Source: Ruegeria sp. YS9 (GTDB taxonomy: Bacteria; Pseudomonadota; Alphaproteobacteria; Rhodobacterales; Rhodobacteraceae). From it: a stretch of DNA of 64,000 nucleotides. Numbering within the stretch: the stretch's first letter is position 1; each line of letters starts with the position of its first letter. The notes beneath the pieces are model-generated. The model was not told where the DNA came from, made no database searches, and was given only the letters and a program-made list of their open reading frames with translations. The translations under genes and the position numbers were made by a program. The stretch is taken from assembly GCF_024628725.1 (NCBI RefSeq), contig NZ_CP102410.1, positions 682,001 through 746,000 on the forward strand, written 5' to 3'. Shown here in pieces: positions 1-64,000 of this stretch.

Positions 1-568
1 AAAAGGCCAGCGACTCCGCTCCTTCTGCGAAGAGGGCCTGTATCAGCGCCTGCTCGACCTGTTTTTCGGTCTGACCTGCACGTACGTCAGCAATCACACG
101 CTCCAACGCGCGTTCCGAGATATCGATGGCCGCTTGCAACGCGGCGATATCGTCGTCAGTTTTGATGGCACGAAGGCCCGAGATTTCGCGTTCACCGTCC
201 ACAATCCGCAGATCCGGAATTGCGCGGGTAAACGCCGCAGACACGAAAACCCGCATCACCTGACCTTCGACAGCCAGCGATTTGATCGGAATATGTTCTG
301 CCAGCGCGGAAAAGGCGCCGTCATAGCCGGTCTGATCGCGCCAGTCGAACACGGCACCTTCAAATCCGACCAGATCCCATGAAGCGAGCTCCAGGTTGGG
401 CACGATCGCCGCCGGGTCCCCTTGGGCCGGAATCACCACGACAAAAGGGCGTTCGTGGCTCATGAAGGTTTTGCCCAATGCGCGGGTGAAATTCGGACCG
501 GGCACCAGGGCCACTGCGTCCACTGACATATCCATTGCCAATTTGCGGTATTCGGACAAATCCGGCAT
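1..568 (-). CDS. M24-family (Xaa-Pro aminopeptidase/creatinase-like) metallopeptidase, N-terminal part
   Basis: This reading frame starts at an ATG at 568 on the minus strand, behind a GAGGAGG ribosome site, and runs off the left edge, so only about 189 residues are visible. They form a creatinase-type N-terminal domain followed by the linker leading into the pita-bread catalytic domain (segments ISERALERVIADV and GQTEKQVEQAL, then GAESLAF at the edge). That pattern is typical of M24 peptidases that cleave Xaa-Pro bonds and of related creatinase-like hydrolases. The metal ligands lie outside the window, so activity cannot be checked. It is just downstream of a peptide-binding protein in the same orientation, which fits use of imported peptides. 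Family is fairly sure; substrate is inference. Confidence 0.75.
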   Translation of the reverse strand, partial: MPDLSEYRKLAMDMSVDAVALVPGPNFTRALGKTFMSHERPFVVVIPAQGDPAAIVPNLELASWDLVGFEGAVFDWRDQTGYDGAFSALAEHIPIKSLAVEGQVMRVFVSAAFTRAIPDLRIVDGEREISGLRAIKTDDDIAALQAAIDISERALERVIADVRAGQTEKQVEQALIQALFAEGAESLAF

Positions 569-594
569 TCAGCCCGACCTCCTCAATAAGAAAG

Positions 595-621
595 CCGGAG
601 CCACCAATCTGGCGGCTCCGG
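595..621 (-). terminator. Hairpin between peptide-binding protein and M24 peptidase
   Basis: The arms CCGGAGCC and GGCTCCGG pair perfectly over 8 bp around an 11-nt loop. On the minus strand the stem is followed by a T-rich stretch (CTTTCTTATT). It lies just after the stop of the peptide-binding protein gene and just before the ribosome site of the peptidase, so it may end or attenuate transcription between the two. Confidence 0.6.
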
Positions 622-636
622 TTTGTGAGTGGTGGT

Positions 637-2220
637 TTATTCGACGCTCACACCATAGAAGATGTGACCGCCCAGCGGGTGCACTTTGTAGCCTTGCACC
701 TTGTTGCTCATCGGCATGTAAACGACCGAATGCGCGATGGTCGCCCACGGAGCCTGCTCTTTGAACACGACCTGCGCTTCTTCATACAGTTTGGTTCGCT
801 CGGCCTGATCCGTGCTTTGCTTGGCTTTCAGGATCAGGTCTTCGAAGGGCTGATGACACCATTGTGCGCGGTTCGATGCTTCGACCCCGTCACAGCCCAG
901 CAAAACCGCCAGGAAGTTGTCCGGGTCACCGTTATCCCCGGTCCAGCCCAGCAGAACGGCACCGTCCCGGTTCAACTCTTTCGAGCGAGACAGGTATTCA
1001 CCCCATTCGTACGAGACGATTTCGACGCCCACACCGATCTTGGCGAAATCCGCCTGGATCAACTCGGCCATACGACGGGCATTGGGGTTGTAGGGGCGCT
1101 GGACGGGCATGGCCCAGATTTTCATCGACAGGTCCGAAACACCTTCGGCCTCGAGCATCGCCTTGGCCGCTTCGGGATCATAGGGATCGTCCACGATGGC
1201 GTCATTGTAACCCCACATGGTAGGCGGGATCGGGTTCTTGGCCACCTGACCCGAGCCCTGGAAGACCACGTCGATGATCGCCTGCTTGTCGATCGCCATG
1301 TTCAGCGCTTTGCGCACCTTCGGATTGTCGAATGGCGCCATGGTGGTGTTGTAGGCCAGATAACCAACGTTCAGGCCCTCTTGTTCCAGCATGTTGATGT
1401 CCGGATCATCCTTCATGGCCTGAATGTCGGCAGGGTTCGGATAGGGCATCACGTGACATTCGCCGGCTTTCAGCTTTTGGTAGCGCACAGACGCATCCGG
1501 TGTGATGGCAAAGATCAGGTTTTCGACCTGCGCCGGGTCTTTCCAATACGCATCATTGGCCGCGTAACGGATCACCGCGTCTTTTTGATAAGCCACGAAC
1601 GAGAAGGGCCCGGTGCCGATGGGGGCCGTATTCAGTTTTTCCGGCGTTCCGGCCTCCATCATTGCCTCGGCATATTCCGCCGATACGATCGAGGCAAAGT
1701 CCATCGCCATATTGGCGACAAACGGCGCTTCGGGCTTGGACAGGGTAAATTTCACCGTGTAGTCGTCGATTTTTTCGATGGACTCGACCAGATCAGGCAT
1801 CCCCATACCCTGGAAATATTCCCAGGTTCCGCCTGACACTTGATGATAAGGGTGGTTTTCGTCTTTCTGACGCATGAACGAAAAAATCACGTCATCCACG
1901 TTGAAGTCGCGGGTCGGCGTGAACGCGTCGTTCGAGTGGAACTTGACACCCTGGCGCAACTTGAAAGTGTATTCCAGACCATCATCGCTGGCCTCGACAC
2001 TTTCGGCCAGGCCGGGGACCACATTGGTCGTGCCCGTTTCAAATTCAAGCAACCGATTGTAGATCGGATGTGAAGAGGCATCAAAAGTCGTCCCTGCAGT
2101 GTACAGCGCAGGATCGAAGCCTTCAGGCGACCCTTCGGAACAATATACAAGTGTATTTGCCTGCGCCACGGCACCCGTCAGGGCGATCGCAGTGGTTGCG
2201 GCCAGAAGTTTGAGTTTCAT
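637..2220 (-). CDS. Peptide/nickel-type ABC transporter substrate-binding protein (DppA-like, SBP family 5)
   Basis: A 527-residue periplasmic binding protein of solute-binding family 5. It has a signal peptide (MKLKLLAATTAIALTGAVAQA), then the DppA-type mature start TLVYCSEGSPEGFDPAL and the family motif with GLAESVEASDDGLEYTFKLR. The start at 2220 is chosen over upstream codons because GGAGAAAATC lies just before it and the signal peptide begins there. Such proteins deliver di- or oligopeptides to a Dpp/Opp permease. No permease or ATPase gene is next to it; the next gene downstream is the M24 peptidase. Length agrees with DppA (about 530 residues). The specific ligand is unknown. Confidence 0.85.
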   Translation of the reverse strand: MKLKLLAATTAIALTGAVAQANTLVYCSEGSPEGFDPALYTAGTTFDASSHPIYNRLLEFETGTTNVVPGLAESVEASDDGLEYTFKLRQGVKFHSNDAFTPTRDFNVDDVIFSFMRQKDENHPYHQVSGGTWEYFQGMGMPDLVESIEKIDDYTVKFTLSKPEAPFVANMAMDFASIVSAEYAEAMMEAGTPEKLNTAPIGTGPFSFVAYQKDAVIRYAANDAYWKDPAQVENLIFAITPDASVRYQKLKAGECHVMPYPNPADIQAMKDDPDINMLEQEGLNVGYLAYNTTMAPFDNPKVRKALNMAIDKQAIIDVVFQGSGQVAKNPIPPTMWGYNDAIVDDPYDPEAAKAMLEAEGVSDLSMKIWAMPVQRPYNPNARRMAELIQADFAKIGVGVEIVSYEWGEYLSRSKELNRDGAVLLGWTGDNGDPDNFLAVLLGCDGVEASNRAQWCHQPFEDLILKAKQSTDQAERTKLYEEAQVVFKEQAPWATIAHSVVYMPMSNKVQGYKVHPLGGHIFYGVSVE

Positions 2221-2316
2221 GATTTTCTCCCAGAAAAGGACTTTAAAAGACAATCGCATGGCTCTTTGTCGTCAGAGCATTCAGTGACAGCACAGGTCGT
2301 CGCGATCCCTCTGCCC

Positions 2317-2347
2317 AATGTATCCAAAATACAAAATCTAAAGTCAA
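2317..2347 (-). promoter_or_regulatory. Putative promoter with TGTATCCAA-type operator upstream of the peptide-binding protein
   Basis: The roughly 300-bp gap 2221-2518 holds no gene. At 2319-2333 lies TGTATCCAAAATACA, with 5-bp inverted arms around a 5-bp centre. On the minus strand a TTGACT -35-like box (2342-2347) sits just upstream, so a bound protein would cover the promoter. The 14-mer AATGTATCCAAAAT (2317-2330) is identical to one before the semialdehyde dehydrogenase gene at 50659-50672 (opposite strand). The rest of the gap shows nothing further. Confidence 0.5.
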
Positions 2348-2518
2348 CAGTGTCTTTCTGCGGATGTCTCTTACAACCGTTTCTGCCTTTGCACCCTGAT
2401 TTCAGGGTCTCATTCTCATCTTCGCCGCGAAAACGATACGACGCCCCGAAACGCTCTGCCGCGCACTCAGACCTTTCTGTTCATGGGTGCGGATTGCATG
2501 CTCTCATGGCCTGTACCC

Positions 2519-4576
2519 TCACGTCTTGTCCGTATGCGTGACCGCACGCCAATCCCGTGAGGGAGGGTTGGTCAAAAGTTTCGTTGCGCGCAACTTCATG
2601 ACCACGGACACAGGATCCCCGCCCCGCATTTTGTCCGCGGCTTCAAACGCAGCTATCGCCTGCTCGAACCGGCCGGAACGATAATGCGCAAGACCTTGTT
2701 CGTATGTCTCGATCCAATCAAATGATCCCTCAAAACTGTCGACCATCGCAATCAGCTCATAGACCACCAGTTCCTCGGTCCGGCCAAAGACCGCAAGCGT
2801 GTCCAGCTCTCGCACGACAATTGCGTCGGCGGCTTCGCGCCGGGTCTCGGGGCCGATCAGAATGCGCGTGCCATACTCCTTGTTGGCCCCCTCCAATCGG
2901 CTGGCCACATTCACGACGTCGCCGATTGCCGTATAGTTCAACCGCTGCTCTGACCCAATGTTGCCAACCAGAGCTTCCCCACTGTTCAACCCGATCCTGA
3001 CACGCAGGGAATTTCCGGCCTCGTCCTCGATGCCCGCATCTTCCACGGTCGCGACAAGATCCAGTGCCGCGCGGCAGGCATTCTCGGCATGGAGCGCATC
3101 CTTGCGCGGTGCCCCCCAGATCGCCATGACCGCGTCACCCATGAATTTGTCGATCGTCCCGTCATGGCGCGCGACGGCTGCTGCGGCCGCAGAGAAAAAA
3201 GGCTCCATCAACTGGATGATCTTGGGGCCCAGTTTTTCCGACAACCCGGTGAATCCGGTCACATCGCAAAACAACACGGAGACGTGTTTTATGTCACCGC
3301 CCGGCTGTGTCTTGATACCCTCGGCGACCAGCATCTTCACAAGATCGGTCGGCACGTATTTTCGGAACGCGGACAACCCTGCGGCCATGCTGGCAGTGGC
3401 TGCTGACAGATTGGCCAGCTCGGACAGGTTGGAAGGCCTGCGTGAAATGTGTTCGACATCAAAGCGTTCGATTTTGCTCAGGTCTTCTGCGATGCGCGCC
3501 AATGGGTTGGCCACAATTCTACGGATCAACCAGATCGCCAGAGCGGTCGAGACGATCACGACCCCAATCAGGATATAGATCAGGTCTATCAAGGTTGCAT
3601 TGATACCCGACAAGAAGGCCGATTCCGGAATGACCGTAGCGACGCGCCACCCGTAAAAACCCAAAGGCGTCAGGGCCACCGCATAAGGAACGCCATCGAT
3701 CACCACGCGTTTCGTCGAGTTGCCAGAAGTTTTGCCATCCGGGTCGCCCAACAGTTTTTCCCCCGAGATCTTGGCAACCTCGTACAGCTCACCTTCGCCC
3801 ATGCGCGCCGGTGTAACTTCATCCGCTTTTGCGTCGGGAACAGCAATTACTTTGCCATCGGCATCCAGAATGAAGGCGGCTCCGAATTCACCGGGCTCGA
3901 GCGTCGCCAGAAAGCGTGACAAACGGTCGGTTTCGATTGCGACCGCAAGAACACCCTGCCGTGCCCGGTTGACATCGATCGGCCCCGCAAATGCGTATAC
4001 GGTCTTGTCACTGCCCGGAAGATCGCGTGCTTCGATCCATCCCATCGAGTTCAGAGACATAAAATTGTTGAACCAGGCATGATCGCGAGGATCATAGGAG
4101 GTCGGAACAAAGTTCCTTTCTTCGAACTGAATATCCCCGGGTATGAAAATGTATCGATCGGTCCGCAGGTTCCGGTCGCGGATGTTCTTGTCGATCTCCA
4201 TCATCTCAAGCCCGCTGTCGCCCAAACGGTGCGACGCGAAAAAATTGCCGTCCGGCCAACCGAAGAAAATCCAGGAAATATTCGGCTGCGCCTGCAACTG
4301 GGACAGAAAAACGAACTCTCGCTTATCGGCCTGCCGTGTTGCGATGACATTCTGTACAAAGATCGTGCGCACCGCCGACCATGCGGCTTCGGCGGATCTG
4401 AGAGTTGCCCCGACTTCGATGCGGACCGCGTTTGCAATCTGGCTGTTGATCTCAGCGGCAAGCATGCGGCTGTTGTCACGCGCGGTCGTCCACCACAGCG
4501 AATGAACAACAAAGGTCGACACGCCGATGGATACGGCGACCAGCATGGATACAGCAATGCCGACACTGAACCGCAT
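2519..4576 (-). CDS. Membrane-bound class III adenylate/guanylate cyclase with periplasmic sensor domain
   Basis: About 685 residues. The N-terminus has one membrane segment (about residues 5-28), followed by a periplasmic region of roughly 300 residues resembling a Cache-type sensor, a second membrane helix (around LIDLIYILIGVVIVSTALAI), a HAMP-like linker and a C-terminal class III cyclase domain. The catalytic domain keeps the first metal Asp in FCDVTGF, the second in KFMGDAVMAIWG, and NVASRLEG with the transition-state Asn and Arg. The Lys in KFMGD and the Asp in IGDVVNVASRL suit ATP, so cAMP is the likely product. The ATG at 4576 is chosen because it starts right before the first membrane helix; its ribosome site is weak and a TTG at 4636 is possible. 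The input signal is unknown. Confidence 0.88.
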   Translation of the reverse strand: MRFSVGIAVSMLVAVSIGVSTFVVHSLWWTTARDNSRMLAAEINSQIANAVRIEVGATLRSAEAAWSAVRTIFVQNVIATRQADKREFVFLSQLQAQPNISWIFFGWPDGNFFASHRLGDSGLEMMEIDKNIRDRNLRTDRYIFIPGDIQFEERNFVPTSYDPRDHAWFNNFMSLNSMGWIEARDLPGSDKTVYAFAGPIDVNRARQGVLAVAIETDRLSRFLATLEPGEFGAAFILDADGKVIAVPDAKADEVTPARMGEGELYEVAKISGEKLLGDPDGKTSGNSTKRVVIDGVPYAVALTPLGFYGWRVATVIPESAFLSGINATLIDLIYILIGVVIVSTALAIWLIRRIVANPLARIAEDLSKIERFDVEHISRRPSNLSELANLSAATASMAAGLSAFRKYVPTDLVKMLVAEGIKTQPGGDIKHVSVLFCDVTGFTGLSEKLGPKIIQLMEPFFSAAAAAVARHDGTIDKFMGDAVMAIWGAPRKDALHAENACRAALDLVATVEDAGIEDEAGNSLRVRIGLNSGEALVGNIGSEQRLNYTAIGDVVNVASRLEGANKEYGTRILIGPETRREAADAIVVRELDTLAVFGRTEELVVYELIAMVDSFEGSFDWIETYEQGLAHYRSGRFEQAIAAFEAADKMRGGDPVSVVMKLRATKLLTNPPSRDWRAVTHTDKT

Positions 4577-4761
4577 GAAAACCCCGAAAAGAATGTCCTG
4601 TACCACAGTATTCGGTTGAGATCGCAAGAAGAGCAAAGCTTAGTTTGCTTCAACCCCGAAAAATCACGCAACTGTTAAGCACATGTGTATGCCGCGACAG
4701 AAATCCCCAGCACCTGGTCACTTGCCAATGCCCAGCGGACAGACCTTGCCCGTGGCGGAAA

Positions 4762-6738
4762 TCAACTGACCTTGGGTCCGGGTTTGCGACGTTTGGGGAC
4801 TGCGTTGCCACCTTTGGCGGACTTTGTGGCCGCAGCGCGTGCACGGTTTTTCTTGCTGCTAGGCTTGCCCTTCGGCGGCGGTGGGCCTTTCGGCGCATCA
4901 CCGTCTGGCTTGGAGCGACCACTCTTTTGCTCTACGCTCCCGGCCTTGCGCTTTTTCGGTTTTGCGCCCGAAGCCTTGAACTTGCTTTTTGTCTCGTCGT
5001 CCGACGTTCCGAGGGATTCTGTTGTGCGCACGGTCTTTGCCGACTGGGCCTCGGGCTTGGGCTGGCGGCGAGGGGCTTTCCGCTCAGCCGGAGCGGCATC
5101 CCTTTTCTGGCCCGAAGGCCTGCCTTTGAACTTGCGATCAAGACCGGGCCGACCGGTTGACGACAGGTCTGGTGTCTTGTCCAACCTCACAAGGTCCTTG
5201 GTTTCTTCTATTTTCATCTCTGGGCCAATGGAGGTCAGAAAGCGGTCGACACTGGCTTTACTGATTTCGAAATAAGTTACGTCCTCTGCAATCCGGATGG
5301 CACCGATGTCGTCTTTCGTGAGATTGCCCGCCTTGCAGATCATCGGCAGCATATGACGTGGGGATACATTCTGATTGCGCCCTTCGGACACAGAAAACCA
5401 GACGCTGGGCCCAAAAGATGCGCGGGGTTTTGGGGCAGTCTGATCGACCGCCGACAGCTCTTCCGGGGCGGAATGGCGCAGTTTGTATTGCCTGAGATAA
5501 GCGGCTGCGATTTGTTCGGGCGTAAAACTCTCTATCAGTTTCTCAACCGACGGGCGTTCGCTTTCCGTGATCTCGACCTGCCAGTCTTCTGACGCCAGCA
5601 TCCGCGCCTGATCACGCTCGTTCACCTCGTCGGCGGACGGGGCCGATCCCCAATCCGCTGTCAGCTTGGCAAATTTCAGAATGCGCTCTGCCTTTTTTCG
5701 CGATGATGGCGCGACGATCAGGGCACTGACGCCCTTGCGCCCGGCGCGACCTGTGCGGCCAGACCGGTGCAGCAGCGTTTCATGGCTGTTGGGCAGCTCG
5801 GCATGGACAACCAGATCAAGGTTGGGCAGATCGATTCCGCGGGCCGCAACATCGGTTGCCACGCAGACGCGGGCCCGTCCATCGCGCATGGCCTGCAACG
5901 CGTTGGATCGTTCGCTCTGGGTCAGCTCACCGGACAGGGCCACGACTGAAAAGCCCCGGTTTGACAGGCGCGCGGTCAGGCGTGAAACCATCGCGCGGGT
6001 GTTGCAGAAAACGATGGCATTGGGGGCCTCGTAATATCGCAGCACATTGATAATAGCGTTTTCACCATCGCGCGGGGCCACCGTCATGGCGCGATACTCG
6101 ATATCCGCGTGCTGTGTCTGTTCGCCGACCGTGCTCACACGCACCGCGTCGCGCTGATACCGCTTGGCCAGATTGGCAATTGCGCGTGGCACGGTGGCGG
6201 AAAACAACAAGGTCTGACGATCTGCGGGAGTTTCATCAAGAATGAACTCAAGATCCTCTCGGAACCCCAGATCCAGCATTTCATCCGCTTCGTCCAGGAC
6301 AACCGCGCGGATAGCTGTCAGATCGATTGAACCCCGATTGATATGGTCGCGAAGCCGCCCAGGAGTGGCCACAACGATATGGGCGCCTCTGGCCAGCGCG
6401 CGACGTTCATCCCGAATGTCCATACCCCCGACGCACGAGGCCAGAAACGCACCTGCCCCGGAATACAACCAGCCAAGTTCCCGCTTCACCTGAAGTGCCA
6501 GTTCCCGAGTCGGCGCGACAACCAGCGCCAACGGCGCTTCGGGCTTGCCAAGCGTTTCTTCGTCGCCCAGCACCCTGTGCGCAATCGCAAGACCAAACCC
6601 AATGGTCTTCCCTGACCCGGTCTGGGCCGATACCAGCATGTCGCGCCCTTCCAGCTCGGGTTGGGTGACGGCTCGCTGAACCTGGGTCAAAGTATCATAG
6701 CCCTTGCGCGCTAGAGCATCTGCAATGGTTTGTTTCAC
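4762..6738 (-). CDS. DEAD-box ATP-dependent RNA helicase, DbpA/DeaD type
   Basis: A 658-residue cytoplasmic RNA helicase for ribosome assembly or RNA turnover. Motifs appear in order: Q-motif region YDTLTQVQ, Walker A AQTGSGKT, PTRELALQ, TPGRL, DEAD, SAT, then the second RecA domain with ATDVAARGIDLPNL and HRSGRTGRAGRKG. Residues about 470-540 form a DbpA-type RNA-binding domain (VWFSVSEGRNQNVSPRHM). The last 120 residues are a low-complexity Lys/Arg/Pro-rich tail, as in alphaproteobacterial members. The start is a GTG at 6738; it leaves the usual short lead before the Q motif, but the ribosome site is poor. It stands alone between the cyclase and the methionine module. Confidence 0.92.
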   Translation of the reverse strand: MKQTIADALARKGYDTLTQVQRAVTQPELEGRDMLVSAQTGSGKTIGFGLAIAHRVLGDEETLGKPEAPLALVVAPTRELALQVKRELGWLYSGAGAFLASCVGGMDIRDERRALARGAHIVVATPGRLRDHINRGSIDLTAIRAVVLDEADEMLDLGFREDLEFILDETPADRQTLLFSATVPRAIANLAKRYQRDAVRVSTVGEQTQHADIEYRAMTVAPRDGENAIINVLRYYEAPNAIVFCNTRAMVSRLTARLSNRGFSVVALSGELTQSERSNALQAMRDGRARVCVATDVAARGIDLPNLDLVVHAELPNSHETLLHRSGRTGRAGRKGVSALIVAPSSRKKAERILKFAKLTADWGSAPSADEVNERDQARMLASEDWQVEITESERPSVEKLIESFTPEQIAAAYLRQYKLRHSAPEELSAVDQTAPKPRASFGPSVWFSVSEGRNQNVSPRHMLPMICKAGNLTKDDIGAIRIAEDVTYFEISKASVDRFLTSIGPEMKIEETKDLVRLDKTPDLSSTGRPGLDRKFKGRPSGQKRDAAPAERKAPRRQPKPEAQSAKTVRTTESLGTSDDETKSKFKASGAKPKKRKAGSVEQKSGRSKPDGDAPKGPPPPKGKPSSKKNRARAAATKSAKGGNAVPKRRKPGPKVS

Positions 6739-7126
6739 GGTGGTGGTTCTTTGTATCGGCCAGGTGATAGGCGCTGTGCGGAATTGCGATCAGCGGATCA
6801 TCCAAGGGTAAAGACAGCCCCATACCGGTTGCCATACCCGTTGTATAGACGGGAAAACGGGCATTTTCGCCGAAAAGCTTCCCGCAACGGAACACCCTGA
6901 CAGGTCAGACCCTGACGGCAACCTCCAGGGCCGGGCCGCATCAAACCTGGGTCGGCGCGGGAACAAAATTCACCATTTTGCCGGCAGATACCTGCCTTTG
7001 AACGTCGGAGACCCGCCCCGGACACGCACAATCGCGCCGATCATTTCGATGACGTGGCCGTCGTTGATGCGACATGGGTCAAACCAGAGCCCGAGCGGGT
7101 TCGTTCCTGATCTTGTTGACCCAATC
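6739..7126. other. 388-bp gap with no recognisable gene
   Basis: Neither strand has a recognisable protein. Short open frames exist on the minus strand (for example 6970-7161 overlapping the end of the next gene), but they lack a convincing ribosome site and match no family I recognise. The part next to 6738 should carry the helicase promoter, and the part next to 7127 the 3' end of the mdeB transcript. Confidence 0.5.
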
Positions 7127-9508
7127 TCAAGCCCCTGTCGCCCGAAGAAGTACTCTGCCACGGGTCAAACCATTCACTTTTTCGATGATGGCATCGGCAT
7201 CAATGCAGTGGTGGCGATAGAGATCACCGATCGTTCCTGTCTGGCCAAAATGTTCGACCCCCATCGGAATGGTCTGATGTCCACGTACAGCGCCCAGCCA
7301 CGACAATGTTGCAGGATGCCCATCAATCACGGTGACCAGATTGCAATGCCGCGGCAGGCCAGACATCAGGGTTTCGATGTGGGAAAGTGCGGCCGGGTTG
7401 CCGCGCGACCGCGCGCGTTGTGCAGCCGTCCAACCGGCATTCAGCCGATCCGCAGACGTCACGGCCAATACGCCGACATCGCGACGGCCTTCACCAATCA
7501 TGCCAGTGGCCTTGATTGCCTCGGGCGCGACGGCGCCCTGATAGGCGATTACAACTTCGCAATTCGGCCCAGGTTTCCGCAACCAATAGGCGCCGTCTAT
7601 GGCACCTTGGCGAAACTCGTCATCCACGCGTTTGCCCGGCTGTTCAATCGGGTTGGTCGTCAGACGCAGATAGACGGAACCGCCGGTTTCATCGCGCAGC
7701 CATGTGCGCTCGTCCGGTTGTCCTTCACCGTCGCGTTGCAGATAGTCGAAGGCCCATTCCATGATTACCGCCAGTTCATCAGCAAAGGCGGGCTCAAAGG
7801 CGGCCAGCCCGTCCTGGCTCATCCCGATCAGGGGGGTACCAACGGATTGATGCGCGCCGCCTTCAGGCGCCAGCGTGACGCCCGACGGCGTACCAACGAG
7901 AATGAAGCGTGCATCCTGATAGCAGGCATAGTTCAGCGCATCGAGGCCGCGACTGACAAAGGGATCATATACGGTGCCGATCGGGATCAATCGCTTGCCG
8001 AACAGGGAATGCGACAGACCCGCCGCACCCAGAAGCAGCATCAGGTTCATTTCGGCGATCCCAAGCTCGATATGCTGCCCTTCCGGCGTGAATTCCCATT
8101 TCGCCGTCGAAGGGATACGGTGTTCGATGAAGGCGTCGGCTTGCGTGGATCGGGCAAACAGCTTGCGCCTGTTCACCCAAGGCCCCAGGTTCGTCGTGCC
8201 GGTGACATCCGGAGAGGTTGTCACGATGCGTTCGGCTAACGGGCCATCACCTTTTGACAAATCGTCAAGGATCTTGCCAAACGCCATCTGGGTCGAGATT
8301 TCGCGGCTGGTGTCGACCTCGATCCGTGGCACATCCAGCTTGTCATCGAAATAGCGGCGCGGACCCTTGGCAAAGAACGGTGCCTTGGCCAGAAAATCCT
8401 TGAATGTGTCTTGGTCCTGCACTGTCGCAAGCGGCTCCCATTCTTCGCCTTCAGGCACGCCCATATGCGACTGCCACGCGGCGAACTGGCTGTTGTTCAT
8501 CAGCCCGCCGTGATTGTCCTTGTGGCCCGCGATGGGGGTGCCCCATCCTTTGACGGTGTAGGCCAGGAAACAGGTCGGGCGATCGTGATCGATGGCGGCA
8601 AATGTTCGGGCCATGGTCTCGACGCAGTTGCCGCCAAGGTTTTCCATCAGCGCAGCCAGCTCCGCATCCGTCCGCCGTTCGATCAGGGCGGTCACATCCC
8701 CCTGATCCCCCAGATCGTCCATGAGACGCTGCCGCCAGACCGCCCCACCCATGAAAGTCAACGCCGAGTAGTCCTGGTTGGGGCACGCATCGATCCAGTC
8801 GCGCAGGCGATCGCCACCCGGTTCTTCAAAGGCCGCGCGTTGCAGAACCCCATATTTCACGCGCACGACATCCCAACCGAACGCATCGAAGATTTTCTCG
8901 ATCCGTTCGAACAGCCCTTCACGGACGATACCATCCAGGGATTGCCGGTTGTAGTCTATGATCCACCACGTGTTGCGCAGGTCGTTCTTCCAGCCTTCCT
9001 GCAAAGCCTCGTACACATTGCCTTCGTCCAGTTCGGCGTCGCCAACAAGGGCCACCATCCGCCCCATCGGAGCATCCGAGCCCCAGCTTTTGGCCTTGAT
9101 GTAATCCTGAATGATCGAGGCAAACGAGGTGATCGCGACACCCAATCCCACCGAGCCGGTGGAGAAATCAACGTCGTCGATATCCTTGGTCCGGCTGGGA
9201 TAGCTCTGCACACCGCCAAAACCACGGAAATTCTCCATCTTCTCGCGCGTTTGATTGCCCATGAGATACTGCATCGCATGAAAAACCGGCGAGGCATGGG
9301 GTTTGACTGCTACGCGGTCTTCAGGGCGCAGGGCTGAAAAATAGAGCGCCGTCATGATCGACACCATCGAAGCAGACGATGCCTGATGGCCACCAACCTT
9401 GATCCCATCCACCTTTGGCCGGACGTGGTTGGCATGGTGGATCATCCAATGCGACAACCATAGCAGGCGCTGTTCGACGATCTTCAACTGGGTGCGATCA
9501 ATGTGCAT
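7127..9508 (-). CDS. mdeB: AceE-type E1 dehydrogenase, probable 2-oxobutyrate dehydrogenase (MdeB)
   Basis: A 793-residue thiamine-diphosphate enzyme of the homodimeric pyruvate dehydrogenase E1/transketolase fold. The N-terminal domain has the KVGGHQASSASM segment and the thiamine-binding run GDAELDEG ... IIDYNRQSLDG. The middle domain has GQHIELGIAEMNL and a C-terminal transketolase domain follows. It is shorter than AceE (about 890 residues) and matches Pseudomonas putida MdeB, the E1 acting on 2-oxobutyrate made from methionine. The start at 9508 follows GGAGACCGCC. It lies 14 bp after mdeA on the same strand. 2-Oxobutyrate specificity comes from context; no E2 or E3 gene is nearby, so it must borrow them. 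Confidence 0.82.
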   Translation of the reverse strand: MHIDRTQLKIVEQRLLWLSHWMIHHANHVRPKVDGIKVGGHQASSASMVSIMTALYFSALRPEDRVAVKPHASPVFHAMQYLMGNQTREKMENFRGFGGVQSYPSRTKDIDDVDFSTGSVGLGVAITSFASIIQDYIKAKSWGSDAPMGRMVALVGDAELDEGNVYEALQEGWKNDLRNTWWIIDYNRQSLDGIVREGLFERIEKIFDAFGWDVVRVKYGVLQRAAFEEPGGDRLRDWIDACPNQDYSALTFMGGAVWRQRLMDDLGDQGDVTALIERRTDAELAALMENLGGNCVETMARTFAAIDHDRPTCFLAYTVKGWGTPIAGHKDNHGGLMNNSQFAAWQSHMGVPEGEEWEPLATVQDQDTFKDFLAKAPFFAKGPRRYFDDKLDVPRIEVDTSREISTQMAFGKILDDLSKGDGPLAERIVTTSPDVTGTTNLGPWVNRRKLFARSTQADAFIEHRIPSTAKWEFTPEGQHIELGIAEMNLMLLLGAAGLSHSLFGKRLIPIGTVYDPFVSRGLDALNYACYQDARFILVGTPSGVTLAPEGGAHQSVGTPLIGMSQDGLAAFEPAFADELAVIMEWAFDYLQRDGEGQPDERTWLRDETGGSVYLRLTTNPIEQPGKRVDDEFRQGAIDGAYWLRKPGPNCEVVIAYQGAVAPEAIKATGMIGEGRRDVGVLAVTSADRLNAGWTAAQRARSRGNPAALSHIETLMSGLPRHCNLVTVIDGHPATLSWLGAVRGHQTIPMGVEHFGQTGTIGDLYRHHCIDADAIIEKVNGLTRGRVLLRATGA

Positions 9509-9522
9509 GGCGGTCTCCGGAT

Positions 9523-10722
9523 TCAGGCGGCGCTGCGGGCAGGATAGGGCAGAGCTTGCTCCAGGTCGGCGAGGATATCTTCGACGTCCTCCAACCCAAC
9601 AGACAGACGGATCAAACCATCGCTGATCCCATGCTCGGCCCGTTCCTCCGGAGTATAGGTCGAATGAGTCATGGATGCGGGGTGCTGGATCAGCGTTTCG
9701 GCATCGCCCAAGGACACCGCGCGCTGGATCATGTTGAGGCGGTTCATGAATTCAATCCCACCGGACAGGCCGGACTTGATCTCGAACGCTATCATGGCGC
9801 CGGGTTGGGACATTTGCCGCTGTGCGACATCATGCTGGGCAAAGCTTTTCAGCCCGGGGAAACAAACCTCGCCGACGGCGGGATGGGCCTCGAGGAAATC
9901 TGCAACGACCCTGGCGGAGGCACAGTGACGATCCAGACGCAGGTTCAGTGTTTTCAGTCCGCGCAGGATCAGCATCGCGTTGAAAGGGGCCATGACCGCA
10001 CCGGTCATATCCTTCATTCCGACCAGGCGGATTTCGGCAATCTGTTCGGCGGTGCCAACAACCAGACCGGCGACCACATCGCCATGTCCGCCAAGATATT
10101 TGGTGGCGGAATGCAGAACGATATCCGCCCCGTGCTCGATCGGGCGGGTCAGATAGGGGCTGGCATAGGTGTTGTCGACGACAACCGTTGCACCGACCGA
10201 ATGCGCGATCTCGGCGCTGGCGGCAATGTCCACAAGGCGCATGTTCGGGTTGGCCGGAGTTTCGAAATAGACAACGCGGGTTTTGTCAGAAAGCGCCGCT
10301 TTCAGGTTCTCGGGGTCCGTCATGTCGACATGGGTGATCGTGACCCCCCATTTCGCCAGACCGTGGCGCATGAAGGCGAAGGTGCAGCCATAGAGTGTTT
10401 TGTCCACGATGACTTCGTCCCCTGGCGACAGCAGAGTCCAAAGCACTGCCGTTATCGCCCCCATGCCGCTGGACAAGGCCAGTCCGGCCTCGGCCCCTTC
10501 AAGCACCGCAATGCGTTGTTCCAGAAGGTCACATGTGGGGTTCGAAATTCGGCTGTAGATATGACCTGCGCGTTCACCGGCGAACATCTCTCCACCAGCC
10601 TCTGCGGATTCGAAGGCAAACGTGGACGTCAAATGCAGCGGTGGGGTAAGGGCGCCGTCATTTTCCAAAGGGTTGTAAGCGTGGTGAATGGCGCGGGTGG
10701 CAAATCCGGTTGAACGAGTCAT
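9523..10722 (-). CDS. mdeA: L-methionine gamma-lyase
   Basis: A 399-residue PLP enzyme of the Cys/Met-metabolism family that splits methionine into methanethiol, 2-oxobutyrate and ammonia. Visible active-site residues are Tyr56 and Arg58 (GHIYSRISNP), Tyr111 and Cys113 (TLYGCTFAF) and the PLP lysine Lys208 (HSATKYLGGHGD). The cysteine after YG is the mark of methionine gamma-lyase; cystathionine enzymes carry other residues there. The C-terminal SMTHSTYTPEER and LSVGLED segments also fit. The ATG at 10722 follows AGGAGCTTGCA; an upstream TTG is less likely. It shares an operon with mdeB and is divergent from an Lrp-type regulator, the same set as mdeR-mdeA-mdeB in Pseudomonas putida. Confidence 0.92.
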   Translation of the reverse strand: MTRSTGFATRAIHHAYNPLENDGALTPPLHLTSTFAFESAEAGGEMFAGERAGHIYSRISNPTCDLLEQRIAVLEGAEAGLALSSGMGAITAVLWTLLSPGDEVIVDKTLYGCTFAFMRHGLAKWGVTITHVDMTDPENLKAALSDKTRVVYFETPANPNMRLVDIAASAEIAHSVGATVVVDNTYASPYLTRPIEHGADIVLHSATKYLGGHGDVVAGLVVGTAEQIAEIRLVGMKDMTGAVMAPFNAMLILRGLKTLNLRLDRHCASARVVADFLEAHPAVGEVCFPGLKSFAQHDVAQRQMSQPGAMIAFEIKSGLSGGIEFMNRLNMIQRAVSLGDAETLIQHPASMTHSTYTPEERAEHGISDGLIRLSVGLEDVEDILADLEQALPYPARSAA

Positions 10723-10807
10723 TGCAAGCTCCTGTTTCAAGCTGACGCCAGTTTACGCCTTTACTTTGGGCTTTTGCTTGCAAATAGTACCAAGAGCGCG
10801 ATCCATA

Positions 10808-10824
10808 TTGGCAGATTCTGCCAA
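10808..10824 (+). promoter_or_regulatory. Perfect 17-bp palindrome, probable MdeR operator
   Basis: TTGGCAGATTCTGCCAA has 8-bp arms around a single base. It ends 13 bp before the mdeR start codon, in the 115-bp region between the divergent mdeA and mdeR genes. Lrp/AsnC proteins bind such dyads and often control both the neighbouring operon and themselves. Confidence 0.6.
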
Positions 10825-10837
10825 GGTTGAGGTTGAA

Positions 10838-11290
10838 ATGGACGATAAAGACAGACAGATCATTCGGGCGCTGCAAAAGGACGGGCGCATGACGAACCAG
10901 GATCTTGCCGACGAGGTGAACCTGTCTCCATCGCCGTGTCTGCGCCGGGTCAAGAACCTCGAAGCGCGCGGGGTCATAAAGGGTTACAGCGCAGATGTGG
11001 ACGCTGCGGCATACGGCATAGGCATTACCGTTTTTGTGCGGATCCGGTTGGAGCGGCACAATGAAACGGACGTTCAGAATTTAGAAAAACGCGTTCGGAT
11101 GATCGACGAAGTTCTTGAATGCCACGTGCTGACCGGGGCAATGGACTACCAGTTGCGGGTGCTGGTATCGGATCTCGAGTCATATGAGGAGTTCATTCGA
11201 AACAGAATTCACCCGATCGGTGGGATTGCATCGATCGACACAAGCTTTGTTTATGGAACGGTAAAGAAGACCGCAGTTTTTCCGCCCTGA
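10838..11290 (+). CDS. mdeR: Lrp/AsnC-family transcriptional regulator (MdeR-like)
   Basis: A 150-residue regulator. An N-terminal winged helix-turn-helix (DDKDRQIIRALQKDGRMTNQ, then LADEVNLSPSPCLRRVKNLE) is followed by a C-terminal RAM ligand-binding domain (about residues 65-145). The ATG at 10838 is chosen because the family starts with a short acidic run and an AGGTTGAGG ribosome site precedes it. Divergent orientation from mdeA-mdeB and the palindrome before it suggest activation of methionine breakdown in response to methionine or a product, as reported for MdeR of Pseudomonas putida. The effector is inferred, not seen. Confidence 0.88.
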   Translation: MDDKDRQIIRALQKDGRMTNQDLADEVNLSPSPCLRRVKNLEARGVIKGYSADVDAAAYGIGITVFVRIRLERHNETDVQNLEKRVRMIDEVLECHVLTGAMDYQLRVLVSDLESYEEFIRNRIHPIGGIASIDTSFVYGTVKKTAVFPP

Positions 11291-11354
11291 TGGAACGCGC
11301 CCGGCCAATCTGCGAACTCAGGTTGAGGTGCATGTTCAACGGGCGCTGGGATCA

Positions 11355-11387
11355 GGGTTCACAGATCGTTTTTCGACCCGTGAACCC
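11355..11387. repeat. Inverted repeat between mdeR and paaZ
   Basis: GGGTTCAC and GTGAACCC pair perfectly over 8 bp around a 17-nt loop containing a run of five T. It lies between the 3' ends of two convergent genes, so it may be a factor-dependent terminator or an mRNA 3'-end stabiliser. No T-tract follows the stem. Confidence 0.4.
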
Positions 11388-11418
11388 GCTGACCTGCCGA
11401 GTTCAATAGGCACCAAGC

Positions 11419-13449
11419 CTAGTAGGCGACCATCGTCAACAGCTCGTATTCCGCAACCATTTCATCATCCTGCTGGGTCAGGGTGACATGCCAGCGGACT
11501 TCGCCGTATTCTTCGTTCCGCTTGGTCTTGGCCTTGACCGTCAACCGCACCTTGATGGTGTCTCCCGCCTCGACGGGCTTCATGAATCGCAACCCGTCAA
11601 GACCCGTGTTTGCCAGAACCGGGCCTTCGTTGGGTTCAACAAACAATCCGGCTGCAAATGACAAAAGCAGGTACCCATGGGCCACACGGCCCGGGAAGAA
11701 CGGGTTCCGTTCCGCCGCTGCCTGATCCATATGCGCGTAGAACGTATCGCCGGTGAAATTGGCAAAGTGTTCGATGTCTTCCATCGTGATTGTACGGGGC
11801 GCCGTGTGGAGGGTCTCGCCAATCGCCAGGTCGTGGAACCGGCGCGTGAACGGATGGGCCGGCCCTTCGACCTCGGTCGCGCCGGGAACCCATTTGTTCC
11901 CGATTGCGGTCAGCAGATCAGGCGATCCCTGAATGGCTGTTCTCTGCATGTAATGCTTGACGCCACGCACGCCGCCCATCTCTTCGCCGCCACCAGCGCG
12001 TCCCGGTCCGCCGTGAACCATATGCGGCAGCGGAGAGCCGTGGCCGGTGGATTCCTTCATCGAGTCGCGATTGTTGAAGTACATGCGCCCATGATACGCC
12101 CCTGCCCCCAGGGCAACGTGCCGTGCCACATCGGCGTCACGGGTTATGACCGATGCCACCAGCGACCCCTGTCCGCGATTTGCCAGTTCGATCGCATGGT
12201 CGAGATCGCGATAGCCCATCACAGTGCTGACAGGGCCAAAAGCCTCGGTGTCGTGGACACGCCGGGCCGCATCCGGATTGGCACAATGGTACAACATCGG
12301 CGGCAGGAACGCGCCTTTCTCGGCATCCGCCCCATCAACCACAAAATCGTCAGGGTTGCCGAAAACGCGTTCAGCTTCCTGCCCGATGATTGCCGCCTTT
12401 TCCAGAACATCGCGTTTCTGACCGTTCGAAACCAACGCGCCCATGCGTGTGGTTTCCAGCCTAGGGTCGCCGATGACCGTTTTGGCCAGCCTCGCGGACA
12501 GGGCTTCGATCACCGCCTGCACCAGAGGCTCTGGGGCCATGATCCGGCGGATTGCGGTACATTTCTGCCCAGCCTTCGTGGTCATCTCGCGCTGGACTTC
12601 CTTGACGAAAAGGTCGAATTCCGGCGTTCCGGGCTCGGCATCAGGGCCCAGTATCGAGCAGTTCAGACTGTCCTGCTCGGCCACGAAACGAACTGAATTC
12701 TCCAGGATCACCGGGTTGGAACGCAGTTTTGAGGCCGTGTCAGCAGATCCGGTGAAGCTGACCACGTCCTGCATGGTCAGACGGTCCAGCATATCACCCA
12801 GACCACCCGAAACCAGCTGCAACGCGCCCGCAGGCAAAATGCCGGAGTCCAGCATCAGCCGGACGCATAGTTCGGTGACGTAGCACGAGTTCGTTGCCGG
12901 CTTTACGATGGCCGGAACGCCCGCCAGAAGGGTTGGAGCCAGCTTTTCCAGCATCCCCCAGACAGGAAAGTTGAACGCATTGATGTGAACCGCCACACCG
13001 TGCAACGGGGTGCAGATGTGCTGCCCCAGGAAGGTGCCGTTGCGGGACAGCTGCTCGACCTCACCGTCCAGGTAGACATGTCCGTCCGGCATCTCGCGCC
13101 GACCTTTCGAAGCGAAGACGAACATCGTGCCGATGCCGCCGTCAATGTCGATCAAGTGGTCGGACTGGGTGGCACCCGTGCTGAAAGACAGGTCATACAT
13201 TGCCTGTTTGTGCTGACCCAAATGAATGGACAACGCCTTGAGCATCTTGGCCCGCTCATGAAACGTCATCTTCCGCAACGCCGGCCCGCCGACATCGCGC
13301 GCATAGTCCAGCATCCCCTGCACATCCAACGCGCTATTGCCGGCCGAGGCGATTACCTCGCCGGTGACTGCGCTTGCAATATTGCGGGCACCCGCACCGG
13401 GCGAAACCCATTCACCGGCCGCGAAGCTGGAAATCTGTTGGATTGTCAT
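11419..13449 (-). CDS. paaZ: Bifunctional oxepin-CoA hydrolase / 3-oxo-5,6-dehydrosuberyl-CoA semialdehyde dehydrogenase
   Basis: A 676-residue fusion that opens the oxepin-CoA ring and oxidises the resulting aldehyde in aerobic phenylacetate breakdown. Residues 1 to about 520 are an aldehyde dehydrogenase with catalytic Cys297 (AGQKCTAIRR) and Glu258 (FVAEQDSLNC). Residues about 540-676 are a MaoC-like hydratase with the hot-dog acid FTGDTFYAHMD and PFFPGRVAHGYL. Length matches E. coli PaaZ (681). It has its own promoter region of 119 bp carrying a TetR-type operator also found between the FadJ-type gene and paaG. The epoxidase and isomerase steps that make its substrate are supplied by paaG here and by paaABCDE elsewhere. 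Confidence 0.95.
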   Translation of the reverse strand: MTIQQISSFAAGEWVSPGAGARNIASAVTGEVIASAGNSALDVQGMLDYARDVGGPALRKMTFHERAKMLKALSIHLGQHKQAMYDLSFSTGATQSDHLIDIDGGIGTMFVFASKGRREMPDGHVYLDGEVEQLSRNGTFLGQHICTPLHGVAVHINAFNFPVWGMLEKLAPTLLAGVPAIVKPATNSCYVTELCVRLMLDSGILPAGALQLVSGGLGDMLDRLTMQDVVSFTGSADTASKLRSNPVILENSVRFVAEQDSLNCSILGPDAEPGTPEFDLFVKEVQREMTTKAGQKCTAIRRIMAPEPLVQAVIEALSARLAKTVIGDPRLETTRMGALVSNGQKRDVLEKAAIIGQEAERVFGNPDDFVVDGADAEKGAFLPPMLYHCANPDAARRVHDTEAFGPVSTVMGYRDLDHAIELANRGQGSLVASVITRDADVARHVALGAGAYHGRMYFNNRDSMKESTGHGSPLPHMVHGGPGRAGGGEEMGGVRGVKHYMQRTAIQGSPDLLTAIGNKWVPGATEVEGPAHPFTRRFHDLAIGETLHTAPRTITMEDIEHFANFTGDTFYAHMDQAAAERNPFFPGRVAHGYLLLSFAAGLFVEPNEGPVLANTGLDGLRFMKPVEAGDTIKVRLTVKAKTKRNEEYGEVRWHVTLTQQDDEMVAEYELLTMVAY

Positions 13450-13513
13450 GAGCGTCTCCTCATCTGTTGTGTGATCTTCGCGCAGCCGTATGCCCGTCTC
13501 ACGAAACCATAAT

Positions 13514-13535
13514 ATAAACCGTACGGTCGGTCAAT
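13514..13535 (-). promoter_or_regulatory. TetR (PaaR)-type operator upstream of paaZ
   Basis: A 22-bp imperfect palindrome centred on ACCGTACGGT, 65 bp before the paaZ start. Read on the minus strand, it matches the site at 19836-19857 at 19 of 22 positions. It has the GGTC/GACC-rich halves common for TetR-family regulators of CoA-ester catabolism. The likely binder is the TetR gene at 22448. Confidence 0.65.
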
Positions 13536-13568
13536 AAATTGGCGAATTGGCAACTCGAACCGTACATC

Positions 13569-14756
13569 TCAGACTTGCGCTGGCAGTCGCGCGAAACCCC
13601 GAAACCGAATGCGTCCGCCCCGTTCAGCACCGTCTGTGATGCGATAGGTCGGGAATCGCGCCAGAAACCGTCCGACGGCCACGCGACCCTCCATACGCGC
13701 CAGGGTCAGGCCAACGCAGGTGTGGGGGCCTCCGGCAAACGCATGATGCTTGTTGGGACGTCGATCCAATACAACCTCATCAGGTTGTTCAAACTGCCGC
13801 GGATCGCGATTCGCGGCGCCGATGCACAGGTGAACGTCTGTACCTGCCGGAATGGTCTGACCATGGAACGTCACATCTTCGGTGGTCAGACGATTGCCAA
13901 ACTGATTTGGGCTTTCCAGCCGCAGAAACTCGTCCACTGCCGTGTTGATCAGATCCGGATTGGCCAGCAGTTCGGCCCGTTTGTCGCGGTGCCGTTCCAA
14001 AAGTTCCAATGCGTTGCCGATCAGGTTGGTGGTGGTCTCGTGCCCTGCATTCAGAATGAAAATGCAGTTCTGGTACAGCTCGACCTCGGTCAGACCACCA
14101 TCGGTGTCATCCTGCATCAACCGTGTCAGGACATCCGTCGCAGGATCTCCGGGGTTGGCCCGGCGATCTTCGATGACATGCCGAAGATAGTCCTTGAAAT
14201 CAGATACCGAACGGTTGCCCCACTCTTCCTGCTCGGGCGTCAACTGAGGCTCCAAAGCGCCCAGTATGGCCAGAGACCAATCCCGCAAAGGCCCGCGCTC
14301 TGATCGGGGAATGCCAAGCAGGTTGCCGATGATCTCGATCGGGATGGCACCGGCGAAATCCTCGATCAACTCTACCGAGCCCTTGGCCTGCATCTCGTCC
14401 AGCAGCCCATCGACAAGTTGAATCAGGCCCGGTTCCATCTGCGCCAGCGCCCGTGGGTTCATCGCGCCAACCATGACCTTGCGGACGCGGGTATGCAGGG
14501 GCGGATCGTTGAACACAAGGCTGGTGGTATGGTGTTCGTAAAGCGGGCTGTCGATACCGTATTTGGGGCCGAAAACCGCCTTTTTGTCCGATATGAAACG
14601 CTCCGTATCCCGGTACACCAGGTCCAGGTCGTCGTACCGCGACAGGATCACCGACCCGTCGGGCTGCCAGCAGACGGGCGTGTCTTCGCGCAACACGGCG
14701 TAGGTTGGATAGGGATCCGCATGAAACCCGTCCGGAAGCGCAGTCAGAGAGAACAT
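13569..14756 (-). CDS. Cytochrome P450 coupled to a TRAP transporter
   Basis: A soluble 395-residue bacterial P450. The I-helix oxygen-binding motif is AGHETT (about residues 237-242), the ExxR pair is Glu276/Arg279 (DEFLRLESP) and the haem loop is FAGGPHTCVGLTLARME with ligand Cys347. The start at 14756 overlaps the TRAP large-subunit stop as TGATG, so it is translationally coupled; further upstream codons would lie inside dctM. No ferredoxin or ferredoxin reductase is near, so redox partners must come from elsewhere. Context suggests hydroxylation of an acid brought in by the TRAP system and passed to beta-oxidation-like enzymes. The substrate cannot be read from the sequence. Confidence 0.9.
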   Translation of the reverse strand: MFSLTALPDGFHADPYPTYAVLREDTPVCWQPDGSVILSRYDDLDLVYRDTERFISDKKAVFGPKYGIDSPLYEHHTTSLVFNDPPLHTRVRKVMVGAMNPRALAQMEPGLIQLVDGLLDEMQAKGSVELIEDFAGAIPIEIIGNLLGIPRSERGPLRDWSLAILGALEPQLTPEQEEWGNRSVSDFKDYLRHVIEDRRANPGDPATDVLTRLMQDDTDGGLTEVELYQNCIFILNAGHETTTNLIGNALELLERHRDKRAELLANPDLINTAVDEFLRLESPNQFGNRLTTEDVTFHGQTIPAGTDVHLCIGAANRDPRQFEQPDEVVLDRRPNKHHAFAGGPHTCVGLTLARMEGRVAVGRFLARFPTYRITDGAERGGRIRFRGFARLPAQV

Positions 14757-16108
14757 CAGTGACCCATCGCTCCCATTTGTTCGGGAAGGACCAGAACCAG
14801 CCACGGCACCAGAACGATCAAGGCCAGACGGAAGATGTCTGCCACCCAGAACGGTGTGACTCCTTTGAAGATTGTTCCGGTCGATACGTCCCCGACCACG
14901 CCTTTCAGAATGAACACGTTCAGACCCACGGGCGGCGTGATCAAACTGATCTCGGTCACGACGACGACGACGATGCCGAACCAGATCGGATCATATCCCA
15001 ATGAGGTGACCAACGGGAAAAAGATCGGCACCGTCAGCAACAGCATCGACAGCGATTCAAAGACGCATCCCAGAATGATGTAGATCCCGAGGATCATCAG
15101 GATCACGACGAAGGGTTCCACCTCATATGCGGTGACCAGGGCGATCAGCGCTTCGGGCAGACCAGCCAGGTTGATGAAATTCGAGAAGATCTGCGCCCCG
15201 ATCAGAACCGAGAACAGCGCCGCCGCGGTGAAACTGGTTTCCTTCAGCACTTCAAAGGTCGAACCAAAGGTCAGCCCACCGCGCGACAGAGCAATCAGGA
15301 ATGCGCCCATGGCACCCATACCGGCAGCCTCGGTCGGGCTGAAGGTCAGGTTCAGTGGATAGAAATCGAACACTCCGTACAAACCGCCGATCACCAGGAA
15401 GAACAACAGCAATACGGCCCAGACCGAGCGCAGGGCCGACAGGCGTTCGCCCCAGCCGTGGCGTTCACCAGCGGGGCCGGATTCTGGCCTGCGCCAAACA
15501 GTCCAGCGCACGGCGAACAGATAGAAGAGGATACCAAGTACACCGGGGATGATGCCAGCAACGAAAAGTTTGCCGATCGATGTTTCGGTCAGCAGGCCGT
15601 AGATCACCAAAATGACCGACGGTGGGATCAGGATACCCAGCGTGCCGCCGGCGGCAATCGACGCCGTTGAAAGCTCATCCGCGTACCCATAGCGACGCAT
15701 TTCCGGCATCGCGACTTTGGACATGGTCGCAGCCGTTGCCAGCGAGGAACCGCAAATGGCCGAAAAGCCGCCGCACGCCGCAACCGTCGCCATGGCGATA
15801 CCGCCTCGGAAGTGGCCCAGGAAGGCGTTTGAAACCGCGTATAATTCGCGCGCGAGCCCGCCCTTGTTCACGAACAGGCCCATGAGGATGAACAGTGGCA
15901 CGACCGACAGGCCGTAATCCTGTGCCGTGTCCGTAATCTGGCGCCCCACCATTGACATGGCGGCCTTCAGTCCGCGCTCGGACAGGATGCTGCCACCGCG
16001 CTCATATGCGAACCCAAGCGTCCCCACGAGGCCCATCGCAAACACGATGGGCAAGCGTACCAACACAAGAACCAGGACAAGGGCGAAACCGATCAGTGCG
16101 GCAGTCAT
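14756..16108 (-). CDS. dctM: TRAP transporter large permease subunit (DctM family)
   Basis: A 450-residue inner-membrane protein with about twelve hydrophobic segments. The family segments are GGFSAICGSSLATAATMSKV and the paired loop STASIAAGGTLGILIPPS, plus the C-terminal ITPPVGLNVF. It is the Na+-coupled transport subunit for organic acids. The ATG at 16108 overlaps the dctQ stop (TGATG), and its own stop overlaps the P450 start in the same way, so dctQ-dctM-P450 form a tightly coupled unit. Longer upstream starts would intrude into dctQ. Confidence 0.93.
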   Translation of the reverse strand: MTAALIGFALVLVLVLVRLPIVFAMGLVGTLGFAYERGGSILSERGLKAAMSMVGRQITDTAQDYGLSVVPLFILMGLFVNKGGLARELYAVSNAFLGHFRGGIAMATVAACGGFSAICGSSLATAATMSKVAMPEMRRYGYADELSTASIAAGGTLGILIPPSVILVIYGLLTETSIGKLFVAGIIPGVLGILFYLFAVRWTVWRRPESGPAGERHGWGERLSALRSVWAVLLLFFLVIGGLYGVFDFYPLNLTFSPTEAAGMGAMGAFLIALSRGGLTFGSTFEVLKETSFTAAALFSVLIGAQIFSNFINLAGLPEALIALVTAYEVEPFVVILMILGIYIILGCVFESLSMLLLTVPIFFPLVTSLGYDPIWFGIVVVVVTEISLITPPVGLNVFILKGVVGDVSTGTIFKGVTPFWVADIFRLALIVLVPWLVLVLPEQMGAMGH

Positions 16109-16611
16109 CAGGCGTGCTCCGACAAGGTTTGGGGGGCAAAAATGTACAAAAGACCGGTGATGAACATCGCAACGGCCGTGATCGCAGTGAAGGCGGCGAT
16201 GAACCAACCCACATAGAAGACAGGGATCGACAGGTATTCGGTGACGTCGCCGTAATCCCGTGCACGTTCAGCCAGAACCCAGACGCGCTGAATCGGCCAG
16301 ATCAGCATGATGCCGGACACCAGATAGACAATCGCATCGCGCGCCCTGCTCAGCCGCAGGCGGGAAAAAATTCCATCGGTCAGGTCAACCGCGATTTGCC
16401 CCTTCCCTGCCGAGATCATCGGCAGGACCGAGAACACAAGGATCGCCATCAGAATCCGCGTCAGTTCGGTTGCCGCCTCGATCGGAGCATTGAAGACTGA
16501 GCGCAGGATGACGTCAAAAAAGGTCATCACCATCAGGATAAACAGCGCCACACAGGCCAGCACCGTCGGAATGATACTGACGCGACGCGCGAAGGTCACG
16601 ATAGATTGCAT
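16108..16611 (-). CDS. dctQ: TRAP transporter small permease subunit (DctQ family)
   Basis: A 167-residue membrane protein with four hydrophobic segments, matching the size and pattern of DctQ proteins. The first loop carries the typical RSVFNAPIEAATELTR segment. It pairs with DctM to form the membrane complex of the TRAP importer. It lies 57 bp after the binding-protein gene and overlaps dctM by one base. Confidence 0.9.
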   Translation of the reverse strand: MQSIVTFARRVSIIPTVLACVALFILMVMTFFDVILRSVFNAPIEAATELTRILMAILVFSVLPMISAGKGQIAVDLTDGIFSRLRLSRARDAIVYLVSGIMLIWPIQRVWVLAERARDYGDVTEYLSIPVFYVGWFIAAFTAITAVAMFITGLLYIFAPQTLSEHA

Positions 16612-16668
16612 GATTGGCCCCCAACGGGTGTAGATGGCTGGCGGTTCAACCCCGCCAGCCGGGCTGCG

Positions 16669-17688
16669 TTACTGAGCAGCCATTTCGTTTACGATCATGT
16701 CATAAGCGGCCTGCGCATCGACACCGGTGCCATTGACCTCTTCGATGACCTTGGTGCGCACATCGGTAGCGATCGCATTGAACTTTTCCAGATCTTCAGC
16801 AGAGGCTGCATTGATCGCGTTGCCTTCGGTCTGTACGGTCGCCTCACGGCCGATCGCGTCGATCTCATCCCAGATTTTACCGATTTCGCGGCTCAGCGGT
16901 TCACCGAACACCTTTTCTTCCAAAGCGGCCTGCACATCGGCGGGAAGATCCGCAAACGTGTCTTCGTTCATGATGAACGCAAATGATCCGCGATACAGGC
17001 CACCCGGAACTTCATACACGTTTTGCGCAACTTCGGTCAGCTTGAAACCCTTGCGGGATTCAAACGGCATGACGACACCATCAGCAGCTTTCGACGCGAG
17101 TGTCTCGTATACTTTCGGCGCAGGCACCTGGATTCCAGTTGCGCCCAGCGCCGTGCCTACATCTCCGCCGACACCACCCGGGATACGGACCTTGAGGCCC
17201 GATACCTCGTCAAGCTTGGTCACGGGGCTGCTGGAGTGAAGCTGCGCCGGGCCATGGGTGTGCAGGGCGATCACCTTCACACCGCGATGTTCGTCCGCCG
17301 CCTTGAGATACTTGTCGTATGTACGCCAATACGCGACCGAGGCCGCTTCGGCCGAGCCCTCATATCCGGGCAGCTCGATCATCTTGGTGGTGACGAAACG
17401 ACCGGGCTGGTATCCATGAAAGATGATCGACGCATCGGCTGCGCCATCCATGATCAGGTCCATCTGCGCCGGCGGCGGGGCAATTCCCAGCTTCAGTTCA
17501 GCAGTGACTTTGCCGTCGGTGGCCTCTTCGACCATTTCCACGAATTTCGGCCACATCTTCGCGTTGATGCCGTGGGTCGGCGGTGCCCAGCTGGAAATCG
17601 TCAGCGTATAATCCGCCGCCAGCGCCACTGTGCCCGAAACGGCCAGCGCGGCCGAGGCCAAAAGAGTGCTCAACTTGGTGAACTTCAT
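16669..17688 (-). CDS. dctP: TRAP transporter substrate-binding protein (DctP family)
   Basis: A 339-residue periplasmic binding protein with a clear signal peptide ending near AVSGTVALAADYTLTI. The mature part has the DctP-family Arg site (SGLKVRIPGG), which usually salt-bridges a substrate carboxylate, so a carboxylic acid ligand is likely. The ATG at 17688 follows GGAGACAAAACC. It sits between the FadJ-type gene and dctQ, all on the minus strand. By context the ligand may be an aromatic, alicyclic or steroid acid; nothing in the sequence decides this. Confidence 0.92.
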   Translation of the reverse strand: MKFTKLSTLLASAALAVSGTVALAADYTLTISSWAPPTHGINAKMWPKFVEMVEEATDGKVTAELKLGIAPPPAQMDLIMDGAADASIIFHGYQPGRFVTTKMIELPGYEGSAEAASVAYWRTYDKYLKAADEHRGVKVIALHTHGPAQLHSSSPVTKLDEVSGLKVRIPGGVGGDVGTALGATGIQVPAPKVYETLASKAADGVVMPFESRKGFKLTEVAQNVYEVPGGLYRGSFAFIMNEDTFADLPADVQAALEEKVFGEPLSREIGKIWDEIDAIGREATVQTEGNAINAASAEDLEKFNAIATDVRTKVIEEVNGTGVDAQAAYDMIVNEMAAQ

Positions 17689-17731
17689 GGTTTTGTCTCC
17701 TCCCTGTGAAACATGACTCGAGAATGCGTTA

Positions 17732-17751
17732 ATGGTCACTTTTGTAACCAT
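17732..17751 (-). promoter_or_regulatory. Imperfect palindrome upstream of dctP
   Basis: ATGGTCACTTTTGTAACCAT pairs at 7 of 8 positions per arm around TTTT. It lies in the 70-bp gap between the FadJ-type gene and dctP, so the TRAP-P450 genes could have their own regulated promoter as well as read-through. No regulator can be named. Confidence 0.35.
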
Positions 17752-17758
17752 CAACATG

Positions 17759-19792
17759 TTAATAGTTTTCGGATCGGTCCGCGACACGCCACGAACCGGG
17801 GCTTTCTTTCGCTACGGTTAGCATATTTGCGGCGCACCGGCTGACGCCGATTTCGTTGCAATAGTTCATCGGACCTCCTCTCCAGCGCGGGAAGCCGTAT
17901 CCATGGATTTGAACCATATCGACGGCTTCTGCGTTTTCCGCGATCCCTTCTTCAATGATCAAAGCGCCCTCGTTGGCCAGAACCGCCAGCAGTCTTGAAG
18001 AGATATCCTCGTCCGAAAAAGCCCGCCGGGTGATGCCCTGCTGGTCAGAATAGGCTTCGATCAATGCCTCAACTTCGGAATCCCGAACCGGGGCGCGACT
18101 GCCTTCTTCGTAGCGATACCACCCTTTGCCGGTACGCTGGCCGAAACGCTCCATCTCGCACAGCTGGTCTGCGATGGTGACATAGCGTTCGTTCGGGTCG
18201 CGGTTTGCTGCATTGCGTTTGCGGTTCGCCCAGGCAATTTGAAGACCGGTCAGGTCCTGAAGCTCATAAGGCCCCATGGGCATCCCGAACGCCCGCATTG
18301 CATGGTCCACCTGATAGGGAAGCGCCCCATCTGCCAGCAGATAATCGGCCGCGCGCCGATAGGCTGCCAACATGCGGTTGCCAATGAACCCATCGCAGAT
18401 ACCCGACAGCACCGAAACCTTGCGAAGCTTTTTGCCAAGCGCGAAGCCGGTTGCGACAACCTCGGGAGACGTTTGCGGAGTACGCACGACCTCGAGCAGC
18501 TTCATGACATGTGCCGGACTAAAGAAATGCAAGCCGATGCATCGGGCCTGATTGCCGATGCCCGCGAAAATCTCGCGCGGATTCAGATAGGACGTATTGG
18601 TGGCCAAAATCGCGTCGCTGCTCATATGCCTGGCCAGCTCGTCAAAGACCTGCTGCTTGACGGACAGGTCTTCAAAAACGGCCTCGATCGCCAGTTCAGC
18701 ATCCGCAGCGTCAGCATAGCTGTTCACCGCACGAAACGCGGCAAGACGATCCCGAAGCTGCGCCTCGGACATCTTGCCCCTGGTGACTGCGCCTTGCAGC
18801 AGACCCTCGACCCGAGTGTGTGCTGCGGCCGCGGCGTCAGCGTCTCGCTCGATCAACGTCACGGACAGCCCGCCGTTCAGGGCCGCAGTTGCGATCCCCG
18901 CCCCCATCAATCCCCCTCCGACAACGGCGATCCGTGTTATGTCACGGGCGGCCACGTCTTTGATCAACGAAGGTTTGGACACGGTACGTTCAGCAAAAAA
19001 CGCGTAACGCAAAGCGCGGCTTTCCGGGCTTTGGCGCAACTCCAGATGGCGCGCGCGCTCTTTCGGTTGTGCGGTGGCAAATGGCTCAACCGACCAACCA
19101 AGCGCCGTCAGGTTTTCCAGCGGCGATTTCTGCCCCCTGGCGCGTTTCTTCAAAGCCTGGCGGCTCGCCTCCAACAGATCCGGCGCAAATTCCGCCACAG
19201 CACGCTGGCTGACAGGTATTGGGCGTTCGGGCAGATCCGCTACCAAGTCCAGAACAGCAGCCTTGGGGTCTTCGGCGACAAGGTCGACACCGCCAAGCTC
19301 GGCCAGTGTCTCTGCCCTGAGAATTTTGCCCGAACAGGCCATGTCAATTGCAGCCTGCATCCCGACCAGACGCGGCAATCGTTGAGTGCCCCCTGCCCCG
19401 GGGATCAAGCCCACATTGACTTCCGGCAGGCCAAAACCCGTTCCCGGCGCTGCGATCCGCCACGCACAGGCCATGGCGATCTCGAACCCGCCACCCAGCA
19501 CGTTGCCATGCATGCAGGCTATGAACGGAACCACGCTGTCTTCGATTTTCTGAACCACGTCAGGCAAATGTGGCTCGACCGGCGGTGCATCGAATTCGGA
19601 CATGTCGCCGCCCGCAACAAAGGTCTTTCCAGCACAACACAACACCGCCACGCGCGCGCCCTTGACCGCATCAACCGCGTCAGACAGCCCTTGCCGAACA
19701 CCTGTCGACGTCGCGTTTACCGGCGGGTTGTCAATTGTGACCCACGCCACGTCGCCTTTAAATTCAACGCTAACCAGCGACGACTGCGACAT
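17759..19792 (-). CDS. Multifunctional enoyl-CoA hydratase / 3-hydroxyacyl-CoA dehydrogenase (FadJ-type)
   Basis: A 677-residue fusion. Residues 1 to about 190 are a crotonase domain with both acidic segments (GGGFEIAMAC and PEVNVGLIPGAGGTQRLPR). About residue 290 onward is a 3-hydroxyacyl-CoA dehydrogenase with the NAD-binding VVGGGLMGAGIATAAL and the catalytic His in GLHFFSPAHVMKLLEVV, followed by two C-terminal helical domains. The start at 19792 follows AAGGGA. In phenylacetate breakdown separate PaaF and PaaH do hydration and 3-hydroxyadipyl-CoA oxidation; this fusion could do both. It shares an operator region with the divergent paaG. Alternatively it serves the product of the P450/TRAP branch. 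Confidence 0.9.
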   Translation of the reverse strand: MSQSSLVSVEFKGDVAWVTIDNPPVNATSTGVRQGLSDAVDAVKGARVAVLCCAGKTFVAGGDMSEFDAPPVEPHLPDVVQKIEDSVVPFIACMHGNVLGGGFEIAMACAWRIAAPGTGFGLPEVNVGLIPGAGGTQRLPRLVGMQAAIDMACSGKILRAETLAELGGVDLVAEDPKAAVLDLVADLPERPIPVSQRAVAEFAPDLLEASRQALKKRARGQKSPLENLTALGWSVEPFATAQPKERARHLELRQSPESRALRYAFFAERTVSKPSLIKDVAARDITRIAVVGGGLMGAGIATAALNGGLSVTLIERDADAAAAAHTRVEGLLQGAVTRGKMSEAQLRDRLAAFRAVNSYADAADAELAIEAVFEDLSVKQQVFDELARHMSSDAILATNTSYLNPREIFAGIGNQARCIGLHFFSPAHVMKLLEVVRTPQTSPEVVATGFALGKKLRKVSVLSGICDGFIGNRMLAAYRRAADYLLADGALPYQVDHAMRAFGMPMGPYELQDLTGLQIAWANRKRNAANRDPNERYVTIADQLCEMERFGQRTGKGWYRYEEGSRAPVRDSEVEALIEAYSDQQGITRRAFSDEDISSRLLAVLANEGALIIEEGIAENAEAVDMVQIHGYGFPRWRGGPMNYCNEIGVSRCAANMLTVAKESPGSWRVADRSENY

Positions 19793-19835
19793 TTGCAATC
19801 CCTTTGATCGGTTCAGATTCGGTTCGGGTTTATAT

Positions 19836-19857
19836 ATTGACCAACCGTTCGGTTAAT
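19836..19857 (+). promoter_or_regulatory. TetR (PaaR)-type operator between FadJ-type gene and paaG
   Basis: A 22-bp imperfect palindrome around AACCGTTCGGTT, in the 103-bp divergent promoter region. It pairs with itself at about 16 of 22 positions and agrees with the site before paaZ. One bound TetR dimer could repress both divergent transcripts. Confidence 0.7.
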
Positions 19858-19895
19858 GCAATGATTAAGTTGAAACGAGACCAGATGAGACAGTC

Positions 19896-20681
19896 ATGAG
19901 CGATACGATTCTTGTACAAGACAACGGGAACTGGGTCGAAATCACCCTGAACCGCCCGGACAAGCTGAATTCGTTCAACGAAGAAATGCACCTGGCGCTA
20001 CAGAATGCGCTGAAAGCCGCGCACGACGACGGGGCCCGCGCGATATTGCTGACCGGTGCCGGGCGTGGCTTTTGTGCCGGTCAGGACCTCGGTGATCGCG
20101 ACCCGTCGAAGATGGATGGCCCACCGGATTTAAGCAAGACGGTACGCACGTTCTATGCCCCTCTTGTCCGTTTGATCCGGTCGATGAATATCCCGGTGAT
20201 CTGCGCCGTGAACGGAGTAGCCGCCGGTGCAGGTGCAAATCTGGCGCTGGCCTGTGATATGGTTCTGGCCGCGGAACGTGCGAAATTCATTCAGAGCTTT
20301 TCCAAGGTGGGCCTGATTCCCGACACGGGCGGCAGCTGGCACTTGCCGCGCCTGTTGGGCGAGGCGCGCGCCAAGGGGCTGGCCCTGACAGCCCAACCCC
20401 TTCCGGCCAAACAAGCCGAAGATTGGGGGCTGATCTGGAAGGCAGTGGCCGACGATCAATTGATGACCGAAGCGCGCGCGCTTGCCGCGCAATTGGCAAA
20501 CGGCCCCACCCTCGGGCTCGGGCTGACCAAACAGTGCATTCAAACTGCTGCCACCACGTCCCTCTCGGATCAGCTCGAGATCGAAGCGGACGCAATGAAG
20601 ACCTGCGGGGAAAGCGCGGATTACGCCGAAGGCGTATCCAGTTTTCTTGAAAAGCGGGCACCGAATTTCCAGGGACGCTGA
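19896..20681 (+). CDS. paaG: 1,2-epoxyphenylacetyl-CoA isomerase (crotonase family)
   Basis: A 261-residue crotonase that converts ring-1,2-epoxyphenylacetyl-CoA to oxepin-CoA and also moves double bonds later in the pathway. It closely resembles E. coli PaaG (262 residues): LLTGAGRGFCAGQDL, then ICAVNGVAAGAGANLALACD, and the catalytic Asp in SKVGLIPDTGGSW. The ending SADYAEGVSSFLEKRAPNF is also PaaG-like. It is the first gene of a run paaG-paaI-paaK-tetR, and its stop overlaps paaI by one base. Confidence 0.93.
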   Translation: MSDTILVQDNGNWVEITLNRPDKLNSFNEEMHLALQNALKAAHDDGARAILLTGAGRGFCAGQDLGDRDPSKMDGPPDLSKTVRTFYAPLVRLIRSMNIPVICAVNGVAAGAGANLALACDMVLAAERAKFIQSFSKVGLIPDTGGSWHLPRLLGEARAKGLALTAQPLPAKQAEDWGLIWKAVADDQLMTEARALAAQLANGPTLGLGLTKQCIQTAATTSLSDQLEIEADAMKTCGESADYAEGVSSFLEKRAPNFQGR

Positions 20682-21109
20682 TGATGACACCCAAGGAACG
20701 TGCCACGAGATCCGCTGAAGCGATGTGGGCGAATGACCAAGCCAGCAAATGGTTCGGGATGGATCTGGTCGACGTCGACGAAGGCCGTGCAGTCCTGACC
20801 CTGACAGTCGGGGACCATCACTGCAACGGGCACGGCATTTGCCACGGGGGCGTCACTCATGCCCTGGCCGACAGCGCCTTTGCCTTCGCCTGCAACAGTC
20901 GCAACGTGGCAACCGTCGGCCAGCATACGATGATGAGCTATCTCGCGCCCGGGAAAAAGGGGGACCTCCTGACCGCAACCGCGACAGAGGTTGCCGTCAC
21001 CGGCCGCAGTGGCATCTATGACGTCCGCGTCACCAATCAAGACAACACCCTGATCGCCGAGTTTCGCGGAATGTCCCGCGCGGTCGGCGGGCAGAATTTT
21101 CAGGAATAG
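20681..21109 (+). CDS. paaI: Hot-dog acyl-CoA thioesterase PaaI
   Basis: A 142-residue hot-dog-fold thioesterase. The active segment GICHGGVTHALADSAFAFAC carries the conserved Asp on the central helix, preceded by the HHCNGHG loop. PaaI rescues CoA by hydrolysing dead-end ring-hydroxylated phenylacetyl-CoA esters. Translation is coupled to paaG through a TGATG overlap; a second in-frame ATG follows at once. Length agrees with E. coli PaaI (140). Confidence 0.92.
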   Translation: MMTPKERATRSAEAMWANDQASKWFGMDLVDVDEGRAVLTLTVGDHHCNGHGICHGGVTHALADSAFAFACNSRNVATVGQHTMMSYLAPGKKGDLLTATATEVAVTGRSGIYDVRVTNQDNTLIAEFRGMSRAVGGQNFQE

Positions 21110-21133
21110 CTTCGCGACTGGAGGAGTGACGCG

Positions 21134-22444
21134 ATGGAAGATCTTTCCCCAAACAAAGCGGATCTGGACCCGATCGAGATCGCCTCGATCGACGAAATCC
21201 GTGCGACGCAGCTTGAACGGCTCAAATGGTCCGTTCGCCACGCCTATGAGAACGTGCCGATGTACAAGCAACGGTTCGACGAATCCGGTGTGCATCCTGA
21301 CGATCTTCAGCAGCTCTCGGATCTGGCGAAGTTTCCGTTCACGTACAAAAATGATCTGCGTGACAACTATCCGTTCGGCCTGTTCGCCGTTCCACGCAGC
21401 CAGATCATTCGTCTGCACGCCTCGTCCGGTACGACTGGCAAGCCGACGGTGGTGGGCTATACGAAAAACGACATCGACAATTGGGCGGATCTGGGCGCAA
21501 GGTCCCTGCGTGCATCGGGATTGCGCAAGGGAGACATGGTGCACAATGCCTATGGTTACGGGTTGTTCACCGGCGGTCTTGGCGCACATTACGGGATCGA
21601 GCGGCTTGGCGCGACCGTCGTCCCCATGTCCGGCGGGCAGACCGAAAAGCAAGTCAACCTGATCAACGACTTCCAGCCCGACGGGATCATGGTGACGCCG
21701 TCCTATATGCTCAATATCCTTGAACAGTTCCACAAGGCCGGGCTCGACCCGCGTGAAAGCTCGCTGAAGGTTGGCGTGTTCGGTGCTGAGCCCTGGACTG
21801 ACGCCATGCGCGCCGAAGTCGAAGAAGCGTTTGATATGCACGCGGTCGACATCTACGGCCTGTCCGAAATCATGGGGCCCGGGGTGGCCAATGAATGCGT
21901 TGAAACCAAGGACGGCCCGGTGATCTGGGAAGATCACTTCCTGCCTGAAATCATTGATCCCGCAACCGGAGAGGTCCTGCCCGATGGCGAAACCGGCGAG
22001 TTGGTGTTCACGACCCTGACCAAGGAAGGGTTGCCGATGATCCGCTATCGCACCCGCGACCTGACCTGCCTGCTGCCGGGAACTGCACGGTCCATGCGCC
22101 GGATGGCCAAGATCACCGGTCGCAGCGACGACATGATGATCCTGCGCGGCGTCAACGTCTTTCCCAGCCAGATCGAAGAACAGGTCATGGCGACGGGGGG
22201 CCTTGCCCCTTATTATCAGATCGAGCTGTACAAATCCGGCCGCATGGACGCCATGCGGGTTTATGTTGAATCCTCCCCGGATTCCACCGACGAACTGTCC
22301 AAGACGGCCGCAGCACGGATGCTGACCAAGCGGATCAAGGACGTCGTTGGCGTCTCAACGGAAATTGTTGTAGGTGACCCCGGCGACGTCGAACGCTCTC
22401 AGGGCAAGGCGAAGCGCGTCGTCGACAATCGCGATAAGGAATAA
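21134..22444 (+). CDS. paaK: Phenylacetate-CoA ligase
   Basis: A 436-residue adenylate-forming ligase that activates phenylacetate with ATP and CoA, the entry step of the pathway. The nucleotide-binding loop is ASSGTTGKPTVVGYT (about residues 95-109). Further family segments are the aromatic pocket IYGLSEIMGPGVANEC, LVFTTLTKEGLPMIRYRTRD and the hinge GRSDDMMILRGVNVFPSQIE. The ATG follows GGAGGAGTGACGCG. It lies 24 bp after paaI and only 3 bp before the regulator gene. Confidence 0.94.
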   Translation: MEDLSPNKADLDPIEIASIDEIRATQLERLKWSVRHAYENVPMYKQRFDESGVHPDDLQQLSDLAKFPFTYKNDLRDNYPFGLFAVPRSQIIRLHASSGTTGKPTVVGYTKNDIDNWADLGARSLRASGLRKGDMVHNAYGYGLFTGGLGAHYGIERLGATVVPMSGGQTEKQVNLINDFQPDGIMVTPSYMLNILEQFHKAGLDPRESSLKVGVFGAEPWTDAMRAEVEEAFDMHAVDIYGLSEIMGPGVANECVETKDGPVIWEDHFLPEIIDPATGEVLPDGETGELVFTTLTKEGLPMIRYRTRDLTCLLPGTARSMRRMAKITGRSDDMMILRGVNVFPSQIEEQVMATGGLAPYYQIELYKSGRMDAMRVYVESSPDSTDELSKTAAARMLTKRIKDVVGVSTEIVVGDPGDVERSQGKAKRVVDNRDKE

Positions 22445-22447
22445 ACC

Positions 22448-23044
22448 GTGGCCCGTACAATCGCCAAAGATCACGACCAGAAGCGGAAGCAGATCCTGAA
22501 GACGGCAGCCAAAGTGTTCGCCGACCAAGGGTTCGATCGCGCCTCGATGACCCTGTTGGCAAATGAGTGCGGGATTTCCAAGGCAAACATCTACCACTAT
22601 TACGACAGCAAGGATGCCATCTTGTATGACATCCTTGAAACCTACCTGCGCGAGCTGCGCGACCGTATCTGCAATGTGGATCTGAACGGTCTCACGTCTG
22701 AACAGAAGCTGCGGAAAGCGGTACGCGAAATCCTGTTTGCCTACCAAGGCGCAGATGACGAACACCGGGTGCAGATCAGCGGCATGAGCGCATTGACCGA
22801 GGAACAGCAGAAACTTCTGCGCGGGTATCAGCTGGAATTGGTGAATTTTGTGCGCGACATCCTGAAAGAGCTGGCCCCGACAGCCTTCAACGATGACAAG
22901 GACAAGCTGCGCGGCGCCACGATGTCAGTTTTTGGGATGCTGAACTGGTATTACATGTGGAACAGCGGAGCAGGGCCCAAGGCCCGCGAAGACTATGCTG
23001 ATCTGGTCAGCACTCTGACCGTCCATGGTATCCACAAGCTCTAG
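22448..23044 (+). CDS. paaR: TetR-family regulator, probable PaaR
   Basis: A 198-residue TetR protein. The N-terminal helix-turn-helix (ILKTAAKVFADQGFDRASMT, then LLANECGISKANIYHYYDSK) is standard, followed by an all-helical ligand domain. The start is a GTG three bases after the paaK stop. Co-transcription with paaGIK and the matching palindromes at 13514 and 19836 suggest it represses the phenylacetate genes and is released by phenylacetyl-CoA, as known for TetR-type PaaR proteins. The symbol rests on context. Confidence 0.82.
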   Translation: MARTIAKDHDQKRKQILKTAAKVFADQGFDRASMTLLANECGISKANIYHYYDSKDAILYDILETYLRELRDRICNVDLNGLTSEQKLRKAVREILFAYQGADDEHRVQISGMSALTEEQQKLLRGYQLELVNFVRDILKELAPTAFNDDKDKLRGATMSVFGMLNWYYMWNSGAGPKAREDYADLVSTLTVHGIHKL

Positions 23045-23080
23045 CTGAGGCCTTTCGGGCAAAACCGTTCGAAATCCAAC

Positions 23081-23094
23081 GCAGGTATGCCTGC
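23081..23094 (+). terminator. Short hairpin downstream of paaR
   Basis: GCAGG-TATG-CCTGC followed by CTTTGT. The 5-bp stem is short, so this is only a candidate terminator between convergent paaR and hpaI. Confidence 0.3.
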
Positions 23095-23143
23095 CTTTGT
23101 CCCGCTGCCACAGAGCCATCTTCAGGGCCGCAACGCGTTTTCC

Positions 23144-24199
23144 TCATCCTGACCAGTCAATGCGGAACGCTTCCCGAAACGCAAAACGCACCAGATGAGC
23201 CTCGATGACCTGTTGCCATCGGTCCAGATCACCGCGCGCCCGGGTGGCGGCGGTTACGGTCAGGCTGGTGTCGCTTGCCGAAAGGGTGACGCGGTTCCCG
23301 TCCGGAAAGCTCACGCTGCCCCGCGTGTCATCGAATGTTACCTGCGCCTTGTGGGACCAGTGTTTGCAAAGCTGTTGCAGGTATTTCGACGCCGCGCCTG
23401 TCTGCGCGGTTCCCGAAGCCACCTGATCGGGCAGCAGGCTGAGCCCATCAGCGGCAGCGGCCCGGATTGCCTTGGCGAACAGGGTCACATCGATGTCCGT
23501 GGCCACGAATGTTGCCCCCAGATCCAGGCATTTTCGCTGCATGACCGGGTCCAGCGACAGTATCCCTGCCGGCTTGCCTGCCGCAACGATGCGCTGGATC
23601 GCATCAAGCACGGCCTCGATCACGTCCGGATGCCCGGCATCGCCGATATGGCCCATATCTGCGGCCAAATCCGACGGGCCGACGAAAACCCCATCGACTT
23701 CGGTCGCCAGTATGTCGTCCAGCGCCTCCAGCCCAAGCCTGTTTTCGACCTGCACCAAAAGACAGATCTGCTCGTCCGCCGTTTTCAGATAATCCGGGAT
23801 AGCCGCAAAACGCGAGGCCCGCGCCAAGGCGGAACCTACGCCCCGAACGCCACGAGGCGGATACTGCACGGCCCGCACCAGTTCGCGCGCCTGATCGCCG
23901 CTTTCCACCATCGGCACCAGTATGTTCTGCACACCGGCATCGAGATATTGCTTGATCATCCAGGTTTCGCCAATCGGCAGGCGTGCGACGGGGGTGCTGC
24001 CAGACCCTTCAATCACCCTCACCTGCTCGAGGATCGAGCGCAGATCGTTTGGTGCATGCTCTCCGTCAACCAGCAGCCAGTCAAACTGCGCCGTTGCGGC
24101 GATCTCGGCCGTATAGGCATTGGCCAGCCCAACCCAACACCCGATCAAAGGGGTTCCCGCCCTCAGCGCGGCCTTGAACGTATTGCTTGGCGCGGGCAT
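23144..24199 (-). CDS. hpaI: HpcH/HpaI-type 2-keto acid aldolase fused to DUF2218
   Basis: A 351-residue protein. Residues 1 to about 255 are a class II pyruvate aldolase of the HpcH/HpaI family with His48 (GEH), Arg73 (ARLP), Glu152 (VQVEN) and Asp177 (VGPSD), matching the base, pyruvate-binding and metal residues. It should split 4-hydroxy-2-oxoheptanedioate into pyruvate and succinic semialdehyde, the last step of homoprotocatechuate cleavage. Residues about 262-350 (SKYLQQLCKHWSHK ... EAHLVRFAFREAF) look like a DUF2218 domain, which has no known function; ordinary HpaI is about 260 residues. The frame is continuous, so the fusion is real in this sequence. The start at 24199 follows AAAGGAACGCC; it is the last gene of the hpa operon. 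Confidence 0.88.
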   Translation of the reverse strand: MPAPSNTFKAALRAGTPLIGCWVGLANAYTAEIAATAQFDWLLVDGEHAPNDLRSILEQVRVIEGSGSTPVARLPIGETWMIKQYLDAGVQNILVPMVESGDQARELVRAVQYPPRGVRGVGSALARASRFAAIPDYLKTADEQICLLVQVENRLGLEALDDILATEVDGVFVGPSDLAADMGHIGDAGHPDVIEAVLDAIQRIVAAGKPAGILSLDPVMQRKCLDLGATFVATDIDVTLFAKAIRAAAADGLSLLPDQVASGTAQTGAASKYLQQLCKHWSHKAQVTFDDTRGSVSFPDGNRVTLSASDTSLTVTAATRARGDLDRWQQVIEAHLVRFAFREAFRIDWSG

Positions 24200-24210
24200 T
24201 GGCGTTCCTT

Positions 24211-25011
24211 TCAGGCGAAACGGATATCGACCGAGCCGAACGGCCCGAAATCCGCTTGGATTTCCGTTCCCGAGGGGCATTCGACCGGGCGGATAAAGCT
24301 GCCGGATAGAATGACCTGTCCGGGTTCGATGCTCTGGCCGTATTGCGCCATGCGACGCGCCAGCCAGACGACGCTTTCGACCGGATCGTTCAGCACCCCC
24401 GCGCCCAGACCGGTTTCCTCGATCTCGCCATTGCGGAAGGTGAATGCCCCGACCCAGCGCAGATCAAAGGCATCCACCCTGTGGCGGTCGTTGCCCAAAA
24501 CGATACCGGCATTGGCGGCATTGTCACTGATCGTGTCAAAGACCGTGCGCGCCTTGCCGGTTTCGGGATCCACGCGTTCAATCCGGGTATCCAGAATCTC
24601 GATGGACGGCGCGACGCATTCCGTCGCCGCGATGATATCTTCGCGGGACACGTTTTCCCCGCCTATGGCAGACTTCATGACAAAGGCAATTTCGGCCTCG
24701 ATCCGGGGCTGGATGAATCGCCCGGCCGGAACGGTGGCTCCGTGTTCAAACATCATGTCGTCGAACAGAATTCCACTGTCGGGAATGTCGATGTTCAACG
24801 CGTATTGCATGGCCTTCGAAGTCAGTCCGATCTTCCACCCAATCACCTTGCGCCCTTCGGCCAGTTTCTGGCGACAGATGGCGTTCTGTACTTCATAGGC
24901 ATCATCCATGCCCATCTCGGGATGGCGCAGGGTCAGCAATCCGATCTGTTCGCGAGAGCTTTCAGCCTGCAACAGATCCGCAGCGGCGCGCGCGTGATCT
25001 TCGGGCGTCAT
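24211..25011 (-). CDS. hpaH: 2-oxo-hept-3-ene-1,7-dioate hydratase
   Basis: A 266-residue hydratase of the HpaH/MhpD family, with the segments KVIGWKIGLTSKAMQ, QPRIEAEIAFVM (metal-binding Glu pair) and GVLNDPVESVVWLARR. It adds water to 2-oxohept-3-enedioate to give the HpaI substrate. The ATG overlaps the upstream gene by 4 bp (ATGA) and the aldolase starts 11 bp downstream, as in a compact operon. E. coli HpaH has 267 residues. Confidence 0.92.
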   Translation of the reverse strand: MTPEDHARAAADLLQAESSREQIGLLTLRHPEMGMDDAYEVQNAICRQKLAEGRKVIGWKIGLTSKAMQYALNIDIPDSGILFDDMMFEHGATVPAGRFIQPRIEAEIAFVMKSAIGGENVSREDIIAATECVAPSIEILDTRIERVDPETGKARTVFDTISDNAANAGIVLGNDRHRVDAFDLRWVGAFTFRNGEIEETGLGAGVLNDPVESVVWLARRMAQYGQSIEPGQVILSGSFIRPVECPSGTEIQADFGPFGSVDIRFA

Positions 25012-25862
25012 GCTTGCTCGTCCTCGATGGTATTGCGCAGGGTCCCGATACCTTCGACGGAAACTTCGACCACGTCGCCCGGCACCAGGTACTTTGGCGG
25101 ATCGAACCGCGCGCCCGCCCCGGTCGGTGTACCGGTCACAATGATATCGCCGGGCTGAAGCGTCATGAAAGTCGAGATGTATTCAATCTCGCGCCGGATC
25201 GGAAACATCATGCGGTTCAGCGTATCATCCTGCCGCAGCTCGCCATTCACATGTGTCTGAATACGAGCGTCATCCAACTGGGCCGCATCCGTGAAGGGAA
25301 CCAGCCACGGGCCGATGGCCCCAGAGCGGTCCCAGTTCTTGCCTTGGGTGACATTGAACTTGGCGTGCCGAACCCAGTCGCGAATGGTTCCTTCATTGCA
25401 CAGCGTCAGCGCGGCGATGTGATCATACGCGTCCTGCTGCGGAATGCGGCGGCCAGCCTTGCCAATCACGATGGCCACTTCGCCTTCGTAATCCAGCGTG
25501 TGGTTTTCCGGCGGGCGGATCAAAGGCCGGTCATGGCCGGTAAATCCACTGGCGAAACGCGGGAACAGAGACATGTATTTCGGCTGCGCGCTGCCATCCT
25601 TGTATTCCGCGTTCCGGTCGGGAAAGTTCACCCCGACACAAAGGATACGTCGGGCATCCGGCATCACCATGTCATAGGTAAACTCGGAATGGGTGACCGG
25701 TTTGCCCTCGGCGGCTTCCGCCAGTTGATCAAATGCACCGGCCGCGATCACCTCATAAAGGCTGTCGTGTTCGGGGAATTCCGGATTCAAAGCAATTGCA
25801 CCACCGTCGGTGATTGCCCCGAAGAAACGTTCTTCGTCCGAAACGAAAGTTGCAAACTTCAT
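25008..25862 (-). CDS. hpaG: Fumarylacetoacetate hydrolase-family isomerase/decarboxylase (HpaG-like, single domain)
   Basis: A 284-residue FAH-fold protein with metal-binding acids in DYEGEVAIVIGKAGR and the substrate segment PGDIIVTGTPTGAGARFDPPKYL. In homoprotocatechuate breakdown this family decarboxylates 5-oxopent-3-ene-1,2,5-tricarboxylate and isomerises the product. E. coli HpaG has two such domains in about 430 residues; here there is one, so either a single domain does both reactions or the second is elsewhere. The ATG at 25862 overlaps the decarboxylase stop by 4 bp and gives the natural start MKFATFV. Confidence 0.85.
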   Translation of the reverse strand: MKFATFVSDEERFFGAITDGGAIALNPEFPEHDSLYEVIAAGAFDQLAEAAEGKPVTHSEFTYDMVMPDARRILCVGVNFPDRNAEYKDGSAQPKYMSLFPRFASGFTGHDRPLIRPPENHTLDYEGEVAIVIGKAGRRIPQQDAYDHIAALTLCNEGTIRDWVRHAKFNVTQGKNWDRSGAIGPWLVPFTDAAQLDDARIQTHVNGELRQDDTLNRMMFPIRREIEYISTFMTLQPGDIIVTGTPTGAGARFDPPKYLVPGDVVEVSVEGIGTLRNTIEDEQA

Positions 25863-27256
25863 TTCATGGCCTCCCACACGTCCCGGATCACGTCCGCAGC
25901 CATCAACACGTCGTCGCGGGTGGTATCGAACTGCCCGACCTGAAAGCGGATGATCTTGCGGCCGTCGAACATGCCCTGCGTCAGGTAAATCCGGCCATCG
26001 TCATTCAGCGCGTCCACCAGACGCTGCTGCTGTGCATCGTCCCCGGGACAGCGGAAGGAAAACAGGCTGAGGATTGGGCCGGTTGTGATCTCGAACCCCT
26101 CGATCGCACAAATCATTTCCGCCAGTTCGCCGGCCCATGCCACATGGTTGCGGATCCGTTCGCGCAATCCCTCCAACCCGTAGGAACGCAACAGGAACCA
26201 GATTTTCAACGCCCGGAACCTGCGGCCCAGAGGGATGGTCCACTCAGAGTAATTCGTCACTTCCGCACCGGTCGTCTTGAGGTATTCCGGTTCGATTTTC
26301 AGCGTATCAAGCTGGGGCGTGGCGTCCTTCAGGAACTGGATGGCACAATCGAATTGCGCGCCCATCCATTTATGCGGGTTGAAGACAATGCTGTCATAGC
26401 GACCGGCCCCCTGCCACAAAGCCTTGCGAAATTCCGGGCAGATCATGGCCGATCCTGCCCAGGCGGCGTCGAGATGGGTGTAGAGGTCGTGTTTTTGCGC
26501 AATGTCAGCCACGGCCATAAGGTCGTCGCAGGCCCCCACTCCTGTGCCGCCGGTAATGGCAACGATCCCGGCCGGAATATGCCCGGCGGCAATGTCATTC
26601 TGAATGGCGGCCTCGAGCGCCGAGGGAACAATCCCGAAATTCGGCCCCTGCGTGGGCAACTTGACCAGATTGTCCTGACCGATCCCGGCAACCCAGCAGG
26701 CCCGGTCGATCGACGAATGCACCTGGTCCGAACAATAGATCCGCAATGCCCCCTTGGCGTTCAGGCCTTCACGGTTGCCGGTAAAGCCGGTGGCCCGTTC
26801 CCGCATGGTCAGCACCGCTGATAAAGTCGCTGAAGAGGCGCTGTCCTGAATGACGCCGGTCATGCCCTCGGGCAATCCAAGAGCCTGCCGCAGCCAGTCG
26901 ACCATGACGCCCTCGACCTCGGTCGCGGCAGGCGAGGTCTGCCACAACATGCATTGGGCCGCGATTGTCGTCACAAGCATCTCGGCCAACATGGACGGGG
27001 GCGCGGCATTGGCCGGGAAATAGGCGAAAAAGCGTGGATGCTGCCAATGTGTGATGCCCGGCATCACGATCCGTTCGAAATCGGCCATGATGGCGTCCAT
27101 CGGCTCGCCTGTCTCAGGTGGCACCGGCACAAGCTGGGCCGCGATTTCCCCCGGCGCGGTCTGCGCCCGCACGGGAAGTTCAGCAAGTGTCTTGTGATAA
27201 TCCGCCGCCCATTTCGAGATGTGCTGACCCCAATACGAAAACGTGTCCCAGTTCAT
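25859..27256 (-). CDS. PLP-dependent aromatic L-amino acid decarboxylase (group II)
   Basis: A 465-residue group II decarboxylase of the DOPA/tyrosine/tryptophan decarboxylase type. Key residues are His180 stacking on PLP (DQVHSSIDRA), Asp263 (THLDAAWAGSAMICPE) and the PLP lysine Lys296 (FNPHKWMGAQFD). The N-terminal HPRFFAYFPANAAPPSMLAEM is the usual substrate-pocket segment. It is embedded in the hpa operon, overlapping hpaG by 4 bp, and so is probably co-regulated with catechol-ring cleavage. The likely substrate is L-DOPA or L-tyrosine, giving an amine that can feed the pathway. It is not part of the classical hpa set. Confidence 0.88.
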   Translation of the reverse strand: MNWDTFSYWGQHISKWAADYHKTLAELPVRAQTAPGEIAAQLVPVPPETGEPMDAIMADFERIVMPGITHWQHPRFFAYFPANAAPPSMLAEMLVTTIAAQCMLWQTSPAATEVEGVMVDWLRQALGLPEGMTGVIQDSASSATLSAVLTMRERATGFTGNREGLNAKGALRIYCSDQVHSSIDRACWVAGIGQDNLVKLPTQGPNFGIVPSALEAAIQNDIAAGHIPAGIVAITGGTGVGACDDLMAVADIAQKHDLYTHLDAAWAGSAMICPEFRKALWQGAGRYDSIVFNPHKWMGAQFDCAIQFLKDATPQLDTLKIEPEYLKTTGAEVTNYSEWTIPLGRRFRALKIWFLLRSYGLEGLRERIRNHVAWAGELAEMICAIEGFEITTGPILSLFSFRCPGDDAQQQRLVDALNDDGRIYLTQGMFDGRKIIRFQVGQFDTTRDDVLMAADVIRDVWEAMK

Positions 27257-27314
27257 CTACTGATTTTCCTTTGTGACGGGATCACCGCCAAATCCTTTTG
27301 TTCCGTTGCGTGCG

Positions 27315-28157
27315 TCACACCGAAAAGCTGACATTTGCCTGACCGGTGCCAGAGCTGCCGAAATACGGGGTATAGATGTCAATCTCGCCCTTGTAACTTC
27401 CCCAACCCAATGCACCAAACAGCAAGGCAGTGTCATTCATGGCGCATTCGCCAGTGCATTTCTTTGCATAGTCCGGCAGCATCTCAAGAAACTCTTCAAA
27501 TCGGCCCTGCTGCCACAGCTCCAGAACGCGCATGTCCATCTGGCGGTTGAACTCGCCGTTCACGGCGTTCAGCCCGTCGACCGAGCGTTCATTCGGTGTG
27601 AAGTCGTGGCTGAGCGAGCCGGACGCCAGAATGGATACATTGCGGTCCGAACGTCGGATGCCTTCGGCAATGGCCTCGCCCCAGGCCCGGTTTTCCGCAA
27701 TCGACGAGAATTGATTGACTGCCACCGGCAATACCCGGGCATTCACACCGTCGTTGATGAAATGCATCGGCAGCAGGGTGCCGTATTCCATGCCCATGTC
27801 GGGGTGCGAATGGCCCAGCGCCCGCTCTCCCCGCTCGCGCAGAACGTCAAGGATGGTTTCCCCAAGTTCATGATCGCCGCGATAGTCGAACTCCATATCC
27901 GCCAACATATGCGGCAGTTCGTGACTGATGAACCGGCCCTTGTGATGTTCCTTCGTGTTCAGGTGAAACCCTTGATTGGTGATCCAATGGGTGTCGAACA
28001 CGATGAACGTCTCGACCCCGCGGTCAATCGCGTCCTGACGCAGGCGCCCGTACCCATCAATGGCGGATTGCCGGATGCCCTTGTATTTTGGCATCGTGTG
28101 GGACATCCAGATGCTGGGCACATGCGTAATCTTTGCGGCCTGTACTATCTTTCCCAT
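27315..28157 (-). CDS. hpaD: 3,4-dihydroxyphenylacetate 2,3-dioxygenase (class III extradiol, LigB family)
   Basis: A 280-residue ring-cleaving dioxygenase of the LigB superfamily, similar in length to E. coli HpaD (283). Iron-binding histidines are expected in VPSIWMSHT and ETFIVFDTHW near the N-terminus, and a later acid in ECAMNDTALLFGALGW. It opens homoprotocatechuate next to the hydroxyls to give 5-carboxymethyl-2-hydroxymuconate semialdehyde. The ATG at 28157 has an excellent ribosome site (GAGGAGGAATTGCC). It lies between hpaE and the decarboxylase. Confidence 0.92.
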   Translation of the reverse strand: MGKIVQAAKITHVPSIWMSHTMPKYKGIRQSAIDGYGRLRQDAIDRGVETFIVFDTHWITNQGFHLNTKEHHKGRFISHELPHMLADMEFDYRGDHELGETILDVLRERGERALGHSHPDMGMEYGTLLPMHFINDGVNARVLPVAVNQFSSIAENRAWGEAIAEGIRRSDRNVSILASGSLSHDFTPNERSVDGLNAVNGEFNRQMDMRVLELWQQGRFEEFLEMLPDYAKKCTGECAMNDTALLFGALGWGSYKGEIDIYTPYFGSSGTGQANVSFSV

Positions 28158-28211
28158 GGCAATTCCTCCTCGTGAAATGGGCTTGCCCCAGCCGGGGTCG
28201 GCCTATGGGAT

Positions 28212-29720
28212 CTACTTACCCAACTGCATGATCTTGTGCTGACCGGTGGCAAAGCCGATGTGTTTCTGTTCCATATAGAATTCAAAGCTCCAGTCGCCGC
28301 CATCCCGGCCGATGCCGGACGCCTTGACCCCACCGAACGGCGTTGGCAAGTGACGCACGTTCTCGGAATTCACCCAGATCATTCCAGCCTCCAGCCTGTC
28401 TGTAAACCGAAGCGCGCGGGTCAGATCATTGGTCCAGACATAACCGGTCAGGCCATAGGGCGTGTCGTTGGCGATCTCCAGCGCCTCATCCTCGGTCGAG
28501 AACGGGATAGAGGTCAGGACAGGGCCAAATATCTCTTCCCGGGCGATGCGCATCTGGTTGGTGGCATTGGTGAACAGGGTCGGCCGGACGAAATAGCCCA
28601 CATCCCCCACCTTGACACCACCAGCGGCGACAGTTGCGCCATCTTCCTTGGCGATGTCGAAATAGCTCGTGACCTTGGTGTAGTGTTCTTCGGTCACCAA
28701 CGGCCCGATCTCGGTCTCGGGGTCCAAGGGGTGACCTACCTTGATGTTGTTGACGCGTTCAATCAGTCTGGCTTCGAAGTCTTCCTTGATCGTGTCCTGC
28801 ACCAAAAGCCGCGAAGACGAGGTGCAGCGCTCGCCATTGATCGAATAGATCATGAAGATCACGGCATCCAACGCGCGGTCCAGATCCGCATCGTCAAACA
28901 CGACAACCGGGTTTTTTCCACCCAGTTCCAGATGGTTGCGCTTGTGGGTATCTGCGCCTTGCTTGACGATCAGACTGCCGGTACGGCTTTCGCCCACAAA
29001 GGCAATGGCCTTGATCAGCGCATGCTCGCACAAAGCCTTGCCAGCGTCGGGGCCAAATCCGTTGACCGTGTTCAGCACACCTTTGGGCAGCCCTGCCTGT
29101 TCGGCGATTTCCACCAGAAGGCGGGCCGTCAGAGGGGAATCCTCGGCGGGTTTGTGAACCACCGTGCAACCCGCAGCCAGGGCCGGCGCGATCTTCCAGG
29201 TCGACAGCATGAACGGCGTGTTCCATGGGGTGATCACGCCGACCGGGCCAATCGGCACACGGGTCGTCACATTCATCAGCGTCGGAGACTTCAGGTGCTG
29301 CCCATCCCGCGCCTGTATCACCTGATCCGCGAAATACCGGAAGTTCTCTGCCCCGCGCAAAGCTGCCTTTGACATGAAACGCAGGGTCTGCCCCGTGTCC
29401 CAGCACTCGCACAGCGCTATTTCCTCGGCGCGCGCTTCTATGGCATCAGCCACATTCAACAAGATGCGACGGCGTTGGGTGGCGGGCATGTCTCGCCATT
29501 CGGCAAAGGCTGCGTGGGCGGCCTGGGCCGCCGCGTCGATGTCAACTGCCGTGCCATGGGCAACATCACAGATCACGGATTTATCGACGGGCGAGACCGA
29601 CTGAAACACCCCGGCAGATCCGTCCCGGTCTTCACCCGCGATACGGTTGCGGATGCCCGTTTCCCGGAACCGGTCCAGAAAGCCGTTCAGCTTTTCGATG
29701 TTTGTGTCCAGTGCGCTCAT
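28212..29720 (-). CDS. hpaE: 5-carboxymethyl-2-hydroxymuconate semialdehyde dehydrogenase
   Basis: A 502-residue NAD-dependent aldehyde dehydrogenase. It has the catalytic Glu region LELGGKNPVVVFDDAD and the nucleophile segment INGERCTSSSRLL, both in the HpaE form, plus GVITPWNTPFMLSTWKIAPA in the NAD-binding domain. It oxidises the HpaD product. The start lies 3 bp after the hpaF stop, and GGAGACCTGACGC serves as ribosome site. Length and motifs fit HpaE (488-502 residues). Confidence 0.93.
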   Translation of the reverse strand: MSALDTNIEKLNGFLDRFRETGIRNRIAGEDRDGSAGVFQSVSPVDKSVICDVAHGTAVDIDAAAQAAHAAFAEWRDMPATQRRRILLNVADAIEARAEEIALCECWDTGQTLRFMSKAALRGAENFRYFADQVIQARDGQHLKSPTLMNVTTRVPIGPVGVITPWNTPFMLSTWKIAPALAAGCTVVHKPAEDSPLTARLLVEIAEQAGLPKGVLNTVNGFGPDAGKALCEHALIKAIAFVGESRTGSLIVKQGADTHKRNHLELGGKNPVVVFDDADLDRALDAVIFMIYSINGERCTSSSRLLVQDTIKEDFEARLIERVNNIKVGHPLDPETEIGPLVTEEHYTKVTSYFDIAKEDGATVAAGGVKVGDVGYFVRPTLFTNATNQMRIAREEIFGPVLTSIPFSTEDEALEIANDTPYGLTGYVWTNDLTRALRFTDRLEAGMIWVNSENVRHLPTPFGGVKASGIGRDGGDWSFEFYMEQKHIGFATGQHKIMQLGK

Positions 29721-29723
29721 GCG

Positions 29724-30122
29724 TCAGGTCTCCTGCGTGGTCGCCGACAGGTGGTCGCGGATCGTACCGGCCTTGGGCGACAGCTTGGGGTCGATGTCAC
29801 GCATCTCAAGCGAGAGCGCGATGGAATGCCGTGAAAAAACCGGCGCCAGATATGCTTTGACCGCCTCGAATATGCGCTGGGTGGCGTCTTGTTTGACATC
29901 CGCGGATCGGCCTGCCCGCAGGCGGATCGAGATATCAATGAACCCATGCGCCGGGTTGCCGTCCGCTATGGCGTAATGATCGACCCGCGTCGCCCGCACA
30001 CGAATGCCGGGCATCGGAAAGGTCTCGATCCCGGCCGCCGTTGCCCGAATGCACTCGCACAGGCCACCCATGTCGATCGTTTCTTCCAGATTTCCGGAAT
30101 ATTCGACGTGGAAGTGAGGCAT
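29724..30122 (-). CDS. hpaF: 5-carboxymethyl-2-hydroxymuconate delta-isomerase
   Basis: A 132-residue tautomerase-fold isomerase. The start MPHFHVEYSGNLEE gives proline as residue 2; after Met removal this Pro is the catalytic base, so the ATG at 30122 (behind AAAGGAGAGATC) is preferred over the longer frame. It converts the HpaE product to the 2-oxo isomer used by HpaG. It is first in the operon, next to the regulator region. Confidence 0.92.
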   Translation of the reverse strand: MPHFHVEYSGNLEETIDMGGLCECIRATAAGIETFPMPGIRVRATRVDHYAIADGNPAHGFIDISIRLRAGRSADVKQDATQRIFEAVKAYLAPVFSRHSIALSLEMRDIDPKLSPKAGTIRDHLSATTQET

Positions 30123-30136
30123 GATCTCTCCTTTAT

Positions 30137-30174
30137 TAGTTAACATGTTTAGTTTTTAATGCGCCCCCTGTCAA
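30137..30174 (-). promoter_or_regulatory. Promoter and probable HpaR operator for the hpa operon
   Basis: On the minus strand a TTGACA -35 box (30169-30174) is followed, after exactly 17 bp, by TAAACA (30146-30151) as -10. The -10 overlaps an imperfect dyad around AACATGTT (30137-30154). A MarR-type protein bound here would block the promoter. Confidence 0.6.
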
Positions 30175-30178
30175 GAGA

Positions 30179-30190
30179 TTGCTTTGTTAA
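30179..30190 (-). promoter_or_regulatory. TTAACAAAGCAA motif shared with the IclR/TTT promoter
   Basis: Read on the minus strand, TTAACAAAGCAA lies just upstream of the hpa -35 box. The identical 12-mer occurs at 32913-32924 in the promoter region between the IclR gene and tctC. A shared regulator for both operons is possible. Confidence 0.4.
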
Positions 30191-30227
30191 TCTTTGCAAT
30201 TCCCGGAACGGCGTTCTAGAAGGCCGC

Positions 30228-30668
30228 ATGAACACTCACAGCCATTCCAAAAGCACCGCCCGGTCCCTTCCGATCGCGCTGCTACGAGCCCGCGAAACCG
30301 TCATGGCTCCGATCCGGGACATGCTGCAAGGGATCCAGCTGACCGAGCAGAAATGGCGCATCCTGCGTGTTCTGGACGAGCTGGGCGAAGTGGAGCAAAG
30401 CACCATCGCGCACGAGGCATGCCTGCTGCTGCCCAGCGTGACCCGCATTTTGCGCACGATGGAGGCCGACGGCCAGATCACCCGCCGTCAGGATAGTGAC
30501 GACAAGCGCCGCACCATGGTCAAGATCACCGAAGCAGGCCGCACCATCCTCAGGGAAAACCTGGCTACATCACTCGCCATCTCCAGCAATATCGAAGCGC
30601 AGATGGGCAAGGAGAAACTGGATCAGCTGCTGGACCTGCTAGAGGAGCTGCAAGCCATCAAAGTCTGA
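30228..30668 (+). CDS. hpaR: MarR-family regulator HpaR
   Basis: A 146-residue MarR protein with the winged-helix region LTEQKWRILRVLDELGEVEQ, LLPSVTRILRTMEADGQITR and the wing QDSDDKRRTMVKIT. E. coli HpaR, the repressor of the homoprotocatechuate operon, has a similar length. It is divergent from hpaF across a 105-bp region. The ATG at 30228 follows AGAAGG; longer upstream frames lack a site. The inducer is expected to be 4-hydroxyphenylacetate or homoprotocatechuate. Confidence 0.88.
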   Translation: MNTHSHSKSTARSLPIALLRARETVMAPIRDMLQGIQLTEQKWRILRVLDELGEVEQSTIAHEACLLLPSVTRILRTMEADGQITRRQDSDDKRRTMVKITEAGRTILRENLATSLAISSNIEAQMGKEKLDQLLDLLEELQAIKV

Positions 30669-30692
30669 CCCCGCCAGGTTCCGACGGGGTCG
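30668..30692. terminator. Hairpin between convergent hpaR and aminotransferase genes
   Basis: GACCCCG and CGGGGTC pair perfectly over 7 bp around an 11-nt loop, starting at the hpaR stop codon. There is no T-tract, so efficiency is uncertain. Confidence 0.4.
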
Positions 30693-30701
30693 GTTGGCCG
30701 C

Positions 30702-32054
30702 CTACAAAGTGGCAAGACCGGTATCCAGCGCCGACAGAATTTTTGCCACATCTTCCGAAGTGACGATCAGCGGCGGCGACAGAATGATGTTGTTGCCAGA
30801 CACACGCACCATCACGCCATCTTCGTATGCGGCTTTCTGAACCTGAAGCGGCAGGTGTTTTGCGACCGGCGCCTTGGTCTCCCGGTCCGAAACCAGTTCC
30901 AATGCACACATCAGCCCCTCGCCGCCCCGCACGTCCCCGATCGCGTCGTGCTTGTCGGCCAGCTTTTGCAAGCCGGCAAACAACTCGTCCCCACGCGCAG
31001 CAGCGTTTTCCCAGATCCGCAGGCGGTTGATCTCGGACAGGGCGGCCAAAGCTGCGGCCGCCCCGACCGGATGGCCGGAATAGGTATACCCCTGATCGAC
31101 GGATGCCAGACCCGTGGTGTCACTTTCAAAAACCTCTGCGACCGCACCGGAAATCATGGCCGCGCCAAAAGGGAAATACCCGTTGGTGATCGCCTTGGCC
31201 GTCGTCATGATATCCGGCTGGACGCCCCAGTGCCGCGTACCGCTCTCGCTGCCGGTGCGACCAAAAGCGGTGATGATCTCGTCCGAGATCAGCAGGATGC
31301 CGTGCCTGGAACAGACCTCGCGCACCATGGGCATGAAGCTCTTGTGTGGCGGGATCACACCCCCGGCCCCCAGCACCGGCTCCATGATGAAGGCCGCCAC
31401 AGTGTTTGCACCCTGAAACGCGATCTCGGCCTCAAGCGCCTTGACGCAAAGCTGCGCCAGACGCTCGGGGTCGGTTTCGTCAAACGGGTTGCGATAAGTC
31501 CACGGTGCGGGCACGTGGAAACAGCCGGGCATCATCGGCTCATACACCGCGCGGAATTTCTGGTTGCCGTTGACAGAGGCGGCAGCAAAATGGGTGCCGT
31601 GATAACCCTGCTTCAGGCTGATGAACTTGGTGCGCCCTGCTTCACCCCGGACCTTGTGAAATTGACGCGCAAGTTTCAGAGCTATTTCGACCGAATCCGA
31701 CCCCCCCGACGTAAAGAATGAACGGGTCAGCCCGTCGGCCTCGAAGAACTGGGCCAGCTCATAGGACAGCTCGATCGCCTTGTCGTTGCTGGTGCCGCGA
31801 AAGGTCGAGTAATAGGGCAGCGCATTCAGTTGATCCGCTATGGCCTGTTTCACCGGTTCACAGGAATAGCCCAGATTGACGTTCCACAACCCCCCTACGG
31901 CGTCCAGCGCCGTGTGACCATCGACATCAGTGATGTTGACCCCCTCACCACCGCTGAGAATGGTCGGCGGGTTCTTCCGGCTGTCGGCGGGATGCGCCAT
32001 CGGGTGCCAGAAGTACCGGGCGTTGTTTTCCTTCAGAAAGTTGGAGTCTTTCAT
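30702..32054 (-). CDS. Class III omega-aminotransferase
   Basis: A 450-residue PLP-dependent fold-I aminotransferase. Segments are AVGGLWNVNLGYS, FFTSGGSDSVEIALKLARQF, HGILLISDEIITAFGRTG and the PLP-lysine region MTTAKAITNGYFPFGA. Proteins of this type take terminal amino groups from amines or omega-amino acids to pyruvate. The start at 32054 follows GGAGACCCGCGAC. It lies 34 bp after the IclR gene on the same strand and converges with hpaR. Because a decarboxylase sits in the neighbouring hpa operon, it could deaminate dopamine or tyramine; a link to the TTT operon is equally possible. Confidence 0.87.
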   Translation of the reverse strand: MKDSNFLKENNARYFWHPMAHPADSRKNPPTILSGGEGVNITDVDGHTALDAVGGLWNVNLGYSCEPVKQAIADQLNALPYYSTFRGTSNDKAIELSYELAQFFEADGLTRSFFTSGGSDSVEIALKLARQFHKVRGEAGRTKFISLKQGYHGTHFAAASVNGNQKFRAVYEPMMPGCFHVPAPWTYRNPFDETDPERLAQLCVKALEAEIAFQGANTVAAFIMEPVLGAGGVIPPHKSFMPMVREVCSRHGILLISDEIITAFGRTGSESGTRHWGVQPDIMTTAKAITNGYFPFGAAMISGAVAEVFESDTTGLASVDQGYTYSGHPVGAAAALAALSEINRLRIWENAAARGDELFAGLQKLADKHDAIGDVRGGEGLMCALELVSDRETKAPVAKHLPLQVQKAAYEDGVMVRVSGNNIILSPPLIVTSEDVAKILSALDTGLATL

Positions 32055-32088
32055 GTCGCGGGTCTCCGAATGTTGAATCCACCCCGGG

Positions 32089-32868
32089 TCACGGGTGGAA
32101 TCCGGTTGGAAAGGAGTCGGGCAACTGGCCGCCAAAACCGGCAGTCAGATCAGCCGAAAGTGAATGCAAAGTTGACAGTATTGCCGGAAGGCGGTCGCTG
32201 GTTGCTCGGGTTTCCGGGACAGCTATCGCGATGGTTCCCAACGCGATTTGATCGATGCCGAAGATCGGCGCGGCATATCCAAAAACGCCATCTTCGTAAC
32301 TGCCACGGCTGTCGGCCCAGCCTGAAACTCTGATCTTTGCGACCCGTTCCTTGATGAGCTTCGGATCAGTAAGCGTGGCTTGTGTAAACCGTGCCTGCAC
32401 GTCCTGATCCAACTGCTCCAAAAGGTGAGCCGGCCCGAAACTGAGCATGCACAGACCGGAAGCCGTCGCATTGAGCGGAAGCATCTCGCTGGGATCAAGA
32501 CTGACACGAACACTGTGCTGCGTTGTTTCCACCACAAGCGCCGTCTGCAACCCCGTTTTCTCCAGCACGGACAGATGCAGGGATTCACCGACCACCTGCA
32601 TAGCGGCCTGCATTTTTTGACGCGCGTCCTCAATGCCGGGTCTGGCGATCTCTCGCAGCGCGGCCAAACGCAAAGCCGCCGGCCCGATCGCATAGGATTT
32701 CGTCATCGGGTTCTGTTCGATCAACCCGAACTCCTCAAGCGCGCGCAGGTGCCGCAACGCCGTTGCTTTGTTCAGCCCGGACAACCGCGCCAGGTGACTC
32801 AGCCCGATCTCAGGGCGGGCATTGGAAAAGTAGTCCAGCATTTTTAGGGCGTTAAGGGCTGTACCCAT
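32089..32868 (-). CDS. IclR-family transcriptional regulator
   Basis: A 259-residue IclR protein. It has an N-terminal winged helix (LSHLARLSGLNKATALRHLR, then ALEEFGLIEQ) and a C-terminal GAF-like effector domain (around LHLSVLEKTGLQTALVVETT and LPLNATASGLCMLSF). It is divergent from tctC across 108 bp that hold an inverted repeat, and upstream of the omega-aminotransferase on the same strand. It probably controls the TTT-dehydrogenase-kinase operon and perhaps the aminotransferase. Confidence 0.9.
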   Translation of the reverse strand: MGTALNALKMLDYFSNARPEIGLSHLARLSGLNKATALRHLRALEEFGLIEQNPMTKSYAIGPAALRLAALREIARPGIEDARQKMQAAMQVVGESLHLSVLEKTGLQTALVVETTQHSVRVSLDPSEMLPLNATASGLCMLSFGPAHLLEQLDQDVQARFTQATLTDPKLIKERVAKIRVSGWADSRGSYEDGVFGYAAPIFGIDQIALGTIAIAVPETRATSDRLPAILSTLHSLSADLTAGFGGQLPDSFPTGFHP

Positions 32869-32912
32869 GTGCGTGTGGTCCTCTTGCTCAGGTAATACTT
32901 GACAGAACTAAC

Positions 32913-32939
32913 TTAACAAAGCAACATTATTATTGTTAA
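32913..32939 (+). promoter_or_regulatory. Inverted repeat TTAACAA...TTGTTAA, probable IclR operator
   Basis: Two 7-bp perfect inverted arms (32913-32919 and 32933-32939) are separated by 13 bp in the region between the IclR gene and tctC. A TTGACA box lies just upstream at 32899-32904, so the repeat falls over the promoter of the TTT operon. Confidence 0.55.
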
Positions 32940-32976
32940 CGAGGTTCAAATATTGAACCACGAACGGGAGGTGTCA

Positions 32977-33906
32977 ATGAAGAAATTTCTAACAGCCGCC
33001 GCTTTTGCGGCTTCGGCCACTGCCGCACTGGCAGAGTACCCTGAAAAGCCGGTAAGTTTTGTCGTCCCCTGGCCTCCGGGTGATCTGGAAGATGTCCTTA
33101 CCCGGATGATCGCCGACGAATTCCAGGCCATGTACGGTGTGCCTGCCGCTGTCGTGAACAAACCCGGCGGCGGAGGCGGCCCATTCCCCGGCGCGGTCGA
33201 GGTGGCAACCGCCCCTGCGGATGGCTACACCATCGGCTCATTCGTCATCGGCGTACCTGTCATCGGCCCCGAAATCGGAATTCCCGAACTCAACCCGAAT
33301 CCTTTTGATCCAATTGGCATCTTCCTGACTTATCCCTTCGTCATCGCGGCCAGCAAAGACGCGCCGTTTTCAAGCTGGGAAGAACTGGCCGAACACGGCA
33401 AGGAAAACGACGTTGCGCTTGGCCATTTCGGATCGGTTCTGCCCCCCACACAGGTCACCTTTGCAGCTGCGGTCAGCAGCGGGTTCGACTTTGCCAGCGA
33501 AGCGGCCTTCGACGCACTGGATTGCAACACGCTGGCCTCAGGCGACGTGGATGTCATCAATACGACGCTACAGCTTATCCTTCCCTGCCTTGATCAGGTG
33601 AACGTCCTTGCCAGCATCGGCGGCGAGCGGATTTCACTGGTTCCGGATACGCCGACGATCGTGGAACTCAATCCGGACCTTCCATTGGCCCTTTGGAACG
33701 GGCTGTTTGTGCACAAGGACACGCCCGCCGACGCGCGTGAAAAGATCACGGCCGCCGCACAGAAAGCGTTGTCCTCGGACAAAGCCAAGAAGCTGGCTGA
33801 GGAAACCGGCGCCCTGATCTACTGGCAGGACCCGGACGCGTCCAAAGCTCAGATCGAGCAGGACAAAGCCTCTTTCGCCAAGATCGAAGAGATTCTGGGC
33901 GAATAA
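32977..33906 (+). CDS. tctC: Tripartite tricarboxylate transporter substrate-binding protein (TctC/Bug family)
   Basis: A 309-residue periplasmic Bug-type binding protein with a signal peptide (MKKFLTAAAFAASATAALA) and the family opening YPEKPVSFVVPWPPGD, then VVNKPGGGGGPFPGAVEVA in the ligand loop. The ATG at 32977 has a strong GGGAGGTGTC site; the TTG further upstream is less likely. It brings an unknown, probably charged, solute to TctA/TctB encoded downstream. An intrinsic-terminator-like hairpin after it fits the higher expression usual for binding proteins. Confidence 0.9.
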   Translation: MKKFLTAAAFAASATAALAEYPEKPVSFVVPWPPGDLEDVLTRMIADEFQAMYGVPAAVVNKPGGGGGPFPGAVEVATAPADGYTIGSFVIGVPVIGPEIGIPELNPNPFDPIGIFLTYPFVIAASKDAPFSSWEELAEHGKENDVALGHFGSVLPPTQVTFAAAVSSGFDFASEAAFDALDCNTLASGDVDVINTTLQLILPCLDQVNVLASIGGERISLVPDTPTIVELNPDLPLALWNGLFVHKDTPADAREKITAAAQKALSSDKAKKLAEETGALIYWQDPDASKAQIEQDKASFAKIEEILGE

Positions 33907-33914
33907 TCCGAAAG

Positions 33915-33949
33915 AGGCCCGGCAAGGCCAAACAACCCCGGGCCTTTTT
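33915..33949 (+). terminator. Terminator/attenuator between tctC and tctB
   Basis: AGGCCCGG and CCGGGCCT form an 8-bp stem followed at once by TTTT. Its place inside an operon suggests partial termination that leaves more tctC than tctBA mRNA. Confidence 0.75.
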
Positions 33950-33969
33950 CATTCAAACAGGAGGCCAAA

Positions 33970-34506
33970 ATGATCGCAAAGACGCTGCAAGACATGTTCC
34001 GACGGTATCGACGTCCGGGCGATATTGTCTTTGCCTTCCTTTTCTTCGGTTTCTCCCTGTTCCTCCTCAGCCAGATCGGCACTGAGACTCAGATCGTCAA
34101 ACGAACCAAGTGGTTTGCCCAGCCCGCCCTTTGGCCCAAGATTGCGATCTGGGGCATGGTTTTGTTCAGCGGCCTCCACTTGCTGAGCTCTTTCCTGTCC
34201 CCACGCATTCCCGGACGTTTGCGAGAGGTGACGTTCTGGTTGATGTCCATCGAATATGTTGCCTACTTCCTGATCTATGTCGTGGCGGTTCCGTGGCTTG
34301 GGTATCTGCCCTCCACCATGCTTTTTGCAGCCCTACTGACGATACGATTGGGATTTCGATTGCCTGGGGCTTTTTGCGTTGCACTTGCCTTCGGCGCGGT
34401 CGTGGCCGTCGTTTTCCGCGCGTTGCTTCAGGTGAACATTCCGGCCGGTCGGATATACGAATACCTGCCCGACGGGCTGCGCGCCTTTGCGCTGACCTAC
34501 CTGTGA
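33970..34506 (+). CDS. tctB: TTT transporter small membrane subunit (TctB family)
   Basis: A 178-residue membrane protein with about four hydrophobic segments (for example FAFLFFGFSLFLLS and YVAYFLIYVVAVPWLGYLPS), typical of TctB, a poorly conserved subunit recognised mainly by place and topology. An AGGAGG site precedes the ATG. It lies 7 bp before tctA. Confidence 0.85.
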   Translation: MIAKTLQDMFRRYRRPGDIVFAFLFFGFSLFLLSQIGTETQIVKRTKWFAQPALWPKIAIWGMVLFSGLHLLSSFLSPRIPGRLREVTFWLMSIEYVAYFLIYVVAVPWLGYLPSTMLFAALLTIRLGFRLPGAFCVALAFGAVVAVVFRALLQVNIPAGRIYEYLPDGLRAFALTYL

Positions 34507-34513
34507 GGCCAAG

Positions 34514-36034
34514 ATGGACAATCTGATTTCCGGCTTTGCAATTCTGGCGCAGTGGCAGGTCGTCGTCGCACTGATCATCGGATCGGTGGGCGGAGTCATC
34601 ATCGGTGCGTTGCCCGGCGTCGGCGCTGCTGTGGCAATTGCCATCCTGTTGCCCGCCACCTTCGCGTTCGAGCCCATCGTCGGCCTGACCCTTCTGTTGG
34701 GCATCTACGGGTCGTCCATGTATGGCGGCGCAATCCCCGCCATCCTGATCAACACGCCCGGCACAGCCGTCAACGCACTGACCACCTATGACGGCTATCC
34801 CATGACCAAGCGCGGCGAGGGCCACCGGGCCCTGTCGCTGGCCTATTCGGCGTCGTTTTTCGGCGGCATCTTCTCGATTCTCTGTCTGATCATCCTGTCA
34901 CCCGTGTTGGCCTGGGTTGCCCCGCATTTCGGCAGCCGCGAGATATTTCTGGCCGCACTCATGGGCATCCTTCTGGTGATCCTGGCCCATCGCGGACAGA
35001 CCTTTTCGGCCGCGATGCTGGCGTTCTTTGGCATCTTCCTCAGCACCGTTGGTCTGGAACCCGTCAAATACACCAAACGTTTCACCTTTGACCAAACCTG
35101 GCTTTCGTCAGGTATCGATCTGATCGTGGTGGTTCTGGGGCTGTTCGCCATCAGTCAGGCGCTGCTGTTGCTGGTCGACAAGGAACACGCGCCGGGCGAA
35201 GCCCATGTGCGCGGCAGCATCTTCGCGGGCCTCAAAGAGCTGCTGGGCCTGAAACGCATCGCAACGGTGTCGTCATCGCTGGGTGTGCTCATGGGCATGG
35301 TACCGGGCACAGGCGAATTCACATCACAGTTCCTGTCATACACATACGCCCAGAAAACCTCTGAAGACCCCGACAAGTTCGGCGATGGATCACCCGAAGG
35401 TCTGGTGGCGTCCGAGGCGGCCAACAATGCCGTTCCCGGGGCTGCGATGATTCCGCTGCTGGCGCTAGGTATTCCGGGCGAGGCGCTGACCGCGATGATG
35501 CTGTCCGTCTTCTATGTTCACAACGTGATCCCCGGGCCGCAGCTTTTCGCCGACCAGATGGATTTTGTCATGGCCCTGTACATGTCGCTGATCCTGCTCA
35601 ATGTGATCGTTCTGGTCTTTCTGTTGTTCTCGACCAACCTGTTGCTGAAAATCATTCAGATCCCGACGCGCTTTCTGGGGATCATGATCCTGACGCTGTC
35701 CTTTGTCGGGGTATTCAGCCTGCGCAACTCAGTCACGGACTGTGCCATTGCCGCCGGGTTCGGTGTGTTCGGGCTGATCCTGAAGCGCCTGAACCTGCCC
35801 ATAGTTCCGATCATTCTGGGCATGGTTCTGGGCGGGATCATGGAAGTCAAACTGCGCAGCGCCATGGCGCGGGTGAAGACGCCACTTGATTTCATCGACC
35901 GGCCGATTGCCGCAATACTATTCATCATGATCCTTGGGATCATTTTGCTCCACGTTCGCTCGCTGATCAAGGAACACAAGGAACGCATCACACCGCAGCC
36001 GGTTCTCGACGAAGACACAACTCAGCAAGGATAA
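34514..36034 (+). CDS. tctA: TTT transporter large membrane subunit (TctA family)
   Basis: A 506-residue integral membrane protein. Conserved segments are GALPGVGAAVAIAILLPATF near the N-terminus, GIYGSSMYGGAIPAILINTP, and the repeat GMVPGTGEFTSQFLSYTYAQ. These Gly/Pro-rich loops define TctA, the transport channel. It ends 5 bp before the aldehyde dehydrogenase gene, so uptake and metabolism are probably co-transcribed. Confidence 0.94.
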   Translation: MDNLISGFAILAQWQVVVALIIGSVGGVIIGALPGVGAAVAIAILLPATFAFEPIVGLTLLLGIYGSSMYGGAIPAILINTPGTAVNALTTYDGYPMTKRGEGHRALSLAYSASFFGGIFSILCLIILSPVLAWVAPHFGSREIFLAALMGILLVILAHRGQTFSAAMLAFFGIFLSTVGLEPVKYTKRFTFDQTWLSSGIDLIVVVLGLFAISQALLLLVDKEHAPGEAHVRGSIFAGLKELLGLKRIATVSSSLGVLMGMVPGTGEFTSQFLSYTYAQKTSEDPDKFGDGSPEGLVASEAANNAVPGAAMIPLLALGIPGEALTAMMLSVFYVHNVIPGPQLFADQMDFVMALYMSLILLNVIVLVFLLFSTNLLLKIIQIPTRFLGIMILTLSFVGVFSLRNSVTDCAIAAGFGVFGLILKRLNLPIVPIILGMVLGGIMEVKLRSAMARVKTPLDFIDRPIAAILFIMILGIILLHVRSLIKEHKERITPQPVLDEDTTQQG

Positions 36035-36039
36035 CCCCC

Positions 36040-37524
36040 ATGGACCAATCCTCGATTGATGCGCTGCGTGCGCAGGACATTGCTCCGCGCGGGCATTTCA
36101 TAAACGGCCGCGTTCAGGATGGCGAAACCGGGGCCCGGCATCAGGTTCTGTCTCCGATCAACGGCCAACCTCTGGCGCTGATCGCCGAAGGCACACCGGC
36201 CGATGTCGACACGGCCGTTCGTGCGGCGCGCCTCGCGTTCGAGGACGGGCGATGGTCGCGCATGGCCCCTGCCGGCCGTAAGAAAGTGCTGTTGAAGCTG
36301 GCTGATCTGATCGAAGCCCGCGCGCTTGAACTGGCCGTGCTGGGCGTGCGCGACAACGGAACCGAAATCACCATGGCCTACAAGGCCGAGGCGCTCTCGG
36401 CGGCGGCCACTTTCCGGTATTATGCCGAGGCGATCGACAAGATCTACGGGCAGATCGCCCCGACAAGCAGTGACTTTCTGGGTCTTGTGCATCACGCTCC
36501 GGTCGGGGTTGTCGGGGCCATCGTGCCCTGGAACTTTCCACTGATGATCGGCAGCTGGAAAATTGCACCGGCACTGGCCGCAGGCAATTCCGTCGTGCTG
36601 AAACCTGCCGAAAGCGCCTCACTCAGCCTGCTCAAGATTGCCGAGCTTGCCGCAGAAGCCGGAGTGCCCGATGGGGTGTTCAACGTCGTGACCGGGCGTG
36701 GCTCGGTCGTGGGTGAGGCGCTGGCCCTGTCGATGGATGTCGACATCATGGTGTTTACCGGGTCGGGCACAACCGGGCGGCGGCTGCTGGAGTATTCCGC
36801 GCGGTCGAACCTGAAACGCTGCTATCTTGAACTGGGCGGCAAATCCCCGAACATCGTTTTTGCCGACGCCCCTGATCTGACCGAAGCGGCCAAGGTTTCG
36901 GCGGCGGGCATCTTCCGCAACTCTGGTCAGGTCTGCGTCGCCGGATCGCGCCTGTTGGTCCAGCAAGAGATCTACGAGGACTTCGTCGCCGAGATCAGCC
37001 GCCATGCTGAAGGCTTTTGCGTCGGCGACCCGCTGGATCTGAACAGCCAGATCGGTGCGGTCCACAGCCTGTCAGAGCTTCAGGCCAATCTGGATTTCGT
37101 CACCAAGGCCGAGGCCGAAGGCGCCGAGCGCCGGACCGGCGGAAACCGCATACTGACCAAGACCGGAGGCTATTACATGGCGCCCACTGTGATGGCCAAC
37201 GTGAAAGAGACCGATACACTGTTCCAGAATGAGGTCTTTGGCCCTGTTCTGGCCGTCACGCCCTTTGCCGACGAAGACGAAGCGCTGCGCCTTGCCAACG
37301 CCACCGTTTATGGGCTGGCCGGTGGTGTCTGGACCTCGAACCTCAGCCGCGCGCATCGCATGGTCGCCGGTATTCGCGCCGGCGTTGTGCATGTCAATAC
37401 ATATGGCGGTGCCGACCTGACCGTTCCGCTGGGCGGGGTTCGCCAATCCGGCAACGGGCACGACAAATCGCTGCACGCGATCGAGAAATACTTCGATCTG
37501 AAAACCGCATGGATAAAACTCTGA
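36040..37524 (+). CDS. Aldehyde dehydrogenase, PuuC/betaine aldehyde type
   Basis: A 494-residue NAD(P)-dependent aldehyde dehydrogenase. It has GAIVPWNFPLMIGSWKIAPA, the catalytic Glu in LELGGKSPNIVFADAPDL and the nucleophile in FRNSGQVCVAGSRLL. Overall it resembles gamma-glutamyl-aminobutyraldehyde dehydrogenase PuuC (495 residues). In this operon it would oxidise the aldehyde released by the next gene product, an AGXT2-like PLP enzyme. Spacings of 5 bp upstream and 15 bp downstream fit one transcript. The specific aldehyde cannot be read from sequence. Confidence 0.88.
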   Translation: MDQSSIDALRAQDIAPRGHFINGRVQDGETGARHQVLSPINGQPLALIAEGTPADVDTAVRAARLAFEDGRWSRMAPAGRKKVLLKLADLIEARALELAVLGVRDNGTEITMAYKAEALSAAATFRYYAEAIDKIYGQIAPTSSDFLGLVHHAPVGVVGAIVPWNFPLMIGSWKIAPALAAGNSVVLKPAESASLSLLKIAELAAEAGVPDGVFNVVTGRGSVVGEALALSMDVDIMVFTGSGTTGRRLLEYSARSNLKRCYLELGGKSPNIVFADAPDLTEAAKVSAAGIFRNSGQVCVAGSRLLVQQEIYEDFVAEISRHAEGFCVGDPLDLNSQIGAVHSLSELQANLDFVTKAEAEGAERRTGGNRILTKTGGYYMAPTVMANVKETDTLFQNEVFGPVLAVTPFADEDEALRLANATVYGLAGGVWTSNLSRAHRMVAGIRAGVVHVNTYGGADLTVPLGGVRQSGNGHDKSLHAIEKYFDLKTAWIKL

Positions 37525-37539
37525 GAAAAGGCCGCCCTC

Positions 37540-38835
37540 ATGACTCTTCCAGCGAAATCAGTGGAACTCATTGAACGCCGGGCCAAGCTATTGGGCCCTA
37601 ACGTGTCGACGTTCTACGACGAGCCGGTTCATTTCGTGAAAGGTGAAGGCGTCTGGCTGTGGGATGCAGACGGGCGCAAGTATCTGGACTGCTACAACAA
37701 CGTGCCACATGTAGGGCATTGCAACCCGCGCGTGGTCGAGGCGATCTGCCGTCAGGCGCGCACGCTCAACACGCACACCCGGTATCTGCACGACGGGATT
37801 CTGGACTATGTGGAAAAACTGACCGGGACGATGGATGCAGCGCTGGATACGGCCATCCTCACCTGTACCGGTTCCGAGGCAAATGACATTGCTTTGCGAA
37901 TGGCCGAGGCGATGACCGGAAAACGAGGGATCATTGCCACTGACGCCACCTATCATGGAAATACCGCGCTGGTCAGCCAGTTGAGCAGATCGAACATCCC
38001 GACAGTCGGCTTCGGGCTGAGCCAGTATTTCCGCTTTGTCAGCGCGCCCGACAGCTATCGCGATCCCGACCCGGACGGGTCAAAATTCGCCGATGCGGTG
38101 GCGGAACAGATTGCGGAACACGAAAAGGCCGGCACCGGTTTTGCCGCATTGATCCTCTGCCCTTATTTTCTGAACGAGGGGTTTCCCGACAATCCGGACG
38201 GTTGGCTGGCACCCACGGCCAAGGTCGTCCGCCAAGCCGGGGGCCTGTTGATCTGCGACGAGGTGCAATCAGGCTTTGGCCGAACCGGCACCCACATGTG
38301 GGCGCATCAGAAGTTGGGCGTTGTGCCGGATGTCATGACCTTGGGCAAACCCATGGCCAACGGCCATCCGGTGGGCGGCGTGGTCACAGGTTCCGAGATC
38401 ATTTCGGCATTCCGCAAAGGATATCGGTACTTCAACACGTTTGGCGGAAACCCTGTTTCCTGTGCTGCCGCGATGGCGGTTTTGGACGAGATCGAAGACC
38501 AGAGCCTGGTCGCACATGCCAGATCCGTTGGTGATCACGCGCGAAAACGGCTGAACCTTTTGAAAGAAAAATATGACGTCATCGGAGACATACGCGGCTC
38601 GGGGCTGATATTCGGGGCCGAAATGGTCCTTGATCGCGACAGCAAGGAACCCGCCAGTGAATTCACCGACCGTATCATCAACACCATGCGCCAGCGCGGG
38701 ATCATTCACTCCAAGCTTGGACGCCATAAGAATACTCTGAAAATTCGCCCTCCCATGCCATTCTCTGTCGAAAACGCGGATCTTCTTTTCGACACGCTGG
38801 ACGACGTGTTGGCGGAAACGCCACTGGTCGCATGA
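37540..38835 (+). CDS. AGXT2-like class III PLP enzyme, possible O-phospho-amine phospho-lyase
   Basis: A 431-residue class III PLP enzyme close to the AGXT2/AGXT2L group: WDADGRKYLDCYNNVPHVGH, ILTCTGSEANDIALRMAEAM, LLICDEVQSGFGRTG and the PLP-lysine segment MTLGKPMANGHPVGGVV. In this group some members are not transaminases but phospho-lyases that remove phosphate and ammonia from O-phosphoethanolamine or 5-phosphohydroxylysine. It overlaps by ATGA with an APH-type kinase gene, the same partnership as human AGXT2L2 and hydroxylysine kinase. The phospho-lyase role is therefore inferred from the neighbour; plain aminotransferase activity is the alternative. Confidence 0.82.
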   Translation: MTLPAKSVELIERRAKLLGPNVSTFYDEPVHFVKGEGVWLWDADGRKYLDCYNNVPHVGHCNPRVVEAICRQARTLNTHTRYLHDGILDYVEKLTGTMDAALDTAILTCTGSEANDIALRMAEAMTGKRGIIATDATYHGNTALVSQLSRSNIPTVGFGLSQYFRFVSAPDSYRDPDPDGSKFADAVAEQIAEHEKAGTGFAALILCPYFLNEGFPDNPDGWLAPTAKVVRQAGGLLICDEVQSGFGRTGTHMWAHQKLGVVPDVMTLGKPMANGHPVGGVVTGSEIISAFRKGYRYFNTFGGNPVSCAAAMAVLDEIEDQSLVAHARSVGDHARKRLNLLKEKYDVIGDIRGSGLIFGAEMVLDRDSKEPASEFTDRIINTMRQRGIIHSKLGRHKNTLKIRPPMPFSVENADLLFDTLDDVLAETPLVA

Positions 38836-39773
38836 AGCAGATCGTGGAACAGGCGCTGACCCTTTGGGAACTGGTCGATAGCGAATGGTCTCTTGTGGCT
38901 GCTCGGGAAAACCGCGTCTATCGCGTTCAGGCCGGCCAGACCGCCTATGCTCTGCGACTGCATCGCAAAGGCTTGCGAACCGATGCCGAACTCCGTTCAG
39001 AGCTACAATGGATGGCCGTTCTCGGCAAAAACGGGGTCCGGGTTCCAACGCCTGTCCCGGCCGCAGATGGACGCTATCTGCATCTGGTGGACGGCATTCA
39101 GGTCGACATGCTCAACTGGTTGCCGGGCCGGCCGTTGGGTGCGACCGGATCAGCCTTGGAGCAGCGCGACAGGACCGGCGTCTTCCACACAATTGGCCGG
39201 GAAATGGCGCGACTGCATGACATCAGTGACCAATGGACTCGTCCGCACGACTTCACGCGTTGGTCATGGGACCGGGGCGGGCTGCTTGGAGACACCCCTC
39301 TCTGGGGGCGTTTCTGGGAAAACCCAACGCTTGGAAAAACGGACCGGGCTCTTTTCCTGGCGTTCCGGGATATCGCAGATCGTGACCTTCGGCGCGTCGA
39401 AAATCAGTTGGATTACGGGCTGATCCACGCCGATCTTGTCCGCGAAAACGTCATGGTTGATGGTGACAAACTGTGGCTGATCGACTTCGACGATGCCGGG
39501 TTCGGTTTTCGCCTGTTTGATATCGCAACAACACTTCTCAAGAACCTGCACGAACCGGATTTCAACCGGCTGCGCGATGCTTTGCTGGCCGGGTATCGAT
39601 CGGAACGACCGATCTGTACCCACCAACTCGACCTGTTCATGGCACTGCGCGCGGCAACCTATGTGGGATGGGTTGCATCCCGCCTGAACGAAGATGGATC
39701 GGACATACGCAATGTGCGGTTCATTGAAACCGCCCGAGGGTTGATGTCCCAATACCTTCAACAGCACACTTAG
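38832..39773 (+). CDS. APH-family small-molecule kinase (hydroxylysine kinase-like)
   Basis: A 313-residue kinase of the aminoglycoside phosphotransferase/choline kinase fold. The Brenner motif is LIHADLVRENVMV and the metal-binding aspartate is in LWLIDFDDAGFG; the N-lobe has YALRLHRKG with the ATP lysine region. The start overlaps the upstream PLP-enzyme stop by 4 bp. A human homologue, hydroxylysine kinase, acts ahead of an AGXT2-like phospho-lyase, so this protein probably phosphorylates a hydroxylated amine or amino acid. Drug resistance is unlikely given the setting. Confidence is high for fold, moderate for role. Confidence 0.83.
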   Translation: MKQIVEQALTLWELVDSEWSLVAARENRVYRVQAGQTAYALRLHRKGLRTDAELRSELQWMAVLGKNGVRVPTPVPAADGRYLHLVDGIQVDMLNWLPGRPLGATGSALEQRDRTGVFHTIGREMARLHDISDQWTRPHDFTRWSWDRGGLLGDTPLWGRFWENPTLGKTDRALFLAFRDIADRDLRRVENQLDYGLIHADLVRENVMVDGDKLWLIDFDDAGFGFRLFDIATTLLKNLHEPDFNRLRDALLAGYRSERPICTHQLDLFMALRAATYVGWVASRLNEDGSDIRNVRFIETARGLMSQYLQQHT

Positions 39774-39786
39774 ACAGGAGGCACCA

Positions 39787-41022
39787 ATGGCTAAAAAGAC
39801 AATCCTGCTGATTGGTACTTATGACACCAAAGAGCCCGAAATGCGGTTCATCGAAAAGGCAGTCAGAGCGCAGGGCGCTGACGTCCTGACCATGGATGTC
39901 TCGGTTCTGGGTGATGCGTCCGATCCAACTGATATCTCAAAGCACGCCGTGGCCGCAGCCGGTGGCATGACCATTGAAGAAGTCATCGCGCAAGGAGACG
40001 AGAACAAGGCCTTTCGCATAATGTCGGCAGGTGCCGCAAAAACCGTTGCAAAGGCTTATTCAGAAGGTCGGTTTGACGGGATGCTGGCCACGGGCGGGAC
40101 CATGGGCACGGACCTTGCGCTGGATTGTGCGCAGGCGCTACCGATGGGCGTTCCCAAATACATCGTGTCAACGGTCAGCTTCTCGCCTCTGATCCCTCCG
40201 CACCGGTTGGCGCCGGATGTTCAGATGATCCTCTGGGCCGGCGGCCTGTATGGCATGAATTCGATCTGCAAATCGTCGCTCAGCCAGGCTGCCGGGGCCG
40301 TCGTGGGCGCAGCCAGGGCAGCGACCGCCCCCGATCGCAGCAAACCTCTGATCGGGATGACCAGCCTTGGTTCGTCCTGCCTGCGTTACATGAAAATTCT
40401 GAAACCGGCACTGGAAGACCGCGGCTTTGAAGTGGCCGTGTTCCACTCTACCGGCATGGGCGGCATGGCCTATGAAAAACTGGCAGGCGAAGGCGCGTTT
40501 GCCTGCGTGATGGACTTCAGCATGCAGGAATTCGGCAACCTGATGGCGGGCTCTGTTGTGTCCAGCGGCGATGACCGGGTCACCAATGCCGGGCGCGTTG
40601 GAACGCCCCAGATGGTGGCCCCCGGTGCGCTGGATCTATTGGATTTCGCGGGTTGGCAGGACATCCCCGAGCAATATGCCGATCGCCCGTTCCACGAACA
40701 TAACCGCCTGATCAAAAGCTCGGTCTTCAACGGGGCTGAACGGCGCGCGTGGATTCGGGAACTCGCCAACCGTCTGGAAGCCGCAACCGGGCCCGTGCAT
40801 TTCTTTTTGCCCGTTCAGGGTGTCGAAGCCTGGGACAGAGAAGGCGAAGAGGCGCATGATCCAGAGGCTCTGGCCGAAATGGTGGACGAGGCGCGCAAGG
40901 TCATGCCCGGCCGGGTGCCGATGACCGAGCTGGATGTTCACATCAACGACGCGGCTTTCTGTCAGGCTGTTCTGTCACGATTTGACACGTGGGTGGAAAC
41001 CGGCGTCATCAGAACAGACTGA
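39787..41022 (+). CDS. Tm-1-like ATP-binding protein (UPF0261)
   Basis: A 411-residue member of the UPF0261/Tm-1-like family. It begins KTILLIGTYDTKEPEMRFIE and has a glycine-rich ATGGTMGTDLAL loop and IGMTSLGSSCLRYMK in its second domain. In plants the homologous Tm-1 domain binds ATP and blocks a viral helicase; in bacteria the function is unknown, and these genes often sit with catabolic or TIM-barrel genes. It ends the TTT operon, 13 bp after the kinase gene, behind an AGGAGG site. It has no TIM-barrel partner domain here. Confidence 0.88.
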   Translation: MAKKTILLIGTYDTKEPEMRFIEKAVRAQGADVLTMDVSVLGDASDPTDISKHAVAAAGGMTIEEVIAQGDENKAFRIMSAGAAKTVAKAYSEGRFDGMLATGGTMGTDLALDCAQALPMGVPKYIVSTVSFSPLIPPHRLAPDVQMILWAGGLYGMNSICKSSLSQAAGAVVGAARAATAPDRSKPLIGMTSLGSSCLRYMKILKPALEDRGFEVAVFHSTGMGGMAYEKLAGEGAFACVMDFSMQEFGNLMAGSVVSSGDDRVTNAGRVGTPQMVAPGALDLLDFAGWQDIPEQYADRPFHEHNRLIKSSVFNGAERRAWIRELANRLEAATGPVHFFLPVQGVEAWDREGEEAHDPEALAEMVDEARKVMPGRVPMTELDVHINDAAFCQAVLSRFDTWVETGVIRTD

Positions 41023-41390
41023 ACGCCATTGGAAGGAGTGTGAAAGGGCAAAACAACCCTGCGCGTTGTCTGACAGCGAATAGTGGCACCTGGCCGGATT
41101 TGTGCGGGTCGGTTCCGTAAACCTCGGGCACCCAGTCTTCAGACGGACGGTTCCAGAACGTGTTGGTGTTGTCTTGGTCCATCCCGGCCCGGTGCAGGCT
41201 GCACCACGCGGACCGGGTCAGAATGACCGGTTCTTCTTGGGATGTTGCGCAAAAAGCGTTTCCCCTACGTTTTGATGATCGGCCTGCCCCCACCCCCAAG
41301 ACGATCAATCAGCGAAGGGCGTTTCTTGAACATTTGATCCATCCGGAAGCCGGATACGGGCGCGTGTCGGTTGCCGATGACAAATTTATG
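41023..41390. other. Intergenic region with small palindromes, no recognisable gene
   Basis: This stretch separates the TTT operon from the hydroxyproline operon. I see no protein family in either strand; a 99-codon minus-strand frame (41009-41308) has no support. It holds two perfect short dyads: GGTGCAGGCTGCACC (41191-41205) and ATCCGGAAGCCGGAT (41341-41355). The second lies close to the operon promoter and could be an extra regulator site. Confidence 0.45.
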
Positions 41391-41405
41391 TGGATGTTGT
41401 ATCCA
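41391..41405 (+). promoter_or_regulatory. Operator TGGAT-N5-ATCCA upstream of the hydroxyproline operon
   Basis: TGGATGTTGTATCCA is a perfect 5-bp dyad with a 5-bp centre, 45 bp before the first gene. The same architecture occurs at 50663-50677. FCD-type GntR proteins use comparable TTGTATNCAA-like sites; the local GntR gene is at 49957. Confidence 0.65.
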
Positions 41406-41450
41406 ATATCCGTTACTCGTGGCCACATCTTTTGATTCAGGGAGGATCAC

Positions 41451-42251
41451 ATGCTCAAGAAACTCGTCGCTTTGGCGGCCCTCACCACGTTCACAACAGG
41501 TCCTGCGATGGCGGACACGCTCGACGATGTCGTGGATCGCGGCACTCTTCGCTGTGGCGTTGTTCTGGACTTTCCGCCGATCGGGTATCGCGACGCCAAC
41601 AACGAACCGGCGGGATTTGACGTGGAATACTGCAATGATCTGGCTGCGGCGCTTGAAGTTGAGGCGGAAATCCTGCCGTTGACCTGGGCCGAGCGCCTGC
41701 CGGTCATCGTAACCGGGCGCGCAGATGTCGTGTTCGGCGCGACCTCGGACAGCCTTGAACGGGCGCGGACCGTGGGCTTTACCATTCCTTATGCGATCTA
41801 CTATGCGCAGGGCGTCGTGAACGCGGACAGCGGGATCGAAACCTTCGAAGACATCCGCGGCAAACGCGTCGCCGCCGCGATTGGCACCGTGCCGGAACAG
41901 GAATGGCTGAAGATTGCCGCCGAATGGGGTGAGGAAAGCAATTATCAGGGCTATCAGTCGGAAAACGAGGTGTTTCTGGCGGTCGCGCAGGGCAAGGCCG
42001 ATATCGGCATCACCACCAACACCGCCGTTCTGCCGATCACCCAGCAATATGAAACCGTGCTGGCCGGTCCGCGTATGCCCTGGACCACCGACTACACCTC
42101 GGTCGTGGGCAAAAGACAGGACGTCACCTGGCTGAACTTCCTGAACCTGTTTGTCACGCATCAGGTGCGTTCGGGCCGGTATCAGGAACTGTGGGGCAAA
42201 TATGTCGGAGGCGAAGCACCCGAGCTGCGCATCCCCGGCGTGATGTACTGA
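41451..42251 (+). CDS. Amino-acid ABC transporter substrate-binding protein (SBP family 3)
   Basis: A 266-residue periplasmic protein with a signal peptide (MLKKLVALAALTTFTTGPAMA) and the family-3 opening LDDVVDRGTLRCGVVLDFPPIGYRDAN written in parts as DRGTLRCGV and PAGFDVEYCNDLAAALEVE. It has a GRADVVFGATSDSLERA loop typical of polar amino-acid binders. GGGAGGATCAC precedes the ATG. It heads the hydroxyproline operon, so hydroxyproline or a related imino acid is the likely ligand. Confidence 0.9.
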   Translation: MLKKLVALAALTTFTTGPAMADTLDDVVDRGTLRCGVVLDFPPIGYRDANNEPAGFDVEYCNDLAAALEVEAEILPLTWAERLPVIVTGRADVVFGATSDSLERARTVGFTIPYAIYYAQGVVNADSGIETFEDIRGKRVAAAIGTVPEQEWLKIAAEWGEESNYQGYQSENEVFLAVAQGKADIGITTNTAVLPITQQYETVLAGPRMPWTTDYTSVVGKRQDVTWLNFLNLFVTHQVRSGRYQELWGKYVGGEAPELRIPGVMY

Positions 42252-42320
42252 TTTCACCCCCCAGTGCTCTTTCGTCGGGTTTCGGCCTGGCGAAAGAGCC
42301 GGTCAATTCGGAAAAAACCT

Positions 42321-42983
42321 GTGTTCGATTACAACTTCCACTGGCGACCGGTCATGAAAAGCCTGCCGGACTTGCTTGAGGCATCACTGCTGACCTTGCA
42401 AGTCGCGGTTCTGGCGATGATCCTGGGCATCATCATCGGCCTGTGTCTTGCGCTGACGCGGCTGCACCTGAAGGGGCCGCTGTACTGGTTCGCCTCAGCC
42501 TGGGTTGAACTGGCCCGAAACACGCCCGCCCTGTTTCAGCTGTTCTTTTTCGGCTTCGGGCTTGGCGCGTTCGGCCTGCACCTGTCGCCTTACTTCATCG
42601 TGCTGGTGGGTTTGACCTTCAATTGCGCCGGTTATCTGGCCGAAAACTTTCGCGGAGGTTTTCAGGCCGTCCCCGAGACGCAGTTGCGGGCCTCTCGTTC
42701 CCTGGGCATGACCGCGTGGCAGGCTTACACACGCGTGGTGATCCCGCAGGTGTTTCGTATCGTCTATCACCCGATCACCAATCAGATGGTCTGGGCCGTG
42801 CTCATGTCCTCGCTGGGCATGCTGGTCGGCTTCCGGGAACTGTCAGGTGAAACGCAGTTCTTTGCCTCGCGCACCTTCCGCATCTTTGAATATTTCGCCG
42901 TCACAGCGGTCATCTACTACGTGATCGTCAAAATCATTCTCGGAGCCTCACGCCTGCTGGCGACCCGGCTCTTTCGCTACTGA
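42321..42983 (+). CDS. Amino-acid ABC transporter permease (HisM/GltJ type), first subunit
   Basis: A 220-residue inner-membrane permease with about five helices and the ABC-permease EAA loop (RASRSLGMTAWQAYTRVVIP). A GTG start at 42321 is preferred because it gives the family start FDYNFHW, and a longer frame would begin 57 bp upstream without a good ribosome site. It pairs with the next permease, as usual for importers of polar amino acids. Confidence 0.87.
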   Translation: MFDYNFHWRPVMKSLPDLLEASLLTLQVAVLAMILGIIIGLCLALTRLHLKGPLYWFASAWVELARNTPALFQLFFFGFGLGAFGLHLSPYFIVLVGLTFNCAGYLAENFRGGFQAVPETQLRASRSLGMTAWQAYTRVVIPQVFRIVYHPITNQMVWAVLMSSLGMLVGFRELSGETQFFASRTFRIFEYFAVTAVIYYVIVKIILGASRLLATRLFRY

Positions 42984-42994
42984 AGGACGCTCGG

Positions 42995-43657
42995 ATGGAA
43001 CCCACTGTCAGCTTTTTCAGCGGCTTCACCATCAATGATCTGTGGTTTCTGGGCGAAGCGGCCCTGCGGACACTCTGGATTTCGGTTCTGTCGATATCCA
43101 TCGGAACACTTCTTGGCGTGGTATGCGGGTGGATCCTGTACGAGGGCAAGCTGGCCGCCGCCCTGACAGTGGCCCCGTTTCTGGATGTTTTCCGGTCCGT
43201 CCCGCTGATCATCCAACTGGTGCTGTTCTACAACTTTGCGCCCATTGTCGGGCTCAATCTGGACCCGTTCGCCTCGGGCATGGTGATCCTGTCGATCTAC
43301 ACGGCCGCTTTGGTTGCGAATGTCGCGCGCGGCGGGATCGAGGCCGTCGGCGCGCCGATGCGCCGTGCGGCACGCAGCCTGGGCATGACCTATTGGCAGG
43401 ACCTGCGCTATGTCGTCTTCCCAATCGGCGGACGCGCGGTGTTCCCCGCCTGGGTCGGTGTCGCACTGGGAGTGATGAAGGACAGCGCGTTGGTTTCGGT
43501 GCTGGGCTATGTCGAACTGCTCAAGGCCAGCCAGATCCTGATCACCCGCACGCAGGAACCTTTCCTGATCCTGACAATCGCGGGCGCGTTCTATTTCGCG
43601 CTCAGCTATCCGATTTCGCGCTATTCCGCGTCTCTTGAAAAAAGGTGGGCCCAATGA
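42995..43657 (+). CDS. Amino-acid ABC transporter permease, second subunit
   Basis: A 220-residue permease with the signature segment FRSVPLIIQLVLFYNFAPI, the EAA loop (RAARSLGMTYWQDLRYVVFP) and about five membrane helices. It starts 11 bp after the first permease and its stop overlaps the ATPase start by 4 bp, so the three are coupled. Confidence 0.9.
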   Translation: MEPTVSFFSGFTINDLWFLGEAALRTLWISVLSISIGTLLGVVCGWILYEGKLAAALTVAPFLDVFRSVPLIIQLVLFYNFAPIVGLNLDPFASGMVILSIYTAALVANVARGGIEAVGAPMRRAARSLGMTYWQDLRYVVFPIGGRAVFPAWVGVALGVMKDSALVSVLGYVELLKASQILITRTQEPFLILTIAGAFYFALSYPISRYSASLEKRWAQ

Positions 43658-44376
43658 TCGAAATTCGCGACCTGCACAAGTATTTCGGCGCGCTGCATGT
43701 GCTGAAAGGCATCAATCTGGATGTGCAGAAAGGAGAAGTCCTGTCGGTGATCGGCGCATCGGGCTCCGGCAAATCGACCCTGCTGTATTGCATCAACGGG
43801 CTGGAGCCGATCCAGCAAGGCTCGGTCAGGGTCGATGGCACCGATGTTCATGCCAAAGGCACCGACATCAACAAGCTGCGCACGAAGCTGGGGATGGTAT
43901 TTCAGCAATGGAACAGCTTTCCCCATCTGACAGCGCTGGAAAACGTCGCACTCGCCCCCAAGATCGTCAAGGGACTGTCAAAATCAGAAGCCCGCGATAT
44001 CGCCGCCCGCCAACTGACCCATGTTGGCCTGGGCGAAAAGCTGGGCGTCTACCCCTCGGCCCTTTCGGGTGGCCAGCAACAGCGTCTGGCCATCGCCCGC
44101 GCGCTGGCGATGGAACCGGAATACATGCTGTTTGATGAGGCGACGTCAGCGCTGGACCCCGAACTGGTGGGCGAGGTTCTCGACACGATGCGCCTTTTGG
44201 CCGAAGAAGGGATGACCATGATTTGTGTCACGCACGAGATGGGTTTCGCACGCGATGTGTCGGACCGGGTTGCTTATTTCCATCAGGGCATGATGGAAGA
44301 GATCGGCCCGCCCGGGCAGATATTCGGTGATGCGCAATCCGAAAACACCCGTAAATTCCTGGCCAACGTGCGCTGA
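43654..44376 (+). CDS. Amino-acid ABC transporter ATP-binding protein
   Basis: A 240-residue ATPase with Walker A GASGSGKST, Q-loop VFQQWNSFPHLT, signature [15 protein letters not shown] and Walker B MLFDEATSALDPE. The Q-loop and overall sequence fit the GlnQ/HisP class. The ATG at 43654 is chosen over an upstream GTG because it gives the standard start MIEIRDLHKYFG and a 4-bp overlap with the permease. Confidence 0.93.
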   Translation: MIEIRDLHKYFGALHVLKGINLDVQKGEVLSVIGASGSGKSTLLYCINGLEPIQQGSVRVDGTDVHAKGTDINKLRTKLGMVFQQWNSFPHLTALENVALAPKIVKGLSKSEARDIAARQLTHVGLGEKLGVYPSALSGGQQQRLAIARALAMEPEYMLFDEATSALDPELVGEVLDTMRLLAEEGMTMICVTHEMGFARDVSDRVAYFHQGMMEEIGPPGQIFGDAQSENTRKFLANVR

Positions 44377-44415
44377 GTGCACCGGCCCCCTGAAACAACG
44401 AGGAAGATCACCTTC

Positions 44416-45375
44416 ATGTCCAAGAATATCTTCACCGGCACCATGCCAGCCCTGATGACCCCCTGCAAAACCGACCGGACACCGGATTTCGATGCTCTGG
44501 TCAAAAAGGGCAAGGAAATGATCCAGGCAGGCATGTCGGCCGTGGTGTATTGCGGTTCGATGGGCGACTGGCCGTTGCTGTCGGATGCCGAACGCATGCA
44601 AGGTGTCGAACGCCTGATCGAGGCAGGCCTGCCCGTCGTCGTCGGCACCGGTGCGATAAACTCGAAATCTGCCGTGGCGCTGGCTGCACATGCGCAAAAG
44701 GTCGGAGCGGCAGGGCTTATGGTCATCCCACGTGTGCTGTCGCGCGGATCGTCCATCCCGGCACAGCGCAACCACTTCAAGGCAATCCTGTCAGCCGCGC
44801 CGGATATCCCGGCCATCATTTACAACAGCCCCGTTTACGGCTTCGCCACCCGCGCCGATTTGTTCCTGGAATTGCGTGCAGATCATCCGAACCTGGTTGG
44901 GTTCAAGGAATTCGGCGGCAAAAGCGACCTGCGCTACGCCGCGGAACACATCACCTCGAAAGATGATCAGGTGACACTGATGGTTGGTGTGGATACCGAG
45001 GTTTACCATGGCTTCGTCAACTGCGGCGCTACCGGATCGATTACCGGTATTGGTACTGCCTTGCCCAAAGAGGCACTGCTGCTGGCCGCCCTGTGCCAGA
45101 AAGCGGCGGCGGGCCACGCCGAAGCGCGCCTGCGCGCGCGCGAGCTTGAAGAAGCCTTTGGCGTGCTGGCCAGCTTTGACGAAGGCACCGATCTGGTGCT
45201 GTATTACAAGCACCTTCTGGTCCTGAACGGTGAAGAGGAATACCGCTTGCACTTCAACGAAACCGACGAACTGACGGATGCCCAGCGCAACTATTGCGAA
45301 CAGCAATACAGACTGTTCCGCACATGGTTTGCCGACTGGTCCAGCCAGGGCGGAGTCATCGCTGAATGCATGTGA
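44416..45375 (+). CDS. DHDPS-family lyase, probable pyrroline-4-hydroxy-2-carboxylate deaminase
   Basis: A 319-residue TIM-barrel enzyme of the DapA/NAL family. The Schiff-base lysine is Lys164 (NLVGFKEFGG) and the conserved Tyr is in IIYNSPVYGF. In bacterial hydroxyproline breakdown a member of this family deaminates delta1-pyrroline-4-hydroxy-2-carboxylate to alpha-ketoglutarate semialdehyde; the genes before and after fit that role. The start at 44416 follows GAGGAAGATC. Its 3' end overlaps the epimerase gene by 10 bp. Confidence 0.82.
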   Translation: MSKNIFTGTMPALMTPCKTDRTPDFDALVKKGKEMIQAGMSAVVYCGSMGDWPLLSDAERMQGVERLIEAGLPVVVGTGAINSKSAVALAAHAQKVGAAGLMVIPRVLSRGSSIPAQRNHFKAILSAAPDIPAIIYNSPVYGFATRADLFLELRADHPNLVGFKEFGGKSDLRYAAEHITSKDDQVTLMVGVDTEVYHGFVNCGATGSITGIGTALPKEALLLAALCQKAAAGHAEARLRARELEEAFGVLASFDEGTDLVLYYKHLLVLNGEEEYRLHFNETDELTDAQRNYCEQQYRLFRTWFADWSSQGGVIAECM

Positions 45376-46298
45376 TCGACAGCCATACCGGAGGCATGCC
45401 CACGCGGGTCATCCTGAACGGCGGCCCCGATCTGGGGTCGGGCCCGCTGGCCGAGCGCGCACAACGTCTGGCCACCGAGCACAAGGCTTTCTACAAATCG
45501 GTCCTTCTGGAGCCGCGCGGCCAACCCGGCATGGTCGGGGCGCTTCTGGTCGCCCCGGAAACGTCTGGCTGCGAAACCGGCGTGATCTATTTCGATGCCG
45601 ACGCCGTTCTGGGCATGTGCGGTCACGGCACCATCGGCCTTGGGGTCACTCTGGCGCATCTGGGCCAGATCGGTCCGGGAACGCACGGGGTCGAAACGCC
45701 GGCCGGCGTCATCTCGGTTGAGCTGTTGGACGCCAATACGGTGCGCGTCACCAATATCGAAAGCCGCCGGGTCAGGGCTTCGGTGTCGGTTGAGGTCGAA
45801 GGCCATGGAAAAGTGACCGGTGATCTGGCCTATGGTGGTAACTGGTTCTTCATTGTCGATCCCAGTCCGATGGACGTGACGCCCGGCAACATCCGTGCCC
45901 TCACCGATCTGACCATTGCAATTCGCAAAGCCTGCACCGACCAGAATGTGCGTGGTGAAAACGGGGAACCGGTGGACCACGTGATCTTGCAGGGCAAATC
46001 CCCGGACAAAGACGTTCACAGCCGGAATTTCGTCCTGTGCCCGGACGATCAATATGACCGATCCCCGTGCGGGACAGGCAGTTCGGCGCGTCTGGCCTGT
46101 CTGGCGGCGGATGGGGTTCTGGCTCCGGGGGTTGAGATCGTGCAGGAAAGCGTGATCGGCAGTTCCTACCGGCTGAGCTATCAGCCCGGCCCCAATGGCG
46201 GCGTCATTCCAACCCTGACCGGGCAGGCGCATATCATGGCCGAGGGCACATTGATTTTCGCGCAAAACGATCCGTTCCGCGGCGGGATCCTTCTTTGA
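45366..46298 (+). CDS. 4-hydroxyproline 2-epimerase (proline racemase superfamily)
   Basis: A 310-residue proline-racemase-fold enzyme that turns trans-4-hydroxy-L-proline into cis-4-hydroxy-D-proline, the first catabolic step. Both acid/base cysteines are present: Cys85 (GMCGHGTIGLG) and Cys235 (RSPCGTGSSARLA), the Cys/Cys pair of true epimerases. The opening IDSHTGGMPTRVI is standard. It overlaps the deaminase gene and precedes the oxidase, giving the usual order of hydroxyproline operons. Confidence 0.9.
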   Translation: MHVIDSHTGGMPTRVILNGGPDLGSGPLAERAQRLATEHKAFYKSVLLEPRGQPGMVGALLVAPETSGCETGVIYFDADAVLGMCGHGTIGLGVTLAHLGQIGPGTHGVETPAGVISVELLDANTVRVTNIESRRVRASVSVEVEGHGKVTGDLAYGGNWFFIVDPSPMDVTPGNIRALTDLTIAIRKACTDQNVRGENGEPVDHVILQGKSPDKDVHSRNFVLCPDDQYDRSPCGTGSSARLACLAADGVLAPGVEIVQESVIGSSYRLSYQPGPNGGVIPTLTGQAHIMAEGTLIFAQNDPFRGGILL

Positions 46299-46364
46299 CA
46301 AAACCATCGGGGACTGGCGCAATCCGGCCCCCGGTACCGAACCACAGTTTGAAAAGATCTGGCC

Positions 46365-47615
46365 ATGCTGCAAGACAACCCGACGGATATTGTTGTGATC
46401 GGTGCCGGTATCATTGGGATCAGCACGGCACTGGAATTGCAAAAGCGCGGCAAACAGGTTCTGGTGCTGGATCGCGAAGGCGTAGGAGCCGGTGCCTCGA
46501 AAGGGAATGCCGGAGCTTTTGCCTTTACCGATATCGTGCCGTTGGCCACCCCCGGGATCATGCGCAAAGCTCCGAAATGGCTGTTTGATCCATTGGGTCC
46601 GCTTTCAATCCCCCCCTCTTACGCTTTGAACATCGCACCGTGGATGCTGCGGTTCTGGCGGGCCAGTTGGCAAGATCGCTATGCTGCGGCCTTGTCTGCA
46701 CAGGCTGCTTTGATGGATCACAGCCGCGCGGCGCTGGAACGCCAGATCGCGGATGTCGACGGCGAAGCGCTGATGCAACGCGAAGGCCAGTTGCAGTTGT
46801 TCGAAAGTGAAGGCGAATTCCGCGCCAGTCTGCCCACATGGGATATGCGCAAGGATCACGGCATCCCCTTTGATCTGCTGGACAGCCCCGACGCGATTGC
46901 GGACATCCAGCCCGGGCTTGACCGACGATTTACCCATGCGGGTTTTACGCCCACCTGGATGAACACGGTCGATCCGGCCAGCTGGGCAAGACATTTGGCC
47001 ACCCGGTTCACCGCCCGCGGCGGTCAGGTTGAAATCGCGGCAATCAACGCGCTCACACCGATGGATTCAGCCGTTCGCCTGACGACTTCGATCGGTGAAA
47101 TTGAAGCAAGACAGGTGATCGTGGCCGCCGGGGCCTGGTCTCACCAACTCGCGAAAACCTTGGGTGATCGCATCCCTCTGGAAACCGAGCGCGGATACAA
47201 CACCACCCTGCCCGAAGGGGCCTTTGACCTGCGCACCCATCTGACATTCGGGGGACATGGGTTCGTGGTGACTCGGATCAACGGCGGCGTGCGCATCGGA
47301 GGCGCGGTCGAGTTGGGCGGGCTGGAACTGCCACCCAATTACAAACGCGCCGACACGTTGCTGGCAAAGGCCGGTCGCTTCATGCCTGGCCTGAATTTGG
47401 AAGGCGGCACGCAATGGATGGGCTTCCGGCCGTCGCTTCCCGACAGTTTGCCGGTGATCGACCGCTCGGCCCGTGCGTCACAGGTGTTCTACGCCTTCGG
47501 ACATGGCCATCTGGGCTTGACGCAATCCGCAGGCACGGCGGAACTGGTCGCGGATCTGGTCACGAACGCCAAGCCCGCGCTCGACATGAAGCCTTACGCA
47601 TCCACACGCTTCTGA
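46365..47615 (+). CDS. FAD-dependent D-amino-acid (D-hydroxyproline) oxidase/dehydrogenase, DadA-like
   Basis: A 416-residue flavoprotein with the FAD-binding IVVIGAGIIGISTALELQKR at its N-terminus and the DadA-like C-terminal segment FYAFGHGHLGLTQSAGTAELV. It should oxidise cis-4-hydroxy-D-proline to the pyrroline that the DHDPS-family enzyme deaminates. It follows the epimerase after 66 bp with only a modest ribosome site, and precedes the enolase-superfamily gene by 15 bp. Confidence 0.87.
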   Translation: MLQDNPTDIVVIGAGIIGISTALELQKRGKQVLVLDREGVGAGASKGNAGAFAFTDIVPLATPGIMRKAPKWLFDPLGPLSIPPSYALNIAPWMLRFWRASWQDRYAAALSAQAALMDHSRAALERQIADVDGEALMQREGQLQLFESEGEFRASLPTWDMRKDHGIPFDLLDSPDAIADIQPGLDRRFTHAGFTPTWMNTVDPASWARHLATRFTARGGQVEIAAINALTPMDSAVRLTTSIGEIEARQVIVAAGAWSHQLAKTLGDRIPLETERGYNTTLPEGAFDLRTHLTFGGHGFVVTRINGGVRIGGAVELGGLELPPNYKRADTLLAKAGRFMPGLNLEGGTQWMGFRPSLPDSLPVIDRSARASQVFYAFGHGHLGLTQSAGTAELVADLVTNAKPALDMKPYASTRF

Positions 47616-47630
47616 TCAGGAGAACACCTC

Positions 47631-48734
47631 ATGAAAATCACCGCACTGAACGTATATCAGGTGGATCTTCCGCTGAAGGAAGGCCGCTACAGCTGGTCCA
47701 ATGGCAACTATGTCGAAGTCTTCGACAGCACCGTTCTCGAGATCATCACGGATGAAGGTCTGAAGGGGTATGCCGAATGCTGCCCGCTGGGATCGGCTTA
47801 TCTTCCGTCCTTCGCCCTTGGCGTCAGGGCCGGGCTGGCCGAATTGTCGCCACATCTGATCGGGCAGGATCCGCTGAATATCGGCCAGATCAATCGTACC
47901 ATGGATGCTGCCCTGCGTGGCCACCCCTATGCCAAGGCGCCTGTCGATATCGCCTGCTGGGATCTGCTGGGCAAGACGACCGGGCAACCCCTTTACACCC
48001 TGTTGGGCGGCGCGGCACAAAAGGACGTGGTGCTGTATCGCGCGATCAGCCAGGAAGCGCCGGACATCATGGCGCAAAAGATCGAAGGCTATGCGGCCGA
48101 AGGCTACACGAAGTTCCAACTCAAGGTGGGCGGTGAAGCCAATGACGACATCGACCGCATTCATGCCACCCGCGCAGTTCTGAAAAAGACCGACCTGCTG
48201 GTGGCAGATGCCAACACCGGCTGGACCCGGCACGAGGCCGCCCGTGTCGTGGGCGCGGTCTCGGGTCTGGATGTCTATGTGGAACAACCCTGTTTGACCT
48301 ATGAGGAATGCGTGTCGATCCGCCGCCGCACCGCGCTGCCCTTCGTGATGGATGAGGTCATCGACACGCCCAACACATTGGTCCGCGGCATCGCCGATGA
48401 CGCCATGGACGTGATCAATCTGAAAATCTCCAAGGTAGGAGGTTTGACCAAGGCAAAACTGATGCGGGATCTGTGCGTGGCGCACGGTATTCCAATGACC
48501 ATCGAGGACACATGGGGCGGCGACATCACCACAGCCACCATCGCCCATCTGGCACGGTCAACACCGTCCGAGTTCACGTTCTCGGCCACCGATTTCAATT
48601 CCTATGGTACCGTGGACATCGCCGAAGGCGCACCGAAGCGTGTCAATGGCCGGATGACCGCAGCAGATCGTCCCGGTCTGGGCGTGACACCGATCTTCGA
48701 CGCGCTGGGTGCTCCTGTCGCGCAGTACGGCTGA
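47631..48734 (+). CDS. Enolase-superfamily (mandelate racemase/muconate lactonizing) enzyme of imino-acid metabolism
   Basis: A 367-residue enolase-superfamily protein. The two catalytic lysines are Lys165 (KFQLKVGG) and Lys265 ([10 protein letters not shown]); metal ligands are Asp193 (VADANTGW), Glu218 (VEQPC) and Asp241 (VMDEVID). This two-lysine arrangement supports 1,1-proton transfer or syn-dehydration. Known members in hydroxyproline clusters of Rhodobacterales are hydroxyproline-betaine 2-epimerase (HpbD, same length) and cis-3-hydroxy-L-proline dehydratase. Either would fit here; sequence alone does not decide. It sits within the operon, so its substrate is probably another proline derivative. 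Confidence 0.82.
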
Positions 48735-48741
48735 GGTAAAC

Positions 48742-49767
48742 ATGCGCAGCAGCAAAACCATACATGTGATCTCGGCCCATGCCGAAGGTGAGGTTGGAGA
48801 TGTCATCGTCGGAGGCGTCGCCCCACCGCCGGGCGACACTCTCTGGGATCAGCGAAGCTTCATTGCGCAGGACCAGACACTGCGCAACTTTGTTCTCAAC
48901 GAGCCGCGCGGCGGTGTGTTCCGGCATGTCAACCTTCTGGTTCCGCCAAAACACCCCGAGGCGGACGCCGCCTGGATCATCATGGAACCCGAAGACACGC
49001 CGCCCATGTCGGGGTCTAACTCGATCTGTGTCTCAACCGTGTTGCTGGATGGCGGGATCATTCCGATGAAAGAGCCGGAAACCCATATGGTGCTCGAGGC
49101 ACCGGGCGGGCTGGTCCGGGTGCGTGCGGAATGCCGCGATGGCAAGGCGCGGCGCATCTTCGTCCAGAACCTGCCCAGCTTTGCCGACAAGCTGTCGGTC
49201 CCGCTCGAGGTATCCGGACTGGGCACGATCACGGTAGATACCGCTTATGGCGGCGACAGCTTCGTGGTCGTCGATGCGCAGACGCTTGGGTTTGCAATCG
49301 TCGATAATGAGGCCCGCGACATAGCCCGGTTGGGGGTAAAGATCACAAACGCCGCCAATGAACAGCTTGGGTTCTCTCATCCCGAGAACCCGGACTGGGA
49401 TCATATATCGTTCTGCGCCTTTTGCGGCCCGCTGAGCGAGACGGAAACCGGTCTAAGCGGCAAGTCCGCCGTGGCGATCCAGCCGGGTAAGGTTGACCGT
49501 TCACCAACGGGTACCGCGGTGTCTGCCCGCATGGCGCTGATGGCGGCCAAGGGGGTGATGAAACCCGGCCAGACCTTCGACGCGGTTTCGATCATCGGAT
49601 CACGATTTACCGGTCGGATCCTTGACACTGTGCAGATAGGTGGCCGCCCGGCAATCGTTCCTGAAATCAGCGGTCGCGGTTGGATCACCGGAATACATCA
49701 GCACATGCTGGACCCTGACGACCCGTGGCCCGGTGGGTATCGCCTGTCTGACACCTGGGGTGTTTGA
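48742..49767 (+). CDS. Proline racemase-superfamily protein with Ser/Thr in place of catalytic cysteines
   Basis: A 341-residue homologue of trans-3-hydroxy-L-proline dehydratase and hydroxyproline epimerase. The first acid/base position is Ser90 ([10 protein letters not shown]) and the second is Thr256 ([14 protein letters not shown]), so neither catalytic Cys is kept. Ser/Cys and Cys/Thr pairs are known in 3-hydroxyproline dehydratases; a Ser/Thr pair I cannot match to a characterised enzyme. The fold-defining segments ([19 protein letters not shown]) are intact and there is no sign of decay. The start at 48742 follows AGGTAAAC, 7 bp after the enolase-type gene. Possible roles are a dehydratase with altered chemistry or a new imino-acid lyase. 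Confidence 0.8.
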
Positions 49768-49793
49768 TGTCGGGAAACACATTATTCAGAGAC

Positions 49794-49852
49794 GGAAAAG
49801 TCTGAAGATACGCGGGCTGGTTACGGATTCATAAGCAGATTCAGGCTTTTCC
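49794..49852. repeat. Long inverted repeat after the hydroxyproline operon
   Basis: GGAAAAGTCTGAA (49794-49806) pairs with TTCAGGCTTTTCC (49840-49852) at 12 of 13 positions around a 33-nt loop. It lies 27 bp after the last operon gene. A further GGAAAAGTC copy is at 49900-49908. It may be a 3'-end structure of the operon mRNA. Confidence 0.5.
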
Positions 49853-49862
49853 AGATCTCGGG

Positions 49863-49884
49863 CATGGGTCGAACATGGGTCGAA
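49863..49884. repeat. Perfect 11-bp tandem repeat upstream of the GntR gene
   Basis: CATGGGTCGAA occurs twice back to back, ending 72 bp before the GntR start. Identical direct repeats in a promoter region can be activator half-sites one helical turn apart, or a recent duplication. Confidence 0.6.
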
Positions 49885-49923
49885 ATCCAAGTTCGGCTTG
49901 GAAAAGTCGATGATTACGGGTAA

Positions 49924-49937
49924 TTGTATCCAAAAAA
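49924..49937 (+). promoter_or_regulatory. TGTATCCAA half-site in the GntR gene's own promoter
   Basis: TTGTATCCAAAAAA lies 19 bp before the GntR start. It shares TGTATCCAA with the elements at 2319 and 41398 and, inverted, at 50662, but here only one half is well conserved. Weak autoregulation is plausible. Confidence 0.45.
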
Positions 49938-49956
49938 CCGTGGCGGGATATTGGAC

Positions 49957-50637
49957 ATGGCAGGGAAACGCGCGATCACGAAACAAAGCCTACCGGACGT
50001 TATCGCAAATGATCTGCGTGAACGTATCCTGAGCGGCGAACTTGCCGAAGGTGAGACGATCCGGCAGGAAGCTCTGGCCGAGGAATATGATGTCTCGCGC
50101 ATGCCGATCCGCGAGGCGCTGAAGCGCCTGAATGCCGAAGGTCTGGTGCAATGGGCCAACAATCGCGGCGGCTCGGTGACCAAGCATTCCCTCGACGAAA
50201 TCGGTGAAATCTTCGATCTTCGCATCCTGATCGAAGTGGATCTGTTTCGCCGGGCCATCCCGAATATGGGCCCAAGGGAATTTGCGCGTTGCGACGAGAT
50301 TCTCAGGCAGATGGAAGCGTCATATGACGAAAATGACGTCGGCAAGTGGGGGATATTGAACTATCAATATCACTCGGCGCTTTATGCGGCGTCACAGCGG
50401 AAGCTGACCAACGAATTGCTGGACCGCGTCAACCTGCAATCGGATCGTTATGTAAGGATGCACCTGAGCGTGATGAAACAGCGCGAACCCGCAAAAAAGG
50501 AACATCGTGATCTGTTGCGGCTGGCGCAGGAAGGCAATGTGGACAAAGCCTGCGAGGTCTTGGCCCAGCATATTCGCCGGACCAAGGAACAGCTTCTGGA
50601 AATGATCGCCTCGAAGCGCGGGACAGACGAACCCTAG
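49957..50637 (+). CDS. GntR-family regulator, FCD subfamily
   Basis: A 226-residue regulator. It has an N-terminal winged helix (VIANDLRERILSGELAEGET, then LAEEYDVSRMPIREALKRLN) and an all-helical FCD effector domain with metal/ligand histidines near YQYHSALY and LAQHIRRTKE. The ATG at 49957 is preferred to a TTG at 49924. It lies between the hydroxyproline operon and the semialdehyde dehydrogenase gene, and the repeated TGGAT-N5-ATCCA sites flank that set. It is the likely repressor of hydroxyproline use; the effector is inferred to be hydroxyproline or a pathway intermediate. Confidence 0.88.
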   Translation: MAGKRAITKQSLPDVIANDLRERILSGELAEGETIRQEALAEEYDVSRMPIREALKRLNAEGLVQWANNRGGSVTKHSLDEIGEIFDLRILIEVDLFRRAIPNMGPREFARCDEILRQMEASYDENDVGKWGILNYQYHSALYAASQRKLTNELLDRVNLQSDRYVRMHLSVMKQREPAKKEHRDLLRLAQEGNVDKACEVLAQHIRRTKEQLLEMIASKRGTDEP

Positions 50638-50658
50638 GGCGGTCTTGCATGTCCTGCC

Positions 50659-50677
50659 ATTTTGGATACATTATCCA
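50659..50677 (+). promoter_or_regulatory. Operator TGGAT-N5-ATCCA upstream of the semialdehyde dehydrogenase
   Basis: TGGATACATTATCCA (50663-50677) is a perfect dyad with the same 5-5-5 layout as the site at 41391. Read on the other strand it contains AATGTATCCAAAAT, identical to 2317-2330. It lies 22 bp after the GntR stop and 32 bp before the dehydrogenase start. Confidence 0.65.
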
Positions 50678-50709
50678 TTAATCTGGACATCCCGAATTAC
50701 GAGGCCCAA

Positions 50710-52224
50710 ATGACCTTTACCCCGCATGGCAAGCATCTGATCGCCGGCAACTGGCTTGCTGGTGACGATTTCTTTGCATCACAACCCGCACATGGGCCAT
50801 CGCATGACTTTTCGAAAGGTCGCATTTCAGACGTCGACGCCGCTGCGCAGGCCGCGGAAGAGGCGTTTTGGAGTTATGGCTATTCCACTCGGGAAGAACG
50901 CGCCGCCTTTCTGAACTCCATTGCCGACGAGATCGAAGCGCGCGCCGATGCAATCACCGAGATTGGCACTCAGGAAACCGGCCTGCCCGAGGCTCGGCTG
51001 CAAGGTGAGCGGGGCCGCACGTCGGGGCAGCTGAGGCTGTTCGCAACGCATATCCTCAGCGGCGATTATCTGGACCGGCGCCACGACAGCGCACTGCCGG
51101 ACCGTTCCCCCCTGCCCCGGCCCGATCTGAAGATGATCCAGCGCCCGATCGGCCCGGTCGCGGTGTTCGGCGCATCAAATTTCCCGCTGGCATTTTCCAC
51201 CGCCGGGGGGGACACCGCCGCCGCACTGGCTGCCGGCTGCCCGGTTGTCGTCAAAGGCCACGGCGCCCATCCGGGCACCGGCGAGATCATCGCCGAAGCC
51301 ATCCTTGCGGCCATCCGCCGTTGCAACATTCATCCCGGCGTTTTCAGCTTGATCCAGAACGGCGGCCCGGCTGTGGGTTCTGCCTTGGTGCAGCACCCTC
51401 TGATCAAGGCGGTCGGGTTCACCGGATCGCTTGCGGGCGGCCGCGCCCTGTTCGACCTGTGCGCCGCGCGCCCCGAACCAATTCCGTTTTTTGGCGAGCT
51501 TGGATCGGTCAATCCCATGTTCATTCTGGATGCGGCACTGACAAACCGGGGTGAAGACATCGCCAAAGGCTGGGCCGGCTCGCTGACGATGGGCGCTGGT
51601 CAGTTCTGCACCAACCCGGGCGTCGTCGTGATGCCCGCAGGTGAAGCAACGGACCGTTTCGCCGAGATCGCACAGGCCGCATTGACCGAAGTTCCGGCGC
51701 AGACCATGCTGACCGACGGCATCGCCAAAGCCTATCGCAACGGTCAGGCCCGTGTTGCTGAAACCGCTGGCGTTCACGAGGTTCTGGCTTCGACATGCGA
51801 TCAGCGCAATGCAACCCCTTTCCTTTACCGAACAAGCGCCGCAACCTGGCTGGCCAACACATCCCTCGCGGAAGAGGTGTTCGGCCCGCTGGGCATCATC
51901 GTGACCGCCGAGACATCCGACGAAATGCACGATGTCGCGCGCGGATTGCACGGGCAGCTGACCTGCACCCTGCATATGGACGAGGCCGACATGGGCATGG
52001 CGCGGTCCCTGCTGCCGATCCTTGAACGCAAAGCCGGGCGCGTGTTGGCCAATGGCTTCCCCACGGGGGTCGAGGTATGTGACAGCATGGTCCATGGCGG
52101 TCCCTACCCGGCTTCAACCAATTTCGGTGCCACATCCGTGGGCACATTGTCGATCCGACGTTTCTTGCGTCCTGTTTGCTATCAGAACCTGCCGGATGCC
52201 TTGCTGCCGGAACACTTCTCATAG
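50710..52224 (+). CDS. Alpha-ketoglutaric semialdehyde (2,5-dioxovalerate) dehydrogenase
   Basis: A 504-residue aldehyde dehydrogenase of the KGSADH group. It has PIGPVAVFGASNFPLAFSTA, the catalytic Glu in FFGELGSVNPMFIL and the nucleophile in GAGQFCTNPGVVV. It makes alpha-ketoglutarate from the semialdehyde produced by the deaminase, completing the route to the TCA cycle. The start at 50710 follows GAGGCCC; an upstream frame from 50662 would run through the operator. It is a separate transcript from the GntR gene or read-through from it. Confidence 0.9.
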   Translation: MTFTPHGKHLIAGNWLAGDDFFASQPAHGPSHDFSKGRISDVDAAAQAAEEAFWSYGYSTREERAAFLNSIADEIEARADAITEIGTQETGLPEARLQGERGRTSGQLRLFATHILSGDYLDRRHDSALPDRSPLPRPDLKMIQRPIGPVAVFGASNFPLAFSTAGGDTAAALAAGCPVVVKGHGAHPGTGEIIAEAILAAIRRCNIHPGVFSLIQNGGPAVGSALVQHPLIKAVGFTGSLAGGRALFDLCAARPEPIPFFGELGSVNPMFILDAALTNRGEDIAKGWAGSLTMGAGQFCTNPGVVVMPAGEATDRFAEIAQAALTEVPAQTMLTDGIAKAYRNGQARVAETAGVHEVLASTCDQRNATPFLYRTSAATWLANTSLAEEVFGPLGIIVTAETSDEMHDVARGLHGQLTCTLHMDEADMGMARSLLPILERKAGRVLANGFPTGVEVCDSMVHGGPYPASTNFGATSVGTLSIRRFLRPVCYQNLPDALLPEHFS

Positions 52225-52317
52225 GGAAATCAGTCGACACCCGCCGATACTCTGAAAGCACGATGCGCAGCAGGGTGTCGGCGGTTGTAACTGCCAAGCG
52301 ACAGGGGAAGGAGGCAC

Positions 52318-52551
52318 ATGCCCCCGGATCCAATTGCACAGTTTCATTTGGGTAACAGTGCTTTTGATCAATCGGTTCATGGGAACGCAATCACGGCCCG
52401 ATCCGTTGGCACCATGGTCAACTACCTGTATGAATTGACCCGTGTTGCCCAATACCATGAACAATTCACCAATACCCATGAGATGATCGCCTCATTCGAG
52501 ATCCATTTCCTCGCTGCATCCACCTCTCTCTCCATACTTCAAGAAAGGTAA
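52318..52551 (+). pseudogene. Remnant of malonyl-CoA decarboxylase C-terminus
   Basis: A 77-residue frame whose sequence resembles only the last part of malonyl-CoA decarboxylase: PDPIAQFHLGNSAF matches the family DPVARFHLGNGA, and TMVNYLYEL with YHEQFTNTHEMIAS matches the MVNYLYDL/NHEAY/VAS ending. The complete enzyme has over 400 residues; the helical and catalytic acetyltransferase-like parts are absent, and no trace is seen in the 93 bp upstream. It keeps a good ribosome site (GGAAGGAGGCAC) and ends 5 bp before matB, the usual operon partner of matA. I read it as a truncated matA that lost its 5' part by deletion; a small expressed peptide cannot be excluded. Confidence 0.7.
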
Positions 52552-52556
52552 ACCTG

Positions 52557-54071
52557 ATGGCCAACCCCCTCTATGACGGCCTGTTCGGCATTCATGCTGG
52601 CAAAGGCACACCTTTTTTGCGGCTGCTGGACGGGACAACGATTTCCCATCAGGACTTTCTAGGCAAAGCGGCGCAGATTGCACATGTGGCCAAGCATCTA
52701 GGCCTGAATCCCGGTGATCGCGTTGCGGCGCAGGTTGCGAAGTCACCCGAGGCGCTGGCGCTTTATGCTGCCTGCGCCCAGGCCGGTCTGGTGTTCCTGC
52801 CCCTGAATACGGCCTACACGGTCGATGAATTGACCTATTTCATTGAAAACAGCGGGGCCGCGCTGATTATCTGCGACACCGAAAGTGAGGAAAAACTCAC
52901 CCCTGTCGGCGCGCAGCTGGGCACCCGGGTAGAGACGCTGAACGCGGATGGCAGCGGGTCTCTGACAGATCTGGCCGCGACCATGCCGACACGTTTCGAA
53001 ACCGTCCCCCGCGATGGCGAGGACCTGGCTGCGTTCCTCTATACATCGGGAACCACAGGCCGGTCCAAGGGGGCCATGCTGACCCAGAACAATCTGCTGT
53101 CGAACGCCCGGACACTGGTCAGGGAATGGCGCTTCAACTCGCAGGATGTACTGCTGCATGCCCTGCCGATCTTTCACACCCACGGGCTGTTCGTCGCGAC
53201 CAATATCATGCTGGCTGCGGGTGGATGCATGATCTGGCTGCCCAAATTCGATCTGGACCAGATCATCGACAATTTGCCCTGTGCCACGTCGATGATGGGC
53301 GTCCCAACCTTCTATACGCGCCTGTTGGACGACCCGCGTTTTACCAGGGAACTGGCCACCCATATGCGCCTGTTCGTATCGGGATCGGCACCGCTGCGGG
53401 CGGAAACCCATGTGCAGTTCGAAAAACGAACGGGGCATCGCATCCTTGAACGCTATGGCATGACTGAAACCAACATGAACACGTCAAACCCGTATGACGG
53501 CGAGCGGCGCGCCGGAACGGTCGGGCACCCGCTGCCCGGGGTCGAACTGAAGATCTGTGATTCAGACGGCAATACCCTGCCTGCGGGCGAGATCGGCACA
53601 ATTGAAGTGCGCGGGCCCAACGTCTTCAAAGGGTATTGGCAGATGCCTGAAAAAACCGCTGCCGAACTGCGCGACAACGGCTTTTTCATCACCGGTGATC
53701 TGGGCCGCATCGACGAGGATGGCTACGTCCATATCGTTGGTCGCAACAAGGATCTGATCATCTCGGGCGGTTACAACATCTACCCAAAAGAGATCGAGAT
53801 GGTTCTCGATGATCAACCCGGTGTTCTGGAAAGCGCCGTGATCGGCGTGCCGCATCCCGATTTCGGTGAAACGGTTGTTGGTGTCATCGTGGCAGAGCCC
53901 GGCCAGACCCCTGATCCGGATGCGATAACGGGCGCGGTCCACGAAAGTCTGGCCCGGTTCAAGCATCCGCGCAAGCTGATCGTTCTGGATGAGCTGCCCC
54001 GCAACACGATGGGCAAGGTTCAAAAGAACATTCTGCGTGACCGATACAAAGACCTCTTCATGACCGTATGA
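52557..54071 (+). CDS. matB: Malonyl-CoA synthetase
   Basis: A 504-residue adenylate-forming ligase that activates malonate with ATP and CoA. The AMP-binding loop is LYTSGTTGRSKGAMLTQ, followed by ERYGMTETNMNTSNPY, GFFITGDLGRIDEDGY and the C-terminal lysine in PRNTMGKVQKNIL. Length equals rhizobial MatB. The methylmalonate/malonate pocket is typical as far as can be read. AAAGGTAAACC precedes the ATG. The partner malonyl-CoA decarboxylase is reduced to a remnant upstream, so malonyl-CoA may feed fatty acid synthesis or be decarboxylated by an enzyme encoded elsewhere. Confidence 0.92.
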   Translation: MANPLYDGLFGIHAGKGTPFLRLLDGTTISHQDFLGKAAQIAHVAKHLGLNPGDRVAAQVAKSPEALALYAACAQAGLVFLPLNTAYTVDELTYFIENSGAALIICDTESEEKLTPVGAQLGTRVETLNADGSGSLTDLAATMPTRFETVPRDGEDLAAFLYTSGTTGRSKGAMLTQNNLLSNARTLVREWRFNSQDVLLHALPIFHTHGLFVATNIMLAAGGCMIWLPKFDLDQIIDNLPCATSMMGVPTFYTRLLDDPRFTRELATHMRLFVSGSAPLRAETHVQFEKRTGHRILERYGMTETNMNTSNPYDGERRAGTVGHPLPGVELKICDSDGNTLPAGEIGTIEVRGPNVFKGYWQMPEKTAAELRDNGFFITGDLGRIDEDGYVHIVGRNKDLIISGGYNIYPKEIEMVLDDQPGVLESAVIGVPHPDFGETVVGVIVAEPGQTPDPDAITGAVHESLARFKHPRKLIVLDELPRNTMGKVQKNILRDRYKDLFMTV

Positions 54072-54122
54072 GTGGGTCTCGGCACAGCGGGGATCAGCGG
54101 ATGCAGCCCCTGAAAAGAAAAC

Positions 54123-54144
54123 CAGGCGAGGGTGTCCTCGCCTG
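54123..54144. terminator. Bidirectional terminator between matB and katG
   Basis: CAGGCGAGG and CCTCGCCTG form a perfect 9-bp stem with a GTGT loop. ATTTATT follows on the plus strand and TTTTCTTTTC on the minus strand, so it can serve both convergent genes. Confidence 0.85.
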
Positions 54145-54157
54145 ATTTATTCATGAG

Positions 54158-56356
<2,199 letters not shown>

Positions 56357-56399
56357 TTACCTAGGGGTTCAGATATCTTGACTCGTACCGCACAGCTTC

Positions 56400-56436
56400 G
56401 ATAATTGGAAATTTGTAATTACTATCGTTGCGATTA
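56400..56436. promoter_or_regulatory. Candidate OxyR site between katG and oxyR
   Basis: Four tetramers (GATA, ATTT, CTAT, ATTA) are spaced 7 bp apart, the spacing of the ATAG-N7-CTAT-N7-ATAG-N7-CTAT OxyR pattern, though only some match the consensus well. Position between the divergent genes supports control of katG and oxyR. Confidence 0.45.
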
Positions 56437-56445
56437 GTTTTTCAT

Positions 56446-57378
56446 ATGAAAACACTGACCCTCAAACACCTGCGCTATTTCGAGGCGCTCGCCACGCATG
56501 GCCACTTTGGCAAAGCGGCTGCGGCCAGTGCGATATCGCAGCCCGCGCTTTCCATACAAATCAAAGAGCTGGAAGCAATCATGGGTGGGCCGCTGGTCGA
56601 ACGCGCGGCCCGGCAAACCCGCCTGACAGCACTTGGCGAAGACGTGCTGAAACATGGCCGCGAAATCCTGACCCGAGTCGAGGATCTGGGGAAATTGGTG
56701 CAATCCCCCTCAGGCCCCCTGTCGGGCCGCATCAGAATCGGGGTCATTCCCACGGTTGCACCTTATCTGCTGCCCTCGATCATCAAAGCGTTGTCGCAGC
56801 GATTCCCACAACTGACCATTGAACCCAAGGAAACGATAACCAAGACGTTGATCGGTGAAATTCTGGATTCGAAACTGGATTTCGGCGTCGTTGCCCTGCC
56901 CGTCTCGGAACCCAACCTCCGAGAGTTCTCGCTGTTCAACGAAGATTTTCTGCTGGTTCGCCCGGCGCAGGATGCCAACCTGCCGATGCCAAGTTCGTCG
57001 CAGCTCAGAACCATGCGCCTGCTGTTGCTGGAAGAGGGGCATTGCTTCAGGGATCAGGCCCTGTCCTTCTGTTCGATCCGCAACATCGAACCGCAGCACA
57101 TCATGGAGGGCAGTTCGCTTTCCACACTGGTTCAGATGGTCGGCGCCGGCATCGGTGTGACCCTGATACCGGAAATGGCGGTCGGGCTGGAAACCCGATC
57201 CGCGGATGTGTCCATTGCCCGGTTTCAGGACACGCCGCCGACACGGACGATCGGTCTGATCTGGCGAAAGACCAACCCGCTCAGCGAAAACCTATTGAAG
57301 ATCGGCGCGATCATCCGCAAAACGGCCGAAGAAAACACGTGGGGCGTGAAGCTGCCACAGCCCGAAACAACCGGCTGA
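56446..57378 (+). CDS. oxyR: Hydrogen peroxide-sensing LysR regulator OxyR
   Basis: A 310-residue LysR protein. The N-terminal helix-turn-helix is FGKAAAASAISQPALSIQIK. The redox pair is Cys200 and Cys209 in LEEGHCFRDQALSFCSI, matching Cys199/Cys208 of E. coli OxyR, so the disulfide switch is intact. The ATG at 56446 is chosen because it gives MKTLTLKHLRYFE, the family start; a TTG 18 bp upstream is unlikely. Divergent from katG. Confidence 0.94.
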   Translation: MKTLTLKHLRYFEALATHGHFGKAAAASAISQPALSIQIKELEAIMGGPLVERAARQTRLTALGEDVLKHGREILTRVEDLGKLVQSPSGPLSGRIRIGVIPTVAPYLLPSIIKALSQRFPQLTIEPKETITKTLIGEILDSKLDFGVVALPVSEPNLREFSLFNEDFLLVRPAQDANLPMPSSSQLRTMRLLLLEEGHCFRDQALSFCSIRNIEPQHIMEGSSLSTLVQMVGAGIGVTLIPEMAVGLETRSADVSIARFQDTPPTRTIGLIWRKTNPLSENLLKIGAIIRKTAEENTWGVKLPQPETTG

Positions 57379-57428
57379 CCCGCCTGAAACGATGTTCCAC
57401 GGCACGGGGGCCAGACCGGCGCAACCCG

Positions 57429-58010
57429 TCAGGCGTCACCGGTGTAATAGCCGATCACATCATTCTCGGTCGTTGCCCCCAACCCGTTCAGCAACCGGTT
57501 TGAATAATTGAAATAGGCGCAGACCTGATTGACCTCCAGGATCTCGCCATCCTCACAGCCTGCAATCTTGAGCGCTTCGAAGTCGGACTTGACCATTTTG
57601 CCGACATCCGTCGTCAGCTTGGCGGCATAGCGCAGCAGCGCCAGTTCCCTGCCTTCGAATTCGTCCTCGGGCCGATGCGCCTTGAGCGCGACGAAAATCC
57701 GGTCGCTGCGCGGCTGGTCCTTCAGCAGGTTGCGCACGTTCATGAAGTGATGGGTCAGGGAATAGGTGCAATCGTTCAGGATCGAGGTATAGCTGGCGAC
57801 AACTTCGAGGAACCAGAATGGCAACTGGTTGTCATCGGAATGCAGGACCGAACGGTACAGCGTCACATGCCCGTTCATCGTTTCGGGCCGCAATGAATGC
57901 ACACGCATGACCGTGTCCACGGTGCCATGTGGGGTGCGGGCCTTGTCCAGCAGCTCTTTCAGGCGGCCCTCGGCCTTGTCGTCCGAGATCATCTCGATCC
58001 AAGCGCTCAT
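57429..58010 (-). CDS. AhpD-like (carboxymuconolactone decarboxylase fold) protein with incomplete CxxC
   Basis: A 193-residue protein of the peroxidase-related AhpD/CMD group. The core helix reads VVASYTSILNDCTYSLTHHF: the usual CxxC with following His is here CTYS...H, so the second cysteine is Ser. Without a resolving Cys, classic peroxidase action is doubtful. The ATG at 58010 follows AGGAGACACAGCA. It is divergent from the M29/NicX-like gene and shares that neighbourhood with another AhpD-like protein, a Rieske oxygenase and an ABC importer. The role is unknown. Confidence 0.8.
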   Translation of the reverse strand: MSAWIEMISDDKAEGRLKELLDKARTPHGTVDTVMRVHSLRPETMNGHVTLYRSVLHSDDNQLPFWFLEVVASYTSILNDCTYSLTHHFMNVRNLLKDQPRSDRIFVALKAHRPEDEFEGRELALLRYAAKLTTDVGKMVKSDFEALKIAGCEDGEILEVNQVCAYFNYSNRLLNGLGATTENDVIGYYTGDA

Positions 58011-58103
58011 TGCTGTGTCTCCTGTCTTGTTCGGGCTCAGCTTATGGACAAAGCCCACAGGCATGTCAGTTAATTTTTTTCCTAAGGTGAAATTTTTTCT
58101 GGA

Positions 58104-58117
58104 TCACGGAAACGTGA
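58104..58117. promoter_or_regulatory. Inverted repeat TCACG-GAAA-CGTGA in a divergent promoter region
   Basis: A perfect 5-bp dyad with a 4-bp centre, midway between the AhpD-like gene and the M29/NicX-like gene. It has operator geometry. The XRE-cupin protein at 63127 is a candidate binder, but no second copy was noticed to support this. Confidence 0.35.
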
Positions 58118-58163
58118 AAGATGTAAAATACCAGCGCGGGGGAGTTGTTGAGGATCGACGCGA

Positions 58164-59267
58164 ATGCACAATCCAGAGCTTATGGCAGGTGCCGAAAACC
58201 TGTTGTTCAGATGCGGCGGTCTGACGGCGGGCGACCAGTTGCTTGTGGTCTGCGAAGATGCGGCCAACGGGTATTACGATGCCGAGATCACCGAGGCTAT
58301 CGTGGACTGCGCGCGACAGAACCGGATCAAGACCGCAGTTCGAACCCTTGCATTCGATCCCATGGGTTCATCGCTGCCAGCGGATCTGAAAACGGCGATG
58401 GAAGCGGCGGATCGCACCTTGTTTCTGTCCCGCACCGGCGATCAGATTCGTTTCGACGCAGGAATGAGGGACGTTCGGCCCATCATGTCCTATGCGCTGG
58501 ACGCCGGAATGCTGGCCTCGGGTTTCGGGCGCGCCAACTACACCGGGTTCGTTGAACTGAAAAACGCGGTCAACCGGCTGCTGGCCAATGCCGGGCATAT
58601 CCACGTGACCTGCCCATTGGGCACCGACTTCGCGGGCCCCGGCGCCGCCTTCCCCCCAGCAGGTGCCGCGGATGTCAGCGTGGCGCGTTTTCCGATGTCG
58701 GTCTTTGCCCCGGTTCCCGCGCAGGGGTTTTCCGGAGTACTGGTTCAGGACGGGTTTCTGGTCGGCACCGGTTCGAAATTCTACGAACCATACGGCTGTG
58801 ACCTGCGCGAACCGCTGACCATACGGTTCGAAAACAACCGCCTGACCGGCTTTGAGGGCCATCCCATGGATGTGCATTGCGCGCAGATGCATTACGAAAA
58901 AGTCGGCAAGATGTTCGACCTTGACCCCCTGACCATGCATTCCTGGCACGCAGGCATCCACCCGGGCTGCGCCTACACGACCCCGGCCCGAAGCAATTTT
59001 GAACGTTGGAGCGGGTCGGCCTTTGGCAATCCACGCCTGCTGCACTTTCACACATGCGGGCATTATGCGCCGGGTGAGATTTCGCTGAACGTGCTGGACC
59101 CGACGATCCGCGTGGATGGCGTTGCGATCTGGGATGCCGGTGTTCTCCGGGCCGATCTGTTGCCCGGTGGGGCTGAAATTCTCGACCGGTACCCCTGCAT
59201 CAAAGCGGTTTTCGACGCCCCGGCCCGACACGTGGGCCAGGGCGCGAACGGGCGCTTGTCGGCCTGA
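58164..59267 (+). CDS. M29 aminopeptidase / 2,5-dihydroxypyridine dioxygenase (NicX)-like metalloprotein
   Basis: A 367-residue protein whose layout resembles the M29 aminopeptidase-like family that includes NicX, the 2,5-dihydroxypyridine 5,6-dioxygenase. An N-terminal Rossmann-like part (LTAGDQLLVVCEDAANGYYD) is followed by a C-terminal part rich in possible metal ligands: FEGHPMDVHCAQMHYEK, HSWHAGIHPGC and LLHFHTCGHYAPGE. It has no close match that I recognise. A Rieske oxygenase gene converges on it (3-bp gap), and an amino-acid-type importer lies beyond. The setting suggests a ring- or amide-cleaving step in breakdown of a nitrogen compound; peptidase activity is the alternative. Confidence 0.6.
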   Translation: MHNPELMAGAENLLFRCGGLTAGDQLLVVCEDAANGYYDAEITEAIVDCARQNRIKTAVRTLAFDPMGSSLPADLKTAMEAADRTLFLSRTGDQIRFDAGMRDVRPIMSYALDAGMLASGFGRANYTGFVELKNAVNRLLANAGHIHVTCPLGTDFAGPGAAFPPAGAADVSVARFPMSVFAPVPAQGFSGVLVQDGFLVGTGSKFYEPYGCDLREPLTIRFENNRLTGFEGHPMDVHCAQMHYEKVGKMFDLDPLTMHSWHAGIHPGCAYTTPARSNFERWSGSAFGNPRLLHFHTCGHYAPGEISLNVLDPTIRVDGVAIWDAGVLRADLLPGGAEILDRYPCIKAVFDAPARHVGQGANGRLSA

Positions 59268-59270
59268 TGA

Positions 59271-60320
59271 TCAGCCGGCCTGCTGCGCGATCAGCTTTGC
59301 AACCCGTGCGCGGAACCGCATCGCGCCTGCGTCCAGCCCGAGGTTGATATAGCCGGTCTTGCGCCGCGCCATGCCGGTCTGAACGTGTTCCAGAACCTCT
59401 TTGTCCTCGTTGAAGGCCATGACCGCGCCTTCGAACATGCGCTGCGACATGGCTGTGTCATCCGCGTGCATGTTGCGGTGCTGGAACCAGAAATACCGCG
59501 ATGTTTCCGCATCGACCGGTGTGATGAAATTGTACGAAATATTCACAAAGGCATTGGGCGACAACGGCCGATCCGCCCCGCCTTCTCCGGCCGGAGTGTA
59601 AACGGACATGTTGATCGCAGTGGACGGCAGACGGCATTCGTAATGCTGCTTGCGGTCGCAACTTGGCCCGAACGGCAGTATCGGCGCATAGTAGGGCGGC
59701 GCGGGTTCACCCGCGATCCAGCGCGAAACAATGACGCCGCTTTCGGTTTCTTCAAGATCCAGCGGGCGGTTGTCGGTTCCCGCCCCGGCAAACGAGGTCA
59801 GATGCACCCAGGCCACATGGCTTGGATCCAGCAGGTTGTCGATAATGTAAAGGTAATGGCACGCCATCTCCATCGCGCCGGTCCCGGTCTTGCCCCAGGA
59901 CGGGTTGTCGAAATTGGGGATGTCGATGATATCGCCTGTGCTGGCTTTATCCGGGTCCCCCATCCACAACCAAAGAAACCCCCAGCGGTCTTCGGCCGGG
60001 TACGCATGCACGGCGGCGCGGCGCGGAGGATTGTCCAGCTGTGTCGGGGCGCTGACACATTCACCGCCGCAGCCGAATGTCAGACCGTGATAGCCGCAAA
60101 CCACATGATCCCCTTCGATGGTGCCCCGAGACAGCGGCAGCTTTCTATGCGGGCAAGCATCCTCCAACGCGATCGCTTTGCCCGCTGTGTCACGGTAGAT
60201 CACGATCTCTTCGTCCAGCATTCGTACGGCGCTCAGGCTGCGGCCAAAATCCTCGGACCGTCCGGCGACGTACCAGCTGTTGCGAATAAACCCCTCTGCT
60301 CCGGCCAGATCAGGACGCAT
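59271..60320 (-). CDS. Rieske non-haem iron oxygenase (VanA-like oxygenase component)
   Basis: A 349-residue aromatic-ring oxygenase or demethylase. The [2Fe-2S] ligands are Cys56/His58 (DACPHRKLPL) and Cys75/His78 (VVCGYHGLTFGCGG). The mononuclear iron site is in DNLLDPSHVAWVH, with Asp165 bridging and His168/His173. This is the VanA/phenoxybenzoate-dioxygenase alpha-subunit type, which works with a separate reductase; none is nearby. It lies 5 bp after an AhpD-like gene on the same strand, downstream of an ABC transporter. The substrate is unknown. Confidence 0.88.
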   Translation of the reverse strand: MRPDLAGAEGFIRNSWYVAGRSEDFGRSLSAVRMLDEEIVIYRDTAGKAIALEDACPHRKLPLSRGTIEGDHVVCGYHGLTFGCGGECVSAPTQLDNPPRRAAVHAYPAEDRWGFLWLWMGDPDKASTGDIIDIPNFDNPSWGKTGTGAMEMACHYLYIIDNLLDPSHVAWVHLTSFAGAGTDNRPLDLEETESGVIVSRWIAGEPAPPYYAPILPFGPSCDRKQHYECRLPSTAINMSVYTPAGEGGADRPLSPNAFVNISYNFITPVDAETSRYFWFQHRNMHADDTAMSQRMFEGAVMAFNEDKEVLEHVQTGMARRKTGYINLGLDAGAMRFRARVAKLIAQQAG

Positions 60321-60325
60321 GTTTC

Positions 60326-60661
60326 TTACTCCGAAAACTCGTCAAAAGCCCTGAGCGCCTTGGCGCTGTAGGCATAGGACGGCCCGCCGCCCATATAGGT
60401 GGCCATGGCCAATGCCTCGCACATCTGAGCGCGGGTGGCGCCCAGTCGAACCAGCGAACGCACGTGGAATCCGATGCAGCTGTCGCAGCGGGTCGCAATC
60501 GCAATGCCGAGCGCCATGAACTCCTTGGTCTTCTCGCTCAGCGCCCCGTCAGTCTTAGCCGCCTTGCCCATGATGCCAAAGCCGCGCACGGTTTCCGGCA
60601 CTTCTTTCGAGAAGGTTCCGATATTGGCCTCGGTCTCGGCCATGAAATCTTTCCAGTTCAT
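60326..60661 (-). CDS. AhpD-like carboxymuconolactone decarboxylase-family protein
   Basis: A 111-residue helical protein with an intact CxxC-x3-H motif (ATRCDSCIGFHVRSLVRLGA), typical of small AhpD-like proteins. It may act as a thiol-dependent peroxidase or as a decarboxylase-like partner. The ATG at 60661 lies 11 bp after the permease gene, and the Rieske gene follows 5 bp later, so all three are probably one transcript. Confidence 0.85.
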   Translation of the reverse strand: MNWKDFMAETEANIGTFSKEVPETVRGFGIMGKAAKTDGALSEKTKEFMALGIAIATRCDSCIGFHVRSLVRLGATRAQMCEALAMATYMGGGPSYAYSAKALRAFDEFSE

Positions 60662-60672
60662 GTCTTCACTCC

Positions 60673-61431
60673 TTATCCGCGCTCATCCGCGCCCATGCGA
60701 CGCTCCAGCCAGCGCACCCCGGCCGAGATGATCAAAACCAGGATCAGGTATTCGAAAATCAGCAGGGTATAGATTTCCAGCGGGCGGTATTCCGTCACCA
60801 CCAATTCATTCGCACGGCGGGTCAGTTCCTGCATCCCGATGACGCTGGCAAAGGCGCTCATCTTGACGATGTAGATGAACTGGTTTGCCAAAGGCGGCAG
60901 AATGCGCCGGATCGCCTGCGGCAGAATCACATAGCGCATGGTCTGCACATAGTTCAGCCCGATGGTCTGCGCCGCCTCGCGCTGTCCACGCGCAATGGAT
61001 TGAATACCTGCGCGATAGATCTCGGCCGTAAAGGCGCTGTCTGAAATCGCCAGCGTTATGATCGCCCCCCAGAAGGGATCGATGGGGATGTTCAGACCCA
61101 TCGACTGAAACACGATGGGCAAGCCGTAAAACACCCAGAACAGCATCGGCAACAGGGGAATGGCGCGGATGAACTCCACGTAAACCCGGTTCACAACCCG
61201 CCAGCCACGTTTTTCGGACAATCCCGGCAGGGCGACCAGCAATCCGATGACGATCGACAGAACGGCGGCGATCAGGGAAATCTGGATCGTCGCGCCCATC
61301 CCCGAGATCAGGAATTTCACATTGGTCCAACCCGAGGCCGTCGTCGGATCGATGACGTACCAGCCCCAGGTCTGCGACGACGAACAGCCTGCCAGCAGAA
61401 GCAGAGGCAATATGAGAAGAAGTTTTTTCAT
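60673..61431 (-). CDS. Amino-acid-type ABC transporter permease with N-terminal lipobox
   Basis: A 252-residue permease. It has FIRAIPLLPMLFWVFYGLPI, the EAA loop (REAAQTIGLNYVQTMRYVILP) and about five helices, as in HisM/GlnP proteins. Unusually, the N-terminus reads MKKLLLILPLLLLAGCSSS, a lipoprotein-type signal with a LAGC lipobox, followed by WGWYVIDP. If it were processed there, the rest would still span the membrane. It pairs with the ATPase 9 bp upstream; only one permease gene is present, so it is probably a homodimer. Confidence 0.87.
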   Translation of the reverse strand: MKKLLLILPLLLLAGCSSSQTWGWYVIDPTTASGWTNVKFLISGMGATIQISLIAAVLSIVIGLLVALPGLSEKRGWRVVNRVYVEFIRAIPLLPMLFWVFYGLPIVFQSMGLNIPIDPFWGAIITLAISDSAFTAEIYRAGIQSIARGQREAAQTIGLNYVQTMRYVILPQAIRRILPPLANQFIYIVKMSAFASVIGMQELTRRANELVVTEYRPLEIYTLLIFEYLILVLIISAGVRWLERRMGADERG

Positions 61432-61440
61432 CGGCCCCTC

Positions 61441-62181
61441 TCAGTGTTGCAGGATCTGGGACAGGAATTTGCGACACCGATCGGACTGAGGATCGGTGAA
61501 GAAATGTTCGGGCTTGCCTTCTTCGACGATTTCACCGGCATCCATGAAGATCATCTTGTCGGCCACCTTTCGGGCAAACCCCATCTCATGCGTGACAACC
61601 ACCATGGTCATCCCCTCATTGGCCAACTCGACCATCACGTCCAACACTTCCGAGATCATCTCAGGGTCCAGTGCCGAAGTGGGTTCGTCAAACAGCAGAA
61701 CGCGCGGCTCCATGCACAGGGATCGCGCTATGGCGACGCGTTGCTGCTGGCCGCCCGACAACTGAATGGGCTTTTTGTCGGCCTGATCGGGAATGTGCAC
61801 CCGATCCAGATAGTGACGCGCTTTTTCCTCTGCCTCTTTGCGGCCGAGACCGCGGGCCTTGACCGGGCCCAAAGTCAGGTTCTCCAACACGGTCAGATGC
61901 GGGAACAGGTTGAACTGCTGGAACACCATGCCGACCTCGGATCGGATCCTGGCCACGGATTTTGCGTCATCCGTCAACTCGATCCCATCTACGCGGATGG
62001 TGCCTTTCTGGTGCTTCTCCAACTGGTTGATACATCGCACAACGGTGGATTTTCCAGACCCAGAAGGCCCGCAAATCACCACCTTTTCGCCGCTGTCGAC
62101 CGTCAGATTGATGTCCTTGAGAACGTGAAACGTGTCGAACCACTTGTTCACGCCCACAAGTTCGATTGCGGCGTCTGGCAT
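61441..62181 (-). CDS. Amino-acid-type ABC transporter ATP-binding protein
   Basis: A 246-residue GlnQ/HisP-type ATPase: Walker [11 protein letters not shown]-loop [17 protein letters not shown], signature [15 protein letters not shown], Walker [15 protein letters not shown]. The ATG at 62181 gives the normal start [16 protein letters not shown]; a longer upstream frame would be about 95 residues of unrelated sequence overlapping the divergent gene. Divergent from the binding-protein gene. Confidence 0.92.
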
Positions 62182-62302
62182 AAGATGAACTGCCCCTGTT
62201 TTAGTCCCAGTATAATATTTTCTTGAGGTTATCTTTCCCTTTGGGCTTAAATCAATGAAGAATACCGCCACAAGGTCGAAACGCCACCAACGGGAGAAAC
62301 CT

Positions 62303-63073
62303 ATGAACACTTTTTGGAAAGCTGCGGCAGCCGCTGCGCTTGGGCTTGTATTGTCAGGCGCAGCGCAGGCGCAATCTGCACTGAACGAGGTGCTGGATTC
62401 CGGCGTGCTCAAGGTTGGCACCACGGGCGATTGGAATCCCATGTCGCTCCGCGACCCAGCGACCAACAGCTACAAAGGGTATGATATCGACATCATGAAC
62501 GAGCTGGCCGCCGATCTGGGGGTCGAGGTCGAATATGTCCCCACCGACTGGAAAACACTGGTCAACGGTGTGGTGGCAGGCAAGTATCACCTGACCGGAT
62601 CGGCATCGATTTCACCGCCGCGCATGAAGGTCGCGGGCTTTTCCGACAGCTATATTTCGGTGGAGCTCTTCCCCTATACCACCAAAGACAAGGCCGACAA
62701 ATTCGACGGTTATGACTCGATCAACCAGCCCGGAGTAAAAGTCGCGACCACCCTGGGCACAACGTTCGAAAAACGCGTCCGCGAATGGTTCCCGAACGCA
62801 GATATCAAGGTGGTCGAGGCCCCGGCCCGCGGTTTTCAGGAAGTAATCGCAGGACGCGCGGATGTCTTCATCACGTCGAACATCGAAGGCTCGACCCTCG
62901 AGGCGAAGTTTCCGGTGGTACGCGTAAAGAACGCAGGCCCGCGCTCGCCGTCACCCATCGCGATGATCCTGCCACAGGCCGATCAGGTGTGGATCAACTA
63001 CGTGAACAACTGGATCGAAGTCAAAAAGGCGCAAGGGTTCTTCGAGGAAAACCGCAAGAAATGGGGTCTCTGA
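62303..63073 (+). CDS. Amino-acid-type ABC transporter substrate-binding protein (SBP family 3, PheC-like)
   Basis: A 256-residue periplasmic protein with a signal peptide ([20 protein letters not shown], cleaved near AQAQS) and the family-3 start [17 protein letters not shown] and [19 protein letters not shown]. The GDWNPM segment and C-terminal part also resemble periplasmic cyclohexadienyl dehydratase (PheC), which shares this fold, so an enzyme is a minor alternative. The ATG follows GGGAGAAACC. Ligand probably an amino-acid-like or aromatic acid. Confidence 0.85.
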
Positions 63074-63099
63074 CTCGTCTCGGATCACCTTGATTCCCA

Positions 63100-63127
63100 A
63101 ACGCCCGGCCCGGTCGCCGGGCGTTTT
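63100..63127 (+). terminator. Intrinsic terminator after the binding-protein gene
   Basis: AACGCCCGGC and GCCGGGCGTT make a 10-bp stem followed by TT, between convergent genes. Confidence 0.85.
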
Positions 63128-63735
63128 CAATTGTCGCCCGAAACGGCTTTGGCAACCACAGTGACAAAGGTGACCGTGTCAGTTTTCAACTCCAACGGCC
63201 CATGAGTGGCGTTTGAATCAAAACTCAGACTGTCTCCCGGCCGCATGTGATACGCGGCTTCACCGCAGCCATAGACCATCTCGCCGGCGGTGACGTGGAT
63301 GAATTCGACACCCTGATGTTGGTAAAGCGGGCGTTCGTCCAAGGGACCTTCCAAAGTAACGCTGAAACTCTCGAAACTGACATGTTTCGCTTCCGCCCGA
63401 CCGATCAGCTTGTAACTGTGCCCGAAACCGGTGCCCAACCGTTGCACGGTTACACCTTCGCCTGCGGCCACAAATGACACATCCGTGCGTTCGACCGTAC
63501 CCGCGAAAAAGTTGATCAGCGGAACGCCGATTCCGCCGGCCAGGGCCTCCAGCGTCGCCAGTGAAGCAGACACCTGACCGCGCTCGATCTTGGAAATCAT
63601 CGCCGTGGATACGCCGGACCGCTGAGACAGTTCGGCTAGTGTCAACCCGGCCAGCGCGCGATGCGTTTTCACCGCGGACCCGACCAGGTGATCCAGCGGC
63701 GGTTTTTCGGTGGAAAGCACAGATGAATCTTCCAT
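63127..63735 (-). CDS. XRE-family regulator with C-terminal cupin domain
   Basis: A 202-residue protein. Residues about 20-75 are a Cro/XRE helix-turn-helix (LTLAELSQRSGVSTAMISKI ERGQVSASL read in two parts), and residues about 125-195 are a cupin (HQGVEFIHVTAGEMVYGCG, MRPGDSLSFDSNATHGPLEL). This architecture regulates amino-acid, polyamine or related catabolic genes. It converges with the binding-protein gene and likely controls the nearby Rieske/ABC set or the aminotransferase downstream. Confidence 0.9.
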   Translation of the reverse strand: MEDSSVLSTEKPPLDHLVGSAVKTHRALAGLTLAELSQRSGVSTAMISKIERGQVSASLATLEALAGGIGVPLINFFAGTVERTDVSFVAAGEGVTVQRLGTGFGHSYKLIGRAEAKHVSFESFSVTLEGPLDERPLYQHQGVEFIHVTAGEMVYGCGEAAYHMRPGDSLSFDSNATHGPLELKTDTVTFVTVVAKAVSGDN

Positions 63736-63813
63736 TTGCGAAGCCTATCGACACGTATGAAAAAGGCAAAAGAAATGTCACCGAACCACTTTCACCAGTT
63801 CGGCGGCAAACTC

Positions 63814-64000
63814 TCAGCCTCCGTTCAGAATGTCGCCTGTAAGATCATTCAACTTTGCCAACCCTGCCCGCAAATGATCTTCGGGCAGGGCCGAGCTGAA
63901 CCGAAAATGGTTCTCGACCCCGAACCGCGACCCCGGAATGACCAGCACGTCTTTTTCGCGCAAAAGGCGCATGCTGAATTCCTCGGATGCGATCGGTAGA
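63814..64000 (-). CDS. Class I/II PLP aminotransferase, C-terminal end only
   Basis: The last 62 codons of a gene that runs off the right edge. They read SMRLLREKDVLVIPGSRFG, VENHFRFSSALPEDHLRAG and LAKLNDLTGDIL, the typical end of fold-I aminotransferases with the substrate-carboxylate Arg in FRFS. It is upstream of the XRE-cupin gene on the same strand. Substrate cannot be told. Confidence 0.75.
   Translation of the reverse strand, partial: LPIASEEFSMRLLREKDVLVIPGSRFGVENHFRFSSALPEDHLRAGLAKLNDLTGDILNGG

Follow-up and report, generated by a model that had tools for sequence, protein, structure and literature searches.

The window (the whole stretch of DNA that was analysed) comprises 64,000 nt of Ruegeria sp. 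YS9, contig NZ_CP102410.1, positions 682,001 to 746,000. Genes of a dipeptide (Dpp) transport operon with an M24 peptidase lie at its left end, while a hydroxyproline (hyp) gene cluster with a GntR regulator gene lies further right. The features of both loci are as follows:

1..568, minus strand: M24 Xaa-Pro peptidase with creatinase/prolidase fold, continuing past the left window end (L119:5474-6568)
637..2220, minus strand: dppA-like dipeptide-binding protein, gene 1 of dppA-M24-dppB-dppC-dppD-dppF
2318..2327, minus strand: putative operator in the dppA promoter, TTGGATACAT within TTTTGTATTTTGGATACATT, overlapping the putative -10
2342..2347, minus strand: putative -35 box of dppA, TTGACT, 17 bp from GATACA (2324-2319)
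41397..41406, plus strand: putative operator of the hydroxyproline ABC/catabolic operon, TTGTATCCAA, with a 15-bp dyad at 41391-41405
41451..44376, plus strand: hydroxyproline-type ABC transporter (binding protein, two permeases, ATPase)
44377..47615, plus strand: DapA-family deaminase (hypD-like), 4-hydroxyproline epimerase and D-hydroxyproline dehydrogenase-like DadA (hypO-like)
47631..49767, plus strand: cis-3-hydroxy-L-proline dehydratase and trans-3-hydroxy-L-proline dehydratase, both exceeding curated cut-offs
49924..49933, plus strand: putative operator of gntR, TTGTATCCAA
49957..50637, plus strand: FCD-domain GntR regulator, proposed reader of the four operators
50662..50671, plus strand: putative operator of the semialdehyde dehydrogenase gene, TTGGATACAT, with a 15-bp dyad at 50663-50677
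50710..52224, plus strand: aldehyde dehydrogenase, likely alpha-ketoglutaric semialdehyde dehydrogenase

The regulator showed a GntR winged helix at the N-terminus (PF00392, 67 bits) and an FCD domain at the C-terminus (PF07729, 84 bits), each over the gathering score. The dppA product passed PF00496 with dipeptide-binding proteins as its closest solved chains, and its score of 791 bits with the NCBIfam equivalog NF043070 was below the cut-off of 1005. The neighbouring M24 peptidase scored 207 bits with PF00557, and the solved chains closest to it carry the names of aminopeptidase P or of Xaa-Pro peptidases, while its score with the PepQ model NF040821 (174.8 bits) was below the cut-off of 630. 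The importer includes DppB, DppC with BPD_transp_1 and OppC_N, and two ATPases with oligo_HPY tails, and the two permeases and two oligo/dipeptide ATPases of a Dpp operon were found. In the hyp cluster, the 4-hydroxyproline epimerase reached the equivalog NF052296 (551.5 bits against a cut-off of 450), and the aldehyde dehydrogenase (50710..52224) reached none of the curated equivalog cut-offs.

The exact 9-mer TTGGATACA was found in four copies in the window, every copy just 5' of a gene start and 23-98 bp from the likely start codon. The remaining 4.23 Mb of the genome contains 20 copies, and at that rate 0.30 copies were expected in the window (Poisson P = 0.0003). The dyad TGGAT-N5-ATCCA, reported earlier before the hyp operon and the semialdehyde dehydrogenase gene, was located at 41391-41405 and 50663-50677; a genome scan for the perfect dyad found it at 5 places in 4.3 Mb, 2 of them in the window. 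The half-site described before the GntR gene is TGTATCCAA at 49925-49933. The recurring element proposed in the initial annotation is real at its four sites, but the 15-bp dyad was dropped as the operator because relatives hold a 10-bp core, TTGKATMCAA, more strictly than the outer arm. By comparison across genomes, the unit under conservation is this FadR-type palindrome with A/T flanks, and the 15-bp dyad is a frequent extension of its core. The core, with 73 distinct exact sites, agrees with the FadR TKGT/ACMA type at the HypR-group spacing, the usual A of ACMA often being C; this agreement is partly by construction since the sites were chosen by their core, which does not apply to the A/T flanks. 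The 14-mer AATGTATCCAAAAT (2317-2330) is indeed the reverse complement of 50659-50672, but it was discarded as stand-alone evidence because 26 such inverted 14-mer pairs occur in the window.

A matrix was built from sites at gntR, the semialdehyde dehydrogenase gene and the hyp operon in other genomes, of which some are close relatives, with the dppA sites and the window's genome excluded. The four sites took ranks 1-4 in a scan of the window with 25.8, 23.9, 20.7 and 10.4 bits, the lowest being the dppA site, and the next-ranked site scored 6.3 bits. The dppA operator overlaps the conserved dppA promoter in 27/27 close orthologues. The putative -35 box reads TTGACA in the other 26 and TTGACT in the window, and a simple sigma-70 scan did not call the window's box (2342..2347).

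In a survey of 54 genomes of the genus, this GntR was found in 45, encoded at the hyp genes in 20, at dppA-M24-dppBCDF in 20, at both in 2 and elsewhere in 3. All 20 genomes with GntR only by dpp had the exact operator core at the distant hyp operon, although these genomes belong to a single clade and cannot be counted as independent cases. Conversely, where GntR is encoded only at hyp and a close dppA lies at a distance, dppA carried the 9-mer in 5/5 genomes (three of them 98-100% alike). The hyp-promoter operator was exact in 44/45 GntR-bearing genomes and present at ≤1 mismatch in 45/45, compared with none of five (exact) and one of five (≤1 mismatch; G004, TTCTATCCAA) among the hyp operons of GntR-less genomes. 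Fisher P values were 3e-6 for exact operators and 2e-5 at ≤1 mismatch, with kinship ignored. The close dppA (at least 91%) was also restricted to GntR-bearing genomes (27/45 against 0/9). Sites at ≤1 mismatch within up to 300 bp were found at 25/25 hypSBP, 37/41 SADH, 44/80 gntR and 39/68 dapA loci; operators lie at the hyp genes and at the regulator's own gene, the pattern of a HypR-type regulon. In addition, the helix-turn-helix stretch SRMPIREALKRL was identical in the aligned proteins of the genus, four hyp-seated and five dpp-seated, and the second-best match to GntR in G000 was only 29% identical. The genus dppA orthologues of 78-79% (G010, G048, G049) lacked the motif despite the presence of GntR. 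Overall, the survey supports a regulon in this genus which would comprise the hyp genes, gntR, the semialdehyde dehydrogenase gene and the distant dpp/M24 operon. The earlier claim of one GntR for both halves is supported within the genus, where operators are kept at both halves whichever houses gntR, but it is not general.

Outside the genus, dppA (E≤1e-150) was found in 8/30 GntR-bearing genomes, and its motif was present in one of the eight (Halocynthiibacter) and absent in 7/8. Four dppA genes of other genera bear the motif, three exactly and one with one mismatch, in genomes without GntR at E≤1e-40. A prediction fixed beforehand, that the dppA motif implies this GntR, failed in all four of these cases. 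GntR was present in one, G343, of the 24 further genomes tested; the G343 contig begins just 17 bases before the dppA match, and for G230 the upstream region covered was 240 bp. These two patterns, GntR without the dppA motif and the motif without GntR, indicate that the hyp-dpp link is lineage-specific. In other genera the dppA motif is apparently read without this GntR, and the dpp operator is probably older than its link to the hyp GntR.

Three other explanations were weighed. The site may be a real operator read by another FCD-GntR, for example C2:417137 or C1:2730309, through a common FadR-subfamily motif. This was considered unlikely, even though three of the four motif-bearing genomes of other genera (G198, G298, G208) encode next to dpp a GntR of 33-37% identity while bearing this motif at dppA, and the C2:417137 GntR has TTGGATACAA just upstream. 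The best match of the dpp-encoded GntRs in the window's genome is the hyp GntR (E 9e-34 to 2e-37, next 2e-22 to 9e-28), and the dpp-adjacent regulator in 22 genus genomes matches the hyp GntR at 69-74%, with the same helix-turn-helix in the five aligned.

It is still less probable that the dppA motif was left behind by a dpp-adjacent GntR since lost, and is unused in the window's genome. The gntR slot downstream of dppF in dpp-seated relatives is empty of such a gene in G000, G058, G062 and G068, which favours a relic, whereas 20/20 operator columns at dppA are invariant across five genomes with only a hyp-seated GntR, upstream columns having diverged. The dppA leader 3' of the operator shows good conservation too, and promoter constraint may account for part of the invariance. 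The absence of the exact operator from the hyp operons of the five GntR-less genomes also speaks against an unused site. Finally, the four-fold recurrence might be suspected to be an A/T-rich word clustered by chance, given the inverted 14-mer pairs and given TTGKATMCAA at ≤1 mismatch, which was not clearly commoner in the window (6 matches) than in shuffles (4.5 expected). Such clustering is very improbable, and is already contradicted by the comparative data, namely the matrix ranks, the conservation across genomes and the co-variation with gntR.

The preferred reading, which we consider likely on these comparisons, is that the window GntR acts as a local hydroxyproline regulator on four operators including that of the dppA promoter. 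The FCD-GntR (49957-50637) would govern hydroxyproline use, most likely by repression. Its predicted TTGKATMCAA targets are the promoter of gntR itself, those of the hyp transport/catabolic operon and of the semialdehyde dehydrogenase gene and, about 48 kb away, the dppA-M24-dppBCDF promoter, where the operator covers the putative -10 region. In the presence of hydroxyproline or a product of it, GntR would release all four promoters, and the cell would take up and cleave proline/hydroxyproline peptides at the same time as it degrades the free imino acid. We infer that collagen-type peptides may be the substrate.

As to origin, we lean slightly towards an ancestral hyp cluster with dpp/M24 that split in Ruegeria, the single gntR staying with the hyp or the dpp half according to lineage and the operators being kept. 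With both operator sets kept, each distant half would stay under the regulator encoded at the other half. In Halocynthiibacter (L026, L361) and in G048 (L311), dppA is found within the hyp cluster, and the Halocynthiibacter arrangement is proposed to be a remnant of the ancestral cluster. An M24 gene without dpp adjoins the hyp transporter in six loci, with the operator at ≤1 mismatch in 4/6, and adjoins gntR in G067; in Shimia and one relative the M24 peptidase is tied to the hyp cluster without a Dpp operon. The peptidase, not the transporter, would then be the most persistent peptide-side member: lacking dpp, it adjoins the hyp genes with an operator in Shimia, and gntR in G067.

The S. meliloti hyp locus and its HypR were reportedly described by White et al. 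2012. In the window cluster, seven genes have counterparts in the pSymB hyp region with identities of 47-77%; these include the transporter, the trans-3-hydroxyproline dehydratase, and the dehydrogenases of DadA and aldehyde type. The window ATPase was 73% and the aldehyde dehydrogenase 71% identical, and the epimerases only 32%. The S. meliloti FCD-GntR beside a DapA-family gene was taken as HypR from its place, its record carrying no annotation. The window GntR was rejected as its orthologue at 27.5% identity, and the best match of the S. meliloti protein in the window's genome was another GntR (L153, 33%).

In the Proteobacterial study (Leyn et al. 2016, PMC5343134), HypR is a GntR-family local regulator of hydroxyproline genes. 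Its predicted regulon extends to collagenases in Alteromonadales; in that order and in Aeromonas it also takes in proline (di)peptidases and a proline di/tripeptide permease. Suvorova et al. 2015 (PMC4494728) place HypR in the class of motifs whose GT and AC are 2 nt apart. The window's system resembles these in having a GntR-family local regulator and that motif class. It differs from the regulon of Leyn et al. in its peptide arm: here, in Rhodobacteraceae, that arm consists of a Dpp-type ABC operon that includes an M24 peptidase gene. A further difference is a gntR that sits at either half of a split regulon. According to PMC6608401, Streptomyces coelicolor HypR is a FadR-type GntR that represses hydroxyproline genes and whose regulon also takes in a putative collagenase lying upstream. 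The window likewise has a FadR-type GntR for hydroxyproline genes, and repression is proposed. The S. coelicolor operator given there, CTNTGC(A/C)ATGTCAC, is different from TTGKATMCAA, and a collagenase gene stands where the window has a peptide importer and M24 peptidase.

A literature search on a link between a hydroxyproline regulator and dpp/M24 found nothing. The proposed regulon gives a Dpp-type transporter and an M24 peptidase, both generic by sequence alone, a likely role in the use of hydroxyproline/proline peptides. A split regulon with a moving regulator gene would also offer a natural experiment on the matching of a transcription factor and its operators. The HypR-type link of peptide uptake to hydroxyproline use, predicted in gammaproteobacteria in PMC5343134, would be extended to marine Rhodobacteraceae with different parts.

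The initial annotation had inferred that one local GntR (the FCD-domain regulator at window 49957-50637) governs hydroxyproline (hyp) breakdown and also a distant gene for a DppA-like protein, next to an M24 Xaa-Pro peptidase. All four sites it had claimed were found where it had placed them. The sequence TTGGATACA was present in exactly four copies in the window, each upstream of a likely start. The features concerned were as follows:

Likely start ATG 2220, minus strand: dppA, with TTGGATACA upstream
Likely start ATG 41451: hydroxyproline ABC binding-protein gene (hypSBP), with TTGGATACA upstream
Likely start ATG 49957: gntR, with TTGGATACA upstream
Likely start ATG 50710: aldehyde dehydrogenase gene, with TTGGATACA upstream
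Window 47631-49767: cis-3- and trans-3-hydroxyproline dehydratases, both exceeding curated cut-offs

The window, G000:C2:682001-746000, lies in a genome of 4.3 Mb in six contigs. This genome contained 24 copies of TTGGATACA in total, and the 20 in the other 4.23 Mb gave 0.30 expected per 64 kb (P = 0.0003). Nineteen of these 20 were inside open frames of ≥100 aa and one, C1:1748284, was in no such frame; the frame holding the copy at C2:417052, one of the 19, may just be an upstream start extension of another GntR gene. The 10-mer TTGKATMCAA at one mismatch showed no enrichment in the window (6 vs 4.5 expected), and the identity of the 14-mers at 2317 and 50659, also advanced for the link, proved a weak statistic as inverted 14-mer pairs number 26 in the window. 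For gntR and the dehydrogenase, the longest TTG-start frames begin within their own operators (49924 and 50662), and the ATGs listed are the likelier starts.

The best named matches of the GntR were from Ruegeria, with 98-99% identity in Ruegeria sp. THAF33 and AD91A, and the genus of the compared genomes was called Ruegeria on this basis. Besides the GntR, the aldehyde dehydrogenase and the two dehydratases, the hyp cluster codes for an ABC importer, a DapA-family deaminase, a DadA-type dehydrogenase and a 4-hydroxyproline epimerase that scored above the NF052296 cut-off. Given the dehydratases, 3-hydroxyproline is probably a substrate of the cluster along with 4-hydroxyproline. Seven window genes had matches of 47-77% identity in the pSymB region of S. 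meliloti, where the epimerase reached 32%. The dpp operon is ordered dppA, M24 peptidase, dppB, dppC, dppD and dppF, with the left window edge cutting the M24 gene. The M24 protein was nearest to Xaa-Pro peptidases yet under their curated cut-offs; DppA was also under its curated cut-off, and its best solved relatives were dipeptide-binding proteins.

In the genus, TTGGATACA starts 104-111 bp upstream of the dppA start in 27/27 genomes whose dppA is ≥91% identical. Ahead of it is TTGACA, replaced by TTGACT in the window genome, with a 17-bp spacer to GATACA, an arrangement in which the predicted dppA operator would cover a putative -10, and this promoter was not called by a simple promoter scan. 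Across the 27 genomes the farther upstream flank was unconserved and the downstream flank moderately conserved. The more distant dppA genes of G010, G048 and G049 (78-79%) were without the motif.

The GntR (E≤1e-55) was present in 45 of 54 genus genomes, all 45 with the hydroxyproline epimerase. Twenty genomes had gntR seated with the hyp genes, another 20 had it adjoining dpp, and two had it at both; of the three with a different seat, two (G023, G067) had it adjoining M24 and dpp remnants or dpp's former place. In the decayed operon of G023, dppA and dppB were remnants and M24 and gntR matched at full length; in G067, M24 was the only gene of the operon found next to gntR. All 20 genomes with only the dpp seat carried the exact core at the hyp operon, which was on a separate contig or at a distance of tens to hundreds of kilobases. 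Conversely, all five genomes with only the hyp seat and a close but distantly located dppA (G000, G057, G058, G062 and G068; about three lineages, G057 and G058 being nearly identical to G000 in this region) carried the 9-mer at dppA. In these five, where no GntR adjoins dpp, all 20 columns of the dppA operator were invariant, and the downstream leader was also well conserved. In G057 the dehydrogenase match (L273, about 12650-14193) begins late, at 13165, which may be a frameshift or assembly error.

At the hyp promoter, 44 of the 45 GntR-bearing genomes had the exact core and G048 a one-mismatch core. Hyp genes were found in five of the nine genomes without the GntR, with the exact core upstream of dapA in none; one of them, G004, has the hyp gene order of dpp-seat genomes and carries TTCTATCCAA in the corresponding position, which differs from an operator by a single change. 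All nine were without dppA at E≤1e-150 (P = 0.002 for dppA at ≥91%, kinship ignored). In a quick tree, dpp-seated GntRs with those of G023 and G067 formed one clade (SH-aLRT 98), and one change explained the hyp and dpp seats.

A total of 96 GntR relatives were confirmed, and 80 loci (56-95% identity) were kept. TTGKATMCAA at ≤1 mismatch in up to 300 bp upstream was found for hypSBP in 25/25, the dehydrogenase in 37/41, gntR in 44/80 and dapA, often internal to the hyp operon, in 39/68 loci; for random 400-bp stretches at 46% GC the figure is about 5%. A matrix from 73 distinct exact sites, without any dppA site or window-genome sequence, ranked the window's four sites 1-4, with the dppA site last. 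At L037:16391-17142 a second GntR gene, 34% identical, and the hyp binding-protein gene are transcribed divergently, and the operator lies in the region separating the two.

In some genomes the dpp or M24 genes were also physically linked with hyp genes. In Halocynthiibacter (dppA 88-89%), the dpp and hyp ABC operons are transcribed divergently, each preceded by an operator. G048 has the same arrangement, with a dppA (79%, two stops) where no operator was recognised and a one-mismatch operator about 40 bp ahead of the hyp binding-protein match. In six loci (five Shimia and one other Rhodobacteraceae; L020, L021, L022, L023, L025 and L055), an M24 gene start (76-77% over the 46-59 residues compared) takes dppA's place, divergent from the hyp ABC genes. 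A site at ≤1 mismatch was 44 bp ahead of M24 in four and two-mismatch sites were at 42 and 51 bp in the other two. One extended locus gave a full-length M24 (L364:3212-4306, 76% identity) and no dppB match, and no dppA at E≤1e-150 was found in the five of these six genomes that were searched for it.

A prediction set beforehand, that a dppA motif implies this GntR in the genome, failed in other genera (0/4). Among 28 such genomes with dppA (75-85%), the motif upstream of dppA was exact in three and one-mismatch in one, and the GntR (E≤1e-40) was absent from all four. Three of the four (G198, G298 and G208) have a GntR of 33-37% identity adjoining dpp, in two cases in the tail-to-tail slot after dppF as in dpp-seated genomes; the best match of these distant GntRs in the window genome was the hyp GntR. 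Five motif-negative dpp loci had no adjacent GntR apart from one weak, partial hit in L356. Outside the genus, eight of 30 genomes that bear the GntR had dppA (E≤1e-150, 61-88%), seven of these without the motif. In a quick dppA tree, the Halocynthiibacter dppA was placed next to those of Ruegeria (94), and G198 and G298 branched immediately outside (98). Because the motif occurs elsewhere without this GntR, and the GntR without a dppA motif in 7/8, the operator at dpp probably represents an older FCD-GntR site, and its link to the hyp-type GntR is specific to the Halocynthiibacter-Ruegeria lineage. In the window genome, another FCD-GntR gene near G000:C2:417052-417061 (L363:7053) carries TTGTATTCACTTGGATACAA immediately ahead of its likely start and is a possible source of cross-talk; the open frame divergent from it resembles an AbrB-type membrane protein.

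Operator position and analogy with studied HypR proteins suggest repression at the operators, which would be lifted by hydroxyproline or a product of it. PMC5343134 presents S. meliloti HypR as a negative regulator, and Streptomyces HypR is described in PMC6608401 as a repressor that has its site over its own promoter's -10. PMC5343134 also predicts that HypR regulons take in proline peptidases and a di/tripeptide permease in both Alteromonadales and Aeromonas, and in the former collagenases too, so the regulatory logic was already known. Searches of open-access literature found no paper on the link in Ruegeria or roseobacters. The Dpp/M24 arm, a GntR just 27.5% identical to S. meliloti HypR and the change of seat appear to be new.
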